DNA from: Sulfuricurvum sp.
GTDB lineage: Bacteria; Campylobacterota; Campylobacteria; Campylobacterales; Sulfurimonadaceae
DNA: 64,000 bases
Direction of reading: 5' to 3'
NCBI GenBank assembly: GCA_028710885.1
Contig: JAQTTG010000006.1
Location: forward strand, 1-64,000
Part shown: one piece after another, positions 1-64,000 of the stretch
Numbering within the stretch: the first letter of the stretch is position 1
Layout: each line of letters begins with the position of its first letter
Program-made: the position numbers and the translations under genes
The notes under the pieces: generated by a model
What the model saw: the letters and a program-made list of their open reading frames with translations, nothing else
What the model was told of the DNA's origin: nothing
Databases searched by the model: none

Positions 1-921
1 TGCGGTACGGACGGGTTGTGAACCTATCCCATTTTACCCCTACATATCAATGCGTTGTATTCTTTGTTACTTTTTTGTTACGATTTAGTCCCAAATTTTC
101 AGACTCCATTTTGGTAGCCTTTGACTTCACTTTGTCATGCAATTATTTCGAATTCAAAGCTACTCATTATTTATTGATTACCCAAGGATCTGTGGGTTTA
201 TTTATAATAAACCCACAAATCAGGTTTGAGATACAATATTTCCTTTTGTAATCACATCAACATCAAATATTTGCAACAGAGAACCATTATATTAACACTC
301 GGCTACGCAATTTCATGAGCATTAAAAATGCCTGGAAAGTCAGGACAACCCATGCGGTTTTGCCTTACTGTTTCATGCTGAGCACTCAAATATAGTGCTT
401 TGAACTTTGCGGTGAAGATTACGTTGGCACTGTTCGTAGCTTGGGTTTGATAATATTTTACATTGCAATGATTCTCACAACACAACGAATTATGACAACT
501 GTGAATTTCACTCCCCGCTTGTTTCAAATGAATAGTGAAAATTAACCGCTATTTAGTTGAAAATAACAAAAAATAGTTGTGTGTGAAATAAATATCTGGC
601 CATTTTCAATCAAAGGTGAAAAAGCATTCCAGAGGATCTTAAACTTGCAGATCACTATCTTGAACAAATTGTCAGTCCTGCAATGGGATTATGTGATAAC
701 ATGCGATTTGAAAGTATCTGAAGTGAGCCATGAAAAATTAGTTGTTACTGGATTTAATGATTGTTTTACACCAGAAAATAAAAGCAATATTACATTACGA
801 AATATTTTAAATTTGAATAAAGTCCTTTTTAAAAAAAATATAAGTAGTTAAATGATTTATTTTTGAGTATTTCTTGAATGTTCCGCTTTCTTTGGAATTG
901 CATTATTACTTCTTATCAGTG
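1..921. other. Left-edge stretch with no recognisable gene
   Basis: Short open frames occur on both strands (18-251 plus, 303-527 minus, 579-851 plus with a GTG start), but none has a recognisable family, signal peptide or convincing composition. I read the region as intergenic or as decayed coding DNA. It contains one perfect hairpin (191-217) and ends at the tandem-repeat regulatory element that begins at 922. Confidence 0.5.
191..217. terminator. Perfect 12-bp inverted repeat, possible terminator
   Basis: A 12-base arm (TGTGGGTTTATT) is followed by a 3-base loop and its exact reverse complement. No strong T run follows on either strand, so termination of a gene beyond the left edge is only inferred. 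Confidence 0.4.
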
Positions 922-987
922 TGTCATTTAGTGTAAATGAATTGCCATTTAGTGTATTAATTGATAAATATACTTCTTTTATCTTTG
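922..987 (+). promoter_or_regulatory. Tandem 21-bp-phased direct repeat plus Bacteroidetes promoter, copy 1
   Basis: TGTCATTTAGTGT (922-934) and TGCCATTTAGTGT (943-955) are direct repeats whose starts are exactly 21 bp apart. A -7 box TATCTTTG (980-987), matching the Bacteroidetes consensus TAnnTTTG, begins 24 bp after the second repeat. The -33 position is poor (TTAA rather than TTTG), which fits a promoter that needs an activator. The next intact gene is the beta-helix protein at 2611, but a decayed transposase lies between. The same arrangement is found at 6665, 10480 and, on the minus strand, 63293. Confidence 0.7.
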
Positions 988-1246
988 TAAAACTATTGAA
1001 ATAGTTTACCAAAAGTAGTTGTATTACTTTGAGAGCTTATATGTTATTTACTTACTTCTACTTTACTAAAATAAAAAAGTCCAAATATATATTTGTTATA
1101 TAATTGAATATTAGTGTGTTTGTGTCATTATAAATCAGATTTGATTGTTTTATCAAGGAAGCCAAAACGGACAGATAAAAAAGCATTTCAAAAGTCAGGT
1201 ATGCAAAGAGGCTATTAAAAACAGTCAATATGCATATAGTGAAATG

Positions 1247-2553
1247 TATAGCTACAGATAGCACGCACACAGCAGTTGTGTATTTAATTGGCTGCTTTGA
1301 TGTGAAAAAGGACATGAGAACATGGAACGAATTACAGAAAAAATAGAAGATTCCGACTATAAACGAAACATGCATTTCTTGTCTGTTAGCAATTGGAGTG
1401 CATCAGAATTAAATAATGCAACCTTGAAGGCTACAGATAATTTATTGAGAGAACAAAATAGGATGAGTGGTTTGCCCACAGGTTTTGTAGTTGACGAAAA
1501 ATCTCATTTAAAAAAGGGATCAAAGTCCGTTGCATTAGCTTTTCAATATGCAGTTGAAGCTGGGAAAGTGGATAATTGTCAGGTTGCGGTACATGCCACA
1601 CTTGCAAATGGAAAATTTTGTACATTAGTTGGTACAGAGATCTTTATTCCTGAAGCTTGGATAAATGACAAAAAGCGTTGTGATGCAGTAGGTATACTAA
1701 AAAAGGAACAAAAATTTGCAACCAAACCTCAGTTAGCCTTGAAGTTAATAAAGCAAGCTATTGAGGTTGGAACTGAATTTGATTTTATTGCTGGCAATGG
1801 GTTGTACGGACATAATGCAGAATTAACTAGAGCCTTAGATAATTTGGAACAGTTTTATATTTTAGATGTGCATAAAGATGAAACAGTTTTTCTGTCTGAA
1901 CCCAGGTTTTCGATACCTGAGTGTAAAGGAATTAAAGGAAGAACACCCATAAACACACAGCCAGACATAAAACCGATACAGCTTCAAGCTTACATTAAAA
2001 CACTTATTGAAAAGGATTTTACAAATGAAAATGTAAGACAAACTGCAAAAGGATGGAAAGTAGCAAAAGTTCATACAGCAACAATCTGGCATTGGGATGG
2101 TCAAGAAGAAAAAGCTTGTAAAAGGACATTGGTTATTTCCGTTTGCGAGAAAATAAAATTCTCTTTGAGCAATGGTAATATAAAAGAATATACTAACAAA
2201 GAATGGGCCTATTTTCAATGTAGCAGGTATTGGGTAGAATGTTGTTTTGTTACTTTAAAGTGGTTAACGAATTTCAGGCATTGACATTGATAATTGTAAT
2301 AACGAATTTGGAATGTCAGGTTATCAAGTAACTGGTTGGTTAGCATGGCGGTCACAAGGCATTAGTGTTAATGGCAAGTCTTTACATATTGAATATTATG
2401 ATCCAGGAACAAAAAGGAATTCGATGATTAAGTGTTTGAGATGCTAGGATATTGTTAATTGAAATAAATTTTGCCACTCCAAAAGAAGTCGATCTATGCA
2501 CGGAACATATCTGAATTAGACATAGGAAAAGAAAAGAAGAAACAGAAACATAA
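1247..2553 (+). pseudogene. Decayed IS701-like DDE transposase
   Basis: The longest open piece (1322-2284, 320 residues) carries the hallmarks of IS701-type transposases: a start resembling NMERITEKI, then VVDEKSHLKKGSKSVAL, DNCQVAV, and a GNGLYGHNAELTRALD segment. The second position of the usual ADGLYG motif reads N instead of D, so a catalytic Asp appears lost. An upstream piece (YLIGCFDVKKD) is in another frame. The C-terminal pieces GMSGYQVTGWLAW (about 2311) and VDLCTEHI-IRHRKRK (to 2553) are separated by a frameshift and a stop. The element is therefore dead. It sits between the promoter at 922-987 and the beta-helix gene at 2611 and may have pushed them apart. The family call rests on motif memory; the exact IS ends were not found. 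Confidence 0.75.
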
Positions 2554-2610
2554 GATATAATGTTAAAATCTAATTTATTAAATATTAAAAATAATTTTAA
2601 ATAATTCAAC

Positions 2611-3644
2611 ATGAAAAAAATTACATTATTTGTTGCACTCATGTGCAGCCTTTCAGCGTTTTCTACGCGTTATTTAGTAGAAGGCACAACAGGTACTAAT
2701 TCCTGGCGTATTGCAGGAGCAGGTGAAGTTAACGTGACATTAACAACTGATTTCAGAACATGGTATTACAGTAATACATATACTGCAGATGGAACAGATG
2801 AAATTTGGCTTGCCGGCGGAACTTACACTATCAGTTTACCTTTTGGATCGAGGAAAGTGAATGTTTATGGAGGTTTTGCAGGAACCGAAACATCTATTGC
2901 CGACAGAAGCAAGGTATCCGGCGGTAAAGCATGGGAATTCAGCAACCCAACCATCATTGATGGAAATAATACCAGTCCTCAGGGATTTAATTCGAATGGA
3001 ATAGCCACTACTCCTTCCACCTATATAGATGGTATTACTATTACCAAATGCTTAGTAACTAATATTGTATCAAATGTTCAAGGAGTTGGCGCATACATAA
3101 CCCAAGGATGTGTCATGCAAAATTGTATCGTGTCGAACAATACCTATAATAATTTAGGTGCTGCAGGAAATCTATTTGATGGTAACGGAGGGGGTATCTA
3201 TCTCACCGGAGGGCAGGTACTGGATTCTCATATTGTAGGTAATCAGTTAATCAAGGGTAATGGTCGCAATACTATTGGTGGTGGTATAGCATTTGTATAT
3301 ACCTCGGAAGCTGCACTTAATATTGTCAGTGGTTGTACCATCGAAAACAATACATGTACGACTTACGGTGGAGGAATAGAGATAACTCTCGGAACCGGTG
3401 GTACCATAGAAAATTGTATAATTAAAGGCAATTCTTGTTCCGATAGGGGTGCCGGTCTCGGATATACAAATATTGGAAGTGCCGGAACTTCAATTTTGAG
3501 CATAAAAAACTGTCAATTTATTGAAAACACTTCATTGTCTTATGGAGGTGGGGTAGCATTGAATTTTGGTACTGGAGCAACTACTATTTTCGAGAATAAT
3601 TCAATTATTGGGAATACCGGAGTTACTGCTGGGGGCATGTATAT
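2611..3644 (+). repeat. Near-identical 1034-bp direct repeat, unit A
   Basis: Bases 2611-3644 match 4639-5672 (offset 2028). By eye I see only one difference, C at 2657 against T at 4685 (Ala to Val in the signal peptide). After 3644 the two genes drift to clear but imperfect similarity. This points to very recent tandem duplication or gene conversion. Confidence 0.88.
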
Positions 3645-4545
3645 AGGAGGAGGTAAATTCTCACCTATTAAAAACTGTATTTTTCGTGATAATAAATCCA
3701 CTGATGCAGCAAATGGTGCAAACTCATCAGGAGCATTATATTGTAACGTGGCAAATATAATTATTCAAAACTGTGTATTTGCAAATAACAGCACAGTTGC
3801 AAACACGAGTACTAATTGTACTGTAAGATTGTTGAATAGTACGAACAAATTATATAATTGTACATTTGTCAACAATTCAGATCCTGGAGCTGCCGGCTAT
3901 ACATTAAACCTGAATGGTCAAGTACAAACAGTTACAAATAATGTTTTCTGGGGAAATGTTGCAACTGCTAATTTTTATACAGCAACGAATGCTATAAGCA
4001 CTTACAATGCAACTACCTCTGATAAAAACACTACCGGTACAACAACTGGTGGTGGTAATGTAGGAAACATCACCACTTTAACTAGTTCGCCAAACAACAC
4101 TTTTGCATCTCCGACAACATTTACAGGTGTGCCATCTACAACAGATGGTGGTGTACAAAAAACTGCTTCGGCAGCTGCCGACTGGAGTATGATAATAAGT
4201 TCTCCAACAGTTGATGCTGGTATTGATTTAACTGCTTCAGGAGTTGCTACAGATATTTCAGGTAATGCACGTCCCCTAGGTACTGCTTTTGATATGGGTG
4301 CGTATGAAAGAAGCAGTGTGCCAACAATTATCAATACAGTTCACAACAGTATGTTATGTTACTCAGGTAATAACAGCATTGAAGTTCGTGGTTTAAATAA
4401 AGACGAAGTAGTAAAAGTTTATGGAATTTCAGGCAATTTGATTTATAATCAAAAAGCATTGAATTCTACAATTTCAATATCTTTACGACAAGGCATCTAT
4501 TTGGTTCATGTTAACGACAGAGTAACTAAAGTGGTGGTTAGATAG
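2611..4545 (+). CDS. T9SS-secreted beta-helix surface protein, copy 1
   Basis: The 644-residue product starts with a Sec signal peptide (MKKITLFVALMCSLSAFS). Residues of about 20-500 are a right-handed beta-helix with repeated chlamydial-Pmp-like motifs (GGGI/GGGV and NCxFxxN units such as NCIFRDN, NCVFANN, NCTFVNN). A choice-of-anchor-Q-like stretch ending in DMGAYE lies at about 520-570. The last 65 residues form a type A T9SS sorting domain (VYGISGNLIYNQ, then QGIYLVHVND and KVVVR). It is predicted to cross the outer membrane by T9SS and to be anchored on the cell surface as an adhesin or glycan-binding protein; no catalytic residues are evident. The first 1034 bases are almost identical to the next gene. 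No clear promoter was seen in the roughly 60 bases after the IS remnant. Confidence 0.88.
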   Translation: MKKITLFVALMCSLSAFSTRYLVEGTTGTNSWRIAGAGEVNVTLTTDFRTWYYSNTYTADGTDEIWLAGGTYTISLPFGSRKVNVYGGFAGTETSIADRSKVSGGKAWEFSNPTIIDGNNTSPQGFNSNGIATTPSTYIDGITITKCLVTNIVSNVQGVGAYITQGCVMQNCIVSNNTYNNLGAAGNLFDGNGGGIYLTGGQVLDSHIVGNQLIKGNGRNTIGGGIAFVYTSEAALNIVSGCTIENNTCTTYGGGIEITLGTGGTIENCIIKGNSCSDRGAGLGYTNIGSAGTSILSIKNCQFIENTSLSYGGGVALNFGTGATTIFENNSIIGNTGVTAGGMYIGGGKFSPIKNCIFRDNKSTDAANGANSSGALYCNVANIIIQNCVFANNSTVANTSTNCTVRLLNSTNKLYNCTFVNNSDPGAAGYTLNLNGQVQTVTNNVFWGNVATANFYTATNAISTYNATTSDKNTTGTTTGGGNVGNITTLTSSPNNTFASPTTFTGVPSTTDGGVQKTASAAADWSMIISSPTVDAGIDLTASGVATDISGNARPLGTAFDMGAYERSSVPTIINTVHNSMLCYSGNNSIEVRGLNKDEVVKVYGISGNLIYNQKALNSTISISLRQGIYLVHVNDRVTKVVVR

Positions 4546-4568
4546 ACCTATTTTTAATTTTCTTTAAA

Positions 4569-4602
4569 CTATTTAGAAAGGGTAAAAACTCTTTCTAAAT
4601 AG
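4569..4602 (+). terminator. Perfect 12-bp stem hairpin between copies 1 and 2
   Basis: CTATTTAGAAAG (4569-4580) and CTTTCTAAATAG (4591-4602) are exact reverse complements with a 10-base loop, 23 bases after the stop of copy 1. No long T run follows, so it may be a weak terminator or an mRNA-stabilising stem-loop rather than a full stop. Confidence 0.55.
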
Positions 4603-4638
4603 TACTCTAAATTTATTCATAATTTTAATAAAAACAAC

Positions 4639-5672
4639 ATGAAAAAAATTACATTATTTGTTGCACTCATGTGCAGCCTTTCAGTGTTTTCTACGCGTTA
4701 TTTAGTAGAAGGCACAACAGGTACTAATTCCTGGCGTATTGCAGGAGCAGGTGAAGTTAACGTGACATTAACAACTGATTTCAGAACATGGTATTACAGT
4801 AATACATATACTGCAGATGGAACAGATGAAATTTGGCTTGCCGGCGGAACTTACACTATCAGTTTACCTTTTGGATCGAGGAAAGTGAATGTTTATGGAG
4901 GTTTTGCAGGAACCGAAACATCTATTGCCGACAGAAGCAAGGTATCCGGCGGTAAAGCATGGGAATTCAGCAACCCAACCATCATTGATGGAAATAATAC
5001 CAGTCCTCAGGGATTTAATTCGAATGGAATAGCCACTACTCCTTCCACCTATATAGATGGTATTACTATTACCAAATGCTTAGTAACTAATATTGTATCA
5101 AATGTTCAAGGAGTTGGCGCATACATAACCCAAGGATGTGTCATGCAAAATTGTATCGTGTCGAACAATACCTATAATAATTTAGGTGCTGCAGGAAATC
5201 TATTTGATGGTAACGGAGGGGGTATCTATCTCACCGGAGGGCAGGTACTGGATTCTCATATTGTAGGTAATCAGTTAATCAAGGGTAATGGTCGCAATAC
5301 TATTGGTGGTGGTATAGCATTTGTATATACCTCGGAAGCTGCACTTAATATTGTCAGTGGTTGTACCATCGAAAACAATACATGTACGACTTACGGTGGA
5401 GGAATAGAGATAACTCTCGGAACCGGTGGTACCATAGAAAATTGTATAATTAAAGGCAATTCTTGTTCCGATAGGGGTGCCGGTCTCGGATATACAAATA
5501 TTGGAAGTGCCGGAACTTCAATTTTGAGCATAAAAAACTGTCAATTTATTGAAAACACTTCATTGTCTTATGGAGGTGGGGTAGCATTGAATTTTGGTAC
5601 TGGAGCAACTACTATTTTCGAGAATAATTCAATTATTGGGAATACCGGAGTTACTGCTGGGGGCATGTATAT
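4639..5672 (+). repeat. Near-identical 1034-bp direct repeat, unit B
   Basis: Partner of unit A at 2611-3644. Homologous recombination between the units would delete or duplicate exactly one gene length (2028 bp) and keep the reading frame. Confidence 0.88.
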
Positions 5673-6564
5673 TGGAGGATCAGGTACTTATGCACCTATT
5701 AAAAACTGTATTTTTCGTGATAATAAATCAACAGATGCAGCAAATGGCGCAAACTCATCTGGAGCATTATATTGTAACGTGGCAAATATAATTATTCAAA
5801 ACTGTGTATTTGCAAATAACAGTACAGTTGCAAATACGAGTACTAATTGTACTGTAAGATTGTTGAATTTGACGAACAAATTATATAATTGTACATTTGT
5901 CAATAATTCAGATCCCGGAGCTGCCGGCTATACATTAAACCTGAATGGTCAAGTACAAACAGTTACAAATAATGTTTTCTGGGGAAATAACGCAATTGCT
6001 AATTTTTATACTCCAACGAATGCTATAAGCACTTACAATGGAACTACCTCTGATAAAAATACAACTGGATCTGATAGTGGTGGTACTACCGGCAATATTA
6101 CAACCTTAACTACTTCGCCAAACAACACTTTTGAATCACCAACAACATTTATAGGAGTCCCAACTGATGATGCAACAAAAGCTGCTTCGGCTGCAGCCGA
6201 CTGGCGTATGATAGCTACTTCACCGGCTGTTGATGCCGGCACTGATTTATCTGCTGTTGGTGTTACTACAACTATTGATGGAGATGATCGTCCTATTGGA
6301 ATTGCGTTTGACATGGGAGCTTATGAAACAAGTAAACCCACAGGCCTTAATAAAATATTCGATTATACGAACTTCTGTTATTCAACAAACCACAGTGTCG
6401 AAGTCAGGGGTTTAACCAATGGTGAAGTTGTAACAGTTTATGGTATTTCTGGTAATTTGATTTATAAACAAAGTGCACTAAAATCGACACTTTCATTTTC
6501 AGTACCTCAAGGCATTTATTTAGTTCGTGCCACTGACAAAGTCAATAAAGTGGTAGTTAGATAA
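4639..6564 (+). CDS. T9SS-secreted beta-helix surface protein, copy 2
   Basis: This 641-residue paralogue has the same plan as the preceding gene: an identical signal peptide apart from A16V, a Pmp-like beta-helix, a choice-of-anchor-Q-like segment (DMGAYE) and a type A T9SS tail (VYGISGNLIYKQ, QGIYLVRATD, KVVVR). It is essentially identical to copy 1 up to residue 344, then diverges, most strongly in the 450-600 linker and anchor-Q region. It begins 93 bp after copy 1 with only a hairpin between, so the two could be co-transcribed. A strong terminator follows. Role as a surface adhesin or glycan binder is inferred from architecture only. Confidence 0.88.
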   Translation: MKKITLFVALMCSLSVFSTRYLVEGTTGTNSWRIAGAGEVNVTLTTDFRTWYYSNTYTADGTDEIWLAGGTYTISLPFGSRKVNVYGGFAGTETSIADRSKVSGGKAWEFSNPTIIDGNNTSPQGFNSNGIATTPSTYIDGITITKCLVTNIVSNVQGVGAYITQGCVMQNCIVSNNTYNNLGAAGNLFDGNGGGIYLTGGQVLDSHIVGNQLIKGNGRNTIGGGIAFVYTSEAALNIVSGCTIENNTCTTYGGGIEITLGTGGTIENCIIKGNSCSDRGAGLGYTNIGSAGTSILSIKNCQFIENTSLSYGGGVALNFGTGATTIFENNSIIGNTGVTAGGMYIGGSGTYAPIKNCIFRDNKSTDAANGANSSGALYCNVANIIIQNCVFANNSTVANTSTNCTVRLLNLTNKLYNCTFVNNSDPGAAGYTLNLNGQVQTVTNNVFWGNNAIANFYTPTNAISTYNGTTSDKNTTGSDSGGTTGNITTLTTSPNNTFESPTTFIGVPTDDATKAASAAADWRMIATSPAVDAGTDLSAVGVTTTIDGDDRPIGIAFDMGAYETSKPTGLNKIFDYTNFCYSTNHSVEVRGLTNGEVVTVYGISGNLIYKQSALKSTLSFSVPQGIYLVRATDKVNKVVVR

Positions 6565-6580
6565 TACACTTCAAAATTTT

Positions 6581-6624
6581 AAAAACCATTCAGAAGGAGT
6601 TTTTACTCTTTTTGAGTGGTTTTT
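6581..6624 (+). terminator. Strong intrinsic terminator after copy 2
   Basis: A 19-bp stem pairs 6581-6599 with 6606-6624. The three mismatches are all G-U compatible. The loop is 6 bases and the descending arm runs into a T tract. It begins 16 bases after the stop codon of copy 2. Confidence 0.82.
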
Positions 6625-6664
6625 TATTGTAAAACCACCTCTTTTATATCTCTATATTTCCTTG

Positions 6665-6729
6665 TGGCATTTTGTGCAAGCATTGTATCACTTTGTGTAT
6701 TGAATAGCCTCTTTAACTCCTTTTATTTG
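6665..6729 (+). promoter_or_regulatory. Tandem 21-bp-phased direct repeat plus promoter, copy 2
   Basis: TGGCATTTTGTGC (6665-6677) and TATCACTTTGTGT (6686-6698) are degenerate versions of the repeat at 922 and 10480, again with starts 21 bp apart. A TTTATTTG box at 6722-6729 (one mismatch to TAnnTTTG) lies 23 bp after the second repeat. The beta-helix gene starts about 105 bp downstream at 6836. Weaker than the 922 and 10480 copies, but spacing is conserved. Confidence 0.55.
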
Positions 6730-6835
6730 TAATGTTCGTTAGTTGAGGTATTTATATCAGTAATTTCAGTGAATATAGTCGTCATAACAGGAGTGGAAGT
6801 ATTAGAATGTGAATCTTAATCAATCAATATACAAC

Positions 6836-9800
6836 ATGAAAAAAATTACATTATTTGTTGCACTCATGTGCAGCCTTTCAGCCTTTTCTACGCGTTATCT
6901 GGTGCAAGGTACCACCGGTACTAATTCCTGGCGTATTGCAGGAGCAGGAGAAATTAACGTAACTACGAGTGATTTCAGAGCATGGTATTATGCCACTTTC
7001 CCTGCAGGATATGTCTATAATGTGGCTGATGAAATTTGGCTTGCCGGTGGAACTTACACTATAAGCACATTTTTTGGATCGAGGAAAGTGAGTGTTTATG
7101 GAGGCTTTGCAGGAACCGAAACATCTATTGCAGACAGAAGCAAGATATCCGGCGGAAAAGCATGGGAGTTCAGCACCCCAACCATCATTGATGGAAATAA
7201 TACTTGTCCTCAGGGATTTAGTAGCAATGGAATAGCCACTACTCCTTTCACCTATATAGATGGTATAACTATTACCAAGTGTCAAGTTACCAGTGGTACA
7301 GCGAATGTTTCTGGAGTGGGTGCTTATATAACGAAAGGATGTGTGATGCAAAATTGCATCGTGTCGAACAATACATATAATAATACAGCTACCATTAATA
7401 CTTTCTATGGTAAAGGTGGTGGAATATACCTCACTGGAGGTAAAGTGTTAGACTCATATATAGCAAACAATACCTTAACGAAAGGAAATGGCGGTTCTAC
7501 CTATGGTGGGGGTGTGGCGTTTGCTTACACTTCGGAGTCTGCACTTAATATCATAAGTGGTTGTACCATCGAAAATAATAGTTCTACAACCTTCGGCGGT
7601 GGAATGGAAGTAATAAACGGAACTGGTGGTACTATAGAAAATTGTATATTCAAAACCAATACCTGTACCGCTGGAGAAGGCGGTGGTCTGGGATCTACAA
7701 ATTCAAATGCAGCAGGCACATCGCTTTTAAGCATAAAAAACTGTCAATTTATTGAAAATACGGCAGCTACTCAAGGTGGAGGTGCTGAAATACAAACTTC
7801 GTCAACGGCGCCAGTTACTACAGCTATTGAAGGTTGCTCGTTTATTGGCAATTCGGCATTGAATGTAGGTGGGCTAACTTGTAGGGTTGGTACACTTTCG
7901 CCCATAAAAAATTGCATTTTCCGTGATAATAAAAATACAAATGCTGTGAATAGTGCTGCTGGAGCAAGTGCATTATCATTTACTACCTCAATTGCAACAG
8001 TGCAAAACTGTGTTTTTGCTAACAATAGTACAGTTACAAATACTTTGGGCAATTTCACGATAAAATTTAACGGTTCTGGGAGTAAACTGCTTAACTGTAC
8101 AGTTGTAAATAATTCGGATCCAGGAACTGCAGGCAATACGGTAATGCTTAATAACAGTGCACTAGTTGTAATAAATAGCGTTTTTTGGGGAAATACGGCA
8201 ACTGCAAATTTTAAAAATCCAGGCAGTTCTCCATGTACTTATAATGCAACTACATCTGATAAGAATACTACCGGTTCAACTGTTGGCGGCACTACCGGAA
8301 ACATCACCTCATTAGCAGCATCAAATACTTTTGTATCTCCTACAACATTTGTGGGGATACCTTCTACAATAGATGGTGGTTTGGAAAAAGCGGCATCGGC
8401 AGTTGCCGATTGGAGTATGAAATCGGGTTGTCCGTCTATAAACTCTGGAGCAGATTTGAGTTCTTCTGGCGTAACAACAGATATATCAGGAAATACACGT
8501 CCTACCGGTTCAGGAAAAGTGGATATAGGAGCGTATGAATACATTTCATATCAGTCAAACACCTCTGGGAATTGGGGAGATTACTCAACATGGCAATTAT
8601 CGGCCGATGGTTCAACATTTACAAGCCTTCCAGATGCTACTTATGTGCCAACTTCAAGTATGGCAGGTTCGGTCAGTATTTTAAACGGACACACGGTTAC
8701 AGTTGCTGCAAATGCAACTTCACGTGCCTTAAACGTAAATGCAGGAGGAAAACTAACCTTAAATAATGAGGTGACACTTAGTACTATTGCTTTAAACCTA
8801 ATGAGTGATCCGACTCTCGGTACCGGTACCTTTGTTGATCAGAATACCAATGGGGGTTTATCAGTAACCGGAACAACTACTGTAAATCAATCCTTACAAC
8901 CTGCAAGTGCTGTGAGAACCTGGTATATTACTCCACCGGTTGCTTCTGTCACCCCAACACCTGCATTGAGCATCATTAAGTATTTTGATGAAACTTTTAA
9001 TGATCCAACTCCAGCAAATAATTGGGTATCCTCTTCTACTATGGTTGCCAAAGTTGGTTATCAGGTAGTTCCTGTTGCAGGAAATGATATTTCATTTTCC
9101 GGAACGTTGAACAATGGAAATCAGGATATTACGCTCACCAGCAGAGCCGGAACTGTCAATAAAGCAGGGTTTAATTTGATCGGCAATCCATATCCATCGT
9201 ATCTCGATTGGAACTTAGTTACTGCTAATTCTGCTAATTCTGCATTAATGCGTTCAACTACCATGTGGTACAGAACAAAAACTGCCGGAGTTTATAGTTT
9301 CTGGACAGTGAACGGTGATGGAGTGAGCTCACCAAATGGTGCAAGCTCATTAATTCCACCCATGCAAGCATTCTGGGTAAGAGCCAATGGCGGTGGCGGA
9401 ACTCTGGCTTTAACCAATGGCATGCGCTCGCATGCACCGGTTGCCGATATGTTATTAAAAGCGCCGGCATCAAAAAAGACAGCTAACACATTGGTTCGAT
9501 TACAGGTTAGCAACGGAATTAATACCGACGAAGCTGTAATCTATTTTAGTGCCAATGCCTCTAATGGAATGGATGTTAACGATGCACCAAAAATGAGTAA
9601 TGATAATGTTGACATACCTGAAATATACACAACTGTTGGTGCTGAACAAATTGTTATCAATGGTATGAACACTATTCCGTTGGATACACCAATTGGGTTG
9701 GGATTTGTGCCCGGCAATGCCTCTTCTTTTAGACTTACTGCCAACGAAATTAGCAATCTTCCTACTGATTTAAAAGTAATATTAAAGGATAATGTAACTA

Positions 9801-10144
9801 AGACAGAGACCGACCTGACAGATGGTGTTTCAATTTACCAATTTAGTCCGGTGGTAACCAGTTCCGACCGTTTTAGTGTTATTTTCCGTTCGAATGGAAC
9901 AGTTACAAGTGTTGAAACCCCTCAAGATAACAGCATTTTAGTTTACAGCAATGCCCCTCAACAACTTATTGTAATGTGTAATAATCTCCATTTAGGATCA
10001 ATGCTATCGGTTTACACTGCGATTGGTCAAAAACTGGTGAGTCAACAATTGACAAGTACAAGTACACAAATTGGCGGAAAATTTACACCCGGAGTTTATA
10101 TGGTGAAAGTGAATAACACTACAAAGAAAGTAATTATCAATTAA
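6836..10144 (+). CDS. Large T9SS-secreted beta-helix surface protein, copy 3
   Basis: I chose the ATG at 6836 over an in-frame one at 6809 because it gives the same signal peptide as the two preceding paralogues (MKKITLFVALMCSLSAFS). The 1102-residue product has the Pmp-like beta-helix in its first 500 residues, then a long extension absent from the others: a GNWGDYSTWQ segment, a NGHTVTVAA strand-rich segment, a GFNLIGNPYPSYLDW module, and a type A T9SS tail ending in GVYMVKVNNTTKKVIIN. It is predicted to be displayed on the cell surface. It has its own promoter element at 6665-6729 and is followed after 18 bp by a small peptide gene, probably in the same transcript. The N-terminal region is clearly homologous at DNA level to the upstream copies; the C-terminal half comes from elsewhere. 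Confidence 0.88.
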   Translation: MKKITLFVALMCSLSAFSTRYLVQGTTGTNSWRIAGAGEINVTTSDFRAWYYATFPAGYVYNVADEIWLAGGTYTISTFFGSRKVSVYGGFAGTETSIADRSKISGGKAWEFSTPTIIDGNNTCPQGFSSNGIATTPFTYIDGITITKCQVTSGTANVSGVGAYITKGCVMQNCIVSNNTYNNTATINTFYGKGGGIYLTGGKVLDSYIANNTLTKGNGGSTYGGGVAFAYTSESALNIISGCTIENNSSTTFGGGMEVINGTGGTIENCIFKTNTCTAGEGGGLGSTNSNAAGTSLLSIKNCQFIENTAATQGGGAEIQTSSTAPVTTAIEGCSFIGNSALNVGGLTCRVGTLSPIKNCIFRDNKNTNAVNSAAGASALSFTTSIATVQNCVFANNSTVTNTLGNFTIKFNGSGSKLLNCTVVNNSDPGTAGNTVMLNNSALVVINSVFWGNTATANFKNPGSSPCTYNATTSDKNTTGSTVGGTTGNITSLAASNTFVSPTTFVGIPSTIDGGLEKAASAVADWSMKSGCPSINSGADLSSSGVTTDISGNTRPTGSGKVDIGAYEYISYQSNTSGNWGDYSTWQLSADGSTFTSLPDATYVPTSSMAGSVSILNGHTVTVAANATSRALNVNAGGKLTLNNEVTLSTIALNLMSDPTLGTGTFVDQNTNGGLSVTGTTTVNQSLQPASAVRTWYITPPVASVTPTPALSIIKYFDETFNDPTPANNWVSSSTMVAKVGYQVVPVAGNDISFSGTLNNGNQDITLTSRAGTVNKAGFNLIGNPYPSYLDWNLVTANSANSALMRSTTMWYRTKTAGVYSFWTVNGDGVSSPNGASSLIPPMQAFWVRANGGGGTLALTNGMRSHAPVADMLLKAPASKKTANTLVRLQVSNGINTDEAVIYFSANASNGMDVNDAPKMSNDNVDIPEIYTTVGAEQIVINGMNTIPLDTPIGLGFVPGNASSFRLTANEISNLPTDLKVILKDNVTKTETDLTDGVSIYQFSPVVTSSDRFSVIFRSNGTVTSVETPQDNSILVYSNAPQQLIVMCNNLHLGSMLSVYTAIGQKLVSQQLTSTSTQIGGKFTPGVYMVKVNNTTKKVIIN

Positions 10145-10162
10145 CAATTAAATCAGAAAGAC

Positions 10163-10336
10163 ATGAACACAACAATTGATAAACTAGTATATTCTCAACC
10201 AGAAATTACGCGTATGAAACTAGATAACGAAATTTCTTTGGCTTTGGAATCGAATCCGGCTGCCGGACCTGATGAAGTTATGAATAATACTCATGAGTAC
10301 TTCAATAATGATCCGTTTAAATCAAATCTGGGCTAA
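10163..10336 (+). CDS. 57-residue peptide following a T9SS surface gene
   Basis: A short frame starts with ATG 18 bp after the large beta-helix gene and ends just before a hairpin terminator. The product has no signal peptide, is acidic, and shows a KLDNEISLALES core, a Pro/Gly stretch (NPAAGPDE) and an EYFNNDPFKSNLG end. Short proteins with such a core seem familiar to me from Bacteroidales genomes, where they are unannotated; this is recollection, not a search. The tight spacing and shared terminator suggest co-transcription with the surface protein. Function unknown; a precursor peptide or small partner of the secreted protein are both possible. Confidence 0.6.
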   Translation: MNTTIDKLVYSQPEITRMKLDNEISLALESNPAAGPDEVMNNTHEYFNNDPFKSNLG

Positions 10337-10390
10337 ACAAAAAAAGCAACTTAACGATCACTCTATAATAAATTAGTTTTTTTAAGGTAA

Positions 10391-10427
10391 GGAAGAATGT
10401 TTGATGTTCAAAGTCAGACATTCTTCC
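10391..10427 (+). terminator. Hairpin terminator after the small peptide gene
   Basis: A 14-bp stem (10391-10404 with 10414-10427, one G-U pair, 9-base loop) lies about 55 bases after the peptide stop codon and closes the beta-helix block. Confidence 0.7.
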
Positions 10428-10479
10428 TATTTGTACAACGTGTTACTTCTACTTAAATCACAAGATTTCTTATACTATG

Positions 10480-10545
10480 TGTCATTTAGTGTAAATGAAT
10501 TGTCATTTAGTGTATTTGGATCTTTATAGGATAAAACTATCTTTG
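10480..10545 (+). promoter_or_regulatory. Tandem 21-bp-phased direct repeat plus promoter, copy 3 (best match)
   Basis: TGTCATTTAGTGT occurs twice, perfectly, at 10480-10492 and 10501-10513, exactly 21 bp apart. A -33 TTTG (10515-10518) and a -7 TATCTTTG (10538-10545) follow with a 19-bp spacer, a textbook Bacteroidetes promoter. The repeats abut the -33 box, the usual place for an activator. The leader to the ATG at 10639 is about 90 bases. Confidence 0.78.
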
Positions 10546-10638
10546 TAAGGTTAAGATATAAAGAATTTGTTACTTAAACAAAGGAGTAAAATAGTGACAA
10601 ATATTAACTCTGATTATACGCCATGAAGTAAATAAATT

Positions 10639-11665
10639 ATGAAAAAGTCATTTACAATTTTAGTATTAGTTTTTTTTTAATGTAACTGGATTTCTGCCAC
10701 AATATTTAAATGCTCAAACACCGCAGAAAATAAGTTATCAAGCATTAATCCGAAATAACAGTAATGCCCTCGTAACCAATGCTTCAGTTGGATTGGAAAT
10801 AAACATCCTGCAAGGTTCAACAACTGGTACAACTGTTTACACGGAAACACAAACACCAACCACCAATGGCTTTGGTTTAGTAAATATAGAAATAGGTACA
10901 GGTGCAGGTTTTAGTACTATTGGTTGGACTAGCAATGCCTATTTTATAAAAATTAAAATTGATCCAACTGGCGGGACTAACTATAGTATTACAGGAATCA
11001 CTCAATTATTGAGTGTTCCGTATGCATTGCAGTCAAAAACTACGGAAAGTTTTGCAAGTATGACCCAATCACAAATAGACGCCTTAACGCCTGGTGCAGG
11101 ATTAATTGTTTATAATAACTCAACTAAAAATCTCGTTTATTATAATGGTGCAGCATTTAGAAATATCGTTACTCAACCTATTAGTTCAGGAGCGCTTTCA
11201 ATTGGTCAGAATTATCAGGGAGGTACAATATTTTACATAGATGCGACTGGTCAACATGGCTTAATTGCCGCACCAACTGATATTCCAGCTATCAGTTGGT
11301 GTGTAGGTACCGCGTATATCTCAACAGGAGCAACAGCTACTGCAATTGGTAATGGGAATGCCAATACAAATGCAATAATTTCAAGACAAGGAGCTGGAAG
11401 TTATGCGGCTCAAGCCTGTGCTGATTTAGTTTCAGGTGGTTACAGCGATTGGTACTTGCCAAGTTCAGCCGAATTGCAACTGATGTATACGAATATAGCT
11501 ATTTATACAGGTATGAATGTTGCTACCAGGTATTGGACTTCCAGCGAAACTACCGGAGATCCTACCTTTGGAAATGCTTTAGCTGTGAGATGGTCTGATG
11601 GTGTAGTGACCTTAGTTAATAAAAAAAATACTTTGTACTCAGTTCGAGCAGTAAGGTCCTTTTGA
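10639..11665 (+). CDS. Secreted DUF1566 (Lcl C-terminal-like) protein, frameshifted in the signal peptide
   Basis: Reading from ATG 10639 gives a signal-peptide start (MKKSFTILVLVFF) that hits TAA at 10678, at the end of nine T (10670-10678). One T fewer would continue as NVTGFLPQYLNAQTPQKISYQ, exactly the start seen in the paralogues at 12254 and 28261, so the true gene begins here and not at the in-frame ATG 10793. The N-terminal 'SYQAxxR' domain spans about residues 27-180. The C-terminal 150 residues match DUF1566/Lcl_C, with DWYLPSSAELQLMY, YWTSSE and a SVRAVRSF end. DUF1566 proteins are surface proteins of unclear role. It is either phase-variable, a fresh pseudogene, or a base-calling error at the homopolymer. 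It follows the strongest copy of the repeat promoter. Confidence 0.75.
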
Positions 11666-11741
11666 TAATATTTCAGAATTGCTTTTCAGATTAATATAAC
11701 CTATTCAAATAAGTAATAACCAATTAAAATATGGACTCAGA

Positions 11742-12239
11742 ATGAACTTTGAAAAATTAAAAATAAAAGCAATGTTATTTGTAATTGTTGGTATGGCAGG
11801 ACTACAAGCACAAGTAGTGGTTCCATCAACAGGAGGTAATGCGATTGGCAGTGGTGGTTTCGTTAATTATTCAGTAGGACAGGTTGTCTATACTAGCAAC
11901 ATTGGAACAAACGGTTCTGTGGTACCAGGAGTACAACAACCTTTTGAAATTTCCACAGTTACAGGACTTAATGATGTTACTGGAAGAAGCATGATTTGTA
12001 CGGCTTATCCAAACCCTGCAACCAATGTTGTTCAGTTAAAGGTTGATGATTCTATTAATATCACGATCCAGTCAATGCGTTATCAGCTTATTGATATGCA
12101 AGGGAAACTCATAAAAACCCAAAAAATTGATATGTATTTAACGGAAATTGTTATGAGCAGTTTGATTCCAGCTACTTATTTTCTGAGGATTACACTAGGA
12201 AACAAAGAGATAAAAGCATTTAAAATTACTAAAAATTAA
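11742..12239 (+). CDS. Small T9SS type A sorting-domain protein
   Basis: The 165-residue product has a signal peptide (to LQAQ, about residue 24), a short Gly/Ser-rich module (GGNAIGSGGFVNYSVGQVVY, then SVVPGVQQPFEIS), and a full T9SS type A tail from residue 85 (AYPNPATNVVQLKV, MQGKLIKTQ, ATYFLRI, KAFKITKN). The part before the tail is only about 50 residues, so this is little more than a secreted adaptor. It lies 76 bp after the DUF1566 gene and 14 bp before the next gene. The tail is homologous at DNA level to the end of the GH5 gene at 26747. Function beyond surface delivery is unknown. Confidence 0.85.
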   Translation: MNFEKLKIKAMLFVIVGMAGLQAQVVVPSTGGNAIGSGGFVNYSVGQVVYTSNIGTNGSVVPGVQQPFEISTVTGLNDVTGRSMICTAYPNPATNVVQLKVDDSINITIQSMRYQLIDMQGKLIKTQKIDMYLTEIVMSSLIPATYFLRITLGNKEIKAFKITKN

Positions 12240-12253
12240 GGAGATATTCATCC

Positions 12254-12787
12254 ATGAAAAAAACCGTCACATTTATCGTAATTCTATTTTTAGTTTCAAA
12301 CATTTTTCGGTTGCAGCAGACAAGTGCTCAAACACCACAAAAATTAAGCTATCAGGCAATTGTTCGTAACAGTAGTAATGCTCTTGTCACCAATAAACAG
12401 GTTGGAATGCAACTAAGTATCCTTCAAGGTTCGATAACCGGCACAGTAGTTTACTCCGAAATCCAAACTCCAACTACCAATGCCTTTGGTTTAGTAACTA
12501 TAGAAATTGGTGGTGTGGGTTTTAGTACTATACCCTGGGCAAATTCTACCTATTTTATTAAAACAGAAACTGATCCAACCGGAGGAACTAACTACAGTAT
12601 TACAGGAATCAGCCAATTATTGGCCGTGCCGTATGCTTTCCAGTCAAAAACCACTGAGGGAGTTGCAAGCATGACACAATTTCAAATAGATGCTTTACCA
12701 CCAGTAGCAGGTTTGATAGTTTATAATAGCACCTCAAAAGAGCTCATTTTTCATGATGGCACTATCTGGAAAAGCATTCTGAACTAA
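12254..12787 (+). CDS. Secreted 'SYQAxxR' N-terminal-domain protein
   Basis: The 177-residue product has a signal peptide (cleavage likely after TSAQ, about residue 26) and then a single domain beginning TPQKLSYQAIVRNSSNALV. Conserved signatures are SILQGS, VYSEIQTPTTNAFGLV, GFSTIPW, DPTGGTNYSITG, LLAVPYAFQSK and SMTQFQIDAL. The same domain forms the N-terminus of the DUF1566 protein (10639) and of the SGNH esterase (28261). Here nothing follows it, so it may be a truncated member or a free-standing binding or assembly module. It ends with KSILN and has no T9SS tail, so surface export may depend on the neighbouring tail protein; that is speculation. Confidence 0.8.
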   Translation: MKKTVTFIVILFLVSNIFRLQQTSAQTPQKLSYQAIVRNSSNALVTNKQVGMQLSILQGSITGTVVYSEIQTPTTNAFGLVTIEIGGVGFSTIPWANSTYFIKTETDPTGGTNYSITGISQLLAVPYAFQSKTTEGVASMTQFQIDALPPVAGLIVYNSTSKELIFHDGTIWKSILN

Positions 12788-12932
12788 TTAAAAATCTCAG
12801 CGAATATAAGTTGGAAAAATAGTATCTAAAATTACATATTGTTAATTTTTAAAATAGGTCTGTTTATTAAATACTTATTAAACTATTTTATTGAGCATTA
12901 TCGAAATATCTTACTTTAAAACAATCTAATGT

Positions 12933-15900
12933 ATGACAAAAAATCAAATTATTCACGTATTCTGTAATAGGAAGAAGTTGAATGTATTTTTATTTAAAAA
13001 TCGGATCCTCAGTATGCTGATTTTTGCAGGAATGGTGGCTTTATCCACCAACTCATATTCGCAGGTAAATAAACCTCAACGAGCCTCACAAAATTCAAAT
13101 CAAGCTGGAATTAAGAAAATTTCTGGAAAGGTTACTGACACAAATGGTGAGCCTATTTTGGGCGCAACAGTTTTGATAAAAGGCTTCTCAACCGGCACTA
13201 TCACAAACGAAGCGGGCGTTTTTTCACTTACACTTCCGGCAAGTGCCAAAACAGTTTCATTCTCCTATATTGGATACAAATCAAAAGAAATAGAAATAGG
13301 AAATGCTGCAACTTATAACATAGTATTGGAAGATGCCAGTATTGGGATGAGTGAGGTTGTTGTGGTTGGTTATGGAACGCAAAAGAAGTCGACACTTACA
13401 GGTGCAGTTTCTACTGTCAAATCTGACGCAATTTTGCGTACCCCGGTAGGAAATGTTACCAACGCTTTAACCGGACGGATGCCAGGAGTTGTTACAGCTC
13501 AACGAAGTGGAAAACCCGGAGCAGACCAGGCTGATATATTTATTCGTGGGCGGGCTACAACAGGAGACGCATCTCCATTAATTATCGTAGATGGTGCTGA
13601 AAGACCGTCGTTTGGTGATATTGACCCCAATGAAATTGAAAGTATTTCGGTGCTGAAAGATGCCTCACAAACAGCTCTTTTTGGTATAAAGGGTGGTAAT
13701 GGTGTTATTGTAATTACTACCAAATCAGGTAAAGAAGGTAAACCAAAAATCACATATACCGGAAATTTTGCGATGCAAACTTATACTACTATTCCACAAA
13801 CACTAGACGCATTCACCAGCGCAAGTCTTTTGAATGAGGCCAATGCTAATGTTGGGAAGTCACCCGCATTTACGGATATTGAACTGCAAAAGTATAAAGA
13901 TCATTCTGACCCCGTTTTGTATCCTGATTTTAATTGGCGGACGTTTATGGTTCGAAAATACTTCCCTCAGACACAACATAATATCAATATTTCAGGAGGA
14001 ACAAAAGTTGCCAAATATTTTGTTTCAGTGGGATATTTGTTTGAAGATGGTTATCTTAAAAAGTTCGATAATCCCTATAGTGGTTATAGTACAACTCCAA
14101 ATTATAACCGATATAATTTCAGGTCTAATTTAGATTTAAATTTAAGTAAAGATCTTACTGTTTCTATCAAACTTGGTGGAAGAACGGAAGCAAGATATGT
14201 ACCTGCCGCAGGCGGTTTTTATACAAACGGACAATATGCGGACGCACAAATTGAATATTTGCTCTCCCGTATCAATAACATTCCCGCCTGGGCATTTTCG
14301 CCTTACTTACCTGACGGTCGTTTTATGGAAAACCCTTCAGCAGGTGTAAACCTGACCAACCCATTAGGATGGTTGTTAACACAGGGCTATTCGATGAAAC
14401 AAACCAATACAATCGAAAGCACTATAGCGTTGAACTATAAATTGGATAAACTTTTTAAAGGATTATCTTTTCGGACACAATATGCCTATGATGGAACATA
14501 CTACGCAAATAGATTACAATCAGGTTCATTTGTTTCATATAACGTCAATAAAACTACAGGTGAAATAGCAGCCGGAACTGCCTCCATGGCTACCAGTGAT
14601 TCTCCATTGGGACCCATACAGGCAAGTTATGATGGGATTATCAACTTTGACCTACAAGCAAGCTTAAATTATGCCCGTGAATTTGGAAAACATTCGGTTA
14701 CAGGATTGGCCTTATTCCAACGTCAGGCAAAAATGCTGGCAGGTGCACAACCGGCTTATGCGTCCCAGGGTTTTGTCGGCAGAGCAACATACAATTATGA
14801 TGGAAAATATTTCGCGGAGTTAAACGGGGCATACAATGGTTCAGAAAATTTTGCTTCAGGTGTTCGTTACGGTTTTTTTCCGGCTATTTCGGCTGGTTGG
14901 AATATTAGTAATGAGTCGTTTATGAAATCGCTTACCTGGCTAAACCTACTAAAAGTAAGAGGCTCTTATGGGAAAATTGGTTTTGATAGAATTGGTGGTG
15001 CCCGTTTTCTTTATTTGGATGAATATACCCAGAATACGTCGCAAGTTCAGTTTGGGTTACCTACCTCCATACAGTTTGGCTATCCAACCTCTGCCCAAAC
15101 CTATACAGCGGTTGTCCATTCAAGAATCGGCAATCCGAACATTACATGGGAAACATCCCTGAAACGTAATATTGGGGTTGAAAGTAGTTTTTTTGATAAT
15201 TTCTTATCTGTAAATTTTGATTTGTTTGATGAAAATCGTAGTGGTATCCTGCTTAACCGAGCATCCGGTTTAACTACTTATGGTGAAGCTTATCCGATGT
15301 TAAATCTTGGAGCAGTGTATAATCATGGATATGAAGTGGAAGTAAAAATTCAGAGTAAACCAGGCAAGGATTTTAGATATAGCGTCACTACGCAAGTCAG
15401 TTTTGCACGAAATAAAGTTATAAGTCTCGATGAACCTCAAGGGAAACCTGACTATCAGAAAGCAGCAGGCTATAGTATTGGCCAATTCCGTGGATATATA
15501 ACAGATGGGTTTTATAAATCGCAGGAGGATATCGATAACTCAACTCCAAATAAACTAGGAAAACCCATACCCGGTGATTTGAAATTTGTCGATTTTAATA
15601 ATGATGGAGTTATTGATTCAAATGATAAAGTGCCAATAGGTTATTCAATTGTTCCGGAATACAATGGAAGCATAGAAGCCATGGTCGGTTGGAAAGGATT
15701 AACCTTATCTGTTATGTTACAAGGTGTTACAAATGTTAGTTCAGATATTCAGTATGACCAAAGACCGTTGAATGCTAATCAGATGTACACCAATATGTTA
15801 GGTCGTTGGACTCCTGCAACAGCAGCAACTGCAACCTGGCCAGCCTTACAACCTGCCGTTGGTGGAAATTTTATGAGTTACCTGACCAACGACTTTTTGT

Positions 15901-16142
15901 TGACTGATGCCAGTTATTTAAAAATCAGAAATTTACAGCTTTCTTATCAACTACCTGTCAAGCTTGTGCATAAGCTAGGAGTTAGTAATATTAGGTTCAA
16001 CTTATCAGGTCAAAACCTATATACCTGGACAAAAGTATTGTATATTGATCCTGAAAATATTGGACGTAGTGCCCCACAAGGTGGCACTGGTGTAATTCCA
16101 AGTACCAGGGTTTACAACTTAGGTCTTAATATTGAATTTTAA
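12933..16142 (+). CDS. SusC/RagA-type TonB-dependent outer-membrane transporter (pair 1)
   Basis: The 1069-residue product is of normal SusC length. A hydrophobic signal at about residues 25-44 follows a basic extension. A carboxypeptidase-regulatory-like domain (KISGKVTDTNGEPILGATV) spans 63-132. The EVVVVGYGTQKK box (141-152) precedes the plug domain (TGRMPGV, FIRGRAT, PLIIVDGAERP, ASQTALFGIKGGNGVI), and a 22-strand barrel ends in a C-terminal Phe. It imports oligosaccharides across the outer membrane using TonB energy, in complex with the SusD 21 bp downstream. Its position as first gene of the same-strand series suggests it opens the PUL operon, though no clear -7 box was seen upstream. 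Confidence 0.95.
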   Translation: MTKNQIIHVFCNRKKLNVFLFKNRILSMLIFAGMVALSTNSYSQVNKPQRASQNSNQAGIKKISGKVTDTNGEPILGATVLIKGFSTGTITNEAGVFSLTLPASAKTVSFSYIGYKSKEIEIGNAATYNIVLEDASIGMSEVVVVGYGTQKKSTLTGAVSTVKSDAILRTPVGNVTNALTGRMPGVVTAQRSGKPGADQADIFIRGRATTGDASPLIIVDGAERPSFGDIDPNEIESISVLKDASQTALFGIKGGNGVIVITTKSGKEGKPKITYTGNFAMQTYTTIPQTLDAFTSASLLNEANANVGKSPAFTDIELQKYKDHSDPVLYPDFNWRTFMVRKYFPQTQHNINISGGTKVAKYFVSVGYLFEDGYLKKFDNPYSGYSTTPNYNRYNFRSNLDLNLSKDLTVSIKLGGRTEARYVPAAGGFYTNGQYADAQIEYLLSRINNIPAWAFSPYLPDGRFMENPSAGVNLTNPLGWLLTQGYSMKQTNTIESTIALNYKLDKLFKGLSFRTQYAYDGTYYANRLQSGSFVSYNVNKTTGEIAAGTASMATSDSPLGPIQASYDGIINFDLQASLNYAREFGKHSVTGLALFQRQAKMLAGAQPAYASQGFVGRATYNYDGKYFAELNGAYNGSENFASGVRYGFFPAISAGWNISNESFMKSLTWLNLLKVRGSYGKIGFDRIGGARFLYLDEYTQNTSQVQFGLPTSIQFGYPTSAQTYTAVVHSRIGNPNITWETSLKRNIGVESSFFDNFLSVNFDLFDENRSGILLNRASGLTTYGEAYPMLNLGAVYNHGYEVEVKIQSKPGKDFRYSVTTQVSFARNKVISLDEPQGKPDYQKAAGYSIGQFRGYITDGFYKSQEDIDNSTPNKLGKPIPGDLKFVDFNNDGVIDSNDKVPIGYSIVPEYNGSIEAMVGWKGLTLSVMLQGVTNVSSDIQYDQRPLNANQMYTNMLGRWTPATAATATWPALQPAVGGNFMSYLTNDFLLTDASYLKIRNLQLSYQLPVKLVHKLGVSNIRFNLSGQNLYTWTKVLYIDPENIGRSAPQGGTGVIPSTRVYNLGLNIEF

Positions 16143-16163
16143 ATTACTGTAAAAATTACTATT

Positions 16164-17822
16164 ATGAAAAAAATAAATTTATTTTCAATTATATGTTTTG
16201 TCACCCTGTTAGTCGGCTGCAACGATAAATTTCTTGATGTTGCACCTGATGTAGCTATTGATGAAGCAAAGGTTTTCTCAAATCCTGTATTGGCTGCACA
16301 GTATGCCGATAATGCGTATAGATATCGTCCCGACGATTACTTACGTTGGAACAGTATAGCGGGAATGTCGAATGTTACAGATGAGTCAGTAGGAACTGAT
16401 ATTACTTCTACCTTAATATATACATTACAAAAAGGGATGTGGCATGACCACTCACTATTGACAGCAACTAATTCGGACAGATACTTTTTAAATGACATAG
16501 CAGGAGTTTGGGGAATGAGTTACTCCGGAATCCATGTTATAAATAAAATGCTTTCCAAAATTGACCTGGTCCCTTGGACAACTCAAGATCCGGGCAGAAT
16601 TAAAGGAGAAATGTATTTTCTACGAGCATCCATGTATTTTGAGTTGATAAAAAGATTTGGAGGCGTGGTTATTATGGATAAAGATTATGCAGCCAATGAC
16701 GATATTGATTTTCCAAGAAGTACGTATGAAGAATGTGTAAGTTTTATATTAAATGATATTGAACAAGCCATCTTGTTATTGCCTATCAATTACGACCAGG
16801 GAAATTATGGGCGGGCTACCAGTGGTGCTGCCAGAGCACTGAAATCACGTTTATTGCTCTATGCTGCCAGCCCGCTTAATAATTCATCTAACGATTTGAC
16901 GAAATGGGCTGCTGCAGCCAGTGCTGCCCAAGATGTAATTGATATGAACAAGTATAAGTTGCATAAAAATTACGGAGAAATTCTAAATATCCCAATGAGT
17001 GATACTTGTGAATATATTTTAATAAAAGTCAGAGGTCCTATAGGTACACCTTATCCAAGTTTATCGGTTATGTCGCCAGGCTCGGGTGGAAGTAATGGTG
17101 AGTTTAATCCCACTCAAAACCATGTAGATTTATATGAAATGAGTAACGGCCTTCCAATTTCCGATCCAGCTTCAGGCTACACACCAACAGATCCTTATGC
17201 AAATCGCGACCCACGTTTTTATGCCAATATTTTGTACAATGGCGCAACGTGGCAAGGTCGTAAAATGGAAATGTGGGATGGAGGAAAAGATTATCGGTCG
17301 ATAGGTACCAGCTATACTCAAACCCGTTATTATTGTAAAAAGATGTGGCCGGTTGAATTTGATAGTCAATTAAATAAAAAAGCTATTATAAATTTCATAT
17401 TCTTTCGATATGGTGAAATTCTATTGAATTTTGCGGAGGCCCAAAACGAAGCTGTTGGGCCAGACGCAAGAGTTTATAATGCAATAAATCAAATTCGAAA
17501 ACGTGCCGGAATGCCTGACTTGCCCGTGGGATTAACACAGGAAAAAATGAGAGATCGCATTCGGAACGAAAGAGCAATAGAATTGGCTTTTGAGGACCAT
17601 AGATTCTATGATGTGATGCGTTGGAAAAAAGGGAAAGAGATTATTGCCAATCCTGTTTATGGAATGAATGTAGTTAAAAATACAAATGGGACATTTACTT
17701 ATACTCCTATAAAACTCAATGATTATTATCAACGTGTTTTCGAAGATTTTATGCATCTGTACCCTATTCCAAGGACGGAGATTCAAAAGAGTAAAAAACT
17801 GATACAAAACCCGGGTTGGTAA
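16164..17822 (+). CDS. SusD/RagB-type surface glycan-binding lipoprotein (pair 1)
   Basis: The 552-residue product has a lipoprotein signal (FVTLLVGC, Cys 19) and the SusD fold: an N-terminal helical part with GEMYFLRASMYFELIKRFGGV, the ALKSRLLLYAASPLNN repeat region, and the C-terminal RNERAIELAFEDHRFYDVMRWKKG signature. It caps the SusC encoded 21 bp upstream and captures oligosaccharides. The four SusC/D genes follow each other with 18-28 bp gaps and are surely one transcript. Confidence 0.95.
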   Translation: MKKINLFSIICFVTLLVGCNDKFLDVAPDVAIDEAKVFSNPVLAAQYADNAYRYRPDDYLRWNSIAGMSNVTDESVGTDITSTLIYTLQKGMWHDHSLLTATNSDRYFLNDIAGVWGMSYSGIHVINKMLSKIDLVPWTTQDPGRIKGEMYFLRASMYFELIKRFGGVVIMDKDYAANDDIDFPRSTYEECVSFILNDIEQAILLLPINYDQGNYGRATSGAARALKSRLLLYAASPLNNSSNDLTKWAAAASAAQDVIDMNKYKLHKNYGEILNIPMSDTCEYILIKVRGPIGTPYPSLSVMSPGSGGSNGEFNPTQNHVDLYEMSNGLPISDPASGYTPTDPYANRDPRFYANILYNGATWQGRKMEMWDGGKDYRSIGTSYTQTRYYCKKMWPVEFDSQLNKKAIINFIFFRYGEILLNFAEAQNEAVGPDARVYNAINQIRKRAGMPDLPVGLTQEKMRDRIRNERAIELAFEDHRFYDVMRWKKGKEIIANPVYGMNVVKNTNGTFTYTPIKLNDYYQRVFEDFMHLYPIPRTEIQKSKKLIQNPGW

Positions 17823-17849
17823 GAATAAACTTAAATTAAATCACAAAAT

Positions 17850-20800
17850 ATGAAATATATATATATATCCATCTTTGCTCTATTTTCTTTGCTGGTTAAT
17901 GTATTGCAAGCTCAAGAGCGGGTTACAAGTTTAATTACTGGTAAAGTAACCGACACGAATAATCACCCTGTTTCTGGCATGACCATCGAAGTTCAGGAAA
18001 TAGGTACCGGAACAAAAACGGATGCTACTGGTAAATTTGCAATTTCTGTCGCAAAAGGAGATGTCCTGGTGTTTACTAAAGAAGGTTATTTGACCTCATT
18101 TCAGGACGTTATAGTTAGTAAGAATGAGTTAGTGATACATGTAAAACCATCTATTGCGGAAGCCGGGGAAACTGATAACGTGCACATACCTTTTGGTATA
18201 GTAAAAAAACGTGAAATTAATGGTGCAGTTTCAACAATTCAATCTTCCGGTCTATCCCATACACCTTCAAGTTCTTTATTCAATGCGTTGCCAGGACAGA
18301 CCACCGGATTTAATATTTGGCAATCAGGAACATTGCCAGGTCGCGATGATGCAACTTTTGTAATTCGCAATAGAGCCTCTTTTGCAGGAAGTAATGTTCC
18401 GCTTGTATTGGTCGATGGTGTAGCCCGTGATTTTTCGGATATGGATTTGAATGAAATTGAATCGGTTACTGTATTAAAAGATGCAGCCTCACTGGCATGG
18501 TATGGCAATAGGGGAGCAAATGGTGCTCTTTTGGTAACCACAAAACGAGGAAATGCCGAAAAAACGACTTTTTCCTATGATGTACAGTTAGGTTCACAAA
18601 TGCCTACAGCTTTGACAAAACCTGTCGATTCGTATAATTTTGGGAGGCTCTATAATCAGGCATTACAAAACGATGGTTCCCAACCTTTCTATACGCCATC
18701 TCAATTAGACAACTATAAATCAGGAACAGATTTGTATGGATATCCTAACAACAATTTCGTAAAAGATTTCATTAATAATAATGCTTTGGTGCAACGGCAT
18801 GTATTGACAGCTTCGGGTGGCTCTAAAGCTATTCGTTATTTTACTACGCTGAGTTTTTTTGATCAGAATGGGCTTTTTAAAGGTGCACAAACTCCTTTGT
18901 ATAATTCTAACGTTGGTTATCAGCGCTATAATCTGAGAACAAATCTTGATATGCAGGTTACTCCGATGTTAAATGTACAGTTAGACATGGGTGGTAGAGT
19001 CGAAGACCGTAGTCAGCCTGGTGGTGGAAGTGATGCATTTCTTAATTCTGTATTTACAACTCCATCAAATGCTTATGCATTGTTAAATGAGGATGGTTCT
19101 TATGGAGGAACCAGTTCGTTTCAAAACAATCCCTTAGCTCAGTTAAAAAGTAAAGGATACAGTGATGAAGTTACGCGTATATTGATGGGAACTTTGAATG
19201 CAACCCATAAACTTGACTTTATTGCTAAAGGCTTGTCCGCAAATCTTTTTTATACTTTTGATATTCAAGGAGTTTTTACCAGTGGAAGGAGTCAAAATTA
19301 CGAAGTTTATCAACGAAGTGTAGCCGGTTCATTAACCCAATTTGGAACTGCGACTCCACTTGTTTATTTAACATCTGCTTTTTCAAACAATATACGGGCA
19401 AATGAATTATGGACCGGATTTGATTATAAGAATAGTTTTGGAAAACATACGGTAAGTGCTACCGTTCGCTATCAACAGGCCGTAGTATATGCCGCCACAC
19501 AGTTTGAAAACAAACGTCAAGGTGTCTCTGCACGTGGTTCGTATTCATATGATAACCGATATTATCTGGATTTGGTTGCCAGTTACACAGGAGCCGACAA
19601 TTATATGCCAGGCAAGCAATTTGGGTATTTCCCGGCAATGGCATTGGGCTGGGTCATTTCTGAAGAAAAATTTATGAAAAATATAAAATTTATTGATTAC
19701 CTGAAGTTGCGCGGTTCTTATGGAATGGCTGGTAACAATTCAACAGGTGAATCGAGTAAATTTCCATATGCCTATTTATATACTCCTACAACTGGTGGAT
19801 ATACATTTGGATCATCATATACATTTAATCCGGGAGGGGCTGAAGCTACTTATCCTAATCCAAATATCACCTGGGAAAAAGCGTATAAAACAGATATTGG
19901 ATTTGATCTTAAATTATTAAAAAATAGTCTTTCAATATCCGGTACCTATTTTAACGAGGACAGGAAGGATATTCTTACAAACCCGCTTTATCCATCCATT
20001 GTTGGACTGAATTCCTATAACATTAATGATGGACAAACACGACTTCGTGGTTTTGAAGGAACGATAGATTATACAAAGAAAATCGGTGATTTTACGCTTT
20101 ATGTAGGTGCCAACTTTACTTCGGCAAAGAATATCATCCTACGAATTAACGAATCGGCAGGTTTAACCGATTATCAGTTACAAAAGGGACACAATATTGG
20201 GTCGATAAATGGTTATGATAGTCGGTTGATGCTCCTATCTGATGGTATTTTCCAATCGCAAGCAGAAATTGATGCAAGTCCGGTGCAGCGGTTTTCGGGC
20301 AAAGTTGTACCCGGCGATATTAAGTACAGGGATATTAATGGAGACAAGGTAATTGACAACATGGATAGGGTAATGACTGATTATAATGACACTCCTGATG
20401 CTTATTACGGATTCAAATTTGGAGGCATGTACAAAGGCTTCGATTTTTCAATCCTAATGCAAGGAGTAAATGGTCGAACCATCCAGATTCGTTCGTTGGT
20501 GTTGGCAGGTTCTAATAACACTGGGTATATAAATCAGTTTAGTGAAGATGCCTGGACTTCTTCAAATCCAACTGCCCCCTATCCAAGACTTGGTATTTCC
20601 GATAGAGGAAATAATACCGCCAATTCTGATTTCTGGTTAAGATCCGGTGATTATCTACGGTTAAAGTCTATTGAACTTGGCTATACAATCCCTTCTGTGT
20701 TGACTGACAAGGTCCATATTCGGTCATTAAGGTTTTACCTGAATGGTTTTAACTTGTATAATTTCAATAAAACAGGAATGGATATAGACCCGGAACTGAA

Positions 20801-20870
20801 TCTGGCAGGTTTCAATTCTGTGTACCCTTATTCACGAACCATATCAGTCGGTTTAAATCTGAAGTTTTAA
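17850..20870 (+). CDS. SusC/RagA-type TonB-dependent transporter (pair 2)
   Basis: The 1006-residue product has a signal peptide (cleavage after LQAQ, about 22), a carboxypeptidase-regulatory-like domain (30-100), a plug domain (NALPGQTTGFNIWQSG, FVIRNRAS, PLVLVDGVARDFS, AASLAWYGNRGANGAL) and a barrel ending in LNLKF. The segment before the plug reads VHIPFGIVKKREINGAV instead of the usual VVVGYGTQKK form. I read this as a divergent SusC subgroup. It differs strongly from the first SusC, so the pair probably handles a different or longer oligosaccharide. The SusD partner follows after 19 bp. Confidence 0.95.
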   Translation: MKYIYISIFALFSLLVNVLQAQERVTSLITGKVTDTNNHPVSGMTIEVQEIGTGTKTDATGKFAISVAKGDVLVFTKEGYLTSFQDVIVSKNELVIHVKPSIAEAGETDNVHIPFGIVKKREINGAVSTIQSSGLSHTPSSSLFNALPGQTTGFNIWQSGTLPGRDDATFVIRNRASFAGSNVPLVLVDGVARDFSDMDLNEIESVTVLKDAASLAWYGNRGANGALLVTTKRGNAEKTTFSYDVQLGSQMPTALTKPVDSYNFGRLYNQALQNDGSQPFYTPSQLDNYKSGTDLYGYPNNNFVKDFINNNALVQRHVLTASGGSKAIRYFTTLSFFDQNGLFKGAQTPLYNSNVGYQRYNLRTNLDMQVTPMLNVQLDMGGRVEDRSQPGGGSDAFLNSVFTTPSNAYALLNEDGSYGGTSSFQNNPLAQLKSKGYSDEVTRILMGTLNATHKLDFIAKGLSANLFYTFDIQGVFTSGRSQNYEVYQRSVAGSLTQFGTATPLVYLTSAFSNNIRANELWTGFDYKNSFGKHTVSATVRYQQAVVYAATQFENKRQGVSARGSYSYDNRYYLDLVASYTGADNYMPGKQFGYFPAMALGWVISEEKFMKNIKFIDYLKLRGSYGMAGNNSTGESSKFPYAYLYTPTTGGYTFGSSYTFNPGGAEATYPNPNITWEKAYKTDIGFDLKLLKNSLSISGTYFNEDRKDILTNPLYPSIVGLNSYNINDGQTRLRGFEGTIDYTKKIGDFTLYVGANFTSAKNIILRINESAGLTDYQLQKGHNIGSINGYDSRLMLLSDGIFQSQAEIDASPVQRFSGKVVPGDIKYRDINGDKVIDNMDRVMTDYNDTPDAYYGFKFGGMYKGFDFSILMQGVNGRTIQIRSLVLAGSNNTGYINQFSEDAWTSSNPTAPYPRLGISDRGNNTANSDFWLRSGDYLRLKSIELGYTIPSVLTDKVHIRSLRFYLNGFNLYNFNKTGMDIDPELNLAGFNSVYPYSRTISVGLNLKF

Positions 20871-20889
20871 TAATCTTAAAAAAACGAAT

Positions 20890-22518
20890 ATGAAAAAGTT
20901 CTTTTATCTTATATTGATATCAATTTTATTGGGTGTAACTTCATGCAATTATATGAAGTATGACTTTTATGACGGACCAGTTACAGAAGCTCAATTTTGG
21001 AAGTTGAATAATTCTGCCCGTGGCGAGCTGAATCAGGCATATTCTTTTCTTCAGCAGGGATATAACAGTTATGACGGTGCCATGCTGGCTGCCGGTTGTG
21101 ATGAGGCTGTTAATTCCAATTTAAATTCAACCGTGAATATATTTAATAATGGCACGTGGAGTTCACTTCGCACGATGAATGATTTATATGCCTATTATTA
21201 CAGAGGAATCAGGCAGGTCAATGTGTTTCTGACCCATGCGAATACGGCCAACATTATCCCCGCAACTGATATTCCAAGGTTGCGTGGAGAAGCATTCTTT
21301 TTGAGAGCTTACTTTCATTTTGAATTGTTGAAGCGATATGGAGGTGTGATTATTGCTAAAAGAGTCTATAATCCCAATGACACGATTGACCTGCCAAGAA
21401 ATACATTTTCTGAAACTGTTGGGCAGATAGTGATGGATTGTGATTCAGCCTTAGCAATACCTACTTTACCGCTTGCTATCGCCAACTCAGCTTCATCTGA
21501 TTTTGGTCGTGCTACCAAAGCGGCTGCTATGGCCTTGAAATCACGCACATTATTATATGGGGCAAGCCCATTGAATAATCCGAGTAATGATCTTACACTT
21601 TGGCAAAAGGCGGCTGATGCAGCTAAAATGCTTATCGATAGTAAAGCACACAGCTTGTTAGCTAATTATGCTGATGTTTTTAATTATAGCGTGGCGGCTT
21701 TTAATTCAGAAGTAATTTTTGCCACTTCAGCCGATAATCGAAATGATATAGAAACGAACAATGCCCCGATTAGTTTTGCCGGTGCTTTGGGGAGAACCAA
21801 TCCAACCCAGGAATTGGTTGATGCCTACGAAATGAAAAATGGCCTGTTAATAAGTGATCCATTATCCGGATATAGTGCATCAAATCCCTACTTAAACAGG
21901 GACCCAAGGCTTACACTTTCTATTTTTTATAATGGCTCGAAGTATAAATCAACTACAATTGATACCTATGTTGATGGTAAAGATTCCAAAGAAATAAACA
22001 TAAACGGAACGAAGACAGGTTATTATATGGCAAAATTTTTAAGTAGTTCTGCAACATGGAATCAGGCAACAAATACATTAGTTCGCCGGCCATGGGTGAT
22101 ATTCAGGTATGCCGAGATTTTGCTGAACTATGCTGAAGCACAGAATGAAGCAGTTGGTCCTGATCAAAGCGTGTATGACGCGGTTAATCAAATCCGGAAA
22201 CGGGCACGGAGTGGAATCGCAACCGACTTGCCGGCAAATCTGACAAAAGATGAGATGCGTGAGCGTATCCGAAATGAGCGAAGGGTAGAACTGGCTTTTG
22301 AAGAACATCGATTCTACGATGTACGTCGTTGGAAAATTGGTGAACAAACTTTTGGAAAACCAGTTACAGGAATGAAAATTGTGAATTCAGGAACAAATTT
22401 CACTTACGAACCATATACGGTTGAGACAAGAGTTTTCGAGGCAAAAGATTACCGCTTTCCAATCCCTCAATCTGAAATAGACAAGACAACTAAATTAGTT
22501 CAAAATTCAGGGTGGTAA
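20890..22518 (+). CDS. SusD/RagB-type surface glycan-binding lipoprotein (pair 2)
   Basis: The 542-residue product has a lipoprotein signal (LLGVTSC, Cys about 19). SusD signatures are GEAFFLRAYFHFELLKRYGGV, ALKSRTLLYGASPLNN, RYAEILLNYAEAQNE and RNERRVELAFEEHRFYDVRR. It partners the transporter upstream. Its similarity to the first SusD is moderate, so the two pairs are old paralogues and not a recent duplication. Confidence 0.95.
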   Translation: MKKFFYLILISILLGVTSCNYMKYDFYDGPVTEAQFWKLNNSARGELNQAYSFLQQGYNSYDGAMLAAGCDEAVNSNLNSTVNIFNNGTWSSLRTMNDLYAYYYRGIRQVNVFLTHANTANIIPATDIPRLRGEAFFLRAYFHFELLKRYGGVIIAKRVYNPNDTIDLPRNTFSETVGQIVMDCDSALAIPTLPLAIANSASSDFGRATKAAAMALKSRTLLYGASPLNNPSNDLTLWQKAADAAKMLIDSKAHSLLANYADVFNYSVAAFNSEVIFATSADNRNDIETNNAPISFAGALGRTNPTQELVDAYEMKNGLLISDPLSGYSASNPYLNRDPRLTLSIFYNGSKYKSTTIDTYVDGKDSKEININGTKTGYYMAKFLSSSATWNQATNTLVRRPWVIFRYAEILLNYAEAQNEAVGPDQSVYDAVNQIRKRARSGIATDLPANLTKDEMRERIRNERRVELAFEEHRFYDVRRWKIGEQTFGKPVTGMKIVNSGTNFTYEPYTVETRVFEAKDYRFPIPQSEIDKTTKLVQNSGW

Positions 22519-22655
22519 AATCTTTTTTTTAAAATTTGATAATCGAATTAATACTTATAATTTTGATAAGAAACGAGCATAAATACTGATTTTTACCAAA
22601 TGGTATGAAAATCTGTCATGCGAGATCCATGTTACAACTTAAAAAATATTTACAA

Positions 22656-24044
22656 ATGAAAAAAACACTAATAATATTAATATTATCGATTGGCCTAATA
22701 GCTTGTGTGGATAATAGATTTGAGGATTTCAACTATACGGCAGGTTATTTCCCATATCAATATTCGGTATGTACATTTAATTTAAATGACAGTACCAACG
22801 GAAATAGTTATAAGTTCCAGATTCCAGCTATAATGGGTGGAGTTTACAGAAATACCAATGATAGGGTATTCGATATTGAAATAGCAACTGATCTTTGTAC
22901 CAGGGCATTGTTTGCATCAACAATGGATACCATCCATTTGATGCCTTCAACGTATTATACGTTGGGCTCATCTGATAAATTGACAATTCCTGCAGGCAAA
23001 CTTAACGGAAGTATTGACTTGCAATTTACGGATGCGTTCTTTAATGATCCTCTTGCCTGTAAGTTGCATTATGTAATTCCTCTTCGCATTAAAAGTGTAA
23101 CAAGCCTGGATTCTGTTTTGAGAGGCAAATCCACTATGGATAACCCCGATCCCAGAGTTGCGAGTCAATGGTCAATATTACCAAAAGATTATGTTATGAT
23201 TGCGGTAAAATATATAAACAAATATCAAGGAAACTATTTTCACCGAGGAGCAAGTATCATAAAAGACCCAACAGATAAGGTTGTCGAAAATAACGTGTAT
23301 AATCTTAATAATCAGATTTGGAATTTGTTGCCTTTCGGACAAAATAAGGCTTATGTTAATAGTCCACGAAACAGCACGCTCTTGACGGGTAATCAAAAGC
23401 TAAATTTGGCATTCAGTACAACAGGTAGTATTACAATTACCGATTCAATTGGTTCTGTTGTAGGAACAGGAAAGTTTTTAAAAAATGGAGGGAATATAGG
23501 AAGTCAAATACGAGATTTGATTGTACTTTCCTATAAATACCCTGTACAATATACAGCACCTACGCCTGAAAACCCAATAAAAACAGTAGATGATATAGAT
23601 ACTAAAATTAATTATGTAGGGTCTTGGACGGCCAATTCAGATGCCTCTTTTTATGGTGGAACAAGACATTATTCAAACTCAGGATCCTTTACTTACACTT
23701 TTACCGGAGATGGGATTTCGCTCTATTGGAAAACAGGATCTACTTATGGTGCTTTTGATGTTTATCTTGATGATTTGTCTGTACCAGTTAAAACAGATGT
23801 TAGTACTGTAACACCTGCTACACTTTACAAACAAAAGTTATACGAAGTCACAGGATTGCCTTTTAAATCCCATACAATAAAGATTGTTGTAAAAAATGCT
23901 AAAAATACTTATTTCGATTATCTGGTATATACAATACCTCAAATTATTGTTCCAAGTGGATCCTATACTTTCGAAGCAAATGACACTTTAGTTGTAAAAG
24001 ATAAAGTATTTCCAGTGGAAACTTTAACGCCACTTGTTTATTAA
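22656..24044 (+). CDS. Surface glycan-binding lipoprotein (DUF1735-like, SGBP position)
   Basis: I chose ATG 22656 because it gives a clean lipoprotein signal (MKKTLIILILSIGLIAC); the frame is open back to 22605. The 462-residue product sits directly after SusC/SusD, the normal place for a surface glycan-binding protein. Its first part shows the ordered beta-rich character of DUF1735 proteins (Y-rich start, then SSDKLTIPAGKLNGSIDL). The last 130 residues form a jelly-roll-like module (SGSFTYTFTGDGISLYWKTG, FDVYLDD, HTIKIVVK), comparable in style to the C-terminal module of the esterase at 28261. Glycan binding is inferred; the DUF call is from pattern memory. Confidence 0.75.
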   Translation: MKKTLIILILSIGLIACVDNRFEDFNYTAGYFPYQYSVCTFNLNDSTNGNSYKFQIPAIMGGVYRNTNDRVFDIEIATDLCTRALFASTMDTIHLMPSTYYTLGSSDKLTIPAGKLNGSIDLQFTDAFFNDPLACKLHYVIPLRIKSVTSLDSVLRGKSTMDNPDPRVASQWSILPKDYVMIAVKYINKYQGNYFHRGASIIKDPTDKVVENNVYNLNNQIWNLLPFGQNKAYVNSPRNSTLLTGNQKLNLAFSTTGSITITDSIGSVVGTGKFLKNGGNIGSQIRDLIVLSYKYPVQYTAPTPENPIKTVDDIDTKINYVGSWTANSDASFYGGTRHYSNSGSFTYTFTGDGISLYWKTGSTYGAFDVYLDDLSVPVKTDVSTVTPATLYKQKLYEVTGLPFKSHTIKIVVKNAKNTYFDYLVYTIPQIIVPSGSYTFEANDTLVVKDKVFPVETLTPLVY

Positions 24045-24200
24045 ACAAGTTGTTTGGCACTTATAAGTATTTTGCAATAATTGTCAATATTTCAACCTAG
24101 GAAAATAAGCTTAGATATTACTTGATGTAAAAAAATGCTTTACATTAAAACTCAGAATCATTTTTTACAGTTCAAAAATTAAACTTTAATAAAAAAATAT

Positions 24201-25445
24201 ATGACAATGAAAAAAAATCTAATTAGCGTCATAGTAGTCACGGTTCTTATATTTGTAATTGTAAGTTGTAAATCTGAAACGCCAACACCAACGCCAACAC
24301 CAACGCCAACACCCATAGTTGTAGTGACTGGTGATAGTATATTAAAGGTATCCTCAGAAGGCATTTTTATGCGTAACAAGATACCCTATCGGGGAATTGG
24401 TGTTAATTATTTCAACGCTTTTACCCGCACAATTGACAATCAGAACGATAAATCCTATACTGACGGATTTAAATATTTGAGCGACAATAAAATTCCTTTC
24501 GTTCGGTTCTCTGCCAATGGTTTTTATCCTAAAGCTCTTCAATTGTATCAAACAAACAGAACAAGGTATTTTACCTTACTTGATGAGTTTGTGAAAACAG
24601 CTGAAAGGTATAACGTTGGATTAATCCCAGATTTGTTCTTTAATCTTACCGCAGTACCTGATCTGGTAGGAGAACACGTTAATCAATGGGGTAACCCGAA
24701 TAGCAAGACCATTGCTTTTATGCGCACCTATACCCGTGAAATGGTAAGCAGGTATAAAGATTCACCGGCTATTTGGGGTTGGGAATTTGGAAATGAATAT
24801 AATGCATTTGCGGACTATCTGGATCAGGCGATTAATAATTTGCCTAAAGTTGATACTGCTAATGGGACACCAGCTTCAAGAACACTTGAAGACGCCACTA
24901 CCACTGATACTTTTGTTTCTGCGATGAATGAGTTTGCCAAAACTGTAAGACAAAATGATCCGGACAGGGCCATCTTCAGTGGAAATGCGTTCCCTGCTCC
25001 TTATAAGTACCATGCTTACAAATTTAAAAATTGGACACAAGACTCTTCGACCGATTATACCATCTTGCTCGGATTACAGAATCCATCCGTATTTGGAACC
25101 CTGACAATCCATCCTTATCCTTATCAGGAGTTTACTCATTTCTCCGACTTTCAAGCAAGCCTTGCGCAAATGATTCAGGAGTCCATGAGATCTTCAAAGG
25201 AATTGAAGAAAGCATTGTTTGTTGGCGAATTTGGTGCACCCAAAACACTTGGGGCAACCCTTGAAGCCCAGAAATTTCATGACCTTTTGAACGCAATAAT
25301 TGATAACAAAGTTCAACTTGCAGCACTTTGGGTGTTCGATTTTTCTTCTCAGGATGCTACCGACAATGTTACTCCAACCAACAGTCGTAAATATATGTTA
25401 GATGCAATTATAAAAGCAAATGCAGATTTTAGATTGACACAGTGA
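24201..25445 (+). CDS. GH5-like clan A endo-glycosidase lipoprotein, tandem copy 1
   Basis: The 414-residue product has a lipoprotein signal (FVIVSC), a Thr-Pro repeat linker encoded by a 12-bp tandem repeat, and a (beta/alpha)8 barrel of GH5 type. The acid/base is in WGWEFGNEYN (N198-E199) and the nucleophile in VGEFGAP (E343); the TIHPYP motif on strand 6 also fits. The closest families I recall are bacterial mannanase- and cellulase-like GH5 proteins, but the subfamily cannot be set by eye. It is predicted to be surface-anchored and to cut the polymer before SusC/D import. Two paralogues follow immediately. Confidence 0.85.
   Translation: MTMKKNLISVIVVTVLIFVIVSCKSETPTPTPTPTPTPIVVVTGDSILKVSSEGIFMRNKIPYRGIGVNYFNAFTRTIDNQNDKSYTDGFKYLSDNKIPFVRFSANGFYPKALQLYQTNRTRYFTLLDEFVKTAERYNVGLIPDLFFNLTAVPDLVGEHVNQWGNPNSKTIAFMRTYTREMVSRYKDSPAIWGWEFGNEYNAFADYLDQAINNLPKVDTANGTPASRTLEDATTTDTFVSAMNEFAKTVRQNDPDRAIFSGNAFPAPYKYHAYKFKNWTQDSSTDYTILLGLQNPSVFGTLTIHPYPYQEFTHFSDFQASLAQMIQESMRSSKELKKALFVGEFGAPKTLGATLEAQKFHDLLNAIIDNKVQLAALWVFDFSSQDATDNVTPTNSRKYMLDAIIKANADFRLTQ
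24279..24314 (+). repeat. In-frame 12-bp minisatellite encoding a Thr-Pro linker
   Basis: Three consecutive 12-bp units (acgccaacacca, last base varied in the third) encode TPTP repeats between the lipobox and the catalytic barrel. Slippage would change linker length by four residues without a frameshift. The two downstream paralogues lack it. Confidence 0.8.
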
Positions 25446-25478
25446 ATTAAATATAAATGAAATTTAACAATAAATCAA

Positions 25479-26705
25479 ATGAGATTCCATAAAGACATTT
25501 CCAAATTTATAGTATGCTTCGTTCTTTTGATGATTAGTTTTAACTGTAAATCAGAAACAAAAGCAGCGACAATCATTTCTTCAACTAGTATTTCTGGCAC
25601 GTTAACAGTTTCTGCCGATGGTGTTTTCATGCGTAATGGCAAGCCCTATCGGGGAATTGGCGTTAATTATTTCAATGCTTTTACCCGGACAATAGCCAAT
25701 CAAAACGATAAATCCTATTCTGACGGATTTAAATATTTGAGCGACAATAAAATTCCTTTCGTTCGGTTCGCTACCAATGGGTTTTGGCCTAATGATCTTA
25801 AATTGTATCAAACAAACAAAACAAGGTATTTCGTACTGCTGGATGAGTTTGTGAAAACGGCTGAAAAGTATAACGTTGGATTGATACCCGATTTATTCTG
25901 GTTTATTGGCACCGTGCCCGATCTGGTAGGAGAACACATTAATCAATGGGGTAACCCGAATAGCAAGACTATTGCTTTTATGCGCACCTATACCCGTGAA
26001 ATTGTAAGCAGGTATAAAGATTCACCGGCTATTTGGGGTTGGGAATTTGGAAATGAGTATAATTCATTTGCGGACTACCTGGAGCAGTCGATTAAATACT
26101 TGCCTAAAGTTGCTCCGACAAATGGGACACCGTCTTCAAGAACACTTGAAGACGCCACTACGACTGATACTTTTGCATCTGCTATGAAAGAGTTTACCAA
26201 AACGGTACGACAATATGATCCAGATAGGCCCATTTTCAGTGGAAATGCATTCCCTGCTCCGTATAAATACCATGCTTACAAATTTAAAAATTGGATAAAA
26301 GACTCTTCAACTGATTTTACCACCTTGCTCGGATTGCAGAATCCATCCGTATTGGGAACCCTGACAATCCATCCTTATCCATATCATGAATTTACTCATT
26401 TCTCGGACTTTAAAGCAAGCCTTGCACAAATGATTCAGGAGTCCATGAGATCCTCAAAAGAATTGAAGCAAGCGTTGTTTGTTGGAGAATTTGGTGCCCC
26501 CAAAACACTTGGTGCAACCCTTGAAGTCCAGAAATTTCAGGACCTTTTGAACGCAATAATTGATAACAAAGTTCAACTTTCAGCACTTTGGGTGTTCGAT
26601 TTGTCTTCTCAGGATGCTACCGAGAATGTTACCCCAACCAATAGCCGTAAATATATGTTAGATGCAATTATAAAAGCAAATGCAGATTTTAGATTTTCAA
26701 AGTAA
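25479..26705 (+). CDS. GH5-like clan A endo-glycosidase lipoprotein, tandem copy 2
   Basis: The 408-residue product has a lipoprotein signal (ISFNC, Cys about 23) and the same barrel as its neighbours, with acid/base E193 in FGNEYN and nucleophile E337 in VGEFGAP. It lies 33 bp after copy 1. The AT-rich intergenic leaders before copies 2 and 3 are nearly the same, so duplication included the leader. A local difference, FWFIGTVPD in place of FFNLTAVPD and GFWPNDLKL in place of GFYPKALQL, falls in loops near the active site and could alter specificity. Confidence 0.85.
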   Translation: MRFHKDISKFIVCFVLLMISFNCKSETKAATIISSTSISGTLTVSADGVFMRNGKPYRGIGVNYFNAFTRTIANQNDKSYSDGFKYLSDNKIPFVRFATNGFWPNDLKLYQTNKTRYFVLLDEFVKTAEKYNVGLIPDLFWFIGTVPDLVGEHINQWGNPNSKTIAFMRTYTREIVSRYKDSPAIWGWEFGNEYNSFADYLEQSIKYLPKVAPTNGTPSSRTLEDATTTDTFASAMKEFTKTVRQYDPDRPIFSGNAFPAPYKYHAYKFKNWIKDSSTDFTTLLGLQNPSVLGTLTIHPYPYHEFTHFSDFKASLAQMIQESMRSSKELKQALFVGEFGAPKTLGATLEVQKFQDLLNAIIDNKVQLSALWVFDLSSQDATENVTPTNSRKYMLDAIIKANADFRFSK

Positions 26706-26746
26706 AAAGTGAATTAAATATAAATCAATATTAACAATAAAATCAA

Positions 26747-28246
26747 ATGAAACTCCATAAAGACATTTACAGATTTCTAGTATGTATCGTGCTTTTTATG
26801 CTAAGTTTTAACTGTAAATCAGAAACAAAAGCAGCGGCAACCATTTCTTCTACTAGCGTTGCCGGCACATTAACAGTTTCTGCCGATGGTGTTTTTATGC
26901 GTAATGGTAAGCCCTATCAGGGTATTGGTGTGAATTATTACGACGCATTTGTTAGGACAATTGCTAATACATCAAATAAAACTTACAATGCCGGATTTAA
27001 ATATTTGAGCGACAATAAAATTCCTTTTATCCGTTTCTCTGCCAATGGTTTTTACCCTAAAGCTCTTCAATTGTATCAAACAAACAGAACAACTTATTTT
27101 GCCTTACTTGATGAGTTTGTAAAATCAGCGGAATCTTATGGTATAGGATTAATCCCATCATTGTTCTTTAATCTTACTGCAGTGCCAGATTTGGTAGGAG
27201 AGCACGTTAATCAATGGGGTAATCCGAATAGCAAGACGATTGCTTTTATGCGCACCTATACCAGTGAAATGGTAAGCAGGTATAAAGATTCACCGGCCAT
27301 TTGGGGTTGGGAATTTGGAAATGAATATAATGCATTTGCGGACTACCTGGATCAGTCGATTAATTTTTTGCCTAAAGTTGATACTGCTAATGGGACACCA
27401 GCTTCGAGGACACTTGAAGACGCCACTACCACTGATACTTTTGTCTCTGCCATGAATGAGTTTGCCAAAACTGTAAAACAATATGATCCGGACAGGGCCA
27501 TCTTCAGTGGAAATGCGTTCCCTGCTCCGAATATTTACCATCGTTACGTATTTAAAAATTGGACGCAAGACTCTTCAACTGAATATACAGCCTTGCTCCG
27601 ATTACAGAATCCATCCGTATTTGGGACTCTAACAATCCATCCGTATCCTTATCATGAGTTTACTCATTTCTCCGACTTTAAAGCAAGCCTTGCGCAAATG
27701 ATTCAGGAGTCCGTGAGATCTTCAAAGGAATTGAAGAAAGCATTGTTTATTGGCGAATTTGGTGCACCCGAAACACTTGGGGCAACCGTTGCAGCCCAGA
27801 AATTTCAGGATCTTTTAAATGCAATAATTGATAACAAAGTTCAACTTGCAGCACTTTGGGTATTCGATTTTTCCTCTCAGGAAGGTACCGACAATGTTAC
27901 TCCAACCAACAGTCGTAAATATATGCTAGATGCCATTATAAAGGCCAATGCACAATTTTTGCTCTCAGCAGGGATTAACGAAACTGTAAAAAATAATACA
28001 AACTGTTCTGTTTATCCAAACCCTGCAACAGATGTAGTTCAGTTAAAAGTGGATAATTGGTCTATGCTCGACATGAAATCAATGAGTTATCAGCTTTACG
28101 ATATGCAGGGACAACTGTTGGAAACAAAAAAAATTGAATCAGAACTCACGAATATAGCAATAAGTAAATTTGCTCCTTCTATTTATTTTATGAAAGTAAT
28201 TCAAGAAAACAAAGAAGTTAAAGTGTTCAAAATTAATAAAGATTAA
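26747..28246 (+). CDS. GH5-like endo-glycosidase with lipobox and T9SS tail, tandem copy 3
   Basis: The 499-residue product repeats the GH5 barrel of the two preceding genes (acid/base E193, nucleophile E337 in IGEFGAP). It then adds about 85 residues of T9SS type A sorting domain (VYPNPATDVVQLKV, YDMQGQLLETKK, SIYFMKVIQENKEVKVFKINKD). Its N-terminus still looks like a lipoprotein signal (MLSFNCKSET). Having both a lipobox and a T9SS tail is unusual, because T9SS cargo normally carries a plain Sec signal. The added tail is homologous to the tail of the small protein at 11742, and the gene 14 bp downstream begins with the domain that follows that protein, so the tail arrived with its neighbourhood. 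Confidence 0.85.
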   Translation: MKLHKDIYRFLVCIVLFMLSFNCKSETKAAATISSTSVAGTLTVSADGVFMRNGKPYQGIGVNYYDAFVRTIANTSNKTYNAGFKYLSDNKIPFIRFSANGFYPKALQLYQTNRTTYFALLDEFVKSAESYGIGLIPSLFFNLTAVPDLVGEHVNQWGNPNSKTIAFMRTYTSEMVSRYKDSPAIWGWEFGNEYNAFADYLDQSINFLPKVDTANGTPASRTLEDATTTDTFVSAMNEFAKTVKQYDPDRAIFSGNAFPAPNIYHRYVFKNWTQDSSTEYTALLRLQNPSVFGTLTIHPYPYHEFTHFSDFKASLAQMIQESVRSSKELKKALFIGEFGAPETLGATVAAQKFQDLLNAIIDNKVQLAALWVFDFSSQEGTDNVTPTNSRKYMLDAIIKANAQFLLSAGINETVKNNTNCSVYPNPATDVVQLKVDNWSMLDMKSMSYQLYDMQGQLLETKKIESELTNIAISKFAPSIYFMKVIQENKEVKVFKINKD

Positions 28247-28260
28247 ATAGAAATTAAATT

Positions 28261-29937
28261 ATGAAAAGGTTATTTTTAATTATAGTGGCAGTTTTATTAA
28301 CTGCTAACGTGTTACTACCACAGTATTTAAGTGCTCAAATACCACAAAAGATAAGCTATCAAGCAGTAATTCGCGATAACAATAATGCACTTGTAGCCAA
28401 CATTCAAGTCGGTATGAGAATTAGCATACTGTTTGGTTCGGCCAACGGAGCAGTCATTTACAGCGAAACCCAAACACCCACTACCAATGCCAATGGTTTG
28501 GTTAATATCGAAATAGGTGGAGGTACTGGCTTTAGCACTATTAATTGGGCTACTAATGCTTATTTCATTAAAACTGAAACTGACCCAGTTGGTGGTACAA
28601 ATTATATTCGGACGGAAACCACCCAATTGTTAAGCGTTCCTTATGCTTTGCACGCGAAAAAGATAGAACAAATGTCGAGTTTGACGCAGGTGCAAATTGA
28701 TGCATTAACGCCTGTTCCGGGTTTAATGGTTTACAATATTACAACTCAACAACCAAATTTTTACAATGGTACAGAATGGAGAGGTGTTGTTGCAGGAAAT
28801 GCAACAGGTGCAAATAAAAGTTATCCTAACGCAGTAGGTCTTCTTCCTAACAATTACTTAACTGAAGGTAATCTTGATAGGCTTTTTACGGTTTTTAACA
28901 AAGCCCTAAATGGTGGAAATGTGGTAATTGGAGGACTTGGTGGTTCTATCACTGAAGGAACTGCATCGACAAGTGTTGATAAACGTTATATTAACATAGT
29001 ATATGTGTGGTGGAAAAATACTTTCCCAAAGGCAAATATTACATTGATTAATGCAGGAATTGGATCTACTGCATCTGATTATGGTGCAATGCGTGTAAAT
29101 CGCGATCTACTTTCTAAAAATCCTGACTTTGTTGTAGTAGATTATGCTGTTAACGATGCAACATCTGAACCTGAGTATAAATTATCTTTTGAAGGTGTGG
29201 TGAGGCAGATACTAAAAGCTCCACAACATCCTGCTGTCATGTTGCTTTTTATGACAACAAATGCCGGAGTGAACTCTCAGGATTTTAAGATTCCTGTCGG
29301 AATTAAATATGAATTACCAATGGTTAATTACCATGATGCAGTCTGGCCTGAAGTACAAGCTGGCAGACTCATTTGGTCGACAATTGGTAACGACTACATA
29401 CATCCTAATGATGTTGGGCATGCCTTGACTGCAGAAATGATTTGCCTTGCATTGGATAAAGCCTATCAGAAATATAACTCAGCGAACGTACCTGTAATAA
29501 ACTCGACACTTCCTGCCCCAATTTTTTCGAATTGGTATGAATTTACCTCTCTCTACGACGGTGCAAGTCTCGTACCGGCAACTAATACCGGTTGGACTTA
29601 TGATGGAAGTGTTGCATCGAGGGCTGGTTATAGGAGTTCCACTCCTGGGAGTGTACTTACATTTCAACTTAGTGGTAAAGTAATTTATTTTTCGTGTTGG
29701 AAAACAAATGGAAATGCAGGCAAAGTCAACGTTACCGTTGATGGAGTGAATCCAGTCGTTGTTGATTCTTGGTTTGATCAAACAACCTTTTCGTACAGGT
29801 ATATGCTCAAAATCGCCAATAATTTAAGCTCTGGAAACCATATTGTCCGAATTGAACTTTTAGCGGATAAAAATTCTTTAAGCACAGGAAATGAATTTAA
29901 GGTGCTTTGCGTAGGATCAGCAGGAGTTGGATTATAA
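28261..29937 (+). CDS. SGNH-family carbohydrate esterase with 'SYQAxxR' N-terminal domain
   Basis: The 558-residue product has a signal peptide (to LSAQ, about 29), the 'SYQAxxR' domain shared with the genes at 10639 and 12254 (30-175), an SGNH hydrolase domain (about 200-405) and a C-terminal jelly-roll-like module (430-558). The catalytic set is visible: Ser229 in GGSITEG, Gly in NAGIGS, Asn298 in YAVND, and Asp378/His381 in NDYIHPNDVGH. It probably removes acetyl or similar esters from polysaccharide. It starts 14 bp after a T9SS-tailed GH5 enzyme and is likely co-expressed with it. Ester specificity is unknown. Confidence 0.85.
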   Translation: MKRLFLIIVAVLLTANVLLPQYLSAQIPQKISYQAVIRDNNNALVANIQVGMRISILFGSANGAVIYSETQTPTTNANGLVNIEIGGGTGFSTINWATNAYFIKTETDPVGGTNYIRTETTQLLSVPYALHAKKIEQMSSLTQVQIDALTPVPGLMVYNITTQQPNFYNGTEWRGVVAGNATGANKSYPNAVGLLPNNYLTEGNLDRLFTVFNKALNGGNVVIGGLGGSITEGTASTSVDKRYINIVYVWWKNTFPKANITLINAGIGSTASDYGAMRVNRDLLSKNPDFVVVDYAVNDATSEPEYKLSFEGVVRQILKAPQHPAVMLLFMTTNAGVNSQDFKIPVGIKYELPMVNYHDAVWPEVQAGRLIWSTIGNDYIHPNDVGHALTAEMICLALDKAYQKYNSANVPVINSTLPAPIFSNWYEFTSLYDGASLVPATNTGWTYDGSVASRAGYRSSTPGSVLTFQLSGKVIYFSCWKTNGNAGKVNVTVDGVNPVVVDSWFDQTTFSYRYMLKIANNLSSGNHIVRIELLADKNSLSTGNEFKVLCVGSAGVGL

Positions 29938-29966
29938 AAATATAAAAATATTAAAAAACAAAAAAT

Positions 29967-31577
29967 ATGAAAAAATGGATATTGAGTATACTTATTTGTT
30001 TTATTTCTGCTTTAATTATAAAAGCACAGGATACTTCAAAAGAACTTAGGATTTCAATTGAAAAAGGTGAAAGTGTCTGGGCTGGAGTTGTTATGGATGG
30101 GCATCTAATGCCATTACACGAAAAATACAGTATGGATTTTTATGCAAATAATAAGAGTAACCAGATACAACCGGTTGTACTTACCAATAAAGGGCAGTTT
30201 GTATGGAGTGAAGAGCCATTCAAATTTGAAATAACAGCAAATGAAATTATTATAACTAAAAACCTTGGAAAGATTATTTCCGGAAAACAAGGTACAACAC
30301 TGAAGGAAGTAAGAAACTTTGTTTCACAAAAATACTTTCCAGCAAGTGGGAAAATGCCGGATGAATTGCTTTTTTCTGCACCACAATATAATACCTGGAT
30401 TGAATTAAATTATGACCAGAGTCAGGCGAGAATATTAAAGTATGCAAAGGCAATTGTGGACAATGGGTTTCCTCCAGGGGTAATTATGATTGACGACACC
30501 TGGCAAGAAGATTATGGACTTTGGGATTTTCACCCACGTCGTTTCCCAAATCCCAAAGAAATGGTACATCAATTACATCAAATGGGTTTTAAAGTCATGC
30601 TTTGGGTATGTCCTTTTGTAAGTCCAGATCAGACACTGATTTATAATTCTTTAAAAAAGGATAAAGCACTATTATTAGAAAAAAATAAATCCACTGATAT
30701 TTGGAAAACCACAGATGATCCAATTATGATACGCTGGTGGGATGGTGTTTCCGCAGAACTGGACTTTTCAAATCCTGTTGCTGTAAAATGGTTTAATAAT
30801 CAATTAGATCGATTAGTAAATGACTATGGTGTTGATGGATTTAAATTTGACGCAGCTGATACACGTTTTTATCCGGCATATTCATTAAGTATGGGAAATG
30901 TGATACCGAATACTCAGACCGAATTGTATGCCCAGTTCGGACTACGTTTTCCTTTAAACGAATATAGGGCTTGTTGGAAAATGGGTGGGCAAGCTCTTGT
31001 TCAACGTTTGCATGATAAAGCGCACAGTTGGTCAGATTTACAAAAGCTTATTCCAAGCATGATTATTGAAGGATTAGTAGGATATACATTTTCTTGTCCT
31101 GATATGATAGGGGGTGGTTTGTTGTCAGGATTCGAGGACGAATCAAAAATCAATCAGGATCTTGTAGTTCGCTCAGCGCAATGTCATGCATTGATGCCTA
31201 TGATGCAGTTCTCTGTAGCACCATGGAGAGTATTGGATAAAGAGCACTTAGCTGCTGTTAAAAAGGCAGTTGAATACAGACAAAAATTTGTTCCGTTAAT
31301 TCTGAAGTTAGCAAAAGAATCAGCCATATCTGGTGAATCTATTTTAAAGAGTTTAGAATATGTCTTTCCTGATCAAGGATTTGCAAATACAATTGATCAA
31401 TTTATGCTGGGGGATGATATATTAGTTGCTCCGATGCTCAACAGTGGTGACACAAGAGATGTAAAATTGCCAAAAGGGACATGGATTGACGATCTTGGAG
31501 TAAAATATAAAGGTGGAAGTACGATAAAAATAAATGTACCAATTAATCGGCTTGCTTATTTTATAAGGAAGAAATAG
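29967..31577 (+). CDS. GH31 family glycosidase, copy 1
   Basis: The 536-residue product has a signal peptide (to IKAQ, about 21) and a GH31 barrel: PPGVIMIDDTWQEDYGLWDF, MGFKVMLWVCPFVSPD, and the nucleophile Asp295 in GVDGFKFDAAD, followed by a SCPDMIGGG motif. The arrangement resembles the MYORG-like branch of GH31, in which alpha-galactosidase activity is known, more than classical alpha-glucosidases. It is therefore a candidate periplasmic exo-alpha-galactosidase; alpha-xylosidase is the main alternative. A paralogue lies at 37364. Confidence 0.85.
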   Translation: MKKWILSILICFISALIIKAQDTSKELRISIEKGESVWAGVVMDGHLMPLHEKYSMDFYANNKSNQIQPVVLTNKGQFVWSEEPFKFEITANEIIITKNLGKIISGKQGTTLKEVRNFVSQKYFPASGKMPDELLFSAPQYNTWIELNYDQSQARILKYAKAIVDNGFPPGVIMIDDTWQEDYGLWDFHPRRFPNPKEMVHQLHQMGFKVMLWVCPFVSPDQTLIYNSLKKDKALLLEKNKSTDIWKTTDDPIMIRWWDGVSAELDFSNPVAVKWFNNQLDRLVNDYGVDGFKFDAADTRFYPAYSLSMGNVIPNTQTELYAQFGLRFPLNEYRACWKMGGQALVQRLHDKAHSWSDLQKLIPSMIIEGLVGYTFSCPDMIGGGLLSGFEDESKINQDLVVRSAQCHALMPMMQFSVAPWRVLDKEHLAAVKKAVEYRQKFVPLILKLAKESAISGESILKSLEYVFPDQGFANTIDQFMLGDDILVAPMLNSGDTRDVKLPKGTWIDDLGVKYKGGSTIKINVPINRLAYFIRKK

Positions 31578-32389
31578 AAGTGTTAAATAGTTTGTCATAT
31601 TTTGTTTTTTCTCGAGTGTTTTGAAATTTATTTATGGTTAGGGAAAGATGAAATTTATTTGAAAAAGTTGTACTAATGGCTTGAAAAATATGTTGCTTAT
31701 TTATTGATCACCAGGGATTCGGATGGTGATGGGTGTTTGGAGGCATAGACAGTCTTTGTGATACCAATGAATACAATACCTCAAGGATGACAGTTGCAAC
31801 AAATTTAATACCATATGATTTTGATCCAACTCATGAGAATGGAAAAAATACAAATTAAGCGGGCTCTTTGACTCAAAACACGATTTAGAAAATTCATTGC
31901 CAGTTTCCATAGAATTAATTGATGTTATGTCATACTACTAGTGTACACTACAAACTTAAATTAAAATTTTATGAAATCCTGGTAATGGATTATAAACTAT
32001 TGGTAATAGAAATCGGAAATATTATACCTAACCTGGACAAGCCAGAATTAAGATTGGAACGCGGAAGGTACATTCTGACTTTGCGGAACTACGCTGATTT
32101 GGCGGATTAAAAACGGATTAGAAAAATACTACGTTATTTGATTTTATGACTGATCATTGTCTATTATGAATAAGACAGTTAGAAGTAAATTATGCAATAT
32201 TGTGCCAAGAAATACACGAATTTGAGAATTAAGATACTAATGGGTCTTTTGTTGGCTATGTAACAAGAATGCCTTAGAGTAATATAAAAAAGTTGAATTT
32301 ACAAAGCTATTGACAATATATTAGCAAACCATTCTTTCTAGCAGTAAAAAAATAAAAAAATAAAAAATAAAAAAAATAATCATTGACGA
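31578..32389. other. 812-bp intergenic stretch with decayed coding remnants
   Basis: No intact gene. A frame from about 31725 to 31860 reads FGGIDSLCDTNEYNTSRM and continues through LIPYDFDPTHEN, which looks like protein-coding sequence, but it lacks a start and is cut off. A 63-residue frame at 31919-32110 has no recognisable family. I read this as the remains of one or more lost genes between the GH31 and the following enzyme. Confidence 0.45.
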
Positions 32390-33916
32390 ATGAAACATAT
32401 TAAAAATTACAAAAGGAATGGCTTGAAAGTTATTATTGCTTTTTACCTAGTTACGGGACAAATTATTTGTTTAGGACAATCTTCACAAATCAAACCAGCA
32501 GTTCTATTGAAAGTGTACAACGATTCGGTATTGATGACCGACTTTCTGGGTGTGAACGGGGTATATCATGGTTTTGCATATATGCCTGAACAAATAAAAA
32601 AAGGAATGAACGACGATGATAGAAATCGTGAGTTCTCCAGAGTAAAGAACATGGACTTGAAAATAGCACGTACTTGGTATCGAACCGATTGGGCTTGTGG
32701 CGACAACATGTACAATGATTTTAACTGGGAAACAGAGAAGATGAAAGCCTTTTATTTATGGCTGGATAAAATGAAAGAATTGAAAGTTGATGTTGCCATA
32801 CAAGCAGGTTGGTGGTTTACTAAAGATACGTATCCTTGGGTGATAGGGAAAGAAAATACCGCAATTGGACCACAGCCAGATAAAGACCCGCAACGGTTTG
32901 CCCAATGGGTAAATGAATCGTTGTATCAATTGATTAAAGTGAAAGGTTATACTAATATTAAGTATCTTGTGCTATTTACCGAGACATTGAATTACCCTGC
33001 AGGAATTCTTCCTTCAGGATATACAAAACCTGAATATTTCTATAAGGTTAGTAAGACAATACATGATAAGTTAGTTAAATCAGGTTTGAGATCTTTAATA
33101 AAATTTGTTGGACCCAATAGTGGATCTACCGATACTGCGGCATGGGTTGGCTGGTCAGTACATAACATGGATAAAGTAATTGATATTTACAGCTGGCATA
33201 ATTACAATGGTGGTAAAAATAACGGCAATACACCTTTGGAATATGCTGGTTGGAAAAAGATTGTAGATGTAGGACGAATTAAAGTGAAACAAACCGGAAA
33301 ACCATTTTGGATGGATGAGTATGGTGCAAGCCGTCCTGATGAAAGCGTTCGTAGTAGAGCAGACTATGGAAACTATCTTGCCCAAGCTGTTGCAGCTTTT
33401 ACAAATGAAGGTGTTCAAACTTCCCTTGTTTGGTTATTGTTCGATCAACAATATGTAGCACCGTTAGAAGTGACAACTAATAAAGATAGTTTTTACGCTG
33501 GAGTACATCGTTGGGGGCTTACCAAATGGCCGCATGATAATGTAGTTGATTCTGAAAGTCCCTATCCTGCCTGGTATGCTTTCAGTATGATGAGTAAATA
33601 TTTGGGAGGACGAAACCATACGAAGGTTTATAAAACCAATAGTGCTGATAGCGTATATGTTGTTGCGACACAACCTAATAACAAGGAATTGTCTGTCATG
33701 GTTGTCAATGCTTCTCATTCCGCAAAAAGAATCAAGGTGGAATTTCATCAAAAAATAAATGGAATACTTGAGCGACACTTGTATAATCCGGCTAAGCTTG
33801 AAATTACAAAAGATGCCACTATTATTGGGTCAGACAAAAAGATAGATATTAAGAACCGTTCATTTGGCGATGAACTTCCATCTCGCGGAGTTGCAATTTA
33901 CACGACATTAAAGTGA
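32390..33916 (+). CDS. Clan GH-A-like secreted glycosidase of unknown family
   Basis: The 508-residue product has an N-terminal hydrophobic segment (IIAFYLVTGQIICLGQ). A (beta/alpha)8-type barrel is suggested by LKIARTWYRTDW (strand 2), IKYLVLFTETLN with a candidate acid/base Glu198, IDIYSWHNYNGG (strand 6), and GKPFWMDEYGASR with a candidate nucleophile Glu310. The usual Asn before the acid/base Glu of clan A is Thr here. A small C-terminal beta domain follows. I cannot assign a CAZy family; GH39- and GH5-type proteins are the nearest in feel. It starts after an 812-bp gap and so may have its own promoter. Confidence 0.6.
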   Translation: MKHIKNYKRNGLKVIIAFYLVTGQIICLGQSSQIKPAVLLKVYNDSVLMTDFLGVNGVYHGFAYMPEQIKKGMNDDDRNREFSRVKNMDLKIARTWYRTDWACGDNMYNDFNWETEKMKAFYLWLDKMKELKVDVAIQAGWWFTKDTYPWVIGKENTAIGPQPDKDPQRFAQWVNESLYQLIKVKGYTNIKYLVLFTETLNYPAGILPSGYTKPEYFYKVSKTIHDKLVKSGLRSLIKFVGPNSGSTDTAAWVGWSVHNMDKVIDIYSWHNYNGGKNNGNTPLEYAGWKKIVDVGRIKVKQTGKPFWMDEYGASRPDESVRSRADYGNYLAQAVAAFTNEGVQTSLVWLLFDQQYVAPLEVTTNKDSFYAGVHRWGLTKWPHDNVVDSESPYPAWYAFSMMSKYLGGRNHTKVYKTNSADSVYVVATQPNNKELSVMVVNASHSAKRIKVEFHQKINGILERHLYNPAKLEITKDATIIGSDKKIDIKNRSFGDELPSRGVAIYTTLK

Positions 33917-34090
33917 CTTAGAAAATTAATTTTAGGTTTGTTAAATGAAAATTCTCTAAATTATAAATTTTAACCATATAAGGCACATAAGTAACCACTT
34001 TGGTTTAATATTGATGTTAAATTCTGTTTCGTACTTTAATGCTTATATGAGTTTGTCTTGCTTATGTTTTCTTATGTGGCTTGTATGGTG

Positions 34091-34135
34091 AATACTTATT
34101 TTTACATTTTGTTTGGTAATGTAAAAATAAGTATT
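34091..34135. repeat. Perfect 18-bp inverted repeat just upstream of a start codon
   Basis: Bases 34091-34108 are the exact reverse complement of 34118-34135, with a 9-base loop. The arm is AT-rich. The repeat ends 20 bases before ATG 34156. It could terminate the upstream gene, protect the 5' end of the downstream mRNA, or be a small palindromic element. No T run follows, which argues against a plain terminator. Confidence 0.75.
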
Positions 34136-34155
34136 ATCTTGTAAAAAATAAAAAC

Positions 34156-36702
34156 ATGAAAAAAATATTAATTGTCATCTTGTTTGGAGTCGTTTTATTC
34201 TTGAGTAAAATAGAAGCACAAAATCTCATTGGAATTGAAGACAATGCGCTGAAAAAGAACAGATTTCAAAATGTCACTTTGGAGATGTCACTAAAACCTT
34301 TCAAAGTGAATGACAAGGATTATTTTCGTCAAGTTGCTAATGAGGTTTTCAAACAGTGGTCAGCACTAATCAGACAAGCCGATACTGTTTCGGTAATGTT
34401 ATGGACAAGTGATGGTTCGGAAATACTTGACTATAAAGGAGTATTGAGCCAACCACTTGAATGGGCAAAGTATATTGGTAATCCCAATACCGGACGTGAG
34501 ATTGGTTCTGGTCCAAAAGAGCTTACATTGCATGAAAGGGCGTACTTGTTCATGGAAAATCCCCCAACTTATACTTATGGCGATCTGAAATTTATTGTTC
34601 AATCTTTGAAAGAAGCGGGGCACACTATCACAGGTAAACCAATAAAGGTCGGTGCAACTTTTGATCCAGGACCTGAATTTGCAAAATCGGATTTCAAGTA
34701 TAAAAAACATCCGGAAATTTTAGGAGGCAATGCAATGGGCAACAAATCAATGGTTAGTTGTTACTCAGTTTTAAATGCCGACAAGGAACCGTATGCCGGT
34801 TATCCTAATGGTATTAAAGCAAATACACCATTTGGTTCTTTTTTTGGAAAGCAAAGTCAACATTTCCTGACCGATCTTGGGTTTGACTTTATCTGGTTCA
34901 GCAATGGATTTGGGTTTGGAGTTGAAGGTTGGAATGCCATTGGTTCTATTTTTAATGGCAAGGGGTTTGAACAAGAAAAAATGGATGTAGCTACTTCAAA
35001 AATGACTGAATTTTGGAAACTTTTCAGAAAAGAATGTCCTAACTTTCAGATACAAACACGAGGAACCAATCTATCGGTTGGAAGTGATTTAGCACGTGAT
35101 GCAGTTGATATAAAAAATATATACAAAGGAAATTTCAACATGCTTCCTCCGCCAAATTCGCCCTGGGCTGCTCTGGATGGCGACTTTGGGCTAGAGTTAG
35201 TTGGATACATGTCTCGTATGTCTGAACTACCCGACAACCGGTTTCCCTTCCGATTCTATACACATGATCCATGGTGGCTTAATAGCCCCTGGCTCGATAG
35301 ATATGGTCGTGAACCACATGATGTATATATGCCATTATCAGTCAGTCGGATTGATGTCAACGGGAATATTGGTATTCCTACTAATTTGAATATCCTGACT
35401 GTTGATGATTCTAAAGGTAACATGCCGGTTCAGGTTCCCAACGAGGTAACACCACACATATTAAAAGCAAGAATGGATGCACCTACTGCTCCCGGACCAT
35501 TGGTGTGGGTATATCCGTTTGACGAATACCACGATTGGGCACATCGATTCAAAGACCGCTTACCCGAAATTTACTATGGTGATTGGTATATTCGTCAATC
35601 CATTAATAACGGATTTCCACTGAATACAGTGATTTCAACCACTTCGTTTCAATCAGTTATCATTAAAAATCCAGATTTGTTTAAACAATCTATTTTGGTA
35701 ACAATAGCTCCTGATGCAGGTTCTGCATTGGAAAAAGCATTGATTCGGTTTGTCGAAAACGGTGGAAAATTAATTGTCTATGGTCCGGTTGATCATTCCA
35801 GCGAAGCATTTACCGATTTTTTGAATTTGAAGAATGAATCTCCATTGGTAGGTGAATTAAATATTAGTTCATTTTATATGCCTGATGTGCTTGAAAATGC
35901 ATTTCCTAAAGTATTAAACCACCACTCGCTGCTTTCAGGAGGTGGAATAAGTTCAATTTTGAAAAATAGAAATGACAGTACAACTAAAATGTTGGCTCAA
36001 GTTGAACAGTCCGGTACAAAGCGAGATATTGCATGGGTAAGAAGCAAGCCTGAATGGCTGGGTGGAAAGGTTTCTTATCTCAGGGGCACAAATTCCTGCA
36101 GTTTTTCAGGTGGGCGTCTCTTAACTCCTGATGATCCGGTAAAATGGTATACCGGACCACTATTATCGCGCTATGTGCTGCACGAGTTTGGGTTTGATTT
36201 CTTTGTCGATAAACAAGACCCGTCGGTCAAAAGTCCGGTACTTACGATTTCAAGGTCAAACAATGCATATGTTTTTTCGGGTTATAATCCGAGTAATACT
36301 GTTAAACTTAGGTTTAAAATGCCACAGGGCGCACCTTTGTTTTTTGGTTTGGAAACAAAGCTCGAAAATGGAAATTCAACCTACACAATGCCAACAGCAT
36401 GGAATCGGGAATGCAGGGTCTTTGTGGAGCAAAATAACGGAATTGTGTCATATAAAGAATTATGTTCCGGTCAATTGGGTATTAGCAAGCGTTTTCAGAT
36501 TAATGGTTTAAAGAATGCTACTGTACATATTTATCCAGAAGATAATATTACCTCACAGCAATTTCATACGTATATAAATGTTTATAAAGTATTTGAATAT
36601 CCATGGATTGGTGGTGAAATACCATTTAAAGTAGGTGATAAGAAATTGGGAAAGTGCTTTGTCGTTGAGAATGTAACAGGTGAACTCGTAGTAGCTTGGT
36701 AA
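34156..36702 (+). CDS. Large secreted PUL protein of unknown family, possible new glycosidase
   Basis: The 848-residue product has a signal peptide (to KIEAQ, about 22). Residues of about 35-430 look like a (beta/alpha)8 barrel: VTLEMSLKPFK, VSVMLWTSDGSEILDY, IKVGATFDPGPEF, GFDFIWFSNGFGFGVEGW and FPFRFYTHDPWW. The 500-680 region (ILVTIAPDAGSALEKALIRF, ENGGKLIVYGPVD) resembles the class-I-amidotransferase-like fold seen as a trimerisation domain in GH42-type beta-galactosidases. A beta-rich tail follows. I recognise the N-terminal motifs only from uncharacterised PUL proteins. Acid residues in DPGPEF, GVEGW and THDPWW are candidate catalytic groups. It sits between two GH31 genes, so a role in releasing a sugar from the same polymer is likely. 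Confidence 0.65.
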   Translation: MKKILIVILFGVVLFLSKIEAQNLIGIEDNALKKNRFQNVTLEMSLKPFKVNDKDYFRQVANEVFKQWSALIRQADTVSVMLWTSDGSEILDYKGVLSQPLEWAKYIGNPNTGREIGSGPKELTLHERAYLFMENPPTYTYGDLKFIVQSLKEAGHTITGKPIKVGATFDPGPEFAKSDFKYKKHPEILGGNAMGNKSMVSCYSVLNADKEPYAGYPNGIKANTPFGSFFGKQSQHFLTDLGFDFIWFSNGFGFGVEGWNAIGSIFNGKGFEQEKMDVATSKMTEFWKLFRKECPNFQIQTRGTNLSVGSDLARDAVDIKNIYKGNFNMLPPPNSPWAALDGDFGLELVGYMSRMSELPDNRFPFRFYTHDPWWLNSPWLDRYGREPHDVYMPLSVSRIDVNGNIGIPTNLNILTVDDSKGNMPVQVPNEVTPHILKARMDAPTAPGPLVWVYPFDEYHDWAHRFKDRLPEIYYGDWYIRQSINNGFPLNTVISTTSFQSVIIKNPDLFKQSILVTIAPDAGSALEKALIRFVENGGKLIVYGPVDHSSEAFTDFLNLKNESPLVGELNISSFYMPDVLENAFPKVLNHHSLLSGGGISSILKNRNDSTTKMLAQVEQSGTKRDIAWVRSKPEWLGGKVSYLRGTNSCSFSGGRLLTPDDPVKWYTGPLLSRYVLHEFGFDFFVDKQDPSVKSPVLTISRSNNAYVFSGYNPSNTVKLRFKMPQGAPLFFGLETKLENGNSTYTMPTAWNRECRVFVEQNNGIVSYKELCSGQLGISKRFQINGLKNATVHIYPEDNITSQQFHTYINVYKVFEYPWIGGEIPFKVGDKKLGKCFVVENVTGELVVAW

Positions 36703-36758
36703 CATTTCTAATAAAGCCTCATGGCTTATTTCAATTAAATTATCGATTAATTGTAATC

Positions 36759-37341
36759 ATGAAAGCAAAAATAGGTATACTGATTATTCTATTGCTGACC
36801 TATAGCGTTAGTAATGCAGTAACCTATTAAGTGGATGGAGTTTCCGGATTGGATATTAACAATGGTACTTTAACTTCTACTGCATGGAAGACTTTTGCTA
36901 AAGTAAATTCCGCAAATCTGGTAGCAGGCGATAATGTTTTATTTTTGAGTGGACAAACTTTTAGAGGGAATATAGTTACTAAAAGTGGATCAACATCTGG
37001 GTATATAACTTATGGAGCTTATGGAACAGGCAATAAACCATTAATATTAGGGTCAATAAAAAAAACTTACTACAGATTGTGTAAATGTAGGAACAAACTT
37101 ATGGACAACTTCTAATGTAACAACAATTGATGGTAGTGCTTTGGAAGCCGGCAACATAATATTTAATAATGAAGCTTCTGTTGGATGGAAAGTATTCTCT
37201 CTCAGTTTAGTAACGAGTCAAGGGAAGTTTTATTCAAATATCACTGCAAAAACTGTCACAATGTATTCCGTTGGAAATCCTGGAACAGTATATTCAAATA
37301 TTGAAATTGCTTTAAATAAACACATATTAATATTAATTTAA
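36759..37341 (+). pseudogene. Decayed secreted right-handed beta-helix (pectate-lyase-like) gene
   Basis: ATG 36759 gives a signal peptide (MKAKIGILIILLLTYSVSNA) and then a TAA at 36828, where a Tyr codon is expected (TY-stop-VDGVSGLD). The frame continues with TSTAWKTFAKVNSANLVAGD and YITYGAYGTGNKP, shifts at a run of eight A near 37060, and goes on in another frame with VGTNLWTTSNVT, VGWKVFSLSLVTSQG and NPGTVYSNIE before ending at 37341. This is the opening of a beta-helix protein common in pectin and xylan loci; the catalytic part is missing. One stop, one frameshift and a 3' deletion make it clearly dead. Confidence 0.8.
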
Positions 37342-37363
37342 AAATGAATAAACATTTCATATT

Positions 37364-38962
37364 ATGAAAAAATATAGAATTTATAGTGTTATTTTTTATC
37401 TTACATTTTTGTATTCCGTTGTTGGTTTTACTCAAGTAAAATCTTCTGTAGCGAAAAAAGAAATAGTTCTATTGCAAAATGAAAAATGGTGGGGTGGAGC
37501 AGTAGTAGATGGTCCTAAAATGCCTTATAATCAAGATACTTTTGTATATGATCAGTATGCCAATTGCAAAGGTAATCAATCTCAACCATTATTTATTTCC
37601 AATAAAGGACGTTTTATTTGGAGCGAAAAACCGTTGAAAATTGAATTCTCAAAAGGAAAAATTAGCGTTGTTGACACGGAATCTCAAGTGGTAACTGGAA
37701 AAAGTGGTGAATCTTTGAAAGATGTTTACACTTATGTGAGTAAGAAATTTTTTCCTCCAACAGGAAAAGCGCCTGACTCACTTTTCTTCAGTAATCCTCA
37801 GTATAATACATGGGTTGAACTCCATATTAATCAGAATGAAAAGGATATTTTGAAATATGCTCAGGCAATAATTGACAATGGATTCCCAACTGGTGTGTTG
37901 ATGATTGATGATAACTGGCAGGAGTATTACGGTACATGGGAATTTTCGGGTACCAGATTTCAGAATCCAAAAGAGATGATTGATAAATTACATAAAATGG
38001 GCTTCAAAGTAATGCTTTGGATTGCACCATTCGTATCATCTGATACCCCAAATTTTCGTCAATTGCTAGCAAAGAAAGAATTAATGTTTGCTGATAAGAA
38101 AAGAACAAAACCTGCCATCGTTCAATGGTGGAATGGTTATAGCGGCTTGTTAGATTTTTCCAACCCTGATGCAACTGCATGGCTCAAAAATCAATTAAAA
38201 AATCTTGTGGACAAATATGGAGTTGATGGTTTTAAAGTTGATGGAGGTAATCCCAAGTATTACAATGGACTATATTCCTTAAACGAAATAATTCCAAATG
38301 AACAGAGTGAATTGTATGCTAAAATTGGTTTGGATTTTCCACTCAGCGAAGTAAAAGATACATGGAAAATGGCAGGTCAGCCTATTGCTCAAAGATTAAG
38401 GGACAAATTTCATACATGGAATGATTTGAGACTTTTAATTCCTGATATGATAGCATTAGGATTAATAGGACATCCGTTTGGTTGTCCTGATATGATTGGA
38501 GGCGGTGTTTCTTTTGAAGATAAAGTATTGGATGAAGAGCTGATTGTACGATCAGCACAAGTAAGTGCATTAATGCCAATGATGCAATTTTCTGTTGCTC
38601 CATGGCGGATTTTAAATAAAGAACAACTTCAAATTTGTAAAAATATGGCCATCCTTCATGCTAAAATGGGATCTGAAATTCTTGAGTTGGCTATTCAATC
38701 AGCTAAAACCGGTGAACCTATACTGCGCAATATGGAATATGTTTTTCCAGGAAATGGATATGAAGAAGTTAAGGATCAGTTTTTAATGGGAAATAATATT
38801 CTGGTTGCTCCAATAACAGAAAAAGGGTTACGGTCTCGAGAAGTAATTTTTCCTGACGGAACATGGCAAGGAGAAGACGGTAGTATTGTCATTGGACCGA
38901 TAAAATTGAAAATTGTAGTGCCATTGGACAGATTACCATGGTATAGAAAAAAACTACAATAA
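37364..38962 (+). CDS. GH31 family glycosidase, copy 2
   Basis: The 532-residue product is a full-length paralogue of the GH31 enzyme at 29967. It has a signal peptide (to GFTQ, about 24), the GVLMIDDNWQEYYGTWEF strand, nucleophile Asp293 in GVDGFKVDGGNP and the GCPDMIGGG motif. After the nucleophile the sequence differs (VDGGNPKYYNG against FDAADTRFYPA), so the two enzymes may act on different linkages or positions. It starts 22 bp after the dead beta-helix gene. Alpha-galactosidase or alpha-xylosidase activity is inferred from the branch, not shown. Confidence 0.85.
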   Translation: MKKYRIYSVIFYLTFLYSVVGFTQVKSSVAKKEIVLLQNEKWWGGAVVDGPKMPYNQDTFVYDQYANCKGNQSQPLFISNKGRFIWSEKPLKIEFSKGKISVVDTESQVVTGKSGESLKDVYTYVSKKFFPPTGKAPDSLFFSNPQYNTWVELHINQNEKDILKYAQAIIDNGFPTGVLMIDDNWQEYYGTWEFSGTRFQNPKEMIDKLHKMGFKVMLWIAPFVSSDTPNFRQLLAKKELMFADKKRTKPAIVQWWNGYSGLLDFSNPDATAWLKNQLKNLVDKYGVDGFKVDGGNPKYYNGLYSLNEIIPNEQSELYAKIGLDFPLSEVKDTWKMAGQPIAQRLRDKFHTWNDLRLLIPDMIALGLIGHPFGCPDMIGGGVSFEDKVLDEELIVRSAQVSALMPMMQFSVAPWRILNKEQLQICKNMAILHAKMGSEILELAIQSAKTGEPILRNMEYVFPGNGYEEVKDQFLMGNNILVAPITEKGLRSREVIFPDGTWQGEDGSIVIGPIKLKIVVPLDRLPWYRKKLQ

Positions 38963-39144
38963 GAAAAATAAATAATTACAAATACGAATTAAGAATTGAA
39001 ATTAAAACCGAAGGAATCATAAGCTTAGAATTAATTGTGCTAAATGTTTTTCTAAGATGCAGAACTCTAATGATTTGTAACACATTATAATAGTTTCACG
39101 CTGATTATCAACATTTTTATTTAAAGTCTAATTTATAAAAATAT

Positions 39145-41730
39145 ATGTCAAATTTCAATAAAAGCACACTTATTTATTGCTTTCTAACGTTGTTTTTTCC
39201 AGCTATTTTTGCATCTCAACCAAAGGATGTCAACATACAATCAATAAACACTCCAGTTTATAAAGATGTCAAAAAGAGTACCGAAGAGCGGGTAAATGAC
39301 ATTTGCAGATTAATGACACTGGAAGAAAAAGCTGATTTTCTTACGGGTGTAGACTCTTACCATTTCAAAGGCATTGAACGTTTAGGAATTCCATCTATCC
39401 AATTAACCAATTGCGGACATGGAGTTACTCTTATTTTTGATAAAAAAGGGAATTGGGTAGGTAACGCTACTTGTTTTCCTACTGCAGTAGGACAAGCTGC
39501 CACATGGAATCGGCCATTAATTCGGGAAATGGGTAGTGCCTTAGGGCGAGAAGTTCGTGCTACCGGATCATCTATATTGCTCTCGCCGATGGTTAACATA
39601 GTAAGACAGCCGCTGAATGGGCGCAATTACGAGACTTTCTCTGAAGATCCAATTTTAACCGGCGAGATGGCAACGGCTTTTATACAAGGGGTGCAATCGG
39701 AAAATATCGGTGCTGTAATAAAACACATAGCTGCAAATAATCAGCAAGTCAACCAAGAAGACTTAACAGTGAAAATGGATGAACGAACCCTACAAGAAAT
39801 TTATTTACCGGCTTTTAGGATTGCTATTCACAAATCAAACCCTTGGGGAGTGATGACAGCCTACAATGGATTAAACGATGCACACACATCTGAAAATAAA
39901 CATTTATTGCAGGAAATATTAAAGAAAGATTGGAAATACAATGGATTTGTAACTTCGGACTGGCGTGCAATAAAAAGTATTGAAGCTATTACATCTGGTT
40001 TAGACTTAGAAATGCCCGGTCCAGGCAAAATCATGACTAAATCAAATATTTTGAAAGCAATTGACGGCAAAAGGTTAACCATTACAGAATTAGATGACAA
40101 GGTAAAACGAATTTTACGAGCTCTTGTAAAGTCAAAATTATTGGACGCTGTGATTCCAAAATTGAATTCAGAGCTAAACTCCGAAAAACACAAAGAACTT
40201 GCACGCCGTGTGTCCGAAGAAGGTATCGTGTTACTTAAAAACAAATCAAATATACTACCATTTGATTTGTCAAAAATAAAATCAATTGCTGTTATTGGAC
40301 CCAATGCCATCATGGCTCGCTTAGGCGGTGGTGGTAGTGCAACTGTTTCGCCTTTTTATACAGTTAGTCCCATAGCTGGTTTACGCAATTTTTGTGGAAA
40401 AAACACTAAAATTGTATTTGAAGAGGGTTGTGGTATGAATGGAAGTTTAAAGGTTGTGGAGAGTAATTATTTTAGAAACACTTTGAATGGCAGAGTTTCA
40501 AATGGACTAAAAAGTGAGTATTTTAAAAATGATAGCCTTGAAGGAATAGCCGCTGTTACGAAGATTGATGAACAAGTTGATTTTTCATGGGGTTGGGCAA
40601 ATCCAGTAGCCGAATTGGGCAAATGGGGATATTCAGTACGATGGACAGGTCAATTACTACCACCTGTGACAGGTGAGTATAAATTAGGCATTACTGGTGC
40701 CGAGTGTGCGTTTAAATTGTATATAAATGGCAAATTAGAAATAGACCAATGGGCATCTACTACGAATAACTTTGAAGCCGATTTCAATTCAAGTGCTCGT
40801 TATGTATCATTAGCATTGAAAGAAAATACACCTCTCGATATCAAAATAGAGTTTAAAAAGCGGTCTAATCGAAACTTTATTCGTTTTGAATGGGAAATAC
40901 CCGGGAATAATCCGATTGATTTGGCAGTAAAGGCAGCAAAAGAAAGCGATGCCGTAGTAATCTTTGCCGGACTATCTAATTTTTTTGAAGGTGGTTCGAA
41001 TGACAGAAAAGACATTTTACTTCCCGGTGAGCAAAATAAACTGATTAACGAAGTAGTTAAAGCAAATCCAAATACGGTGGTTGTTTTAATTAATGGTTCA
41101 CCCATAGGTATGCCTTGGGTAAAAGATGTTAATGCAATCGTGGAAGCCTATTACCCCGGACAGGAAGGTGGAAATGCCATTGCCAATGTATTGTTTGGTA
41201 AGGTGAATCCATCAGGAAAACTCCCCGAAACATTTCCCATAAAGATATCTGATAATCCTGCTTATGGTAATTATCCTGGCGTAAATAATGTTGTAAATTA
41301 CACTGAAGGCATTTATGTCGGTTACCGTCATTATGATACCCGAAATATCGAGCCCTTATTCCCTTTTGGATATGGTCTTTCATATACAACATTTGAATAC
41401 AGTAATTTGAAATTGAAGAAGAAGGGTAAGTTGTTGACTGCCAGTTTTGAGATTAAGAATACGGGTAAAATCGCAGGTGCCGAGGTTGCCCAGTTTTATA
41501 TTCATGATTTAATTTCATCCGAAGATCGTCCGATAAGAGAATTGAAGAATTTTGAAAAAACATTTTTACAGCCAGGTGAAACGAAAACAATTACATTCCC
41601 CATTACTGATGAGGATTTGTCTTTTTTCTCTGCTAAACAAAATAAATGGGTTGTTGAGCCGGGTCAGTTTGAGGTGCAGATTGGAAGTTCTTCAAAGGAC
41701 ATCAGGTTAAAGAAAATATTTGCTAAATAA
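39145..41730 (+). CDS. GH3 beta-glycosidase with PA14 insertion, copy 1
   Basis: The 861-residue product has a signal peptide (to IFAS, about 24). The GH3 N-terminal barrel contains NGRNYETFSEDP, IKHIAANNQ and the nucleophile Asp272 in TSDWRAI. The GH3 C-terminal sandwich begins at about 355 (GIVLLKNKSNILPF), is interrupted by a PA14 domain at about 452-590 (LKSEYFKND, GEYKLGITGAECAFKLYING), and continues with VIFAGLSNFFEGGSNDRKD. An Fn3-like domain closes it. Such enzymes are exo-beta-glucosidases or xylosidases. In this setting beta-xylosidase is plausible. A near-identical copy lies at 52564. Confidence 0.93.
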   Translation: MSNFNKSTLIYCFLTLFFPAIFASQPKDVNIQSINTPVYKDVKKSTEERVNDICRLMTLEEKADFLTGVDSYHFKGIERLGIPSIQLTNCGHGVTLIFDKKGNWVGNATCFPTAVGQAATWNRPLIREMGSALGREVRATGSSILLSPMVNIVRQPLNGRNYETFSEDPILTGEMATAFIQGVQSENIGAVIKHIAANNQQVNQEDLTVKMDERTLQEIYLPAFRIAIHKSNPWGVMTAYNGLNDAHTSENKHLLQEILKKDWKYNGFVTSDWRAIKSIEAITSGLDLEMPGPGKIMTKSNILKAIDGKRLTITELDDKVKRILRALVKSKLLDAVIPKLNSELNSEKHKELARRVSEEGIVLLKNKSNILPFDLSKIKSIAVIGPNAIMARLGGGGSATVSPFYTVSPIAGLRNFCGKNTKIVFEEGCGMNGSLKVVESNYFRNTLNGRVSNGLKSEYFKNDSLEGIAAVTKIDEQVDFSWGWANPVAELGKWGYSVRWTGQLLPPVTGEYKLGITGAECAFKLYINGKLEIDQWASTTNNFEADFNSSARYVSLALKENTPLDIKIEFKKRSNRNFIRFEWEIPGNNPIDLAVKAAKESDAVVIFAGLSNFFEGGSNDRKDILLPGEQNKLINEVVKANPNTVVVLINGSPIGMPWVKDVNAIVEAYYPGQEGGNAIANVLFGKVNPSGKLPETFPIKISDNPAYGNYPGVNNVVNYTEGIYVGYRHYDTRNIEPLFPFGYGLSYTTFEYSNLKLKKKGKLLTASFEIKNTGKIAGAEVAQFYIHDLISSEDRPIRELKNFEKTFLQPGETKTITFPITDEDLSFFSAKQNKWVVEPGQFEVQIGSSSKDIRLKKIFAK

Positions 41731-41766
41731 ACGTCATGCAGAATAACTACACAGCATTCGATTTCG

Positions 41767-42222
41767 GTGAATGGAAATCCAGTAACAGATATAAAATTAG
41801 GTAGTTGACATAATATCAACGGACTTTGGCAAAAAGGAGATAAAATAATTTTAAAACTTGATATGAATAGTCGGCTTTTTGAACTTAACGGATATCAGGC
41901 ACTACTCAGAGGTCCTGTTTTGCTTGCTCGTGATAGTAGATTCTCAGATATATTTGTAGATTAAACCGCTGTTATTCAACAGAAAAATAAACAAATGGAG
42001 ATTTTGCCATCAACAGAAAAACCTGAACATGTATGGATGGCATTTACAGCACCATTGTTTCTGGGTACAGACCTTGAAGGAAAATTTAAAAAACCGCTGC
42101 AGATTCATTTTTGTTACTTCAGTTCAGCAGGAAATACCTGGGAGCAAAGTTCACGTTACAGGGTGTGGATTCCTAAAACATTGAATGTAATGAATGCAGA
42201 ATATAAAGCATACTTATCTTAA
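41767..42222 (+). pseudogene. GH127 (beta-L-arabinofuranosidase-like) C-terminal remnant
   Basis: One frame reads VNGNPVTDIKLGS, stop (41806), INGLWQKGDKIILKLDM, ELNGYQALLRGPVLLARDSRFSD, stop (41962), then WMAFTAPLFLGTDLEGKF, SSAGNTWEQSSRYRVWIPKT and a final stop at 42222. These blocks match what I recall of the C-terminal half of DUF1680/GH127 proteins. The catalytic barrel is absent and two in-frame stops interrupt the rest, so this is the fossil of a deleted arabinofuranosidase gene between the GH3 and GH67 enzymes. Confidence 0.65.
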
Positions 42223-42401
42223 TAAATCTTGTTCCCGACAGTAAAACAGAGTGCAACCAAGTTTAGCATCACTGAAATTATTAGGTTATTTTGAATTCTT
42301 CGATGACAGATGAACATGGGATAAGCAGAATTATAAATTTTACTTGCGACTCATTGGTATAGTATTTACTGCGGCCGAACCAAGATATTGATTTAAAGGC
42401 C

Positions 42402-42479
42402 TTAGATGATCTACATTATAAACAAAAGTACACAATTGAAAGAACCAATATTGAGATGGTTAGTTTTAGATTATATTAA
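42402..42479 (+). mobile_element. Short transposase C-terminal remnant
   Basis: The frame LDDLHYKQKYTIERTNIEM resembles the Y-x(n)-IERTNAW motif near the end of IS5/IS4-type transposases and stops at 42477. Nothing else of the element survives that I can see. The rest of the 395 bp before the GH67 gene has no recognisable content. Confidence 0.4.
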
Positions 42480-42617
42480 ATAAGTTTGATATTGCAATTT
42501 CCAGTTAAAGAGGCTCCAATTACAGTACCTTCATAATCATACTGATACATAATATTTTACTTAACAAAAAGTCAAGCTGACTTCAATTTAATAATTTAAT
42601 TTAGAATATATTTATAA

Positions 42618-44792
42618 ATGGAAAAAGAAATTACAAATAAATTGAAAATGAAAGGAGTTTTATTATCAATTATAATGATTACTGTTGCCTTAAATGTTTT
42701 TGCTGAATCAGGCTATGAATTGTGGATGCGTTATAATAAGATTGATGACAAAGTTGTTGAAATTGAGTATAAGAAAGCCCTCAAAAATATATTGATTAGT
42801 TCGACTCAACCAACTCTGAATGCTGCAAATGCGGAATTAAATCTGGCAATTACCGGTTTATTAGGCATGAAACCCAGCAATGATAACACACTTGTTGATG
42901 GAACTATCATTATAGGAACTCCTGCAAATTCCGACATTATCAGGGATTTAAATATCGCTTCTGATATTGCAAAAACCGGAGAAGAAGGATATGTAATAAA
43001 ATCAACGTTCATTAATGGAAAATCGTGTACAGTTATTGCGGCCAACCACGAAATTGGTGCTTTGTACGGCACATTTCATTTCATCCGTTTGTTGCAAACG
43101 TTTCAATCAATTTCAAATTTAAATATACTTGAATTTCCAAAGCTTAAATATCGCATATTAAACCATTGGGATAATTTAAATGGAACGATTGAGCGAGGTT
43201 ATGCCGGATATACTCTTTGGGATTGGCAACGTTTGCCAATGTATGTCGATCAACGGATGATAGATTATGCCAGGGCGAATGCTTCCGTTGGAATTAATGG
43301 AACTGTTTTAAATAATGTAAATGCAAGTGGCAAAAGTTTATCCAAAGAATATCTGATTAAAGCTGCGGCATTGGCCAATGCCTTTCGTCCTTATGGAATT
43401 AAGGTTTATTTGACAGCAAGATTCAGTGCACCCATTGAAATCGGATATTTAAAAACAGCCGATCCACTGGATTCGACTGTCAGGAAATGGTGGAAAGATA
43501 AAGCTGATGAAATTTACAGTTATATTCCCGATTTTGGAGGTTTTCTTGTAAAAGCCAATTCGGAAGGACAACCCGGTCCTCAGGATTACAACAGAACCCA
43601 TGCCGATGGAGCTAATATGATGGCAGAAGCTTTAGCACCACACGGTGGAATAGTTATGTGGCGGGCATTTGTATATGAAAATAATCGTCATACCGATCGT
43701 GCAGGAAGCGGTTATATTGAATTTATCAAACTAAATGGTAAATTCAACAAAAACGTTTTTGTACAACCGAAAAATGGTGCTATTGATTTCCAACCCCGCG
43801 AACCATTTCATCCACTCTTTGGCCAAATGCCTGATACACCTCTTATGCCGGAGTTTCAGATAACACAAGAATATCTTGGTTATTCCACTAATCTTGTTTA
43901 TTTAGCTCCATTATTTAAAGAAACTCTTGAATCTGATACGTATACCAAAGGAAAAGGTACAACAGTTACCAATGTAATTGAAGATTATCAAAGAACACAT
44001 GGAATGTCGGGAATTGCTGCTGTGCCGAATATTGGAACAGATATAAACTGGACCGGACACGTTTTTGGCCAGGCAAACTGGTTTGCTTTTGGAATGTTGG
44101 CATGGAATCCAGATTATACATCGGAAAAAATAGCAAAAGATTGGATTAAAATGACCTTTTCACACGACGAAACATTTATTAAAGTCATTTCAAATATGAT
44201 GATGCAATCGCGTGAAACCGCTGTTGATATGCGGGGTGCATTGGGTTTAAATCATATTATGAATTATGCTACTCATTACGGTCCAGGTCCCTGGTATAAA
44301 AATTTAAAATGGGATGCAATTGAGTATCATAGAGCCGATGAGTTTGGTTTAGGAGTAAATAGAACTGCCACCGGAAGTAATGTTGCCGGACAATATGCAC
44401 CGGAAGTTGCCAAGCTTTTTAGCAACCCTGAAACGTGCCCGCAGAAGTTTTTGCTTTATTTCAATCATGTGTCATGGGATTATAAAATGCCATCCGGTCG
44501 AAATTTATGGGAAGAACTTGTGTATCATTATTATAAAAGTGTAGAAGATGTAAAACAAATGGAAAAAATCTGGGATGGAATAGAGAAAAATATTGATGCT
44601 CAACGTTTTAATCATGTTAAGCAACTTCTGAAAGCTCAGGAAGAAGAAGCCATTTGGTGGAGAGATGGATCAGTGCTTTATTTCCAAACTTTCTCAAAAC
44701 GTCCGATACCTGCAAAATATCCCATGCCGGAACATAATCTGAATTATTACAAACAAATCCCTTTCCCTTATGATTGGAAAGATGCCTATTAA
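42618..44792 (+). CDS. aguA: GH67 alpha-glucuronidase
   Basis: The 724-residue product has the full GH67 layout: a beta-sandwich N-domain, a central barrel and a helical C-domain. The ATG at 42648 (MKGVLLSIIMITVALNVFA) gives a cleaner signal peptide and may be the true start. Catalytic residues line up with the Cellvibrio enzyme by spacing: acid Glu316 (VKANSEGQPGP), then Asp390 (AIDFQPREPF) and Glu418 (TQEYLGY), 74 and 28 residues apart. GH67 enzymes release (4-O-methyl)glucuronic acid from the non-reducing-end xylose of xylo-oligosaccharides, normally in the periplasm after import. This is the clearest substrate marker in the window and points to glucuronoxylan. Confidence 0.95.
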   Translation: MEKEITNKLKMKGVLLSIIMITVALNVFAESGYELWMRYNKIDDKVVEIEYKKALKNILISSTQPTLNAANAELNLAITGLLGMKPSNDNTLVDGTIIIGTPANSDIIRDLNIASDIAKTGEEGYVIKSTFINGKSCTVIAANHEIGALYGTFHFIRLLQTFQSISNLNILEFPKLKYRILNHWDNLNGTIERGYAGYTLWDWQRLPMYVDQRMIDYARANASVGINGTVLNNVNASGKSLSKEYLIKAAALANAFRPYGIKVYLTARFSAPIEIGYLKTADPLDSTVRKWWKDKADEIYSYIPDFGGFLVKANSEGQPGPQDYNRTHADGANMMAEALAPHGGIVMWRAFVYENNRHTDRAGSGYIEFIKLNGKFNKNVFVQPKNGAIDFQPREPFHPLFGQMPDTPLMPEFQITQEYLGYSTNLVYLAPLFKETLESDTYTKGKGTTVTNVIEDYQRTHGMSGIAAVPNIGTDINWTGHVFGQANWFAFGMLAWNPDYTSEKIAKDWIKMTFSHDETFIKVISNMMMQSRETAVDMRGALGLNHIMNYATHYGPGPWYKNLKWDAIEYHRADEFGLGVNRTATGSNVAGQYAPEVAKLFSNPETCPQKFLLYFNHVSWDYKMPSGRNLWEELVYHYYKSVEDVKQMEKIWDGIEKNIDAQRFNHVKQLLKAQEEEAIWWRDGSVLYFQTFSKRPIPAKYPMPEHNLNYYKQIPFPYDWKDAY

Positions 44793-45170
44793 AAGAAGTA
44801 AACCAATAATTTGTTTGTTGGATTTTTGATACAAATTGTTACTATAAATAGCCCTACGATAATAATTCATATTGAAAAGAGCATAATTTCAAAAGTGATA
44901 TTTAGACTTTACACAGAAGAAAAATTATAGCTTTGGGGTTGAGAGCTTTGGACAAAAGGAATTATGTAAATACTGTGGGAAAACATGGTGATAAATCTGC
45001 AATACAAGTGTATGTAAAATGTCAAGGTAGGGAAGAAAACACAAAAAGGTACATAGCCAACATCTGACTTTGATTTAATCAGAAGTTGATCATGAATCAC
45101 ATCTGTACGCAAACTCCTGAAATTCAATTTTATAAAGTATTTAATTCATAGACACTAAATAAATTTTAAT
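44793..45170. other. 378-bp gap between GH67 and lyase genes
   Basis: No intact gene. A broken frame around 44966-45066 (VGKHGDKSAIQVYVKCQGRE) hints at a mobile-element remnant, but I cannot place it. No clear TAnnTTTG promoter was found before 45171. Confidence 0.3.
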
Positions 45171-47114
45171 ATGAGAAGTATTCTTACTGTCTTTTGCCTA
45201 ACGATGGCCATGTTAAATTCTTACTTACATGCGGAGGGCATTGATATATCTAAGATCAACCAAATTCCTCATCCGCGCATATTGCTTTTGAAGGATGACG
45301 AAAACGCAATAAAGGAAGCCATAAAAACGGATACAACATGGATGAAGATGCACAATGCTATCATTGAGGCATCTGATGAAATTATTCCGCTGCCTTGCCT
45401 GGAGCGTATTTTAGAGGGGATTCGACTTTTGGATGTGAGCCGCGAGTGTTTGCGTAGGGTGTTCTATCTCTCCTATGCTTATAGAATGACGGGACAAGAA
45501 AAGTACCTGCAGCGTGCTGAAAAGGAGCTGCTCGCGGTGTCCAATTTTAGCGACTGGCAGCCGCTTCATTTTTTGGGTGTGGCGGAAATGTCACTGGCTG
45601 TAGCAATAGGTTATGATTGGTTGTACGATAAACTTCCTCCCTCATCGAGGGTAATTATAGAAAATGCTCTAATCGCCAAAGGTATAGATAAGTCGTTTGG
45701 TACTAAGGATGGCAATGGACACATTTATTTAGGCAGTAATAATTGGAATCAGGTGTGCAATGCTGGCATGTCCTATGCTGCCTTGGCTGTATCGGAAATC
45801 AAGCCCGATTTGGCAAAGACTGTGCTTGATCGTGCGGTTAAATCAATTCAAATCCCCATGAATGCATATAATCCCGATGGAGCTTTTACCGAAGGCTATA
45901 TGTATTGGCAGTATGGGACAGTATTCAATATTTTCTTGTTGGATGCATTTGAAAAATTAGGGATTAATGAAGTTAATCCGCTGGAATTTAATGGATTTAT
46001 GAAGACTTCGGGCTATTTGCTGAATATGATGGGCAGTTCAGGACAAAGTTTTAATTATTCGGATTGTGTACCTAATTCCATTTTGAATCCTTCGCAATTC
46101 TGGTTTGCATCTAAGTTAAAAGATCCATCTTTGCTTTGGGTAGAAAAAAGTTATCTATTGGGTAAAGGTTTTGTTAGATTGACAGACGGGAATGGTCTTC
46201 CTCTAAAGCCAGATGAAAATAAAGGAACTACATTTTCTCAGTTCACATCAGATAGGACTTTGCCTGCCATCCTGATTTGGGGATGTAAGATTAATCTGAC
46301 TAAGACATTACCGCCTCGCGGTGTTAATTGGGTTGGAAAGGGTGAAACGCCGGTTTGTCTTATGCGTACGTCCTGGGTAAATCCAAATGCTATTTATGTT
46401 GGATTCAAAGCAGGGTCGGCAAAGACCAGCCACAGTCACATGGACATAGGTTCCTTTGTTTTAGATGCTGATGGCCAGCGCTGGGCTTCTGATTTCGGTA
46501 TGCAAAGTTATTTTTCTTTGGAATCCAAAGGAGTTAAATTGTGGGATATGGGTCAAAATTCAGAACGCTGGTCGGTTTTTCGATACAATAATTTTGCCCA
46601 CAATACCCTCACTGTTAATGGCAAATTGCAAAATGTAAATGGTGTTTCGAACATAGACAAATACGGTTTCGATCCAGCATTTTCCTATGCCATTTCCGAT
46701 CTTTCCGAAATCTACAAAGGGCAGTTGAATGCTGTGAAAAGGGGCATAGCTATAGTAAAGAAAAAGTATGTGGTGTTGCAGGATGAATATGAATCGACTT
46801 CTAAGAATGACACTATTCGATGGACGGTAATGACTGAAGCTGAAGTGACCATCAAAAATGACAGATGCATTTTGTTGAAAAAGGGTGGTAAGGAGATGAA
46901 TGTGCTATTTGATACATCATTAGATTTGAAGTTAAAGCAATGGAGTACTCACTCCACAAAAGACTACGATGCTCCTAACGCGGGAAAGACCTTGTTTGGT
47001 TTCGAAATGATATTGCCTGCCCACACAAAGACTTGCGTGAGTGTTAAATTTATTCCAGGAAGTGCAAAAGGAGAAAAAACTTTGTTTAAGAGCGATTTAA
47101 ATCATTGGAAATAG
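45171..47114 (+). CDS. Heparinase II/III-family polysaccharide lyase
   Basis: The 647-residue product has a signal peptide (to LHAEG, about 23), an (alpha/alpha)-toroid N-domain (LLDVSRECLRRVFYLSYAYR, AIGYDWLYDKLP, LGSNNWNQVCNAGM, EGYMYWQYGT) and a C-terminal beta-sheet heparinase II/III domain with the SHSHMDIGSFVLDADG motif. Lyases of this superfamily cut next to a uronic acid by beta-elimination; the NWNQ Asn, the Tyr of YMYWQYG and the His of SHSHMD are the likely active-site groups. Codon choice and GC look higher than in neighbouring genes, as in a transferred gene. A GH105 gene follows 79 bp later, a fitting partner for unsaturated products. The exact PL family and uronate target are unknown. 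Confidence 0.82.
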   Translation: MRSILTVFCLTMAMLNSYLHAEGIDISKINQIPHPRILLLKDDENAIKEAIKTDTTWMKMHNAIIEASDEIIPLPCLERILEGIRLLDVSRECLRRVFYLSYAYRMTGQEKYLQRAEKELLAVSNFSDWQPLHFLGVAEMSLAVAIGYDWLYDKLPPSSRVIIENALIAKGIDKSFGTKDGNGHIYLGSNNWNQVCNAGMSYAALAVSEIKPDLAKTVLDRAVKSIQIPMNAYNPDGAFTEGYMYWQYGTVFNIFLLDAFEKLGINEVNPLEFNGFMKTSGYLLNMMGSSGQSFNYSDCVPNSILNPSQFWFASKLKDPSLLWVEKSYLLGKGFVRLTDGNGLPLKPDENKGTTFSQFTSDRTLPAILIWGCKINLTKTLPPRGVNWVGKGETPVCLMRTSWVNPNAIYVGFKAGSAKTSHSHMDIGSFVLDADGQRWASDFGMQSYFSLESKGVKLWDMGQNSERWSVFRYNNFAHNTLTVNGKLQNVNGVSNIDKYGFDPAFSYAISDLSEIYKGQLNAVKRGIAIVKKKYVVLQDEYESTSKNDTIRWTVMTEAEVTIKNDRCILLKKGGKEMNVLFDTSLDLKLKQWSTHSTKDYDAPNAGKTLFGFEMILPAHTKTCVSVKFIPGSAKGEKTLFKSDLNHWK

Positions 47115-47193
47115 TAATGTTAATTGTTTAGAATACTTGTTCTCAATTTTTTAATTAGTTTGTTCATCTCAAATTAATCATACAAAATACTAT

Positions 47194-48306
47194 ATGAAGA
47201 TTAAATTAAGTGCAATTTTCGTTTTCGCTTTTATAATTAGTTGTAGTGCCACTCAACTGAACAAAAAGGATGTTAAGATTCAAATGAAAAAAGTAGCCGA
47301 CTGGCAAATTTTGCATTTTGAAGAGTCTGTAAATCGGGAGTCAAGTTTTAAGGGCTCTTATGCCATGTGGAGTTGGACACAGGGCGCCATGTATGTTGGG
47401 ATGGTACAATGGGCAAAGTTGAGTGGGGAAGATAAATACTGGGACTTCCTGAAAGGGGTGGGGACAAAGCTCCAATGGAAACCCGGAAATAGAACATTTA
47501 ATGGCGATGATATTTGTGTGAGTAGGATGTATCTTGAATTGTTTGATAAATACAAGCAAAAAGAAATGATACAGCCAACCATAACAAGGCTTGATTCCAT
47601 CATCGCGTTTAGGCCAAATGTACCCTTAGATATTTCTGTAAAAGGCAATAATGCACGATGGAGTTGGGCCGATGCCATTTTTATGGCTCCACCTGTATTT
47701 TTCAAACTTTCGAAGTTGAGCGCAAATGCAAAATACAAAAAATTTGCTCAGCAAGAGCTGTGCGCTACTTATGATACTCTGTATGTAAAATCAGATAGCC
47801 TATTTTTAAGGGATACAAGTTACAAAAACAAAAGGGAGAAGAATGGGAAGCGGGTTTTTTGGGCCAGGGGAAATGGTTGGGTCGTGGGTGGTTTGTTAAG
47901 TATTATTTCTAATTTGCCCAACAAAGATCCTAACAAAGCGAAGTATATTCAACTGTTCAAAGAAATGACTTCTAAAATTGCCACGTTACAGGGAAAAGAT
48001 GGATTCTGGGCGGCCAGCTTATTGGATGCAGGAGCTTATCCTGTTCCTGAATCAAGTTCTACAGGCTTCATGACCTATGCCCTAGCCTGGGGTATCAATC
48101 AAGGATACCTTGATAGAAAGGTATACACCCCTATTGCAATCAAAGGCTGGAATGCCTTGGTTAGTGCCGTTGAAAAGGATGGTAAGCTAGGTTGGGCGCA
48201 ATCCATAGGTGCTTCGCCTGGTGCCACTAAGAGGGGAAATAGTGAAGTTTACGCCGTGGGCTCATTCCTTTGCGCGGGAAGCGAGGTTTACAAGTTGGCA
48301 AAGTAA
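47194..48306 (+). CDS. GH105 unsaturated glucuronyl/galacturonyl hydrolase
   Basis: The 370-residue product is a typical single-domain GH105 (YteR-type) enzyme with a lipoprotein-like start (FIISCSAT). The (alpha/alpha)6 barrel shows WSWTQGAMYVGM, FNGDDICVSRMY, NARWSWADAIFMAPP with the candidate catalytic Asp, and FWARGNGWVVGGL. GH105 hydrolases remove the delta-4,5-unsaturated uronic acid left by a lyase. Its place directly after the heparinase-type lyase, with similar composition, suggests the two form a lyase-hydrolase unit. Confidence 0.88.
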   Translation: MKIKLSAIFVFAFIISCSATQLNKKDVKIQMKKVADWQILHFEESVNRESSFKGSYAMWSWTQGAMYVGMVQWAKLSGEDKYWDFLKGVGTKLQWKPGNRTFNGDDICVSRMYLELFDKYKQKEMIQPTITRLDSIIAFRPNVPLDISVKGNNARWSWADAIFMAPPVFFKLSKLSANAKYKKFAQQELCATYDTLYVKSDSLFLRDTSYKNKREKNGKRVFWARGNGWVVGGLLSIISNLPNKDPNKAKYIQLFKEMTSKIATLQGKDGFWAASLLDAGAYPVPESSSTGFMTYALAWGINQGYLDRKVYTPIAIKGWNALVSAVEKDGKLGWAQSIGASPGATKRGNSEVYAVGSFLCAGSEVYKLAK

Positions 48307-48406
48307 TATATCCAGTAGACATTTTGCTTCTCAACTATCAGAATCTGATTGAATGCTGGGCCGAAAATAATGAGTTAACAATATATCTGACAATAAAAAG
48401 TAAGTA

Positions 48407-50404
48407 ATGAATAGAATAACAATTTCAATAGTCATGCAGTTGATATTTGCCACTATATATTCTCAGGCAAATAATATAGAGAAAAACAGATGGGAAACGA
48501 CTTCAATTGGCACCATTAAATGGCAAAACCAGGGAAGTTTGCCCCATATAGACAATATTGAAATGAGCGGACTTAAGGTTTCTGTCATTTTAAGATATGG
48601 AATAAATAGCGACAGCAGCTTTTCAATAAATCGCAAAATTGTTTGGCCTATGTTGAGAACTATTCCAAATGATACACGTGGCAGTTTAATACGAACCTTC
48701 AATTTTGATTATATAAAAACTATAAATATCGATGGTAAACAAATAGATAATGAAAAGGTACAAAGAATTGATCTAAATGGCTTGTTAAAATCAAGAAGTT
48801 TATTTTGGAAAAATGTTGAGTTAACTCGGATTATGTTTCCGTCAACAACACAGCCTGATTTTTGTGAATACTATTCGTTAAAAAATAAAGGAAACAAAAC
48901 GATTAATGTAGAAATTCCTACTTGCAATTTAAAATACTCAACCGAACCAACCAAAGGAGTAGATGGAACATATACACTTGAAGTGCAATCAACAAAAAAT
49001 GGAGTTTTTGATATTGCAAAAGGTGATAGTATTGAATTTGGATTGATAATTAGTGGAAGTAAGAGTAATGAACCAACTCATATAATTGATGTTGTCAGTG
49101 AACTCAATGCAAGAAAAGATATTATAGAAAGCTGGCTGAATAATTTGGTGCTTGAAACTCCAAACAATACACTCAATAACGCTTTTGCTTTCGCAAAAAT
49201 AAGAACTTCCGAAAGTATTTTCGATACAAAGGGAGGTTTAATGCATAGTCCGGGTGGCGAGAATTATTATGCAGCAATTTGGGCAAATGATCAAGCAGAA
49301 TACGTTGGTCCATTCTTCCCATTTCTAGGATACGATAAAGGAAATCAGGCATCTATGAATGCATACATGCACTTTGCTCGTTTCATGAATAAAGAATACA
49401 AACCTATACCAAGTTCCATAGTAGCCGAAGGGCTAAGTTTCTGGAATCGCGTTGGTGATAGAGGTGACCAAGCCATGATTGCGTATGGCGCATCACGTTT
49501 TGCACTTGCGAAAGGCGACAAAGTTACAGCCGAGAAGCTTTGGAATTTAATTGAATGGTGTCTCGAATATCTAAAACGGAAAGTAGATAATAATGGGGTT
49601 GTAAAATCAGATGCCGACGAACTTGAGCATAGATTTCCGGCAGGAGATGCAAACCTTTGCACATCATCGCTCTATTATGATGCTTTATTATCAGCTTCAT
49701 ATCTTGGACGGGAGTTAAATAAATCTACAAATCTTACTGACGACTATCTGAAAAGGGCAAAAATAATAAAACAAGCCATCGAGAATCATTTTGGATATAA
49801 AGTGGAGGGTTTTGATACCTATCGTTACTACGAAGGAAACGATGTGCTACGAGCTTGGATTTGTATGCCACTAACAGTCGGCATTTTCGAACGAAAAGAA
49901 GGAACAATATCAGCATTATTTTCTCCAAAGTTATGGACAGAAGACGGATTGGCGACACAATCAGGGAAAAATACTTTTTGGGATAGATCAACATTATATG
50001 CACTAAGAGGCGTATTTGCAGCAGGTGAAAAAGAAAAGGCATTAAAATTTTTGGAGTATTACTCCAATCGTAGGCTGCTGGGCGAACATGTGCCCTATCC
50101 GGTTGAAGCCTATCCTGAAGGAAATCAACGTCAATTATCAGCCGAAAGCGGATTGTACTGTCGTGTTTTTATCGAAGGGCTATTCGGTATTCGTCCAACA
50201 GGTTTAAAATCATTTAATCTTACACCTCAATTGCCTAATCAATGGAATTACATGAGTTTAAAGAGAATAAAAGCATTTGGTGAAATCTTCAACATTGAAA
50301 TTAAAAGAAAAAAAGAAAAAATTGAAATCAATGTCATTTCAGGGAATAATGTTGTGTTTAATACGTACTCCAATAATGGAGAAACCGTGCAAGTGAAATT
50401 TTAA
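48407..50404 (+). CDS. Secreted six-hairpin (alpha/alpha)6 glycosidase-like protein, family unknown
   Basis: The 665-residue product has a short signal (to YSQA, about 22), a beta-rich N-domain of about 250 residues and an (alpha/alpha)6-barrel domain. Motifs are GGLMHSPGGENYYAAIWANDQAEYVGPFFP, with an Asp in the WAND position typical of general acids in this fold, and ELEHRFPAGDANLCTSSLYYDAL, then YPVEAYPEGNQRQLSAESGLY near the end. It resembles GH15/GH78/GH63-type superfamily members without a clear family match. It lies 32 bp before another clan-G-like enzyme, so the two may work on consecutive linkages. Confidence 0.6.
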   Translation: MNRITISIVMQLIFATIYSQANNIEKNRWETTSIGTIKWQNQGSLPHIDNIEMSGLKVSVILRYGINSDSSFSINRKIVWPMLRTIPNDTRGSLIRTFNFDYIKTINIDGKQIDNEKVQRIDLNGLLKSRSLFWKNVELTRIMFPSTTQPDFCEYYSLKNKGNKTINVEIPTCNLKYSTEPTKGVDGTYTLEVQSTKNGVFDIAKGDSIEFGLIISGSKSNEPTHIIDVVSELNARKDIIESWLNNLVLETPNNTLNNAFAFAKIRTSESIFDTKGGLMHSPGGENYYAAIWANDQAEYVGPFFPFLGYDKGNQASMNAYMHFARFMNKEYKPIPSSIVAEGLSFWNRVGDRGDQAMIAYGASRFALAKGDKVTAEKLWNLIEWCLEYLKRKVDNNGVVKSDADELEHRFPAGDANLCTSSLYYDALLSASYLGRELNKSTNLTDDYLKRAKIIKQAIENHFGYKVEGFDTYRYYEGNDVLRAWICMPLTVGIFERKEGTISALFSPKLWTEDGLATQSGKNTFWDRSTLYALRGVFAAGEKEKALKFLEYYSNRRLLGEHVPYPVEAYPEGNQRQLSAESGLYCRVFIEGLFGIRPTGLKSFNLTPQLPNQWNYMSLKRIKAFGEIFNIEIKRKKEKIEINVISGNNVVFNTYSNNGETVQVKF

Positions 50405-50436
50405 ATTATTAATATTTATAAGAATACTAGTCAAAA

Positions 50437-52332
50437 ATGAAAAATGTTATAACTATAGTACTGATTTTTAGCTTTGCGATAGGAATTAATGCGGTGAATA
50501 ATTCAACTATAAGTTTTCCGAATATTCTTAATATAGCCTATACACCTAAGGATGCACAATCAGAATGCACCGGATTATTCACAGATGCCGGCTCATGGAT
50601 AGGATTTAGCATTCCAACAACAAAAGAATGGGTAAATGGTTTCTGTGGTCCTTATATTATTGACAATAGCCAATGGATTAGTAAATCAATTGCAGAGGTT
50701 GGAGTCGAAATAAATGGTCGAAAAATAAATGCTAACGAATTTATAACTGATAGTACTTCCTATTTCCCCGGTTTTCTTTATATGAAGAGTAAATTTAAAG
50801 GAGTTTCGGTAGTGCAGCAACTTTATTTTGTAGATAAAAATCATTCCTTATTGGAGTTGAATTCGGAAAAGGCAAGATGGAATGTCAACTCAAGTATTTG
50901 GTTATCTGGCTCAACATTCAGACGAGATAAAAACAATCTTATTTTCAATCTAGGAAAAGGGGGAATTCTGGTAGTTTCCTTTCCCACAGATTATAAAATA
51001 GCCAGCGATGACAAAAGCTACAATGCAAAAAGTACTAAAACAAGTAATAAAACCTATGTTCTGATTAGTTTTTATAACGATGAAAAACAAATGTTTGAAA
51101 GTGCTTCAATGGCTCAATCGATATTAAAATCTCCAACAATTTATATTGCTCAGAATAAGGTTCGTTGGAACGGATACCTTACAAAAGTTCTCCGTAATGA
51201 TATGCCAAAAGATTACAATCGTGTAGCAGTAAAAAGTGTAATCACGCTAATATCTAACTGGCGTTGTTCTAAGGGCGATTTGCTGCACGAAGGTGTTATG
51301 CCGTCACATGCACATTTCCTTGGTTTCTGGGCGTGGGACTCATGGAGACACGCATATGCGCTAGCACGTTTCGCACCTGAACTTGCTAAAAATCAAGTTA
51401 GAGCAATGTTCGATTATCAGACTAATGATGGTATGATTGTGGATGTAATTCGTACTGATAAATCTAAAAACAATTTACTCGATAGTAAACCACCATTAGC
51501 CGCATGGGCAGTTCTAGAGATCTTTAAACAAACCAAAGATACTGACTTTGTAAAAGAGATGTTTCCTAAATTAATAAAATATAATCAGTGGTGGTATAAA
51601 AATCGGGACCACAATCAAAATGGCATTTGTGAATTCGGATCCACAAATGGAAAAACGCAACCTGCCAAGTATGAAAGTGGTATGGACAATGCCATAAGAT
51701 TTGATAGTTCGGTCGTAGTAAGAAATAATGCAACAGCATGGAGCTTCAATCAGGAATCGGTGGATTTAAATTCATTTCTTTTCCTCGAAAACAATATTCT
51801 ACGGGAAATGGCTTCTCTTTTAAATGTGCCTTATATACAAGTGGTTGATGGAGTAAAATTAGATAAATACTTTTTTGATACATCCAAAGGGTACTATTAC
51901 GATCGTAGATTTAATGGTGATTTTGTTGACATTGAGGGTTGTGAAGGATTTACCCCTATGTGGGTAAAAATGGCATCGAAGGAAAACGCCAAATCAGTAG
52001 TTTTAATGTATGAAAAGCCTAATAAGTTTTCTTCATATATACCATTCCCAACTGTTAGTATTGATAATCCTAAGTACATTTATAATGGTTATTGGCGTGG
52101 TCCAATATGGTTAGACCAAGTTTATCTCGGAATCTCGGGTTTGAGGAATTATGGATATAAACAGCAGGCAGATAAATACACTAATCAGGTTTTCGACCGA
52201 TTGTATGGAGTAAAGTCAGATGCTCCTATATATGAGAATTATGATCCTAAAACAGGTGAGTGTCTGAGAGCACCACATTTCAGCTGGTCTGCAGTACATT
52301 TATTAATGCTTTACTGGGAATATGGAAAATAA
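50437..52332 (+). CDS. GH63/GH37-type (clan GH-G) glycosidase
   Basis: The 631-residue product has a signal peptide (to GINAV, about 20), an N-terminal beta domain and an (alpha/alpha)6 barrel. Motifs fit the trehalase / mannosyl-oligosaccharide glucosidase clan: HFLGFWAWDSWRHAYALARF with the general-acid Asp, YQTNDGMIVD, KYESGMDNAIRFD, DIEGCEGFTPMW with a candidate base Glu, and YWRGPIWLDQVYLGI near the end. Enzymes of this clan act on alpha-linked glucose or mannose. True trehalase is unlikely here; an alpha-glycosidase acting on a side chain of the polymer is more probable. Confidence 0.72.
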   Translation: MKNVITIVLIFSFAIGINAVNNSTISFPNILNIAYTPKDAQSECTGLFTDAGSWIGFSIPTTKEWVNGFCGPYIIDNSQWISKSIAEVGVEINGRKINANEFITDSTSYFPGFLYMKSKFKGVSVVQQLYFVDKNHSLLELNSEKARWNVNSSIWLSGSTFRRDKNNLIFNLGKGGILVVSFPTDYKIASDDKSYNAKSTKTSNKTYVLISFYNDEKQMFESASMAQSILKSPTIYIAQNKVRWNGYLTKVLRNDMPKDYNRVAVKSVITLISNWRCSKGDLLHEGVMPSHAHFLGFWAWDSWRHAYALARFAPELAKNQVRAMFDYQTNDGMIVDVIRTDKSKNNLLDSKPPLAAWAVLEIFKQTKDTDFVKEMFPKLIKYNQWWYKNRDHNQNGICEFGSTNGKTQPAKYESGMDNAIRFDSSVVVRNNATAWSFNQESVDLNSFLFLENNILREMASLLNVPYIQVVDGVKLDKYFFDTSKGYYYDRRFNGDFVDIEGCEGFTPMWVKMASKENAKSVVLMYEKPNKFSSYIPFPTVSIDNPKYIYNGYWRGPIWLDQVYLGISGLRNYGYKQQADKYTNQVFDRLYGVKSDAPIYENYDPKTGECLRAPHFSWSAVHLLMLYWEYGK

Positions 52333-52563
52333 TTTGTGTTGATTGTACCATGACAAACAATAGCCTGCGTAGTTTATATACAGAATAATTTGATAGATAA
52401 GATTGTAAAAATGACTTCAATTGTTATTAAAATTTAAGAAACAAATATATCACCCGAAATTATATAATATAAGAGTTAAACTTATTTGAAATATTAACAG
52501 GCATGATTCAGTAAACTAATGTAATTTATTATAAAAATCAAAACATATAAAAATTTAAAATAC

Positions 52564-55122
52564 ATGAAAAATTATTTTAAAAAAGGGGTTTCCTTTTCAA
52601 TTTTCTTTTGTTTAATTGGGTTACTTACTGCCCAAACTATCATCCCTGTTTATAAAGATGTCAAAATGAGTACTGAAGAGCGGGTAAATGACATTTCCAG
52701 ATTAATGACACTGGAAGAAAAAGCTGATTTCCTTACGGGTGCAGACACTTGGCATTTCAAAGGCATTGAACGTTTAGGAATTCCATCTATCCAAGGAACC
52801 GATTGCGGACATGGTGTTACTATTATTCTTGATAAAAATGGAAATTGGGTAGGTAACGCTACCTGTTTTCCTACCGCAGTAGGACAAGCTGCGACTTGGA
52901 ATCGGCCATTAATTCGGGAAATGGGTAGTGCCTTAGGACGAGAAGTTCGTGCTACCGGATCAACTATATTGCTCTCGCCGATGGTCAACATAGTAAGACA
53001 GCCGCTGAATGGGCGCAATTACGAGACTTTCTCAGAAGATCCAATTTTAACTGCTGAGATGGCAACAGCTTTTATACAAGGGGTGCAATCGGAAAATATC
53101 GGTGCTGTAATAAAACACATTGCTGCAAATAATCAGCAAGCTAATCAGGAGGACCTAACAGTGAAAATGAATGAACGAACTTTACAAGAAATTTATTTGC
53201 CGGCTTTTAGGATTGCTATTCAAAAATCAAACCCTTGGGGAGTGATGACAGCCTATAATGGATTAAACGATGCACACACATCTGAAAACAAACATTTATT
53301 GCAGGAAATATTAAAGAAAGATTGGAAATACGATGGATTTGTAATTTCGGACTGGCGTGCAGTAAAAAGTGTAGGAGCTATTACATCTGGTTTAGACCTA
53401 GAAATGCCTGGTCCCGGCAAAATCATGACTAAATTAAATATTTTAAAAGCAATTGAGGACAAAAGGTTAACCATTACTGAATTAGATGACAAGGTGAAAC
53501 GAATTTTACGAGCTCTTGTAAAGTCAAAATTATTGGACGCTGTGATTCCAAAATTGAACTCAGAGCTAAACTCCGAAAAACACAAAGAACTTGCACGCCG
53601 TGTGTCCGAAGAAGGTATTGTGTTGCTTAAAAATAAATCAAATATACTACCATTTGATTTATCAAAAATAAAATCAATTGCTGTTATTGGACCCAACGCC
53701 ACTACTGCTCGCTTAGGCGGTGGTGGAAGTGCAACTGTTTCGCCTTTTTATACAGTTAGTCCCATAGCTGGTTTACGCAATCTTTGTGGAAAAAATACTA
53801 AAATTGTATTTGAAGAGGGTTGTGGTATGAATGGAAGTTTGAGGGTTGTGGAGAGTAAATATTTCAGAAACTCTATGAATGGCAGCGTTTCAAATGGAAT
53901 AAAAAGTGAGTATTATAAAAATGATAAATTTGAAGGAATAGCCGCTGTTACAAAGATAGATGGGCAAGTTGATTTTTCATGGGGATGGGCAAATCCTGTA
54001 CCCGAATTAGGCAAATGGGGATATTCAGTACGATGGACAGGTCAATTACTACCGCCTGTGACAGGTGAGTATAAATTAGGCATTTCTGGTGCCGAGTGTG
54101 CGTTTAAATTGTATATAAATGGTAAATTAGAAATAGACCAATGGGCATCTACTACGAATAACTTTGAAGCCGATTTCAATTCAAGTGCTCGTTATGTAAC
54201 ATTAGCATTGAAAGAAAATGCACCTCTCGATATCAAAATAGAGTTTAAAAAGCGATCTAATCGAAACTTTATTCGTTTTGAATGGGAAATACCAGGGAAT
54301 AATCCAATTGATTTGGCAGTAAAGGCGGCAAAAGAAAGTGATGCTGTTGTTATTTTTGCAGGGCTTTCCAATTTTTTCGAAGGTGGTTCGAATGACAGAA
54401 AAGATATTTTACTTCCGGGCGAGCAAAATAAACTGATCAGCGAAGTGGTTAAAGCAAATCCAAAAACGGTGGTTGTTTTAATTAATGGTTCGCCAATAGG
54501 TATGCCGTGGATAAATGATGTAAATGCAATTGTGGAAGCCTATTACCCCGGACAGGAAGGTGGAAATGCCATTGCCAATGTATTGTTTGGCAAGGTGAAT
54601 CCATCCGGAAAACTCCCCGAAACATTTCCTGTAAAGATATCTGATAATCCGGCTTATGGTAATTATCCTGGCGTAAATAATGTTGTAAATTACACCGAAG
54701 GCATTTATGTCGGTTACCGTCATTATGATACCCGAAATATCGAGCCCTTATTCCCTTTTGGTTATGGTCTTTCATATACAACATTTGAATACAGTAATTT
54801 GAAATTGAAGAAGAATGGTAAGTTGTTGACTGCCAGTTTTGAGATTAAAAATACGGGTAAAGTTGCAGGCTCAGAAGTTTCTCAGATGTATATTCACGAT
54901 TTGGTTTCATCAGAAGATCGGCCACTTAGAGAGTTGAAGAATTTTGAAAAAACATTTTTAAAGCCAGGTGTAACGAAAACAATAACATTCCCTATTACAG
55001 ATGAAGATTTGTCTTTTTTCTCCGGAAAACAAAACAAATGGGTTGTTGAACCGGGTCAGTTTGAAGTGCAAATAGGAAGTTCTTCAAGGGACATCAGGTT
55101 AAAGGAAATTTTCACAAAATAA
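52564..55122 (+). CDS. GH3 beta-glycosidase with PA14 insertion, copy 2
   Basis: The 852-residue product is nearly identical to the GH3 enzyme at 39145 from KDVK onward, with nucleophile Asp263 in ISDWRAV and the same PA14 insertion. The signal peptides differ completely (MKNYFKKGVSFSIFF here), so the copy was placed behind a new start or the two leaders diverged after recombination. Differences are scattered (for example TADTWHFKG against TGVDSYHFKG, and QGTDCGHG against QLTNCGHG) and a few fall near the substrate pocket. Exo-beta-xylosidase or glucosidase activity is inferred. Confidence 0.93.
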   Translation: MKNYFKKGVSFSIFFCLIGLLTAQTIIPVYKDVKMSTEERVNDISRLMTLEEKADFLTGADTWHFKGIERLGIPSIQGTDCGHGVTIILDKNGNWVGNATCFPTAVGQAATWNRPLIREMGSALGREVRATGSTILLSPMVNIVRQPLNGRNYETFSEDPILTAEMATAFIQGVQSENIGAVIKHIAANNQQANQEDLTVKMNERTLQEIYLPAFRIAIQKSNPWGVMTAYNGLNDAHTSENKHLLQEILKKDWKYDGFVISDWRAVKSVGAITSGLDLEMPGPGKIMTKLNILKAIEDKRLTITELDDKVKRILRALVKSKLLDAVIPKLNSELNSEKHKELARRVSEEGIVLLKNKSNILPFDLSKIKSIAVIGPNATTARLGGGGSATVSPFYTVSPIAGLRNLCGKNTKIVFEEGCGMNGSLRVVESKYFRNSMNGSVSNGIKSEYYKNDKFEGIAAVTKIDGQVDFSWGWANPVPELGKWGYSVRWTGQLLPPVTGEYKLGISGAECAFKLYINGKLEIDQWASTTNNFEADFNSSARYVTLALKENAPLDIKIEFKKRSNRNFIRFEWEIPGNNPIDLAVKAAKESDAVVIFAGLSNFFEGGSNDRKDILLPGEQNKLISEVVKANPKTVVVLINGSPIGMPWINDVNAIVEAYYPGQEGGNAIANVLFGKVNPSGKLPETFPVKISDNPAYGNYPGVNNVVNYTEGIYVGYRHYDTRNIEPLFPFGYGLSYTTFEYSNLKLKKNGKLLTASFEIKNTGKVAGSEVSQMYIHDLVSSEDRPLRELKNFEKTFLKPGVTKTITFPITDEDLSFFSGKQNKWVVEPGQFEVQIGSSSRDIRLKEIFTK

Positions 55123-55201
55123 ATGACATAAAGATAGAAATTCCAGAAGAAATACTACTGTTAAGCGTCAAATATGCCAGACTTTAGTCATTTCAATTAC
55201 A

Positions 55202-55265
55202 TTCTGATAAAAAAATAGATTTGTGCATCGAACATATCCAAATAGAATCCAAAAAGACAAGCTGA
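55202..55265 (+). mobile_element. Possible IS701-like transposase C-terminal scrap
   Basis: The frame KKIDLCIEHIQIESKKTS parallels KEVDLCTEHI-IRHRKRK at the end of the decayed transposase at 1247-2553, and the underlying bases are also similar (gtgcatcgaacatatcc). Only about 20 residues remain. Confidence 0.3.
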
Positions 55266-55348
55266 TATCGATAGGTATTGAGTTAAAGTTTATTTTTGGA
55301 AAAGTAGCGCTAAGGTATCAATAACAAACGAACTTATATAAACTCTAA

Positions 55349-56779
55349 TTGATGATTAAAAGGATGAAACACATTAATAACTATTTTAGATTAATCTTAC
55401 TATTATTTCTCTTTCTTTTAAAAATACCAACGGTTAAAGCTCAGGAAACCATTCCTAATTTGACCGTTTTACAACCAAAACTTACTCAAAGAGCTGTTGT
55501 TAATCCCGGGAAAGGCTGGGTTGGTTATGGCTCAGTAAAAAAACAACCAAAGGAAGTTTTAGAATTGATATCTTTGGGTTATAACAGGTATATTTGGGGA
55601 ACTATTGAGCCAAAAGAGGGAGTATATGACTGGTCAATAATTGATAAAGACTTAAGTGAATGGGCTGATAAAGGAAAGAAATTTTCATTTGGAATTATGT
55701 GTGCTAGTACGCATTCAAAAGAGTTCTGGACAACTCCAAAATGGGTTTTTGATGCTGGAGCAAAATATGAAACATTCAATTTAGATAATCCGAAACTAAT
55801 AACAACCGGAATTCCGGGATTAAAATTGGTTCCGGTTTTTGATGATTCTATTTTTATGCAAAAGTTGAAAGTATTTATTAAAGCTTTGGCAAAAAGGTAT
55901 GATGGTAATCCTAACATCGCTTTTATTGATATTCGGTCGTATGGAAACTGGGGAGAAGGCCACATGTATCCGTTTAATAAACTGGAAATTACTGCCGAAA
56001 AGTATTTGGAGCATGTCAAGATTTATCGAGATGCATTTCAAAAAACGTTACTTCAACTTCCCGCAGGCAAAAAAGAATATTTATCTGTATGTCAACAGGC
56101 TGTTTCAATGGGTATCGGTCTAAGAAGGGATGGAATCTGTGGCAATAGCAATGGTTCTGATGTTGCCAGCTGTGATGGTAAAATGCCTGGAGTATTTGAG
56201 TTTTATGGAGTTTATGAGATGATGGAAAATTTGGGCTGGTGGTATGGTAAAAAAGATAATCAAGGCCGAGGATTTACACTTGAATCGTGTATTGAAAAGG
56301 GAAAACCAACTTACTGTGACCTTAGCAGAGGTGGTGATTCTGGATTATTGTTGCTAAAAAAAGAACCTGAATTGATTCAAAAACTGAATAACCGGCTTGG
56401 ATATCATTTTGTAATAAACAAAGCAGTTTTTCCAAATACTTTGTCTAAAAATATAATAAGTTCAATATCAATGACCTGGGAGAATAGGGGTATTACTCAA
56501 ATATATTTTCCTGTTAGGGTAGTTTATGCACTTATCTCATCTGAAGGCAAAATTGTATCGACTTATGATGCTGATGTTTCACACCCAGCCGAATGGAAAT
56601 CGGATCACCAAATCACTTCAACAGATCAATTAAATTTCAAATCGGTAAGTAAAGGAAAATATATGTTGGCGGTTGGGATTCTTCAACCAAATGACGGCGA
56701 AAAGCCATCTGTTAAGCTGGGAGTAGAATTAAAAAATGAGAATGGCTGGTATCAATTAGGTCAGGTAGTTTTAAATTAA
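55349..56779 (+). CDS. Secreted DUF4832-type glycosidase-like protein
   Basis: The 476-residue product has a signal peptide (to TVKAQ, about 32; an ATG at 55364 is an alternative start). A barrel-like N-domain carries NPGKGWVGYG, YNRYIWGTIEPKEGVYDWSIID, IDIRSYGNWGEGHM and YCDLSRGGDSG. The last 110 residues are a beta-sandwich typical of DUF4832 proteins (SISMTWENRG, YFPVRVVYAL). The family is common in PULs and resembles clan A enzymes, with the Glu of GNWGEGH as a candidate catalytic acid. Activity is unknown. Confidence 0.7.
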   Translation: MMIKRMKHINNYFRLILLLFLFLLKIPTVKAQETIPNLTVLQPKLTQRAVVNPGKGWVGYGSVKKQPKEVLELISLGYNRYIWGTIEPKEGVYDWSIIDKDLSEWADKGKKFSFGIMCASTHSKEFWTTPKWVFDAGAKYETFNLDNPKLITTGIPGLKLVPVFDDSIFMQKLKVFIKALAKRYDGNPNIAFIDIRSYGNWGEGHMYPFNKLEITAEKYLEHVKIYRDAFQKTLLQLPAGKKEYLSVCQQAVSMGIGLRRDGICGNSNGSDVASCDGKMPGVFEFYGVYEMMENLGWWYGKKDNQGRGFTLESCIEKGKPTYCDLSRGGDSGLLLLKKEPELIQKLNNRLGYHFVINKAVFPNTLSKNIISSISMTWENRGITQIYFPVRVVYALISSEGKIVSTYDADVSHPAEWKSDHQITSTDQLNFKSVSKGKYMLAVGILQPNDGEKPSVKLGVELKNENGWYQLGQVVLN

Positions 56780-56904
56780 TATCTTATCATTTTGCCAAGT
56801 ATAAAAAAACAGCTTTGGTTTTATTATTTGCTTTTTAATTTCATCACAAAGCGCAAAAAAAAAGACTCTTTGTATAAAATGTAACTAAAATAATAAATTA
56901 AACC

Positions 56905-58473
56905 ATGAAATTATTAAATAGATTAATTCTTGTATTAATATTCTTTCCAACAGTAACTTTCGCTGGTGTAACCAGTGCATTCTTCAATGTGAAAGACTAT
57001 GGTGCTATTGGTGATGGTAAAAATTTAGATAGCAAAGCTATCAACAAAACCATTGAAGCAGCAGTAGAAGCCGGTGGAGGAACTGTATTTGTTCCCGCTG
57101 GAAAGTATTTAAGTGGATCGATCCGCTTAAAAAGTAATATATGCTTATTTATTGATCAGGGTGCAACTATTGTTGCAGCACCTGTTTCTGTTGAAAATGA
57201 TTATGATGAGGAAGAACCAAGTATAAATATAACTTATCAGGATTATGGTCACAGCCATTTCAAAAATAGTTTGATTTGGGGGTGCGATATTGAAAATGTT
57301 TCCATAATTGGAACTGGATGGATTGATGGCAAAAACCTTCAAAATTATATGAAGGGTGGAATCGGAGTTGAAAATGATTTCCGTACCAAAAATCTGAGAA
57401 CCAACCAAACAGCCAATAAATCAATTTGTTTTTACCGTTGTAAAAATGTAACTATGCACGATATTTCGATTATTCATGGAGGTTGGTTTGCAATTTTGGC
57501 AACTGGTGTTGATAATATGACCATCGACAATTTGAAAATTGACACGAATCGCGATGGGATTGATATCGACTGCTGCCGGAATGTGCGTGTTTCCAATTGT
57601 TCTGTAAACTCACCTCACGACGATGGAATTTGTCTTAAAAGTTCGTTTGCATTGGGATGTCCTCAAGCTACTGAAAATGTAACTATTACGAATTGCTTTG
57701 TATCTGGTTACGATGAAGGATCAATGCTTGATGGAACTTATAAACGCTCGTTGGATAAATCTCCTCGAGGTATGCCTACAGGTCGTATTAAATGTGGAAC
57801 AGAATCGAATGGAGGCTTTAAACGAATTACAATAACAAATTGTATTTTTGAGTATTGTCGTGGTTTAGCTTTAGAGACAGTTGATGGTGGTGTTATGGAA
57901 GACATTACGATTTCAAACATTATTATGAGAGATATTGTGAAAGATCCTTTCTTTTTGCGGCTTGGATCACGTATGCGTGGTCCGGAAGGTACATCGATTG
58001 GAGCAATGCGCCGGATTAAAATCAATAATGTGATTGTTTATAATGCTAATCCTAAATTTGTAAGTACTATAGCGGGTTTGCCTGGGAATGATATTGAAGA
58101 TGTAGAACTAAGTAATATTCATATTTATTATCAGGGAGGAGCTGAAAAACCGAATATAAACATAGCTATTCCTGAAAAGGAAAATGCATACCCTGAACCG
58201 GGAATGTTTGGTGAAATGCCTGTTTATGGACTTTTTGTAAGGCATGCGAAGAATATTAAATTAAACGATGTAGAATTTTTTACTTTATCTCCCGATCAAA
58301 GACCAGCAATTTGGTTTGATGATGTGAAAGGTGCTGATATTCGCTTTGTAAAAGCACAAAAAACGCAAAATAAAAAATCTTTAGTGCTAAAAAATAGTTC
58401 GGAAATTAAGATTTTCGAGTCGCTAAATATTAAAAATGAAAGAATATTAAAAGCTGAAAGTACTGCAAAATAA
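56905..58473 (+). CDS. GH28 polygalacturonase-like enzyme
   Basis: The 522-residue product has a signal peptide (to VTFAG, about 21), the GH28 opening FFNVKDYGAIGDGKNLDSKAI, and a right-handed beta-helix. The active-site blocks are DTNRDGIDIDC, SPHDDGICLKSS and GRIKCGTESNGGFK, corresponding to the usual Asp, Asp-Asp and Arg-x-Lys positions. GH28 enzymes cleave galacturonide links in pectin; exo-acting and xylogalacturonan- or rhamnogalacturonan-specific versions exist. It brings a pectic activity into a locus otherwise marked by xylan enzymes. Confidence 0.9.
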   Translation: MKLLNRLILVLIFFPTVTFAGVTSAFFNVKDYGAIGDGKNLDSKAINKTIEAAVEAGGGTVFVPAGKYLSGSIRLKSNICLFIDQGATIVAAPVSVENDYDEEEPSINITYQDYGHSHFKNSLIWGCDIENVSIIGTGWIDGKNLQNYMKGGIGVENDFRTKNLRTNQTANKSICFYRCKNVTMHDISIIHGGWFAILATGVDNMTIDNLKIDTNRDGIDIDCCRNVRVSNCSVNSPHDDGICLKSSFALGCPQATENVTITNCFVSGYDEGSMLDGTYKRSLDKSPRGMPTGRIKCGTESNGGFKRITITNCIFEYCRGLALETVDGGVMEDITISNIIMRDIVKDPFFLRLGSRMRGPEGTSIGAMRRIKINNVIVYNANPKFVSTIAGLPGNDIEDVELSNIHIYYQGGAEKPNINIAIPEKENAYPEPGMFGEMPVYGLFVRHAKNIKLNDVEFFTLSPDQRPAIWFDDVKGADIRFVKAQKTQNKKSLVLKNSSEIKIFESLNIKNERILKAESTAK

Positions 58474-58832
58474 ATTGATTGATGAATAAAGTTATAATCC
58501 CCGAACTTGGGAACTTTTCAGGAATGATATTGGCTGGAAAATAGCAAAATTACAATCTCAAACAATAATTCCGATTCCGACTCAATTTTCATACATGCCC
58601 AAAATGAATGGGAAGTTTTTGCCCTAACCGAAATAGTACCTCAACCGTATAATCCTAAAAGTGAAATGCTATATTGTAAAAACAACGATTCGAGAAAACA
58701 TGGGATAAAGAAAGCAATTGACTTCAAATAGCAAAATGAATCAAAACTATCTGAGAGTAATCCTCAATGCACAAAATGATTTTTTTAGACTGTGGGCAGA
58801 TGGAAATGGAAGAAAACTATAAATTTAAATAA
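58474..58832. other. 359-bp stretch with a decayed C-terminal coding remnant
   Basis: One frame at about 58575-58731 reads SIFIHAQNEWEVFALTEIV and PQPYNPKSEMLYCKNND, then stops. A shifted frame at 58739-58824 reads YLRVILNAQNDFFRLWADG and stops. Together they look like the end of a secreted enzyme whose main part has been deleted. I cannot name the family. Confidence 0.45.
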
Positions 58833-59708
58833 ATGAAAAACAAATTATTTTATATTGGATTATTGGCATTGGTGGCATTGAATGTATTTGCCGGTGGTAG
58901 AGTTATTGAGAGTATCGAAATGAAAAGTAAGATTCTGAATTCACCAGTAAATTATTCGGTGTATTTACCAGCGGATTATGAAACATCGCAACGGTCATAC
59001 CCAGTAGTTTATTTATTTCACGGCACATCCGATAATGAAACATCGTGGATCCAATATGGAGAATTAAATAAATATCTCGATGAAAGTATTCAAAATGGTA
59101 TTTTCCCACCTGCCATTTTTATACTGCCTGACGGTAAACTAACTTGGTATAACAATGATGTTGAGAAAAAAGATGCATGGTGTGATATGTTTATCAATGA
59201 GCTTATTCCTACAGTTGAAAAGGCATATCGTATCAGATCGAAAAGAGAATTCAGAGCTATTGCGGGAAACTCAATGGGCGGTTTTGGAGCACTTTCAGTT
59301 GCATTAAACCATCCTGAGTTGTTCTCAACATGTGTTCCTATGAGTGCAGCCATATTTACCGATGAAGAAATCATTAATATGGTAGACGCAAGATATTCGG
59401 ATCGTTTTGCACTTTTGTGTGGAGTTGGTCTAAAAGGCGAAGACCGTATAAGCGAAAATTGGAAAGCAATTAGTCCATTTCATTTGATTGAAAAATATTC
59501 AAACACCAAAAATACTTCTATCCGGTTTTATTTTGATTGTGGAGATAAAGATTATTTGTCAAAAGGCAACATGTTGATGCATCTGAAAATGAATGAACTT
59601 AAAATACCTCACGAATTTAGAATTAGAGAAGGTAATCATGGTTGGGCATATTGGCGTTCAGGTTTAGTCAATGCACTTAAGTTTATTGGAGATGGCTTTC
59701 ATAGATAA
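58833..59708 (+). CDS. CE1-type secreted esterase (acetylxylan/feruloyl esterase-like)
   Basis: The 291-residue product has a signal peptide (to NVFAG, about 20) and an alpha/beta-hydrolase fold of the esterase-D / CE1 kind: SVYLPADYE, YPVVYLFHGTSDNE, nucleophile Ser147 in AGNSMGGFGAL, Asp in DCGDKDYL and His in EGNHGWAYWR. Such enzymes remove acetyl or feruloyl groups from xylan. It is the last intact plus-strand gene of the PUL and fits the GH67 and GH3 enzymes. Confidence 0.88.
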   Translation: MKNKLFYIGLLALVALNVFAGGRVIESIEMKSKILNSPVNYSVYLPADYETSQRSYPVVYLFHGTSDNETSWIQYGELNKYLDESIQNGIFPPAIFILPDGKLTWYNNDVEKKDAWCDMFINELIPTVEKAYRIRSKREFRAIAGNSMGGFGALSVALNHPELFSTCVPMSAAIFTDEEIINMVDARYSDRFALLCGVGLKGEDRISENWKAISPFHLIEKYSNTKNTSIRFYFDCGDKDYLSKGNMLMHLKMNELKIPHEFRIREGNHGWAYWRSGLVNALKFIGDGFHR

Positions 59709-60566
59709 GAACAATTATATAATTGACCTCATTTAATTTTTAATTCAAGTAATTTCATGGTTTTCAATTCAGTAAAAGCATTAATTACATCTAATCAAAT
59801 GGGAATGTTGGATTTTAAAGTAGATCTGAATCTAACTTTTGCCGATATGAGAGGCAGTAACGATTTAGCTGCAAAACTTCTGGTAGTTACGAAGAATGTA
59901 CGAAATGCTTACAAAGCATTATTCATTTCATTGCCAAATGGAAAACTCTGGCTTTCCCAATTGAAATATAATTTGAAAAGTTGAAAGCTCGTTTTTTTAT
60001 TGTGACAAAGGCTAGAACTATTTGCCGAACGACGTGCGCTGGACAATATACACTACAGCGGGTAAAGAAAATGAAGGACTGAGAAGTGAAAATTAGTATT
60101 ACCGAAATAAGGATTGATTGCAATATTTATCTTTTTACTTATCAATAACATATAGAACTCACCATAAAAAATCATTGATTATTATCGCTCTTCTTTTTCA
60201 ATTAGGGATTATGTAATGATATACGATGCAATCGTGCAGTAGCGAGGGTTTACCTACCTATAAAATCAAATTAGGATCTAAAAATATCAAATATTTTCCC
60301 TTTGGATATTCGTTTTCAAAACAAATTTTAAATTTATTGATATTTGTGATTTGATCGTAGCAAATCCTCTATTTTGATCATTGTTCTGTATCTTTATATT
60401 ATTATTTACCGAATTATTGTATTACCAGTAGTTAAGTTTAAATAAAATAGCGGAGTAATAATATATAGACATAAATCTGTAGAGCAACACATTATGCCTA
60501 AATATTATTAAAACTCCACTATTGCTTATAAAATTAAGAATCTTTCTGTATATCTTTTGTGATTGA
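59709..60566. other. 858-bp convergent intergenic region with a small broken frame
   Basis: A 75-residue frame (59757-59984, KVDLNLTFADMRGSNDLAA) looks like a coding remnant, but I do not recognise it. The rest shows no gene. The region separates the PUL from the minus-strand surface-protein gene; no strong hairpin terminator was found for either. Confidence 0.4.
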
Positions 60567-62990
60567 TTACTGCTTGATAAATTTCTGTGTCATCTTAGGA
60601 TTACTTTTCATTTTTACAAAATATAACCCATTTGATAAATCTTCAATATTAAATTGCTGACTTAATGACGATACATTAAATTCCTTAACTAATTTTCCCA
60701 TCGTGTTATAAATTTGAGCCTTTTCATTTACCGATAAATTAGATAATTGTATTGTTAAATTGTCCATTGCGGGATTAGGATAAATACTTAAATTAGCTGC
60801 TAAATTTTCATTAGTTAAATTTGTCGCAATTTTTGGACTTTTAAGAGGAATAGGATAAGCAGTTATTACAACATCATCAATCCACACAGCAGCAGTGCTA
60901 TTCCCAAGGAAAAAACAGAATTTTTCGGTAGCATCGGTTGTGGTACATACAAAAGTGTAAGGTCCGTATGTAGTTGGGGTTGTGGTTATGTTGATTGCTG
61001 AACTAGCCCAATAGTTAGTATAGGGAGAAATTGCTTGTTGAAACTCTATCTTAATTGTTCTTGCAGCTGCAGCACTTGCTTTAAATGTAACCATATAGGT
61101 GTTACCGGTTGTAATAGGTAGAACTTGAACAAGTTGAATATGCCAATCAGCGGTTCCTGCATTGGTTATGGTTGTCTTAGCAGCCTTACCAGTATATCCT
61201 GTTTGTGCAATAGAAGCAACTGTCGCTACTGCAGGACTGAATAAATTAAAAATCCAAGGACTTGTATTGCTATCAAATGATGGGTTGAGCAACAGGTTAC
61301 CGACCGTAATTGATTGCGAAAGTTGATTATTTGTTTCGTTGGATTCAGGGAATCTGTCAACATCGTCAACAAATGCCGTGATAGTGTGGATGCCATCGGG
61401 TATGATATATGTCCCACCATCAGACTCAACTGTTGCCGATGCCCCTGCAGCCAGTGGAGGCGTTGCCACATTGCCCCAGGTTCGCGAAACTCCATCCACA
61501 GAATACTTCACGCCAACAGCTGTGCCTGACGGAGTTTCTCTCGTACCTTGATTCTTTACAACGCAGGAAAAGATATGTGTTGATGGGTTATAAATGAGCG
61601 AGGTGACAATGACATCAGGAAGATTGTATTCTTGTCCACCGATATCAGGCAAATTTCCGCGAGAGGTTCCAAAATAGTCTCCGGTAACTTGTGAGAGAAC
61701 AAGAGCTTTGTTAATGACAGGCGAAAAACAGGAGGTGAGCATAAAGTAGTTTGCAGTGAGCTGTCCAGGTGCGGTAGATCCTGTTCTTGCTATTTGAGGG
61801 TTACCGATCACGTCCGAGGTTGACGTTGCTGCAAGCGGGGTGACCGACCAGTTGTTATTGGAAAAAGTAATACCGGTTGCGTTTGGCACACTGCAGCCGG
61901 ATCCTAAGATAATATTATTCCTGATTTGAGAATTTGTATTTGTAATGTTCATAGTGCCGCCGAACCCTGTTATCAAAGGACCATCAATTATGGTATTGTT
62001 GGCGATGAGTACGTTGTTGAGTCCGGAATTGGCAACCAGGGATCCTGAGAAAGCCTGAAGGTTAGCTTTGTATATCAAATTATTTATTAAGGTATTATTG
62101 GCAGAACGAGGGACGGTTGATACCTCATCCATCAGAGAAAGCCCTGTTATCGCATTATCTCGAGTCGGGATGGCAGGTGCTGACGATATATACACTAAAT
62201 TTCTTTGTACCAAGCTATTGGTGGCATCGGAAAGATAGAGATTGGGCGCCCAATTATCGTAAGTGATATTGTCTTCCATGGTACAATGATCGGCTTCGTA
62301 ACAGGATATTCCTTCGCCCCAGTTGTTATACGTGATATTGTGCCGCAAAATAGCGTATGAAACAATTCCCGGGATTAATGCTGCTGCACTGTTATTTCGC
62401 CCGGCGGATAAACCAGACGCGGCACCGGGTACCGGAGTACCCGAATTATTAAGTACGTTATTATATACCGTACAATATTCTACGGTAGTGTAATCTCCAT
62501 GTATGATGATTCCGTTCTGCCATGAGTCGTGCACGATCAAATTGCTCAGCGTATTATGAACGCCTGTCACATACACGCCAATACCGGCCGTAGCCTGTGT
62601 TCCATTAACATTACTGTTTTTTACCTCAAACCCATTCACCGTGTTATTGTTACCTACAACACTGAGCATTGAATTAAAATTCTCACCGGGAAGCGTCGTT
62701 CCTCCATCGATGACCGGAGTATTGCCCGGGTACGCGCTAATCGTGAGTCCGTTCTTCGTTACCCAAAGGGTTGTATTATATGTCCCCGTCATCACGTAAA
62801 TAATATCGCCATTGTTACTGATCGCGTAACTAATCGCTTTATTAATAGTCTTTACCGGTGTTGAAATTGACGTGCCGTTGTTCGCGTCGTTTCCTGTAGG
62901 TGAAACGTAATAGAGGGTGCCTGCTGCTACTGAAAACATTACTGCGCTTGCAAGATATAACATTCCCGAAATAAATATTTTCTTTACCAT
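60567..62990 (-). CDS. T9SS-secreted beta-helix protein with CARDB and carbohydrate-binding modules
   Basis: The 807-residue product has a signal peptide (to SVAAG, about 23). A right-handed beta-helix of the pectate-lyase-like / DUF1565 kind spans about 24-450 (YYVSPTGNDANNGTS, then many NxI/NxL turns). A CARDB domain follows at about 455-565 (VKNQGTRETPSGTAV, FPESNETNN). A jelly-roll carbohydrate-binding-like module is at 570-715 (NLLLNPSFDSNTSPW, IDDVVIT), and a type A T9SS tail closes the protein (SIYPNPAMDNLTIQL, GLYFVKMKS, KFIKQ). It may be a surface lyase or a glycan-binding protein. The 5' half has visibly higher GC than the PUL genes. It is convergent with the PUL and carries its own copy of the tandem-repeat promoter. 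Confidence 0.88.
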   Translation of the reverse strand: MVKKIFISGMLYLASAVMFSVAAGTLYYVSPTGNDANNGTSISTPVKTINKAISYAISNNGDIIYVMTGTYNTTLWVTKNGLTISAYPGNTPVIDGGTTLPGENFNSMLSVVGNNNTVNGFEVKNSNVNGTQATAGIGVYVTGVHNTLSNLIVHDSWQNGIIIHGDYTTVEYCTVYNNVLNNSGTPVPGAASGLSAGRNNSAAALIPGIVSYAILRHNITYNNWGEGISCYEADHCTMEDNITYDNWAPNLYLSDATNSLVQRNLVYISSAPAIPTRDNAITGLSLMDEVSTVPRSANNTLINNLIYKANLQAFSGSLVANSGLNNVLIANNTIIDGPLITGFGGTMNITNTNSQIRNNIILGSGCSVPNATGITFSNNNWSVTPLAATSTSDVIGNPQIARTGSTAPGQLTANYFMLTSCFSPVINKALVLSQVTGDYFGTSRGNLPDIGGQEYNLPDVIVTSLIYNPSTHIFSCVVKNQGTRETPSGTAVGVKYSVDGVSRTWGNVATPPLAAGASATVESDGGTYIIPDGIHTITAFVDDVDRFPESNETNNQLSQSITVGNLLLNPSFDSNTSPWIFNLFSPAVATVASIAQTGYTGKAAKTTITNAGTADWHIQLVQVLPITTGNTYMVTFKASAAAARTIKIEFQQAISPYTNYWASSAINITTTPTTYGPYTFVCTTTDATEKFCFFLGNSTAAVWIDDVVITAYPIPLKSPKIATNLTNENLAANLSIYPNPAMDNLTIQLSNLSVNEKAQIYNTMGKLVKEFNVSSLSQQFNIEDLSNGLYFVKMKSNPKMTQKFIKQ

Positions 62991-63227
62991 AGTATTTTTT
63001 TATAAAAATGATTAATGATTAGTCCAGTCTGATAATTCAATTTATCTCAACCGAAGGAGAATCAGGTATTATCGTAACTTGACGGATTGTTTGGTGAAAT
63101 TGCCATTAAAAATGATTTGGCGGTCTATAACCCTCAAGGCGATCGCAAATAATAGCAACCAATAATAAACCAATTACTATATTTTGATTTCTGGATCATA
63201 TTCTTAAAGACTATGCAACGATTAATA

Positions 63228-63293
63228 TAAAAGTAAGTGTTAGTAGAGATTAAAAAAATACACAAAATGCGAAAATGTTTGCACTAAATGACA
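63228..63293 (-). promoter_or_regulatory. Tandem 21-bp-phased direct repeat plus promoter, copy 4 (minus strand)
   Basis: On the minus strand TGTCATTTAGTGC (63293-63281) and TCGCATTTTGTGT (63272-63260) are 21 bp apart, and TACTTTTA (63235-63228), one mismatch from TAnnTTTG, lies 24 bp beyond. Orientation and spacing match the plus-strand copies at 922 and 10480. It faces the beta-helix/T9SS gene, whose start lies about 240 bp downstream. Confidence 0.6.
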
Positions 63294-63439
63294 CAATGTA
63301 ATTGGTAAATTGTTTTGGTCCAAACTAAATCTATTTAATGAAAAATAGAACTTTGACTAATTGCATTTATACTAATGTCCAAAAGTCACTTAAAAAGAAA
63401 TAGCTATACCTACAAATGGAGTTGTTTTATGCAGTAGTA

Positions 63440-63778
63440 GTATCTATCCTACTTGACACTTGAAAGCTTCCGGTTTTTCAAGGAAGTCAAATACTAAATT
63501 TATAAATTGCCTTTTTACTTAGCTCACATTTTCTCAGCAGGATTTAGCTCCGGAATATATGGTGGTAAAAATACGAGTGTTATATTTTTAGGGATATTAA
63601 GTTTTATTTCTTTGTGGAAAGTGCCATTATCAAGAACTATAGATTTGAACTCATCAGGATTATAGTTTGATAAATCTTTTAAGAAAATCTGGGAATTGTC
63701 TTTATTTCAATCATAGAGATTAAGGTGTAAACTATCTCTGGTTATGGGAGAGAAAGCCCTGAAAAGGTAAGTTGATTG
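63440..63778 (-). mobile_element. Decayed IS630-family transposase fragment
   Basis: The minus strand reads FRAFSPITRDSLHLNLYD, a stop, then NKDNSQIFLKDLSNYNPDEF, IVLDNGTFHKEIKL and LVFLPPYIPELNPAEKM, a stop where Trp is expected, and further scraps. The DN-xxFH and PPYxPELNPxEKxW motifs are diagnostic of the IS630 catalytic core. The N-terminal half is missing and several stops are present. Confidence 0.82.
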
Positions 63779-63815
63779 AATACTTGTTGGAATGGGTAAA
63801 TTGGCTTGACACTAA

Positions 63816-64000
63816 CAAGAACTTCGAAATGAAATTAGTGGTTGTTTTCATCAGGGAAAAGGTTGGTTAGAAGATGATGCACTTTCTCCATCTGCATGGT
63901 CAAGAGGTCAAGGTTGGATAGTGCATTGTTTGGTGCATTGTTTGCCTTTATTGGAGTGTTGGCCAAATTTACATAATCAAATAATATATTATTTGAATGA
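63816..64000 (+). CDS. GH88/GH105-like fragment at the right edge
   Basis: An open frame runs to the window end with CFHQGKGWLEDDALSPSAW followed by SRGQGWIVHCLV. The WSRGQGW block is typical of unsaturated-uronyl hydrolases of the (alpha/alpha)6 type. A stop lies just upstream at 63813 and no start is visible, so this is probably the rest of a broken gene, or a gene whose earlier part is frameshifted. Its 3' part lies outside the window. Confidence 0.35.

Follow-up and report, generated by a model that had tools for sequence, protein, structure and literature searches.

The described systems closest to the gene pair analyzed here are the mosaic adhesive trimer (MAT) fibers of Bdellovibrio and the cargo and shuttle proteins of the type IX secretion system (T9SS). 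The MAT report (PMC10769870) describes the N-terminal domain of these fibers as surface proximal and without a structural homologue in the PDB, and presents it as thought to bind an element of the predator surface, a partner that was left unidentified there. On the T9SS side, mCherry with a signal peptide and without a tail has served as the control for export in Flavobacterium johnsoniae (PMC10994853). The window, i.e., the whole stretch of 64,000 nucleotides that was analyzed (positions 1 to 64,000 of contig JAQTTG010000006.1, assembly GCA_028710885.1, filed under Sulfuricurvum sp.), holds two places where a gene ending in a T9SS tail is followed by a gene that starts with a domain related to that of the MAT fibers, called SYQA below.

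The window sits on a 143-kb contig within a 2.64-Mb assembly. The whole assembly has seven T9SS tails, all of them on this contig, and the SprA model has no match in it, the same model matching 227 to 228 of 296 Bacteroidota genomes. The SYQA domain is absent from 248 other genomes of the assembly's phylum. Pieces of the contig agree with one another in their tetranucleotide profiles better than with most other contigs, and in the tree of tails the SYQA-linked tails of the window fall among Bacteroidales sequences. We treat the contig as mis-binned, i.e., as putative Bacteroidota DNA in a foreign bin, and the assembly itself was therefore dropped as background.

The two junctions had been pointed out in an earlier note made from the letters of the sequence, and its account of them proved accurate. 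Its coordinates (12239/12254 and 28246/28261) are correct, with 14 bp from stop to ATG in each, and each SYQA-domain gene follows a gene for which Pfam agrees with a T9SS tail; in copy 2, Pfam also agrees with a GH5 enzyme before the tail and an SGNH esterase after the domain (Table 1). Por_Secre_tail was called by Pfam on both tails (1.3e-9 in copy 1 and 9.3e-12 in copy 2), and TIGR04183, which marks the sorting domain of T9SS type A cargo, scored 36.8 and 36.9 bits on the upstream genes of the two pairs (cutoff, 23). The head of the copy 1 gene is a small conserved domain with the motif YSVGQVVY, which we named SVGQ and which no Pfam family claimed in our search; this gene scored 98.7 bits with a head HMM and 90.5 bits with a tail HMM, both trained without it. 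The tails are homologous in DNA, as the note had stated, and the homologous block is wider than the tails, since it also takes in the gap and ~400 bp of the SYQA gene. It begins at ~11990/27993 and runs essentially ungapped across the tail, the gap, and the whole SYQA domain, with an identity of ~65% overall, mostly 57 to 79% per 60-bp segment, and only 47% where the signal peptide is encoded. The DNA alignment found no similarity between the copies in the part that precedes the tail. The gaps are equal in length because of shared ancestry; in relatives they range from about −4 to >150 bp and are mostly 4 to 15 bp. The two tails have a protein identity of 57% and form sister branches in the tail tree (SH-aLRT, 85), and copies 1 and 2 are, by these comparisons, old paralogues of one gene pair. 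A tree of SYQA domains did not resolve the placement of the three copies in the window. The third of them has its signal peptide frameshifted at a T9 run, where it reaches a stop, and the remainder is open in the neighboring frame. Around copy 2 lie GH31, GH3, GH67, GH88, and heparinase-like genes, i.e., a xylan-type locus.

Table 1. Features of the two gene pairs and of related genes in the window
Feature	Position	Strand	Evidence
Upstream gene of copy 1 (165 aa), with signal peptide, SVGQ head of ~65 aa, and T9SS type A tail	11742..12239	+	Pfam, HMMs
Copy 1 T9SS tail, SYQA-linked subtype	12003..12239	+	HMM, tree
Copy 1 intergenic gap, 14 bp, contains GGAGA (Shine-Dalgarno-like)	12240..12253	+	Sequence
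Downstream gene of copy 1 (177 aa), with signal peptide and SYQA domain, then only a short C-terminal motif	12254..12787	+	NF053851 Bdello_MAT_N 9.4e-7, under cutoff
GH5 paralogue 1, without T9SS tail; lipoprotein-like signal (IVSC)	24201..25445	+	Cellulase 4.2e-12; signal by eye
GH5 paralogue 2, without T9SS tail	25479..26705	+	Cellulase 2.2e-11
Upstream gene of copy 2 (499 aa), with GH5 enzyme instead of an SVGQ head, joined to T9SS tail	26747..28246	+	Cellulase 1.7e-12, Por_Secre_tail 9.3e-12
Copy 2 T9SS tail	28010..28246	+	HMM, DNA alignment, tree
Copy 2 intergenic gap, 14 bp	28247..28260	+	Sequence
Downstream gene of copy 2 (558 aa), with signal peptide, SYQA domain, SGNH/GDSL esterase, and a segment resembling CE2_N	28261..29937	+	Lipase_GDSL_2 6.3e-11; CE2_N 0.0011, under cutoff; NF053851 4.9e-8, under cutoff
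Third SYQA gene, Lcl_C tip; tail gene not directly upstream	10639..11665	+	Lcl_C 4.4e-8, just under cutoff

A search for the SYQA domain in about 85,000 species genomes gave 79 loci, in Bacteroidales, Flavobacteriales, Chitinophagales, and others, and at most of them the SYQA gene is immediately preceded by a gene for a protein of ~160 aa that combines an SVGQ head with a T9SS tail whose last residues are ...KTFKIIKN. Complete searches of 20 of those genomes found an SVGQ/T9SS-tail gene within 300 bp of 33 of the 41 SYQA genes with high scores. A separate sample of 296 Bacteroidota genomes was chosen regardless of the domain (G249 and G256 are common to it and to the 20), and 64 of its genomes carry SYQA. 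In this phylum sample, a T9SS-tailed gene stands directly before 36 of 42 SYQA genes and somewhere nearby for 41 of 42, with ~1/42 expected by chance, since T9SS tails make up at most ~3% of the genes (9 to 139 matches per genome, assuming one gene per kilobase). The gene directly before is an SVGQ gene in 24 cases; in 5 its tail fits the SYQA-linked tail model and its head is another one or diverged, and in 7 it encodes a small protein of a second style, recognized by Pfam in four (Por_Secre_tail, 3e-12 to 5e-9) and by near-identical sequence in three. This second style, found mostly before S74 fiber genes, has a similar-looking small head and a differently styled T9SS tail. For the remaining SYQA genes, the SVGQ gene lies two or three genes upstream (3/42) or directly downstream (2/42), or there is none (1/42). 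Among the named loci, 71 of 94 SYQA genes come directly behind a T9SS-tailed gene and 82 have a partner nearby; SYQA genes without a neighboring partner amount to 9/94 and also occur in tandem S74 fiber arrays (L151 and L152).

The pairing holds in the reciprocal direction as well. Among the best 30 SVGQ-tail matches in the 296 genomes, 28 lie directly upstream of an SYQA match, one lies two genes upstream, and one directly follows an SYQA gene. In some genomes (for example, at loci L127 and L134) the order is inverted, with the SVGQ gene downstream of the SYQA gene, and as the pair persists there, the pairing is independent of the tail/start junction, which is therefore not the conserved thing. 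The adjacency survey, which the earlier note had named as the test that could refute its reading, gave counts far above chance and strongly favors the pair, and it supports, together with the reciprocal survey, the proposal of the note that the two proteins work as a pair. The sequence data strongly support the T9SS-tailed gene and the SYQA gene as a conserved and widespread two-gene unit of Bacteroidota. We found no description of it in the open-licence literature, and the pair is apparently undescribed.

The two partners carry complementary signals. Por_Secre_tail is missing from the 25 Pfam families most frequent in 80 full-length SYQA proteins, and the tailed partner bears the T9SS signal while the SYQA partner bears the functional tip without that signal. 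The gene sprA was found in 64/64 SYQA genomes versus 227 to 228 of 296 overall (hypergeometric P = 4.8e-9, a value that treats genomes as independent and is too optimistic given their relatedness). With the tail HMM, linked SVGQ tails scored mostly 72 to 127 bits and unlinked tails without the head, from the same loci, 13 to 53 bits; the SYQA-linked tail is, by these scores, a distinct subtype of T9SS tail.

All 62 SYQA domains tested matched NF053851 (Bdello_MAT_N) as distant homologues, with a best E value of 3.8e-14, and those of the two pairs in the window scored 28.8 and 32.9 bits, under the family cutoff of 60. By Pfam, the tips of the 80 full-length proteins are Lcl_C (31), Fib_succ_major (19), collagen repeats (10), and S74 chaperones (6); phage-fiber, YadA-head, and other tips are single cases, and the SGNH esterase of the window is the only Lipase_GDSL_2 tip. 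Neither paired SYQA gene of the window encodes a trimeric fiber with an adhesive tip, as 12254-12787 has a short end and 28261-29937 the SGNH esterase. The domain itself is predicted with high confidence as a small beta-sandwich (block pLDDT of >90, residues 31 to 110). A Foldseek search with this fold gave no match at an E value of ≤0.001, and the best VIA match (Z, 7.4), to a GH2-type glycosidase domain, was too weak to name a structural relative. A four-helix-bundle-like gene precedes the SYQA gene in some genomes; a diversity-generating retroelement was considered for these loci, and a scan for the YxDD reverse transcriptase motif flagged no gene there.

On the HMM of SYQA-linked tails, the tail of the GH5 gene scored 97.0 bits, inside the linked range, and the SVGQ tail of the window 90.5. 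With the complete GH5 protein as query, a search of 395 Bacteroidota genomes matched solely the tails of small proteins of 158 to 179 aa, and seven of the nine places matched are known SYQA partners; the tail of the GH5 gene therefore belongs to the SYQA pair. By far the commonest form is free of enzymes, with an SVGQ head on 97 of 108 linked tails, and the swap of an enzyme for the head is rare and, in the window, a local peculiarity of copy 2. The reuse of the junction with different enzymes noticed before is nevertheless real, for Winogradskyella sp. KYW1333 has one linked tail behind a GH64 glucanase (1.7e-61) and a second behind a phosphatase-like protein (called by eye from an N-terminal RHA motif, with no Pfam match), each followed by an SYQA gene. 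The linker and tail of these two genes have a DNA identity of 97 to 100% over ~280 bp, which falls to about 51 to 63% inside the SYQA domain, a pattern that suggests that the tail has recently undergone homologous recombination. For the head swap of copy 2, the most likely origin is a recombination event within an old duplicate of the pair, and a surface pair of GH5 and esterase acting on acetylated glucuronoxylan is plausible. The signal of the GH5 protein looks lipoprotein-like by eye, which is unusual for T9SS cargo.

The recurrence of the junction with GH5, GH64, and phosphatase-like proteins, and the near-identical linker and tail between unrelated heads in KYW1333, are what might be expected of the mobile junction cassette proposed in the earlier note, in which tail, gap, and SYQA start would move together and equip neighboring genes with secretion or assembly modules. 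However, recent copies between unrelated flanks are not seen in the window, where the copies are old (~65% in DNA and 57% in tail protein), and no meaningful flanking or terminal repeats or element borders were found around either window junction. Recent copying is evident in Winogradskyella alone, where it appears to cover the linker and tail and to exclude the SYQA domain, and the dominance of the enzyme-free form does not fit a cassette either. We consider such an element very improbable, and the cassette gives way to old paralogues of a phylum-wide gene pair whose order is sometimes inverted. A different doubt is restricted to copy 2, and the pair could be functional elsewhere all the same: a tandem GH5 duplication might have run by accident into the tail of an SVGQ gene, so that the tail would be of no use to a lipoprotein-type GH5 and the function of the pair would be gone. 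The three tandem GH5 copies, only the last of which has a tail, and their lipoprotein-like signal peptides (by eye) fit this; but both frames are open, the GH5 tail has kept 97 bits after a long divergence, and the similar swaps in Winogradskyella also retain intact tails, so that an accident seems distinctly unlikely.

On balance, we favor the T9SS-tailed protein as a carrier or surface dock of the SYQA protein. The product of the first gene, which combines an SVGQ-type head with a Sec signal and a tail identified by HMM, would reach the surface via the T9SS; the product of the second has a Sec signal, an SYQA domain, and a variable C-terminal fiber, lectin-like tip, or enzyme, and is without a T9SS tail. 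The first protein may carry the second out, or dock it at the surface, and the tip would then be displayed outside. In copy 2, tail and SYQA domain are retained, the head has given way to GH5 and the tip to the SGNH esterase, and the operon might display two polysaccharide-acting enzymes as part of a xylan-type utilization locus. Contact, export, and display are what we infer here. When a pair whose two genes are naturally in frame was modeled with AlphaFold2 across the stop between them, with 24 paired rows, the model had a pTM of 0.42, low confidence in the head, and no confident contact. Distances among head, tail, and SYQA sequences all correlate (0.67 to 0.76), and the partial correlations with SYQA are 0.39 for the head and 0.31 for the tail; both track SYQA, and the partial values single out neither as the contact. 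The GH5, GH64, and phosphatase-like versions have lost the head and should therefore fail if it is the dock. In them the tail would have to dock, before cleavage, and as T9SS tails are normally cleaved off, this is the weak point of the carrier or dock reading. The SYQA genes that have no partner beside them and the lipoprotein-like signal of the GH5 protein also speak against it.

The two genes might instead form a co-regulated operon of surface proteins that serve the same niche function, such as adhesion or attack on polysaccharides, independently and without ever touching, with the SYQA protein exported by another route. Non-interacting products are common in operons, and the model of the fused pair (above) predicted no contact. 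The MAT fibers of Bdellovibrio are at its surface (PMC10769870). This bacterium is not known to have a T9SS. Nevertheless, the nearly 1:1 reciprocal pairing, inverted order included, is tighter than usual co-regulation, and the sampled SYQA genes are confined to genomes with sprA, so that we regard mere co-regulation as rather unlikely. The small tailed protein could also be a chaperone, cap, or processing partner for the folding or release of the SYQA protein rather than its anchor. Its size, upstream place, and tight spacing fit such a role, as do phage fibers, which often require dedicated chaperones, but a T9SS tail implies a destination beyond the cell, and enzymes in place of the head leave the chaperone domain missing; this role seems to us quite improbable.

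Copy 2 suggests a natural route to enzyme pairs on the cell surface. The conserved gene neighbor is a concrete candidate receptor type for a MAT-N-related domain and offers a simple two-gene test system. A further question that it prompts is whether signal-less proteins can be displayed by the T9SS through a tagged partner. The pair would help to explain a large and poorly annotated set of Bacteroidota surface proteins. A wider view, which we put forward only tentatively and with some doubt, is that SYQA/MAT-N serves for docking in general and that, in Bacteroidota, the small T9SS-sorted SVGQ protein would be its receptor; the T9SS would thus display fibers and enzymes that lack its signal, and swaps of heads and tips would make this adhesin scaffold a surface complex of two enzymes.

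The Fib_succ_major and Lcl_C proteins of Bacteroidota are related to these genes through their commonest tips. Those names cover the tip, and the shared SYQA N terminus and the T9SS-tailed neighbor are not described in the open-licence literature. Like the MATs of Bdellovibrio bacteriovorus (PMC10769870; NF053851), SYQA proteins combine a conserved N-terminal domain with exchangeable shafts and tips (S74, lectin-like, and others in relatives), and by analogy they would be expected at the surface. Unlike MATs, their domains score under the NF053851 cutoff, and the SYQA-SGNH protein ends in an enzyme rather than a fiber tip; a T9SS-tailed neighbor is not reported for MATs in the available part of the same source (PMC10769870), whereas it is typical of SYQA proteins. 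The pair also resembles the type B substrates of F. johnsoniae with adjacent PorP/SprF-like shuttle genes (PMC12618676), in that a T9SS-tailed protein is found beside a dedicated partner needed for its fate. Here, in contrast, the tail is of type A, and the SYQA partner is a soluble-looking beta-sandwich with a fiber or enzyme rather than an outer membrane barrel, as indicated by the fold prediction and by its fiber, lectin-like, or enzyme tips. Finally, the products of the first gene agree with T9SS type A cargo (TIGR04183, PF18962) in having a Sec signal and, at the C terminus, a bona fide sorting domain, and unlike most such cargo their tail is tied to a neighboring SYQA gene.

The contig appears to be mis-binned, that is, Bacteroidota DNA inside the assembly of another phylum, and T9SS (type IX secretion system) cargo and SusC/D-like genes are present in the window. 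Just upstream of the cluster of SYQA genes (putative surface proteins with an N-terminal SYQA domain), three T9SS-tailed genes with near-identical signal peptides lie in tandem, two of them with Beta_helix matches. In the third SYQA gene the reading frame of the signal peptide breaks off at a run of nine T, and the remainder is open in the neighbouring frame; this could reflect a recent pseudogene, a sequencing error or phase variation.

Three GH5 paralogues also stand in tandem, and only the third carries a T9SS tail. The signal of the first is lipoprotein-like (IVSC) and those of the second and third read SFNC, which is odd for T9SS cargo. The gene set of the polysaccharide utilisation locus suggests glucuronoxylan as the substrate.

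Coordinates of the features in the window and at SYQA loci (L) of other genomes
Feature	Location	Content
Tandem T9SS-tailed genes	2611-10144	
Broken signal peptide, third SYQA gene	10639-10680	
GH5 paralogues	24201-28246	
Polysaccharide utilisation locus	29967-52332	GH31 (two), GH3, GH67, GH88, heparinase II/III-like and MGH1-like genes
SVGQ-tail partner	L121:1753-2745	331 aa
Four-helix-bundle-like small gene	L026:4714-4914	
Four-helix-bundle-like small gene	L036:2884-3228	
Four-helix-bundle-like small gene	L093:4633-4977	
Four-helix-bundle-like small gene	L048:4613-4978	
Four-helix-bundle-like small gene	L091:2248-2643	

Elsewhere, at two loci of one genome (L151 and L152 of G258), SYQA-type fibre genes follow one another in arrays of five to six, with no T9SS-tailed partner adjoining. 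At L121, the partner (SVGQ gene) has a long, acidic, proline-rich insert separating head from tail, possibly a spacer. In several genomes the SYQA gene is closely preceded by a small gene, which in most cases separates it from the SVGQ gene; a motif scan of those loci found no reverse transcriptase motif nearby. By eye, the product of the small gene resembles four-helix-bundle proteins of the 23S rRNA intervening-sequence type.
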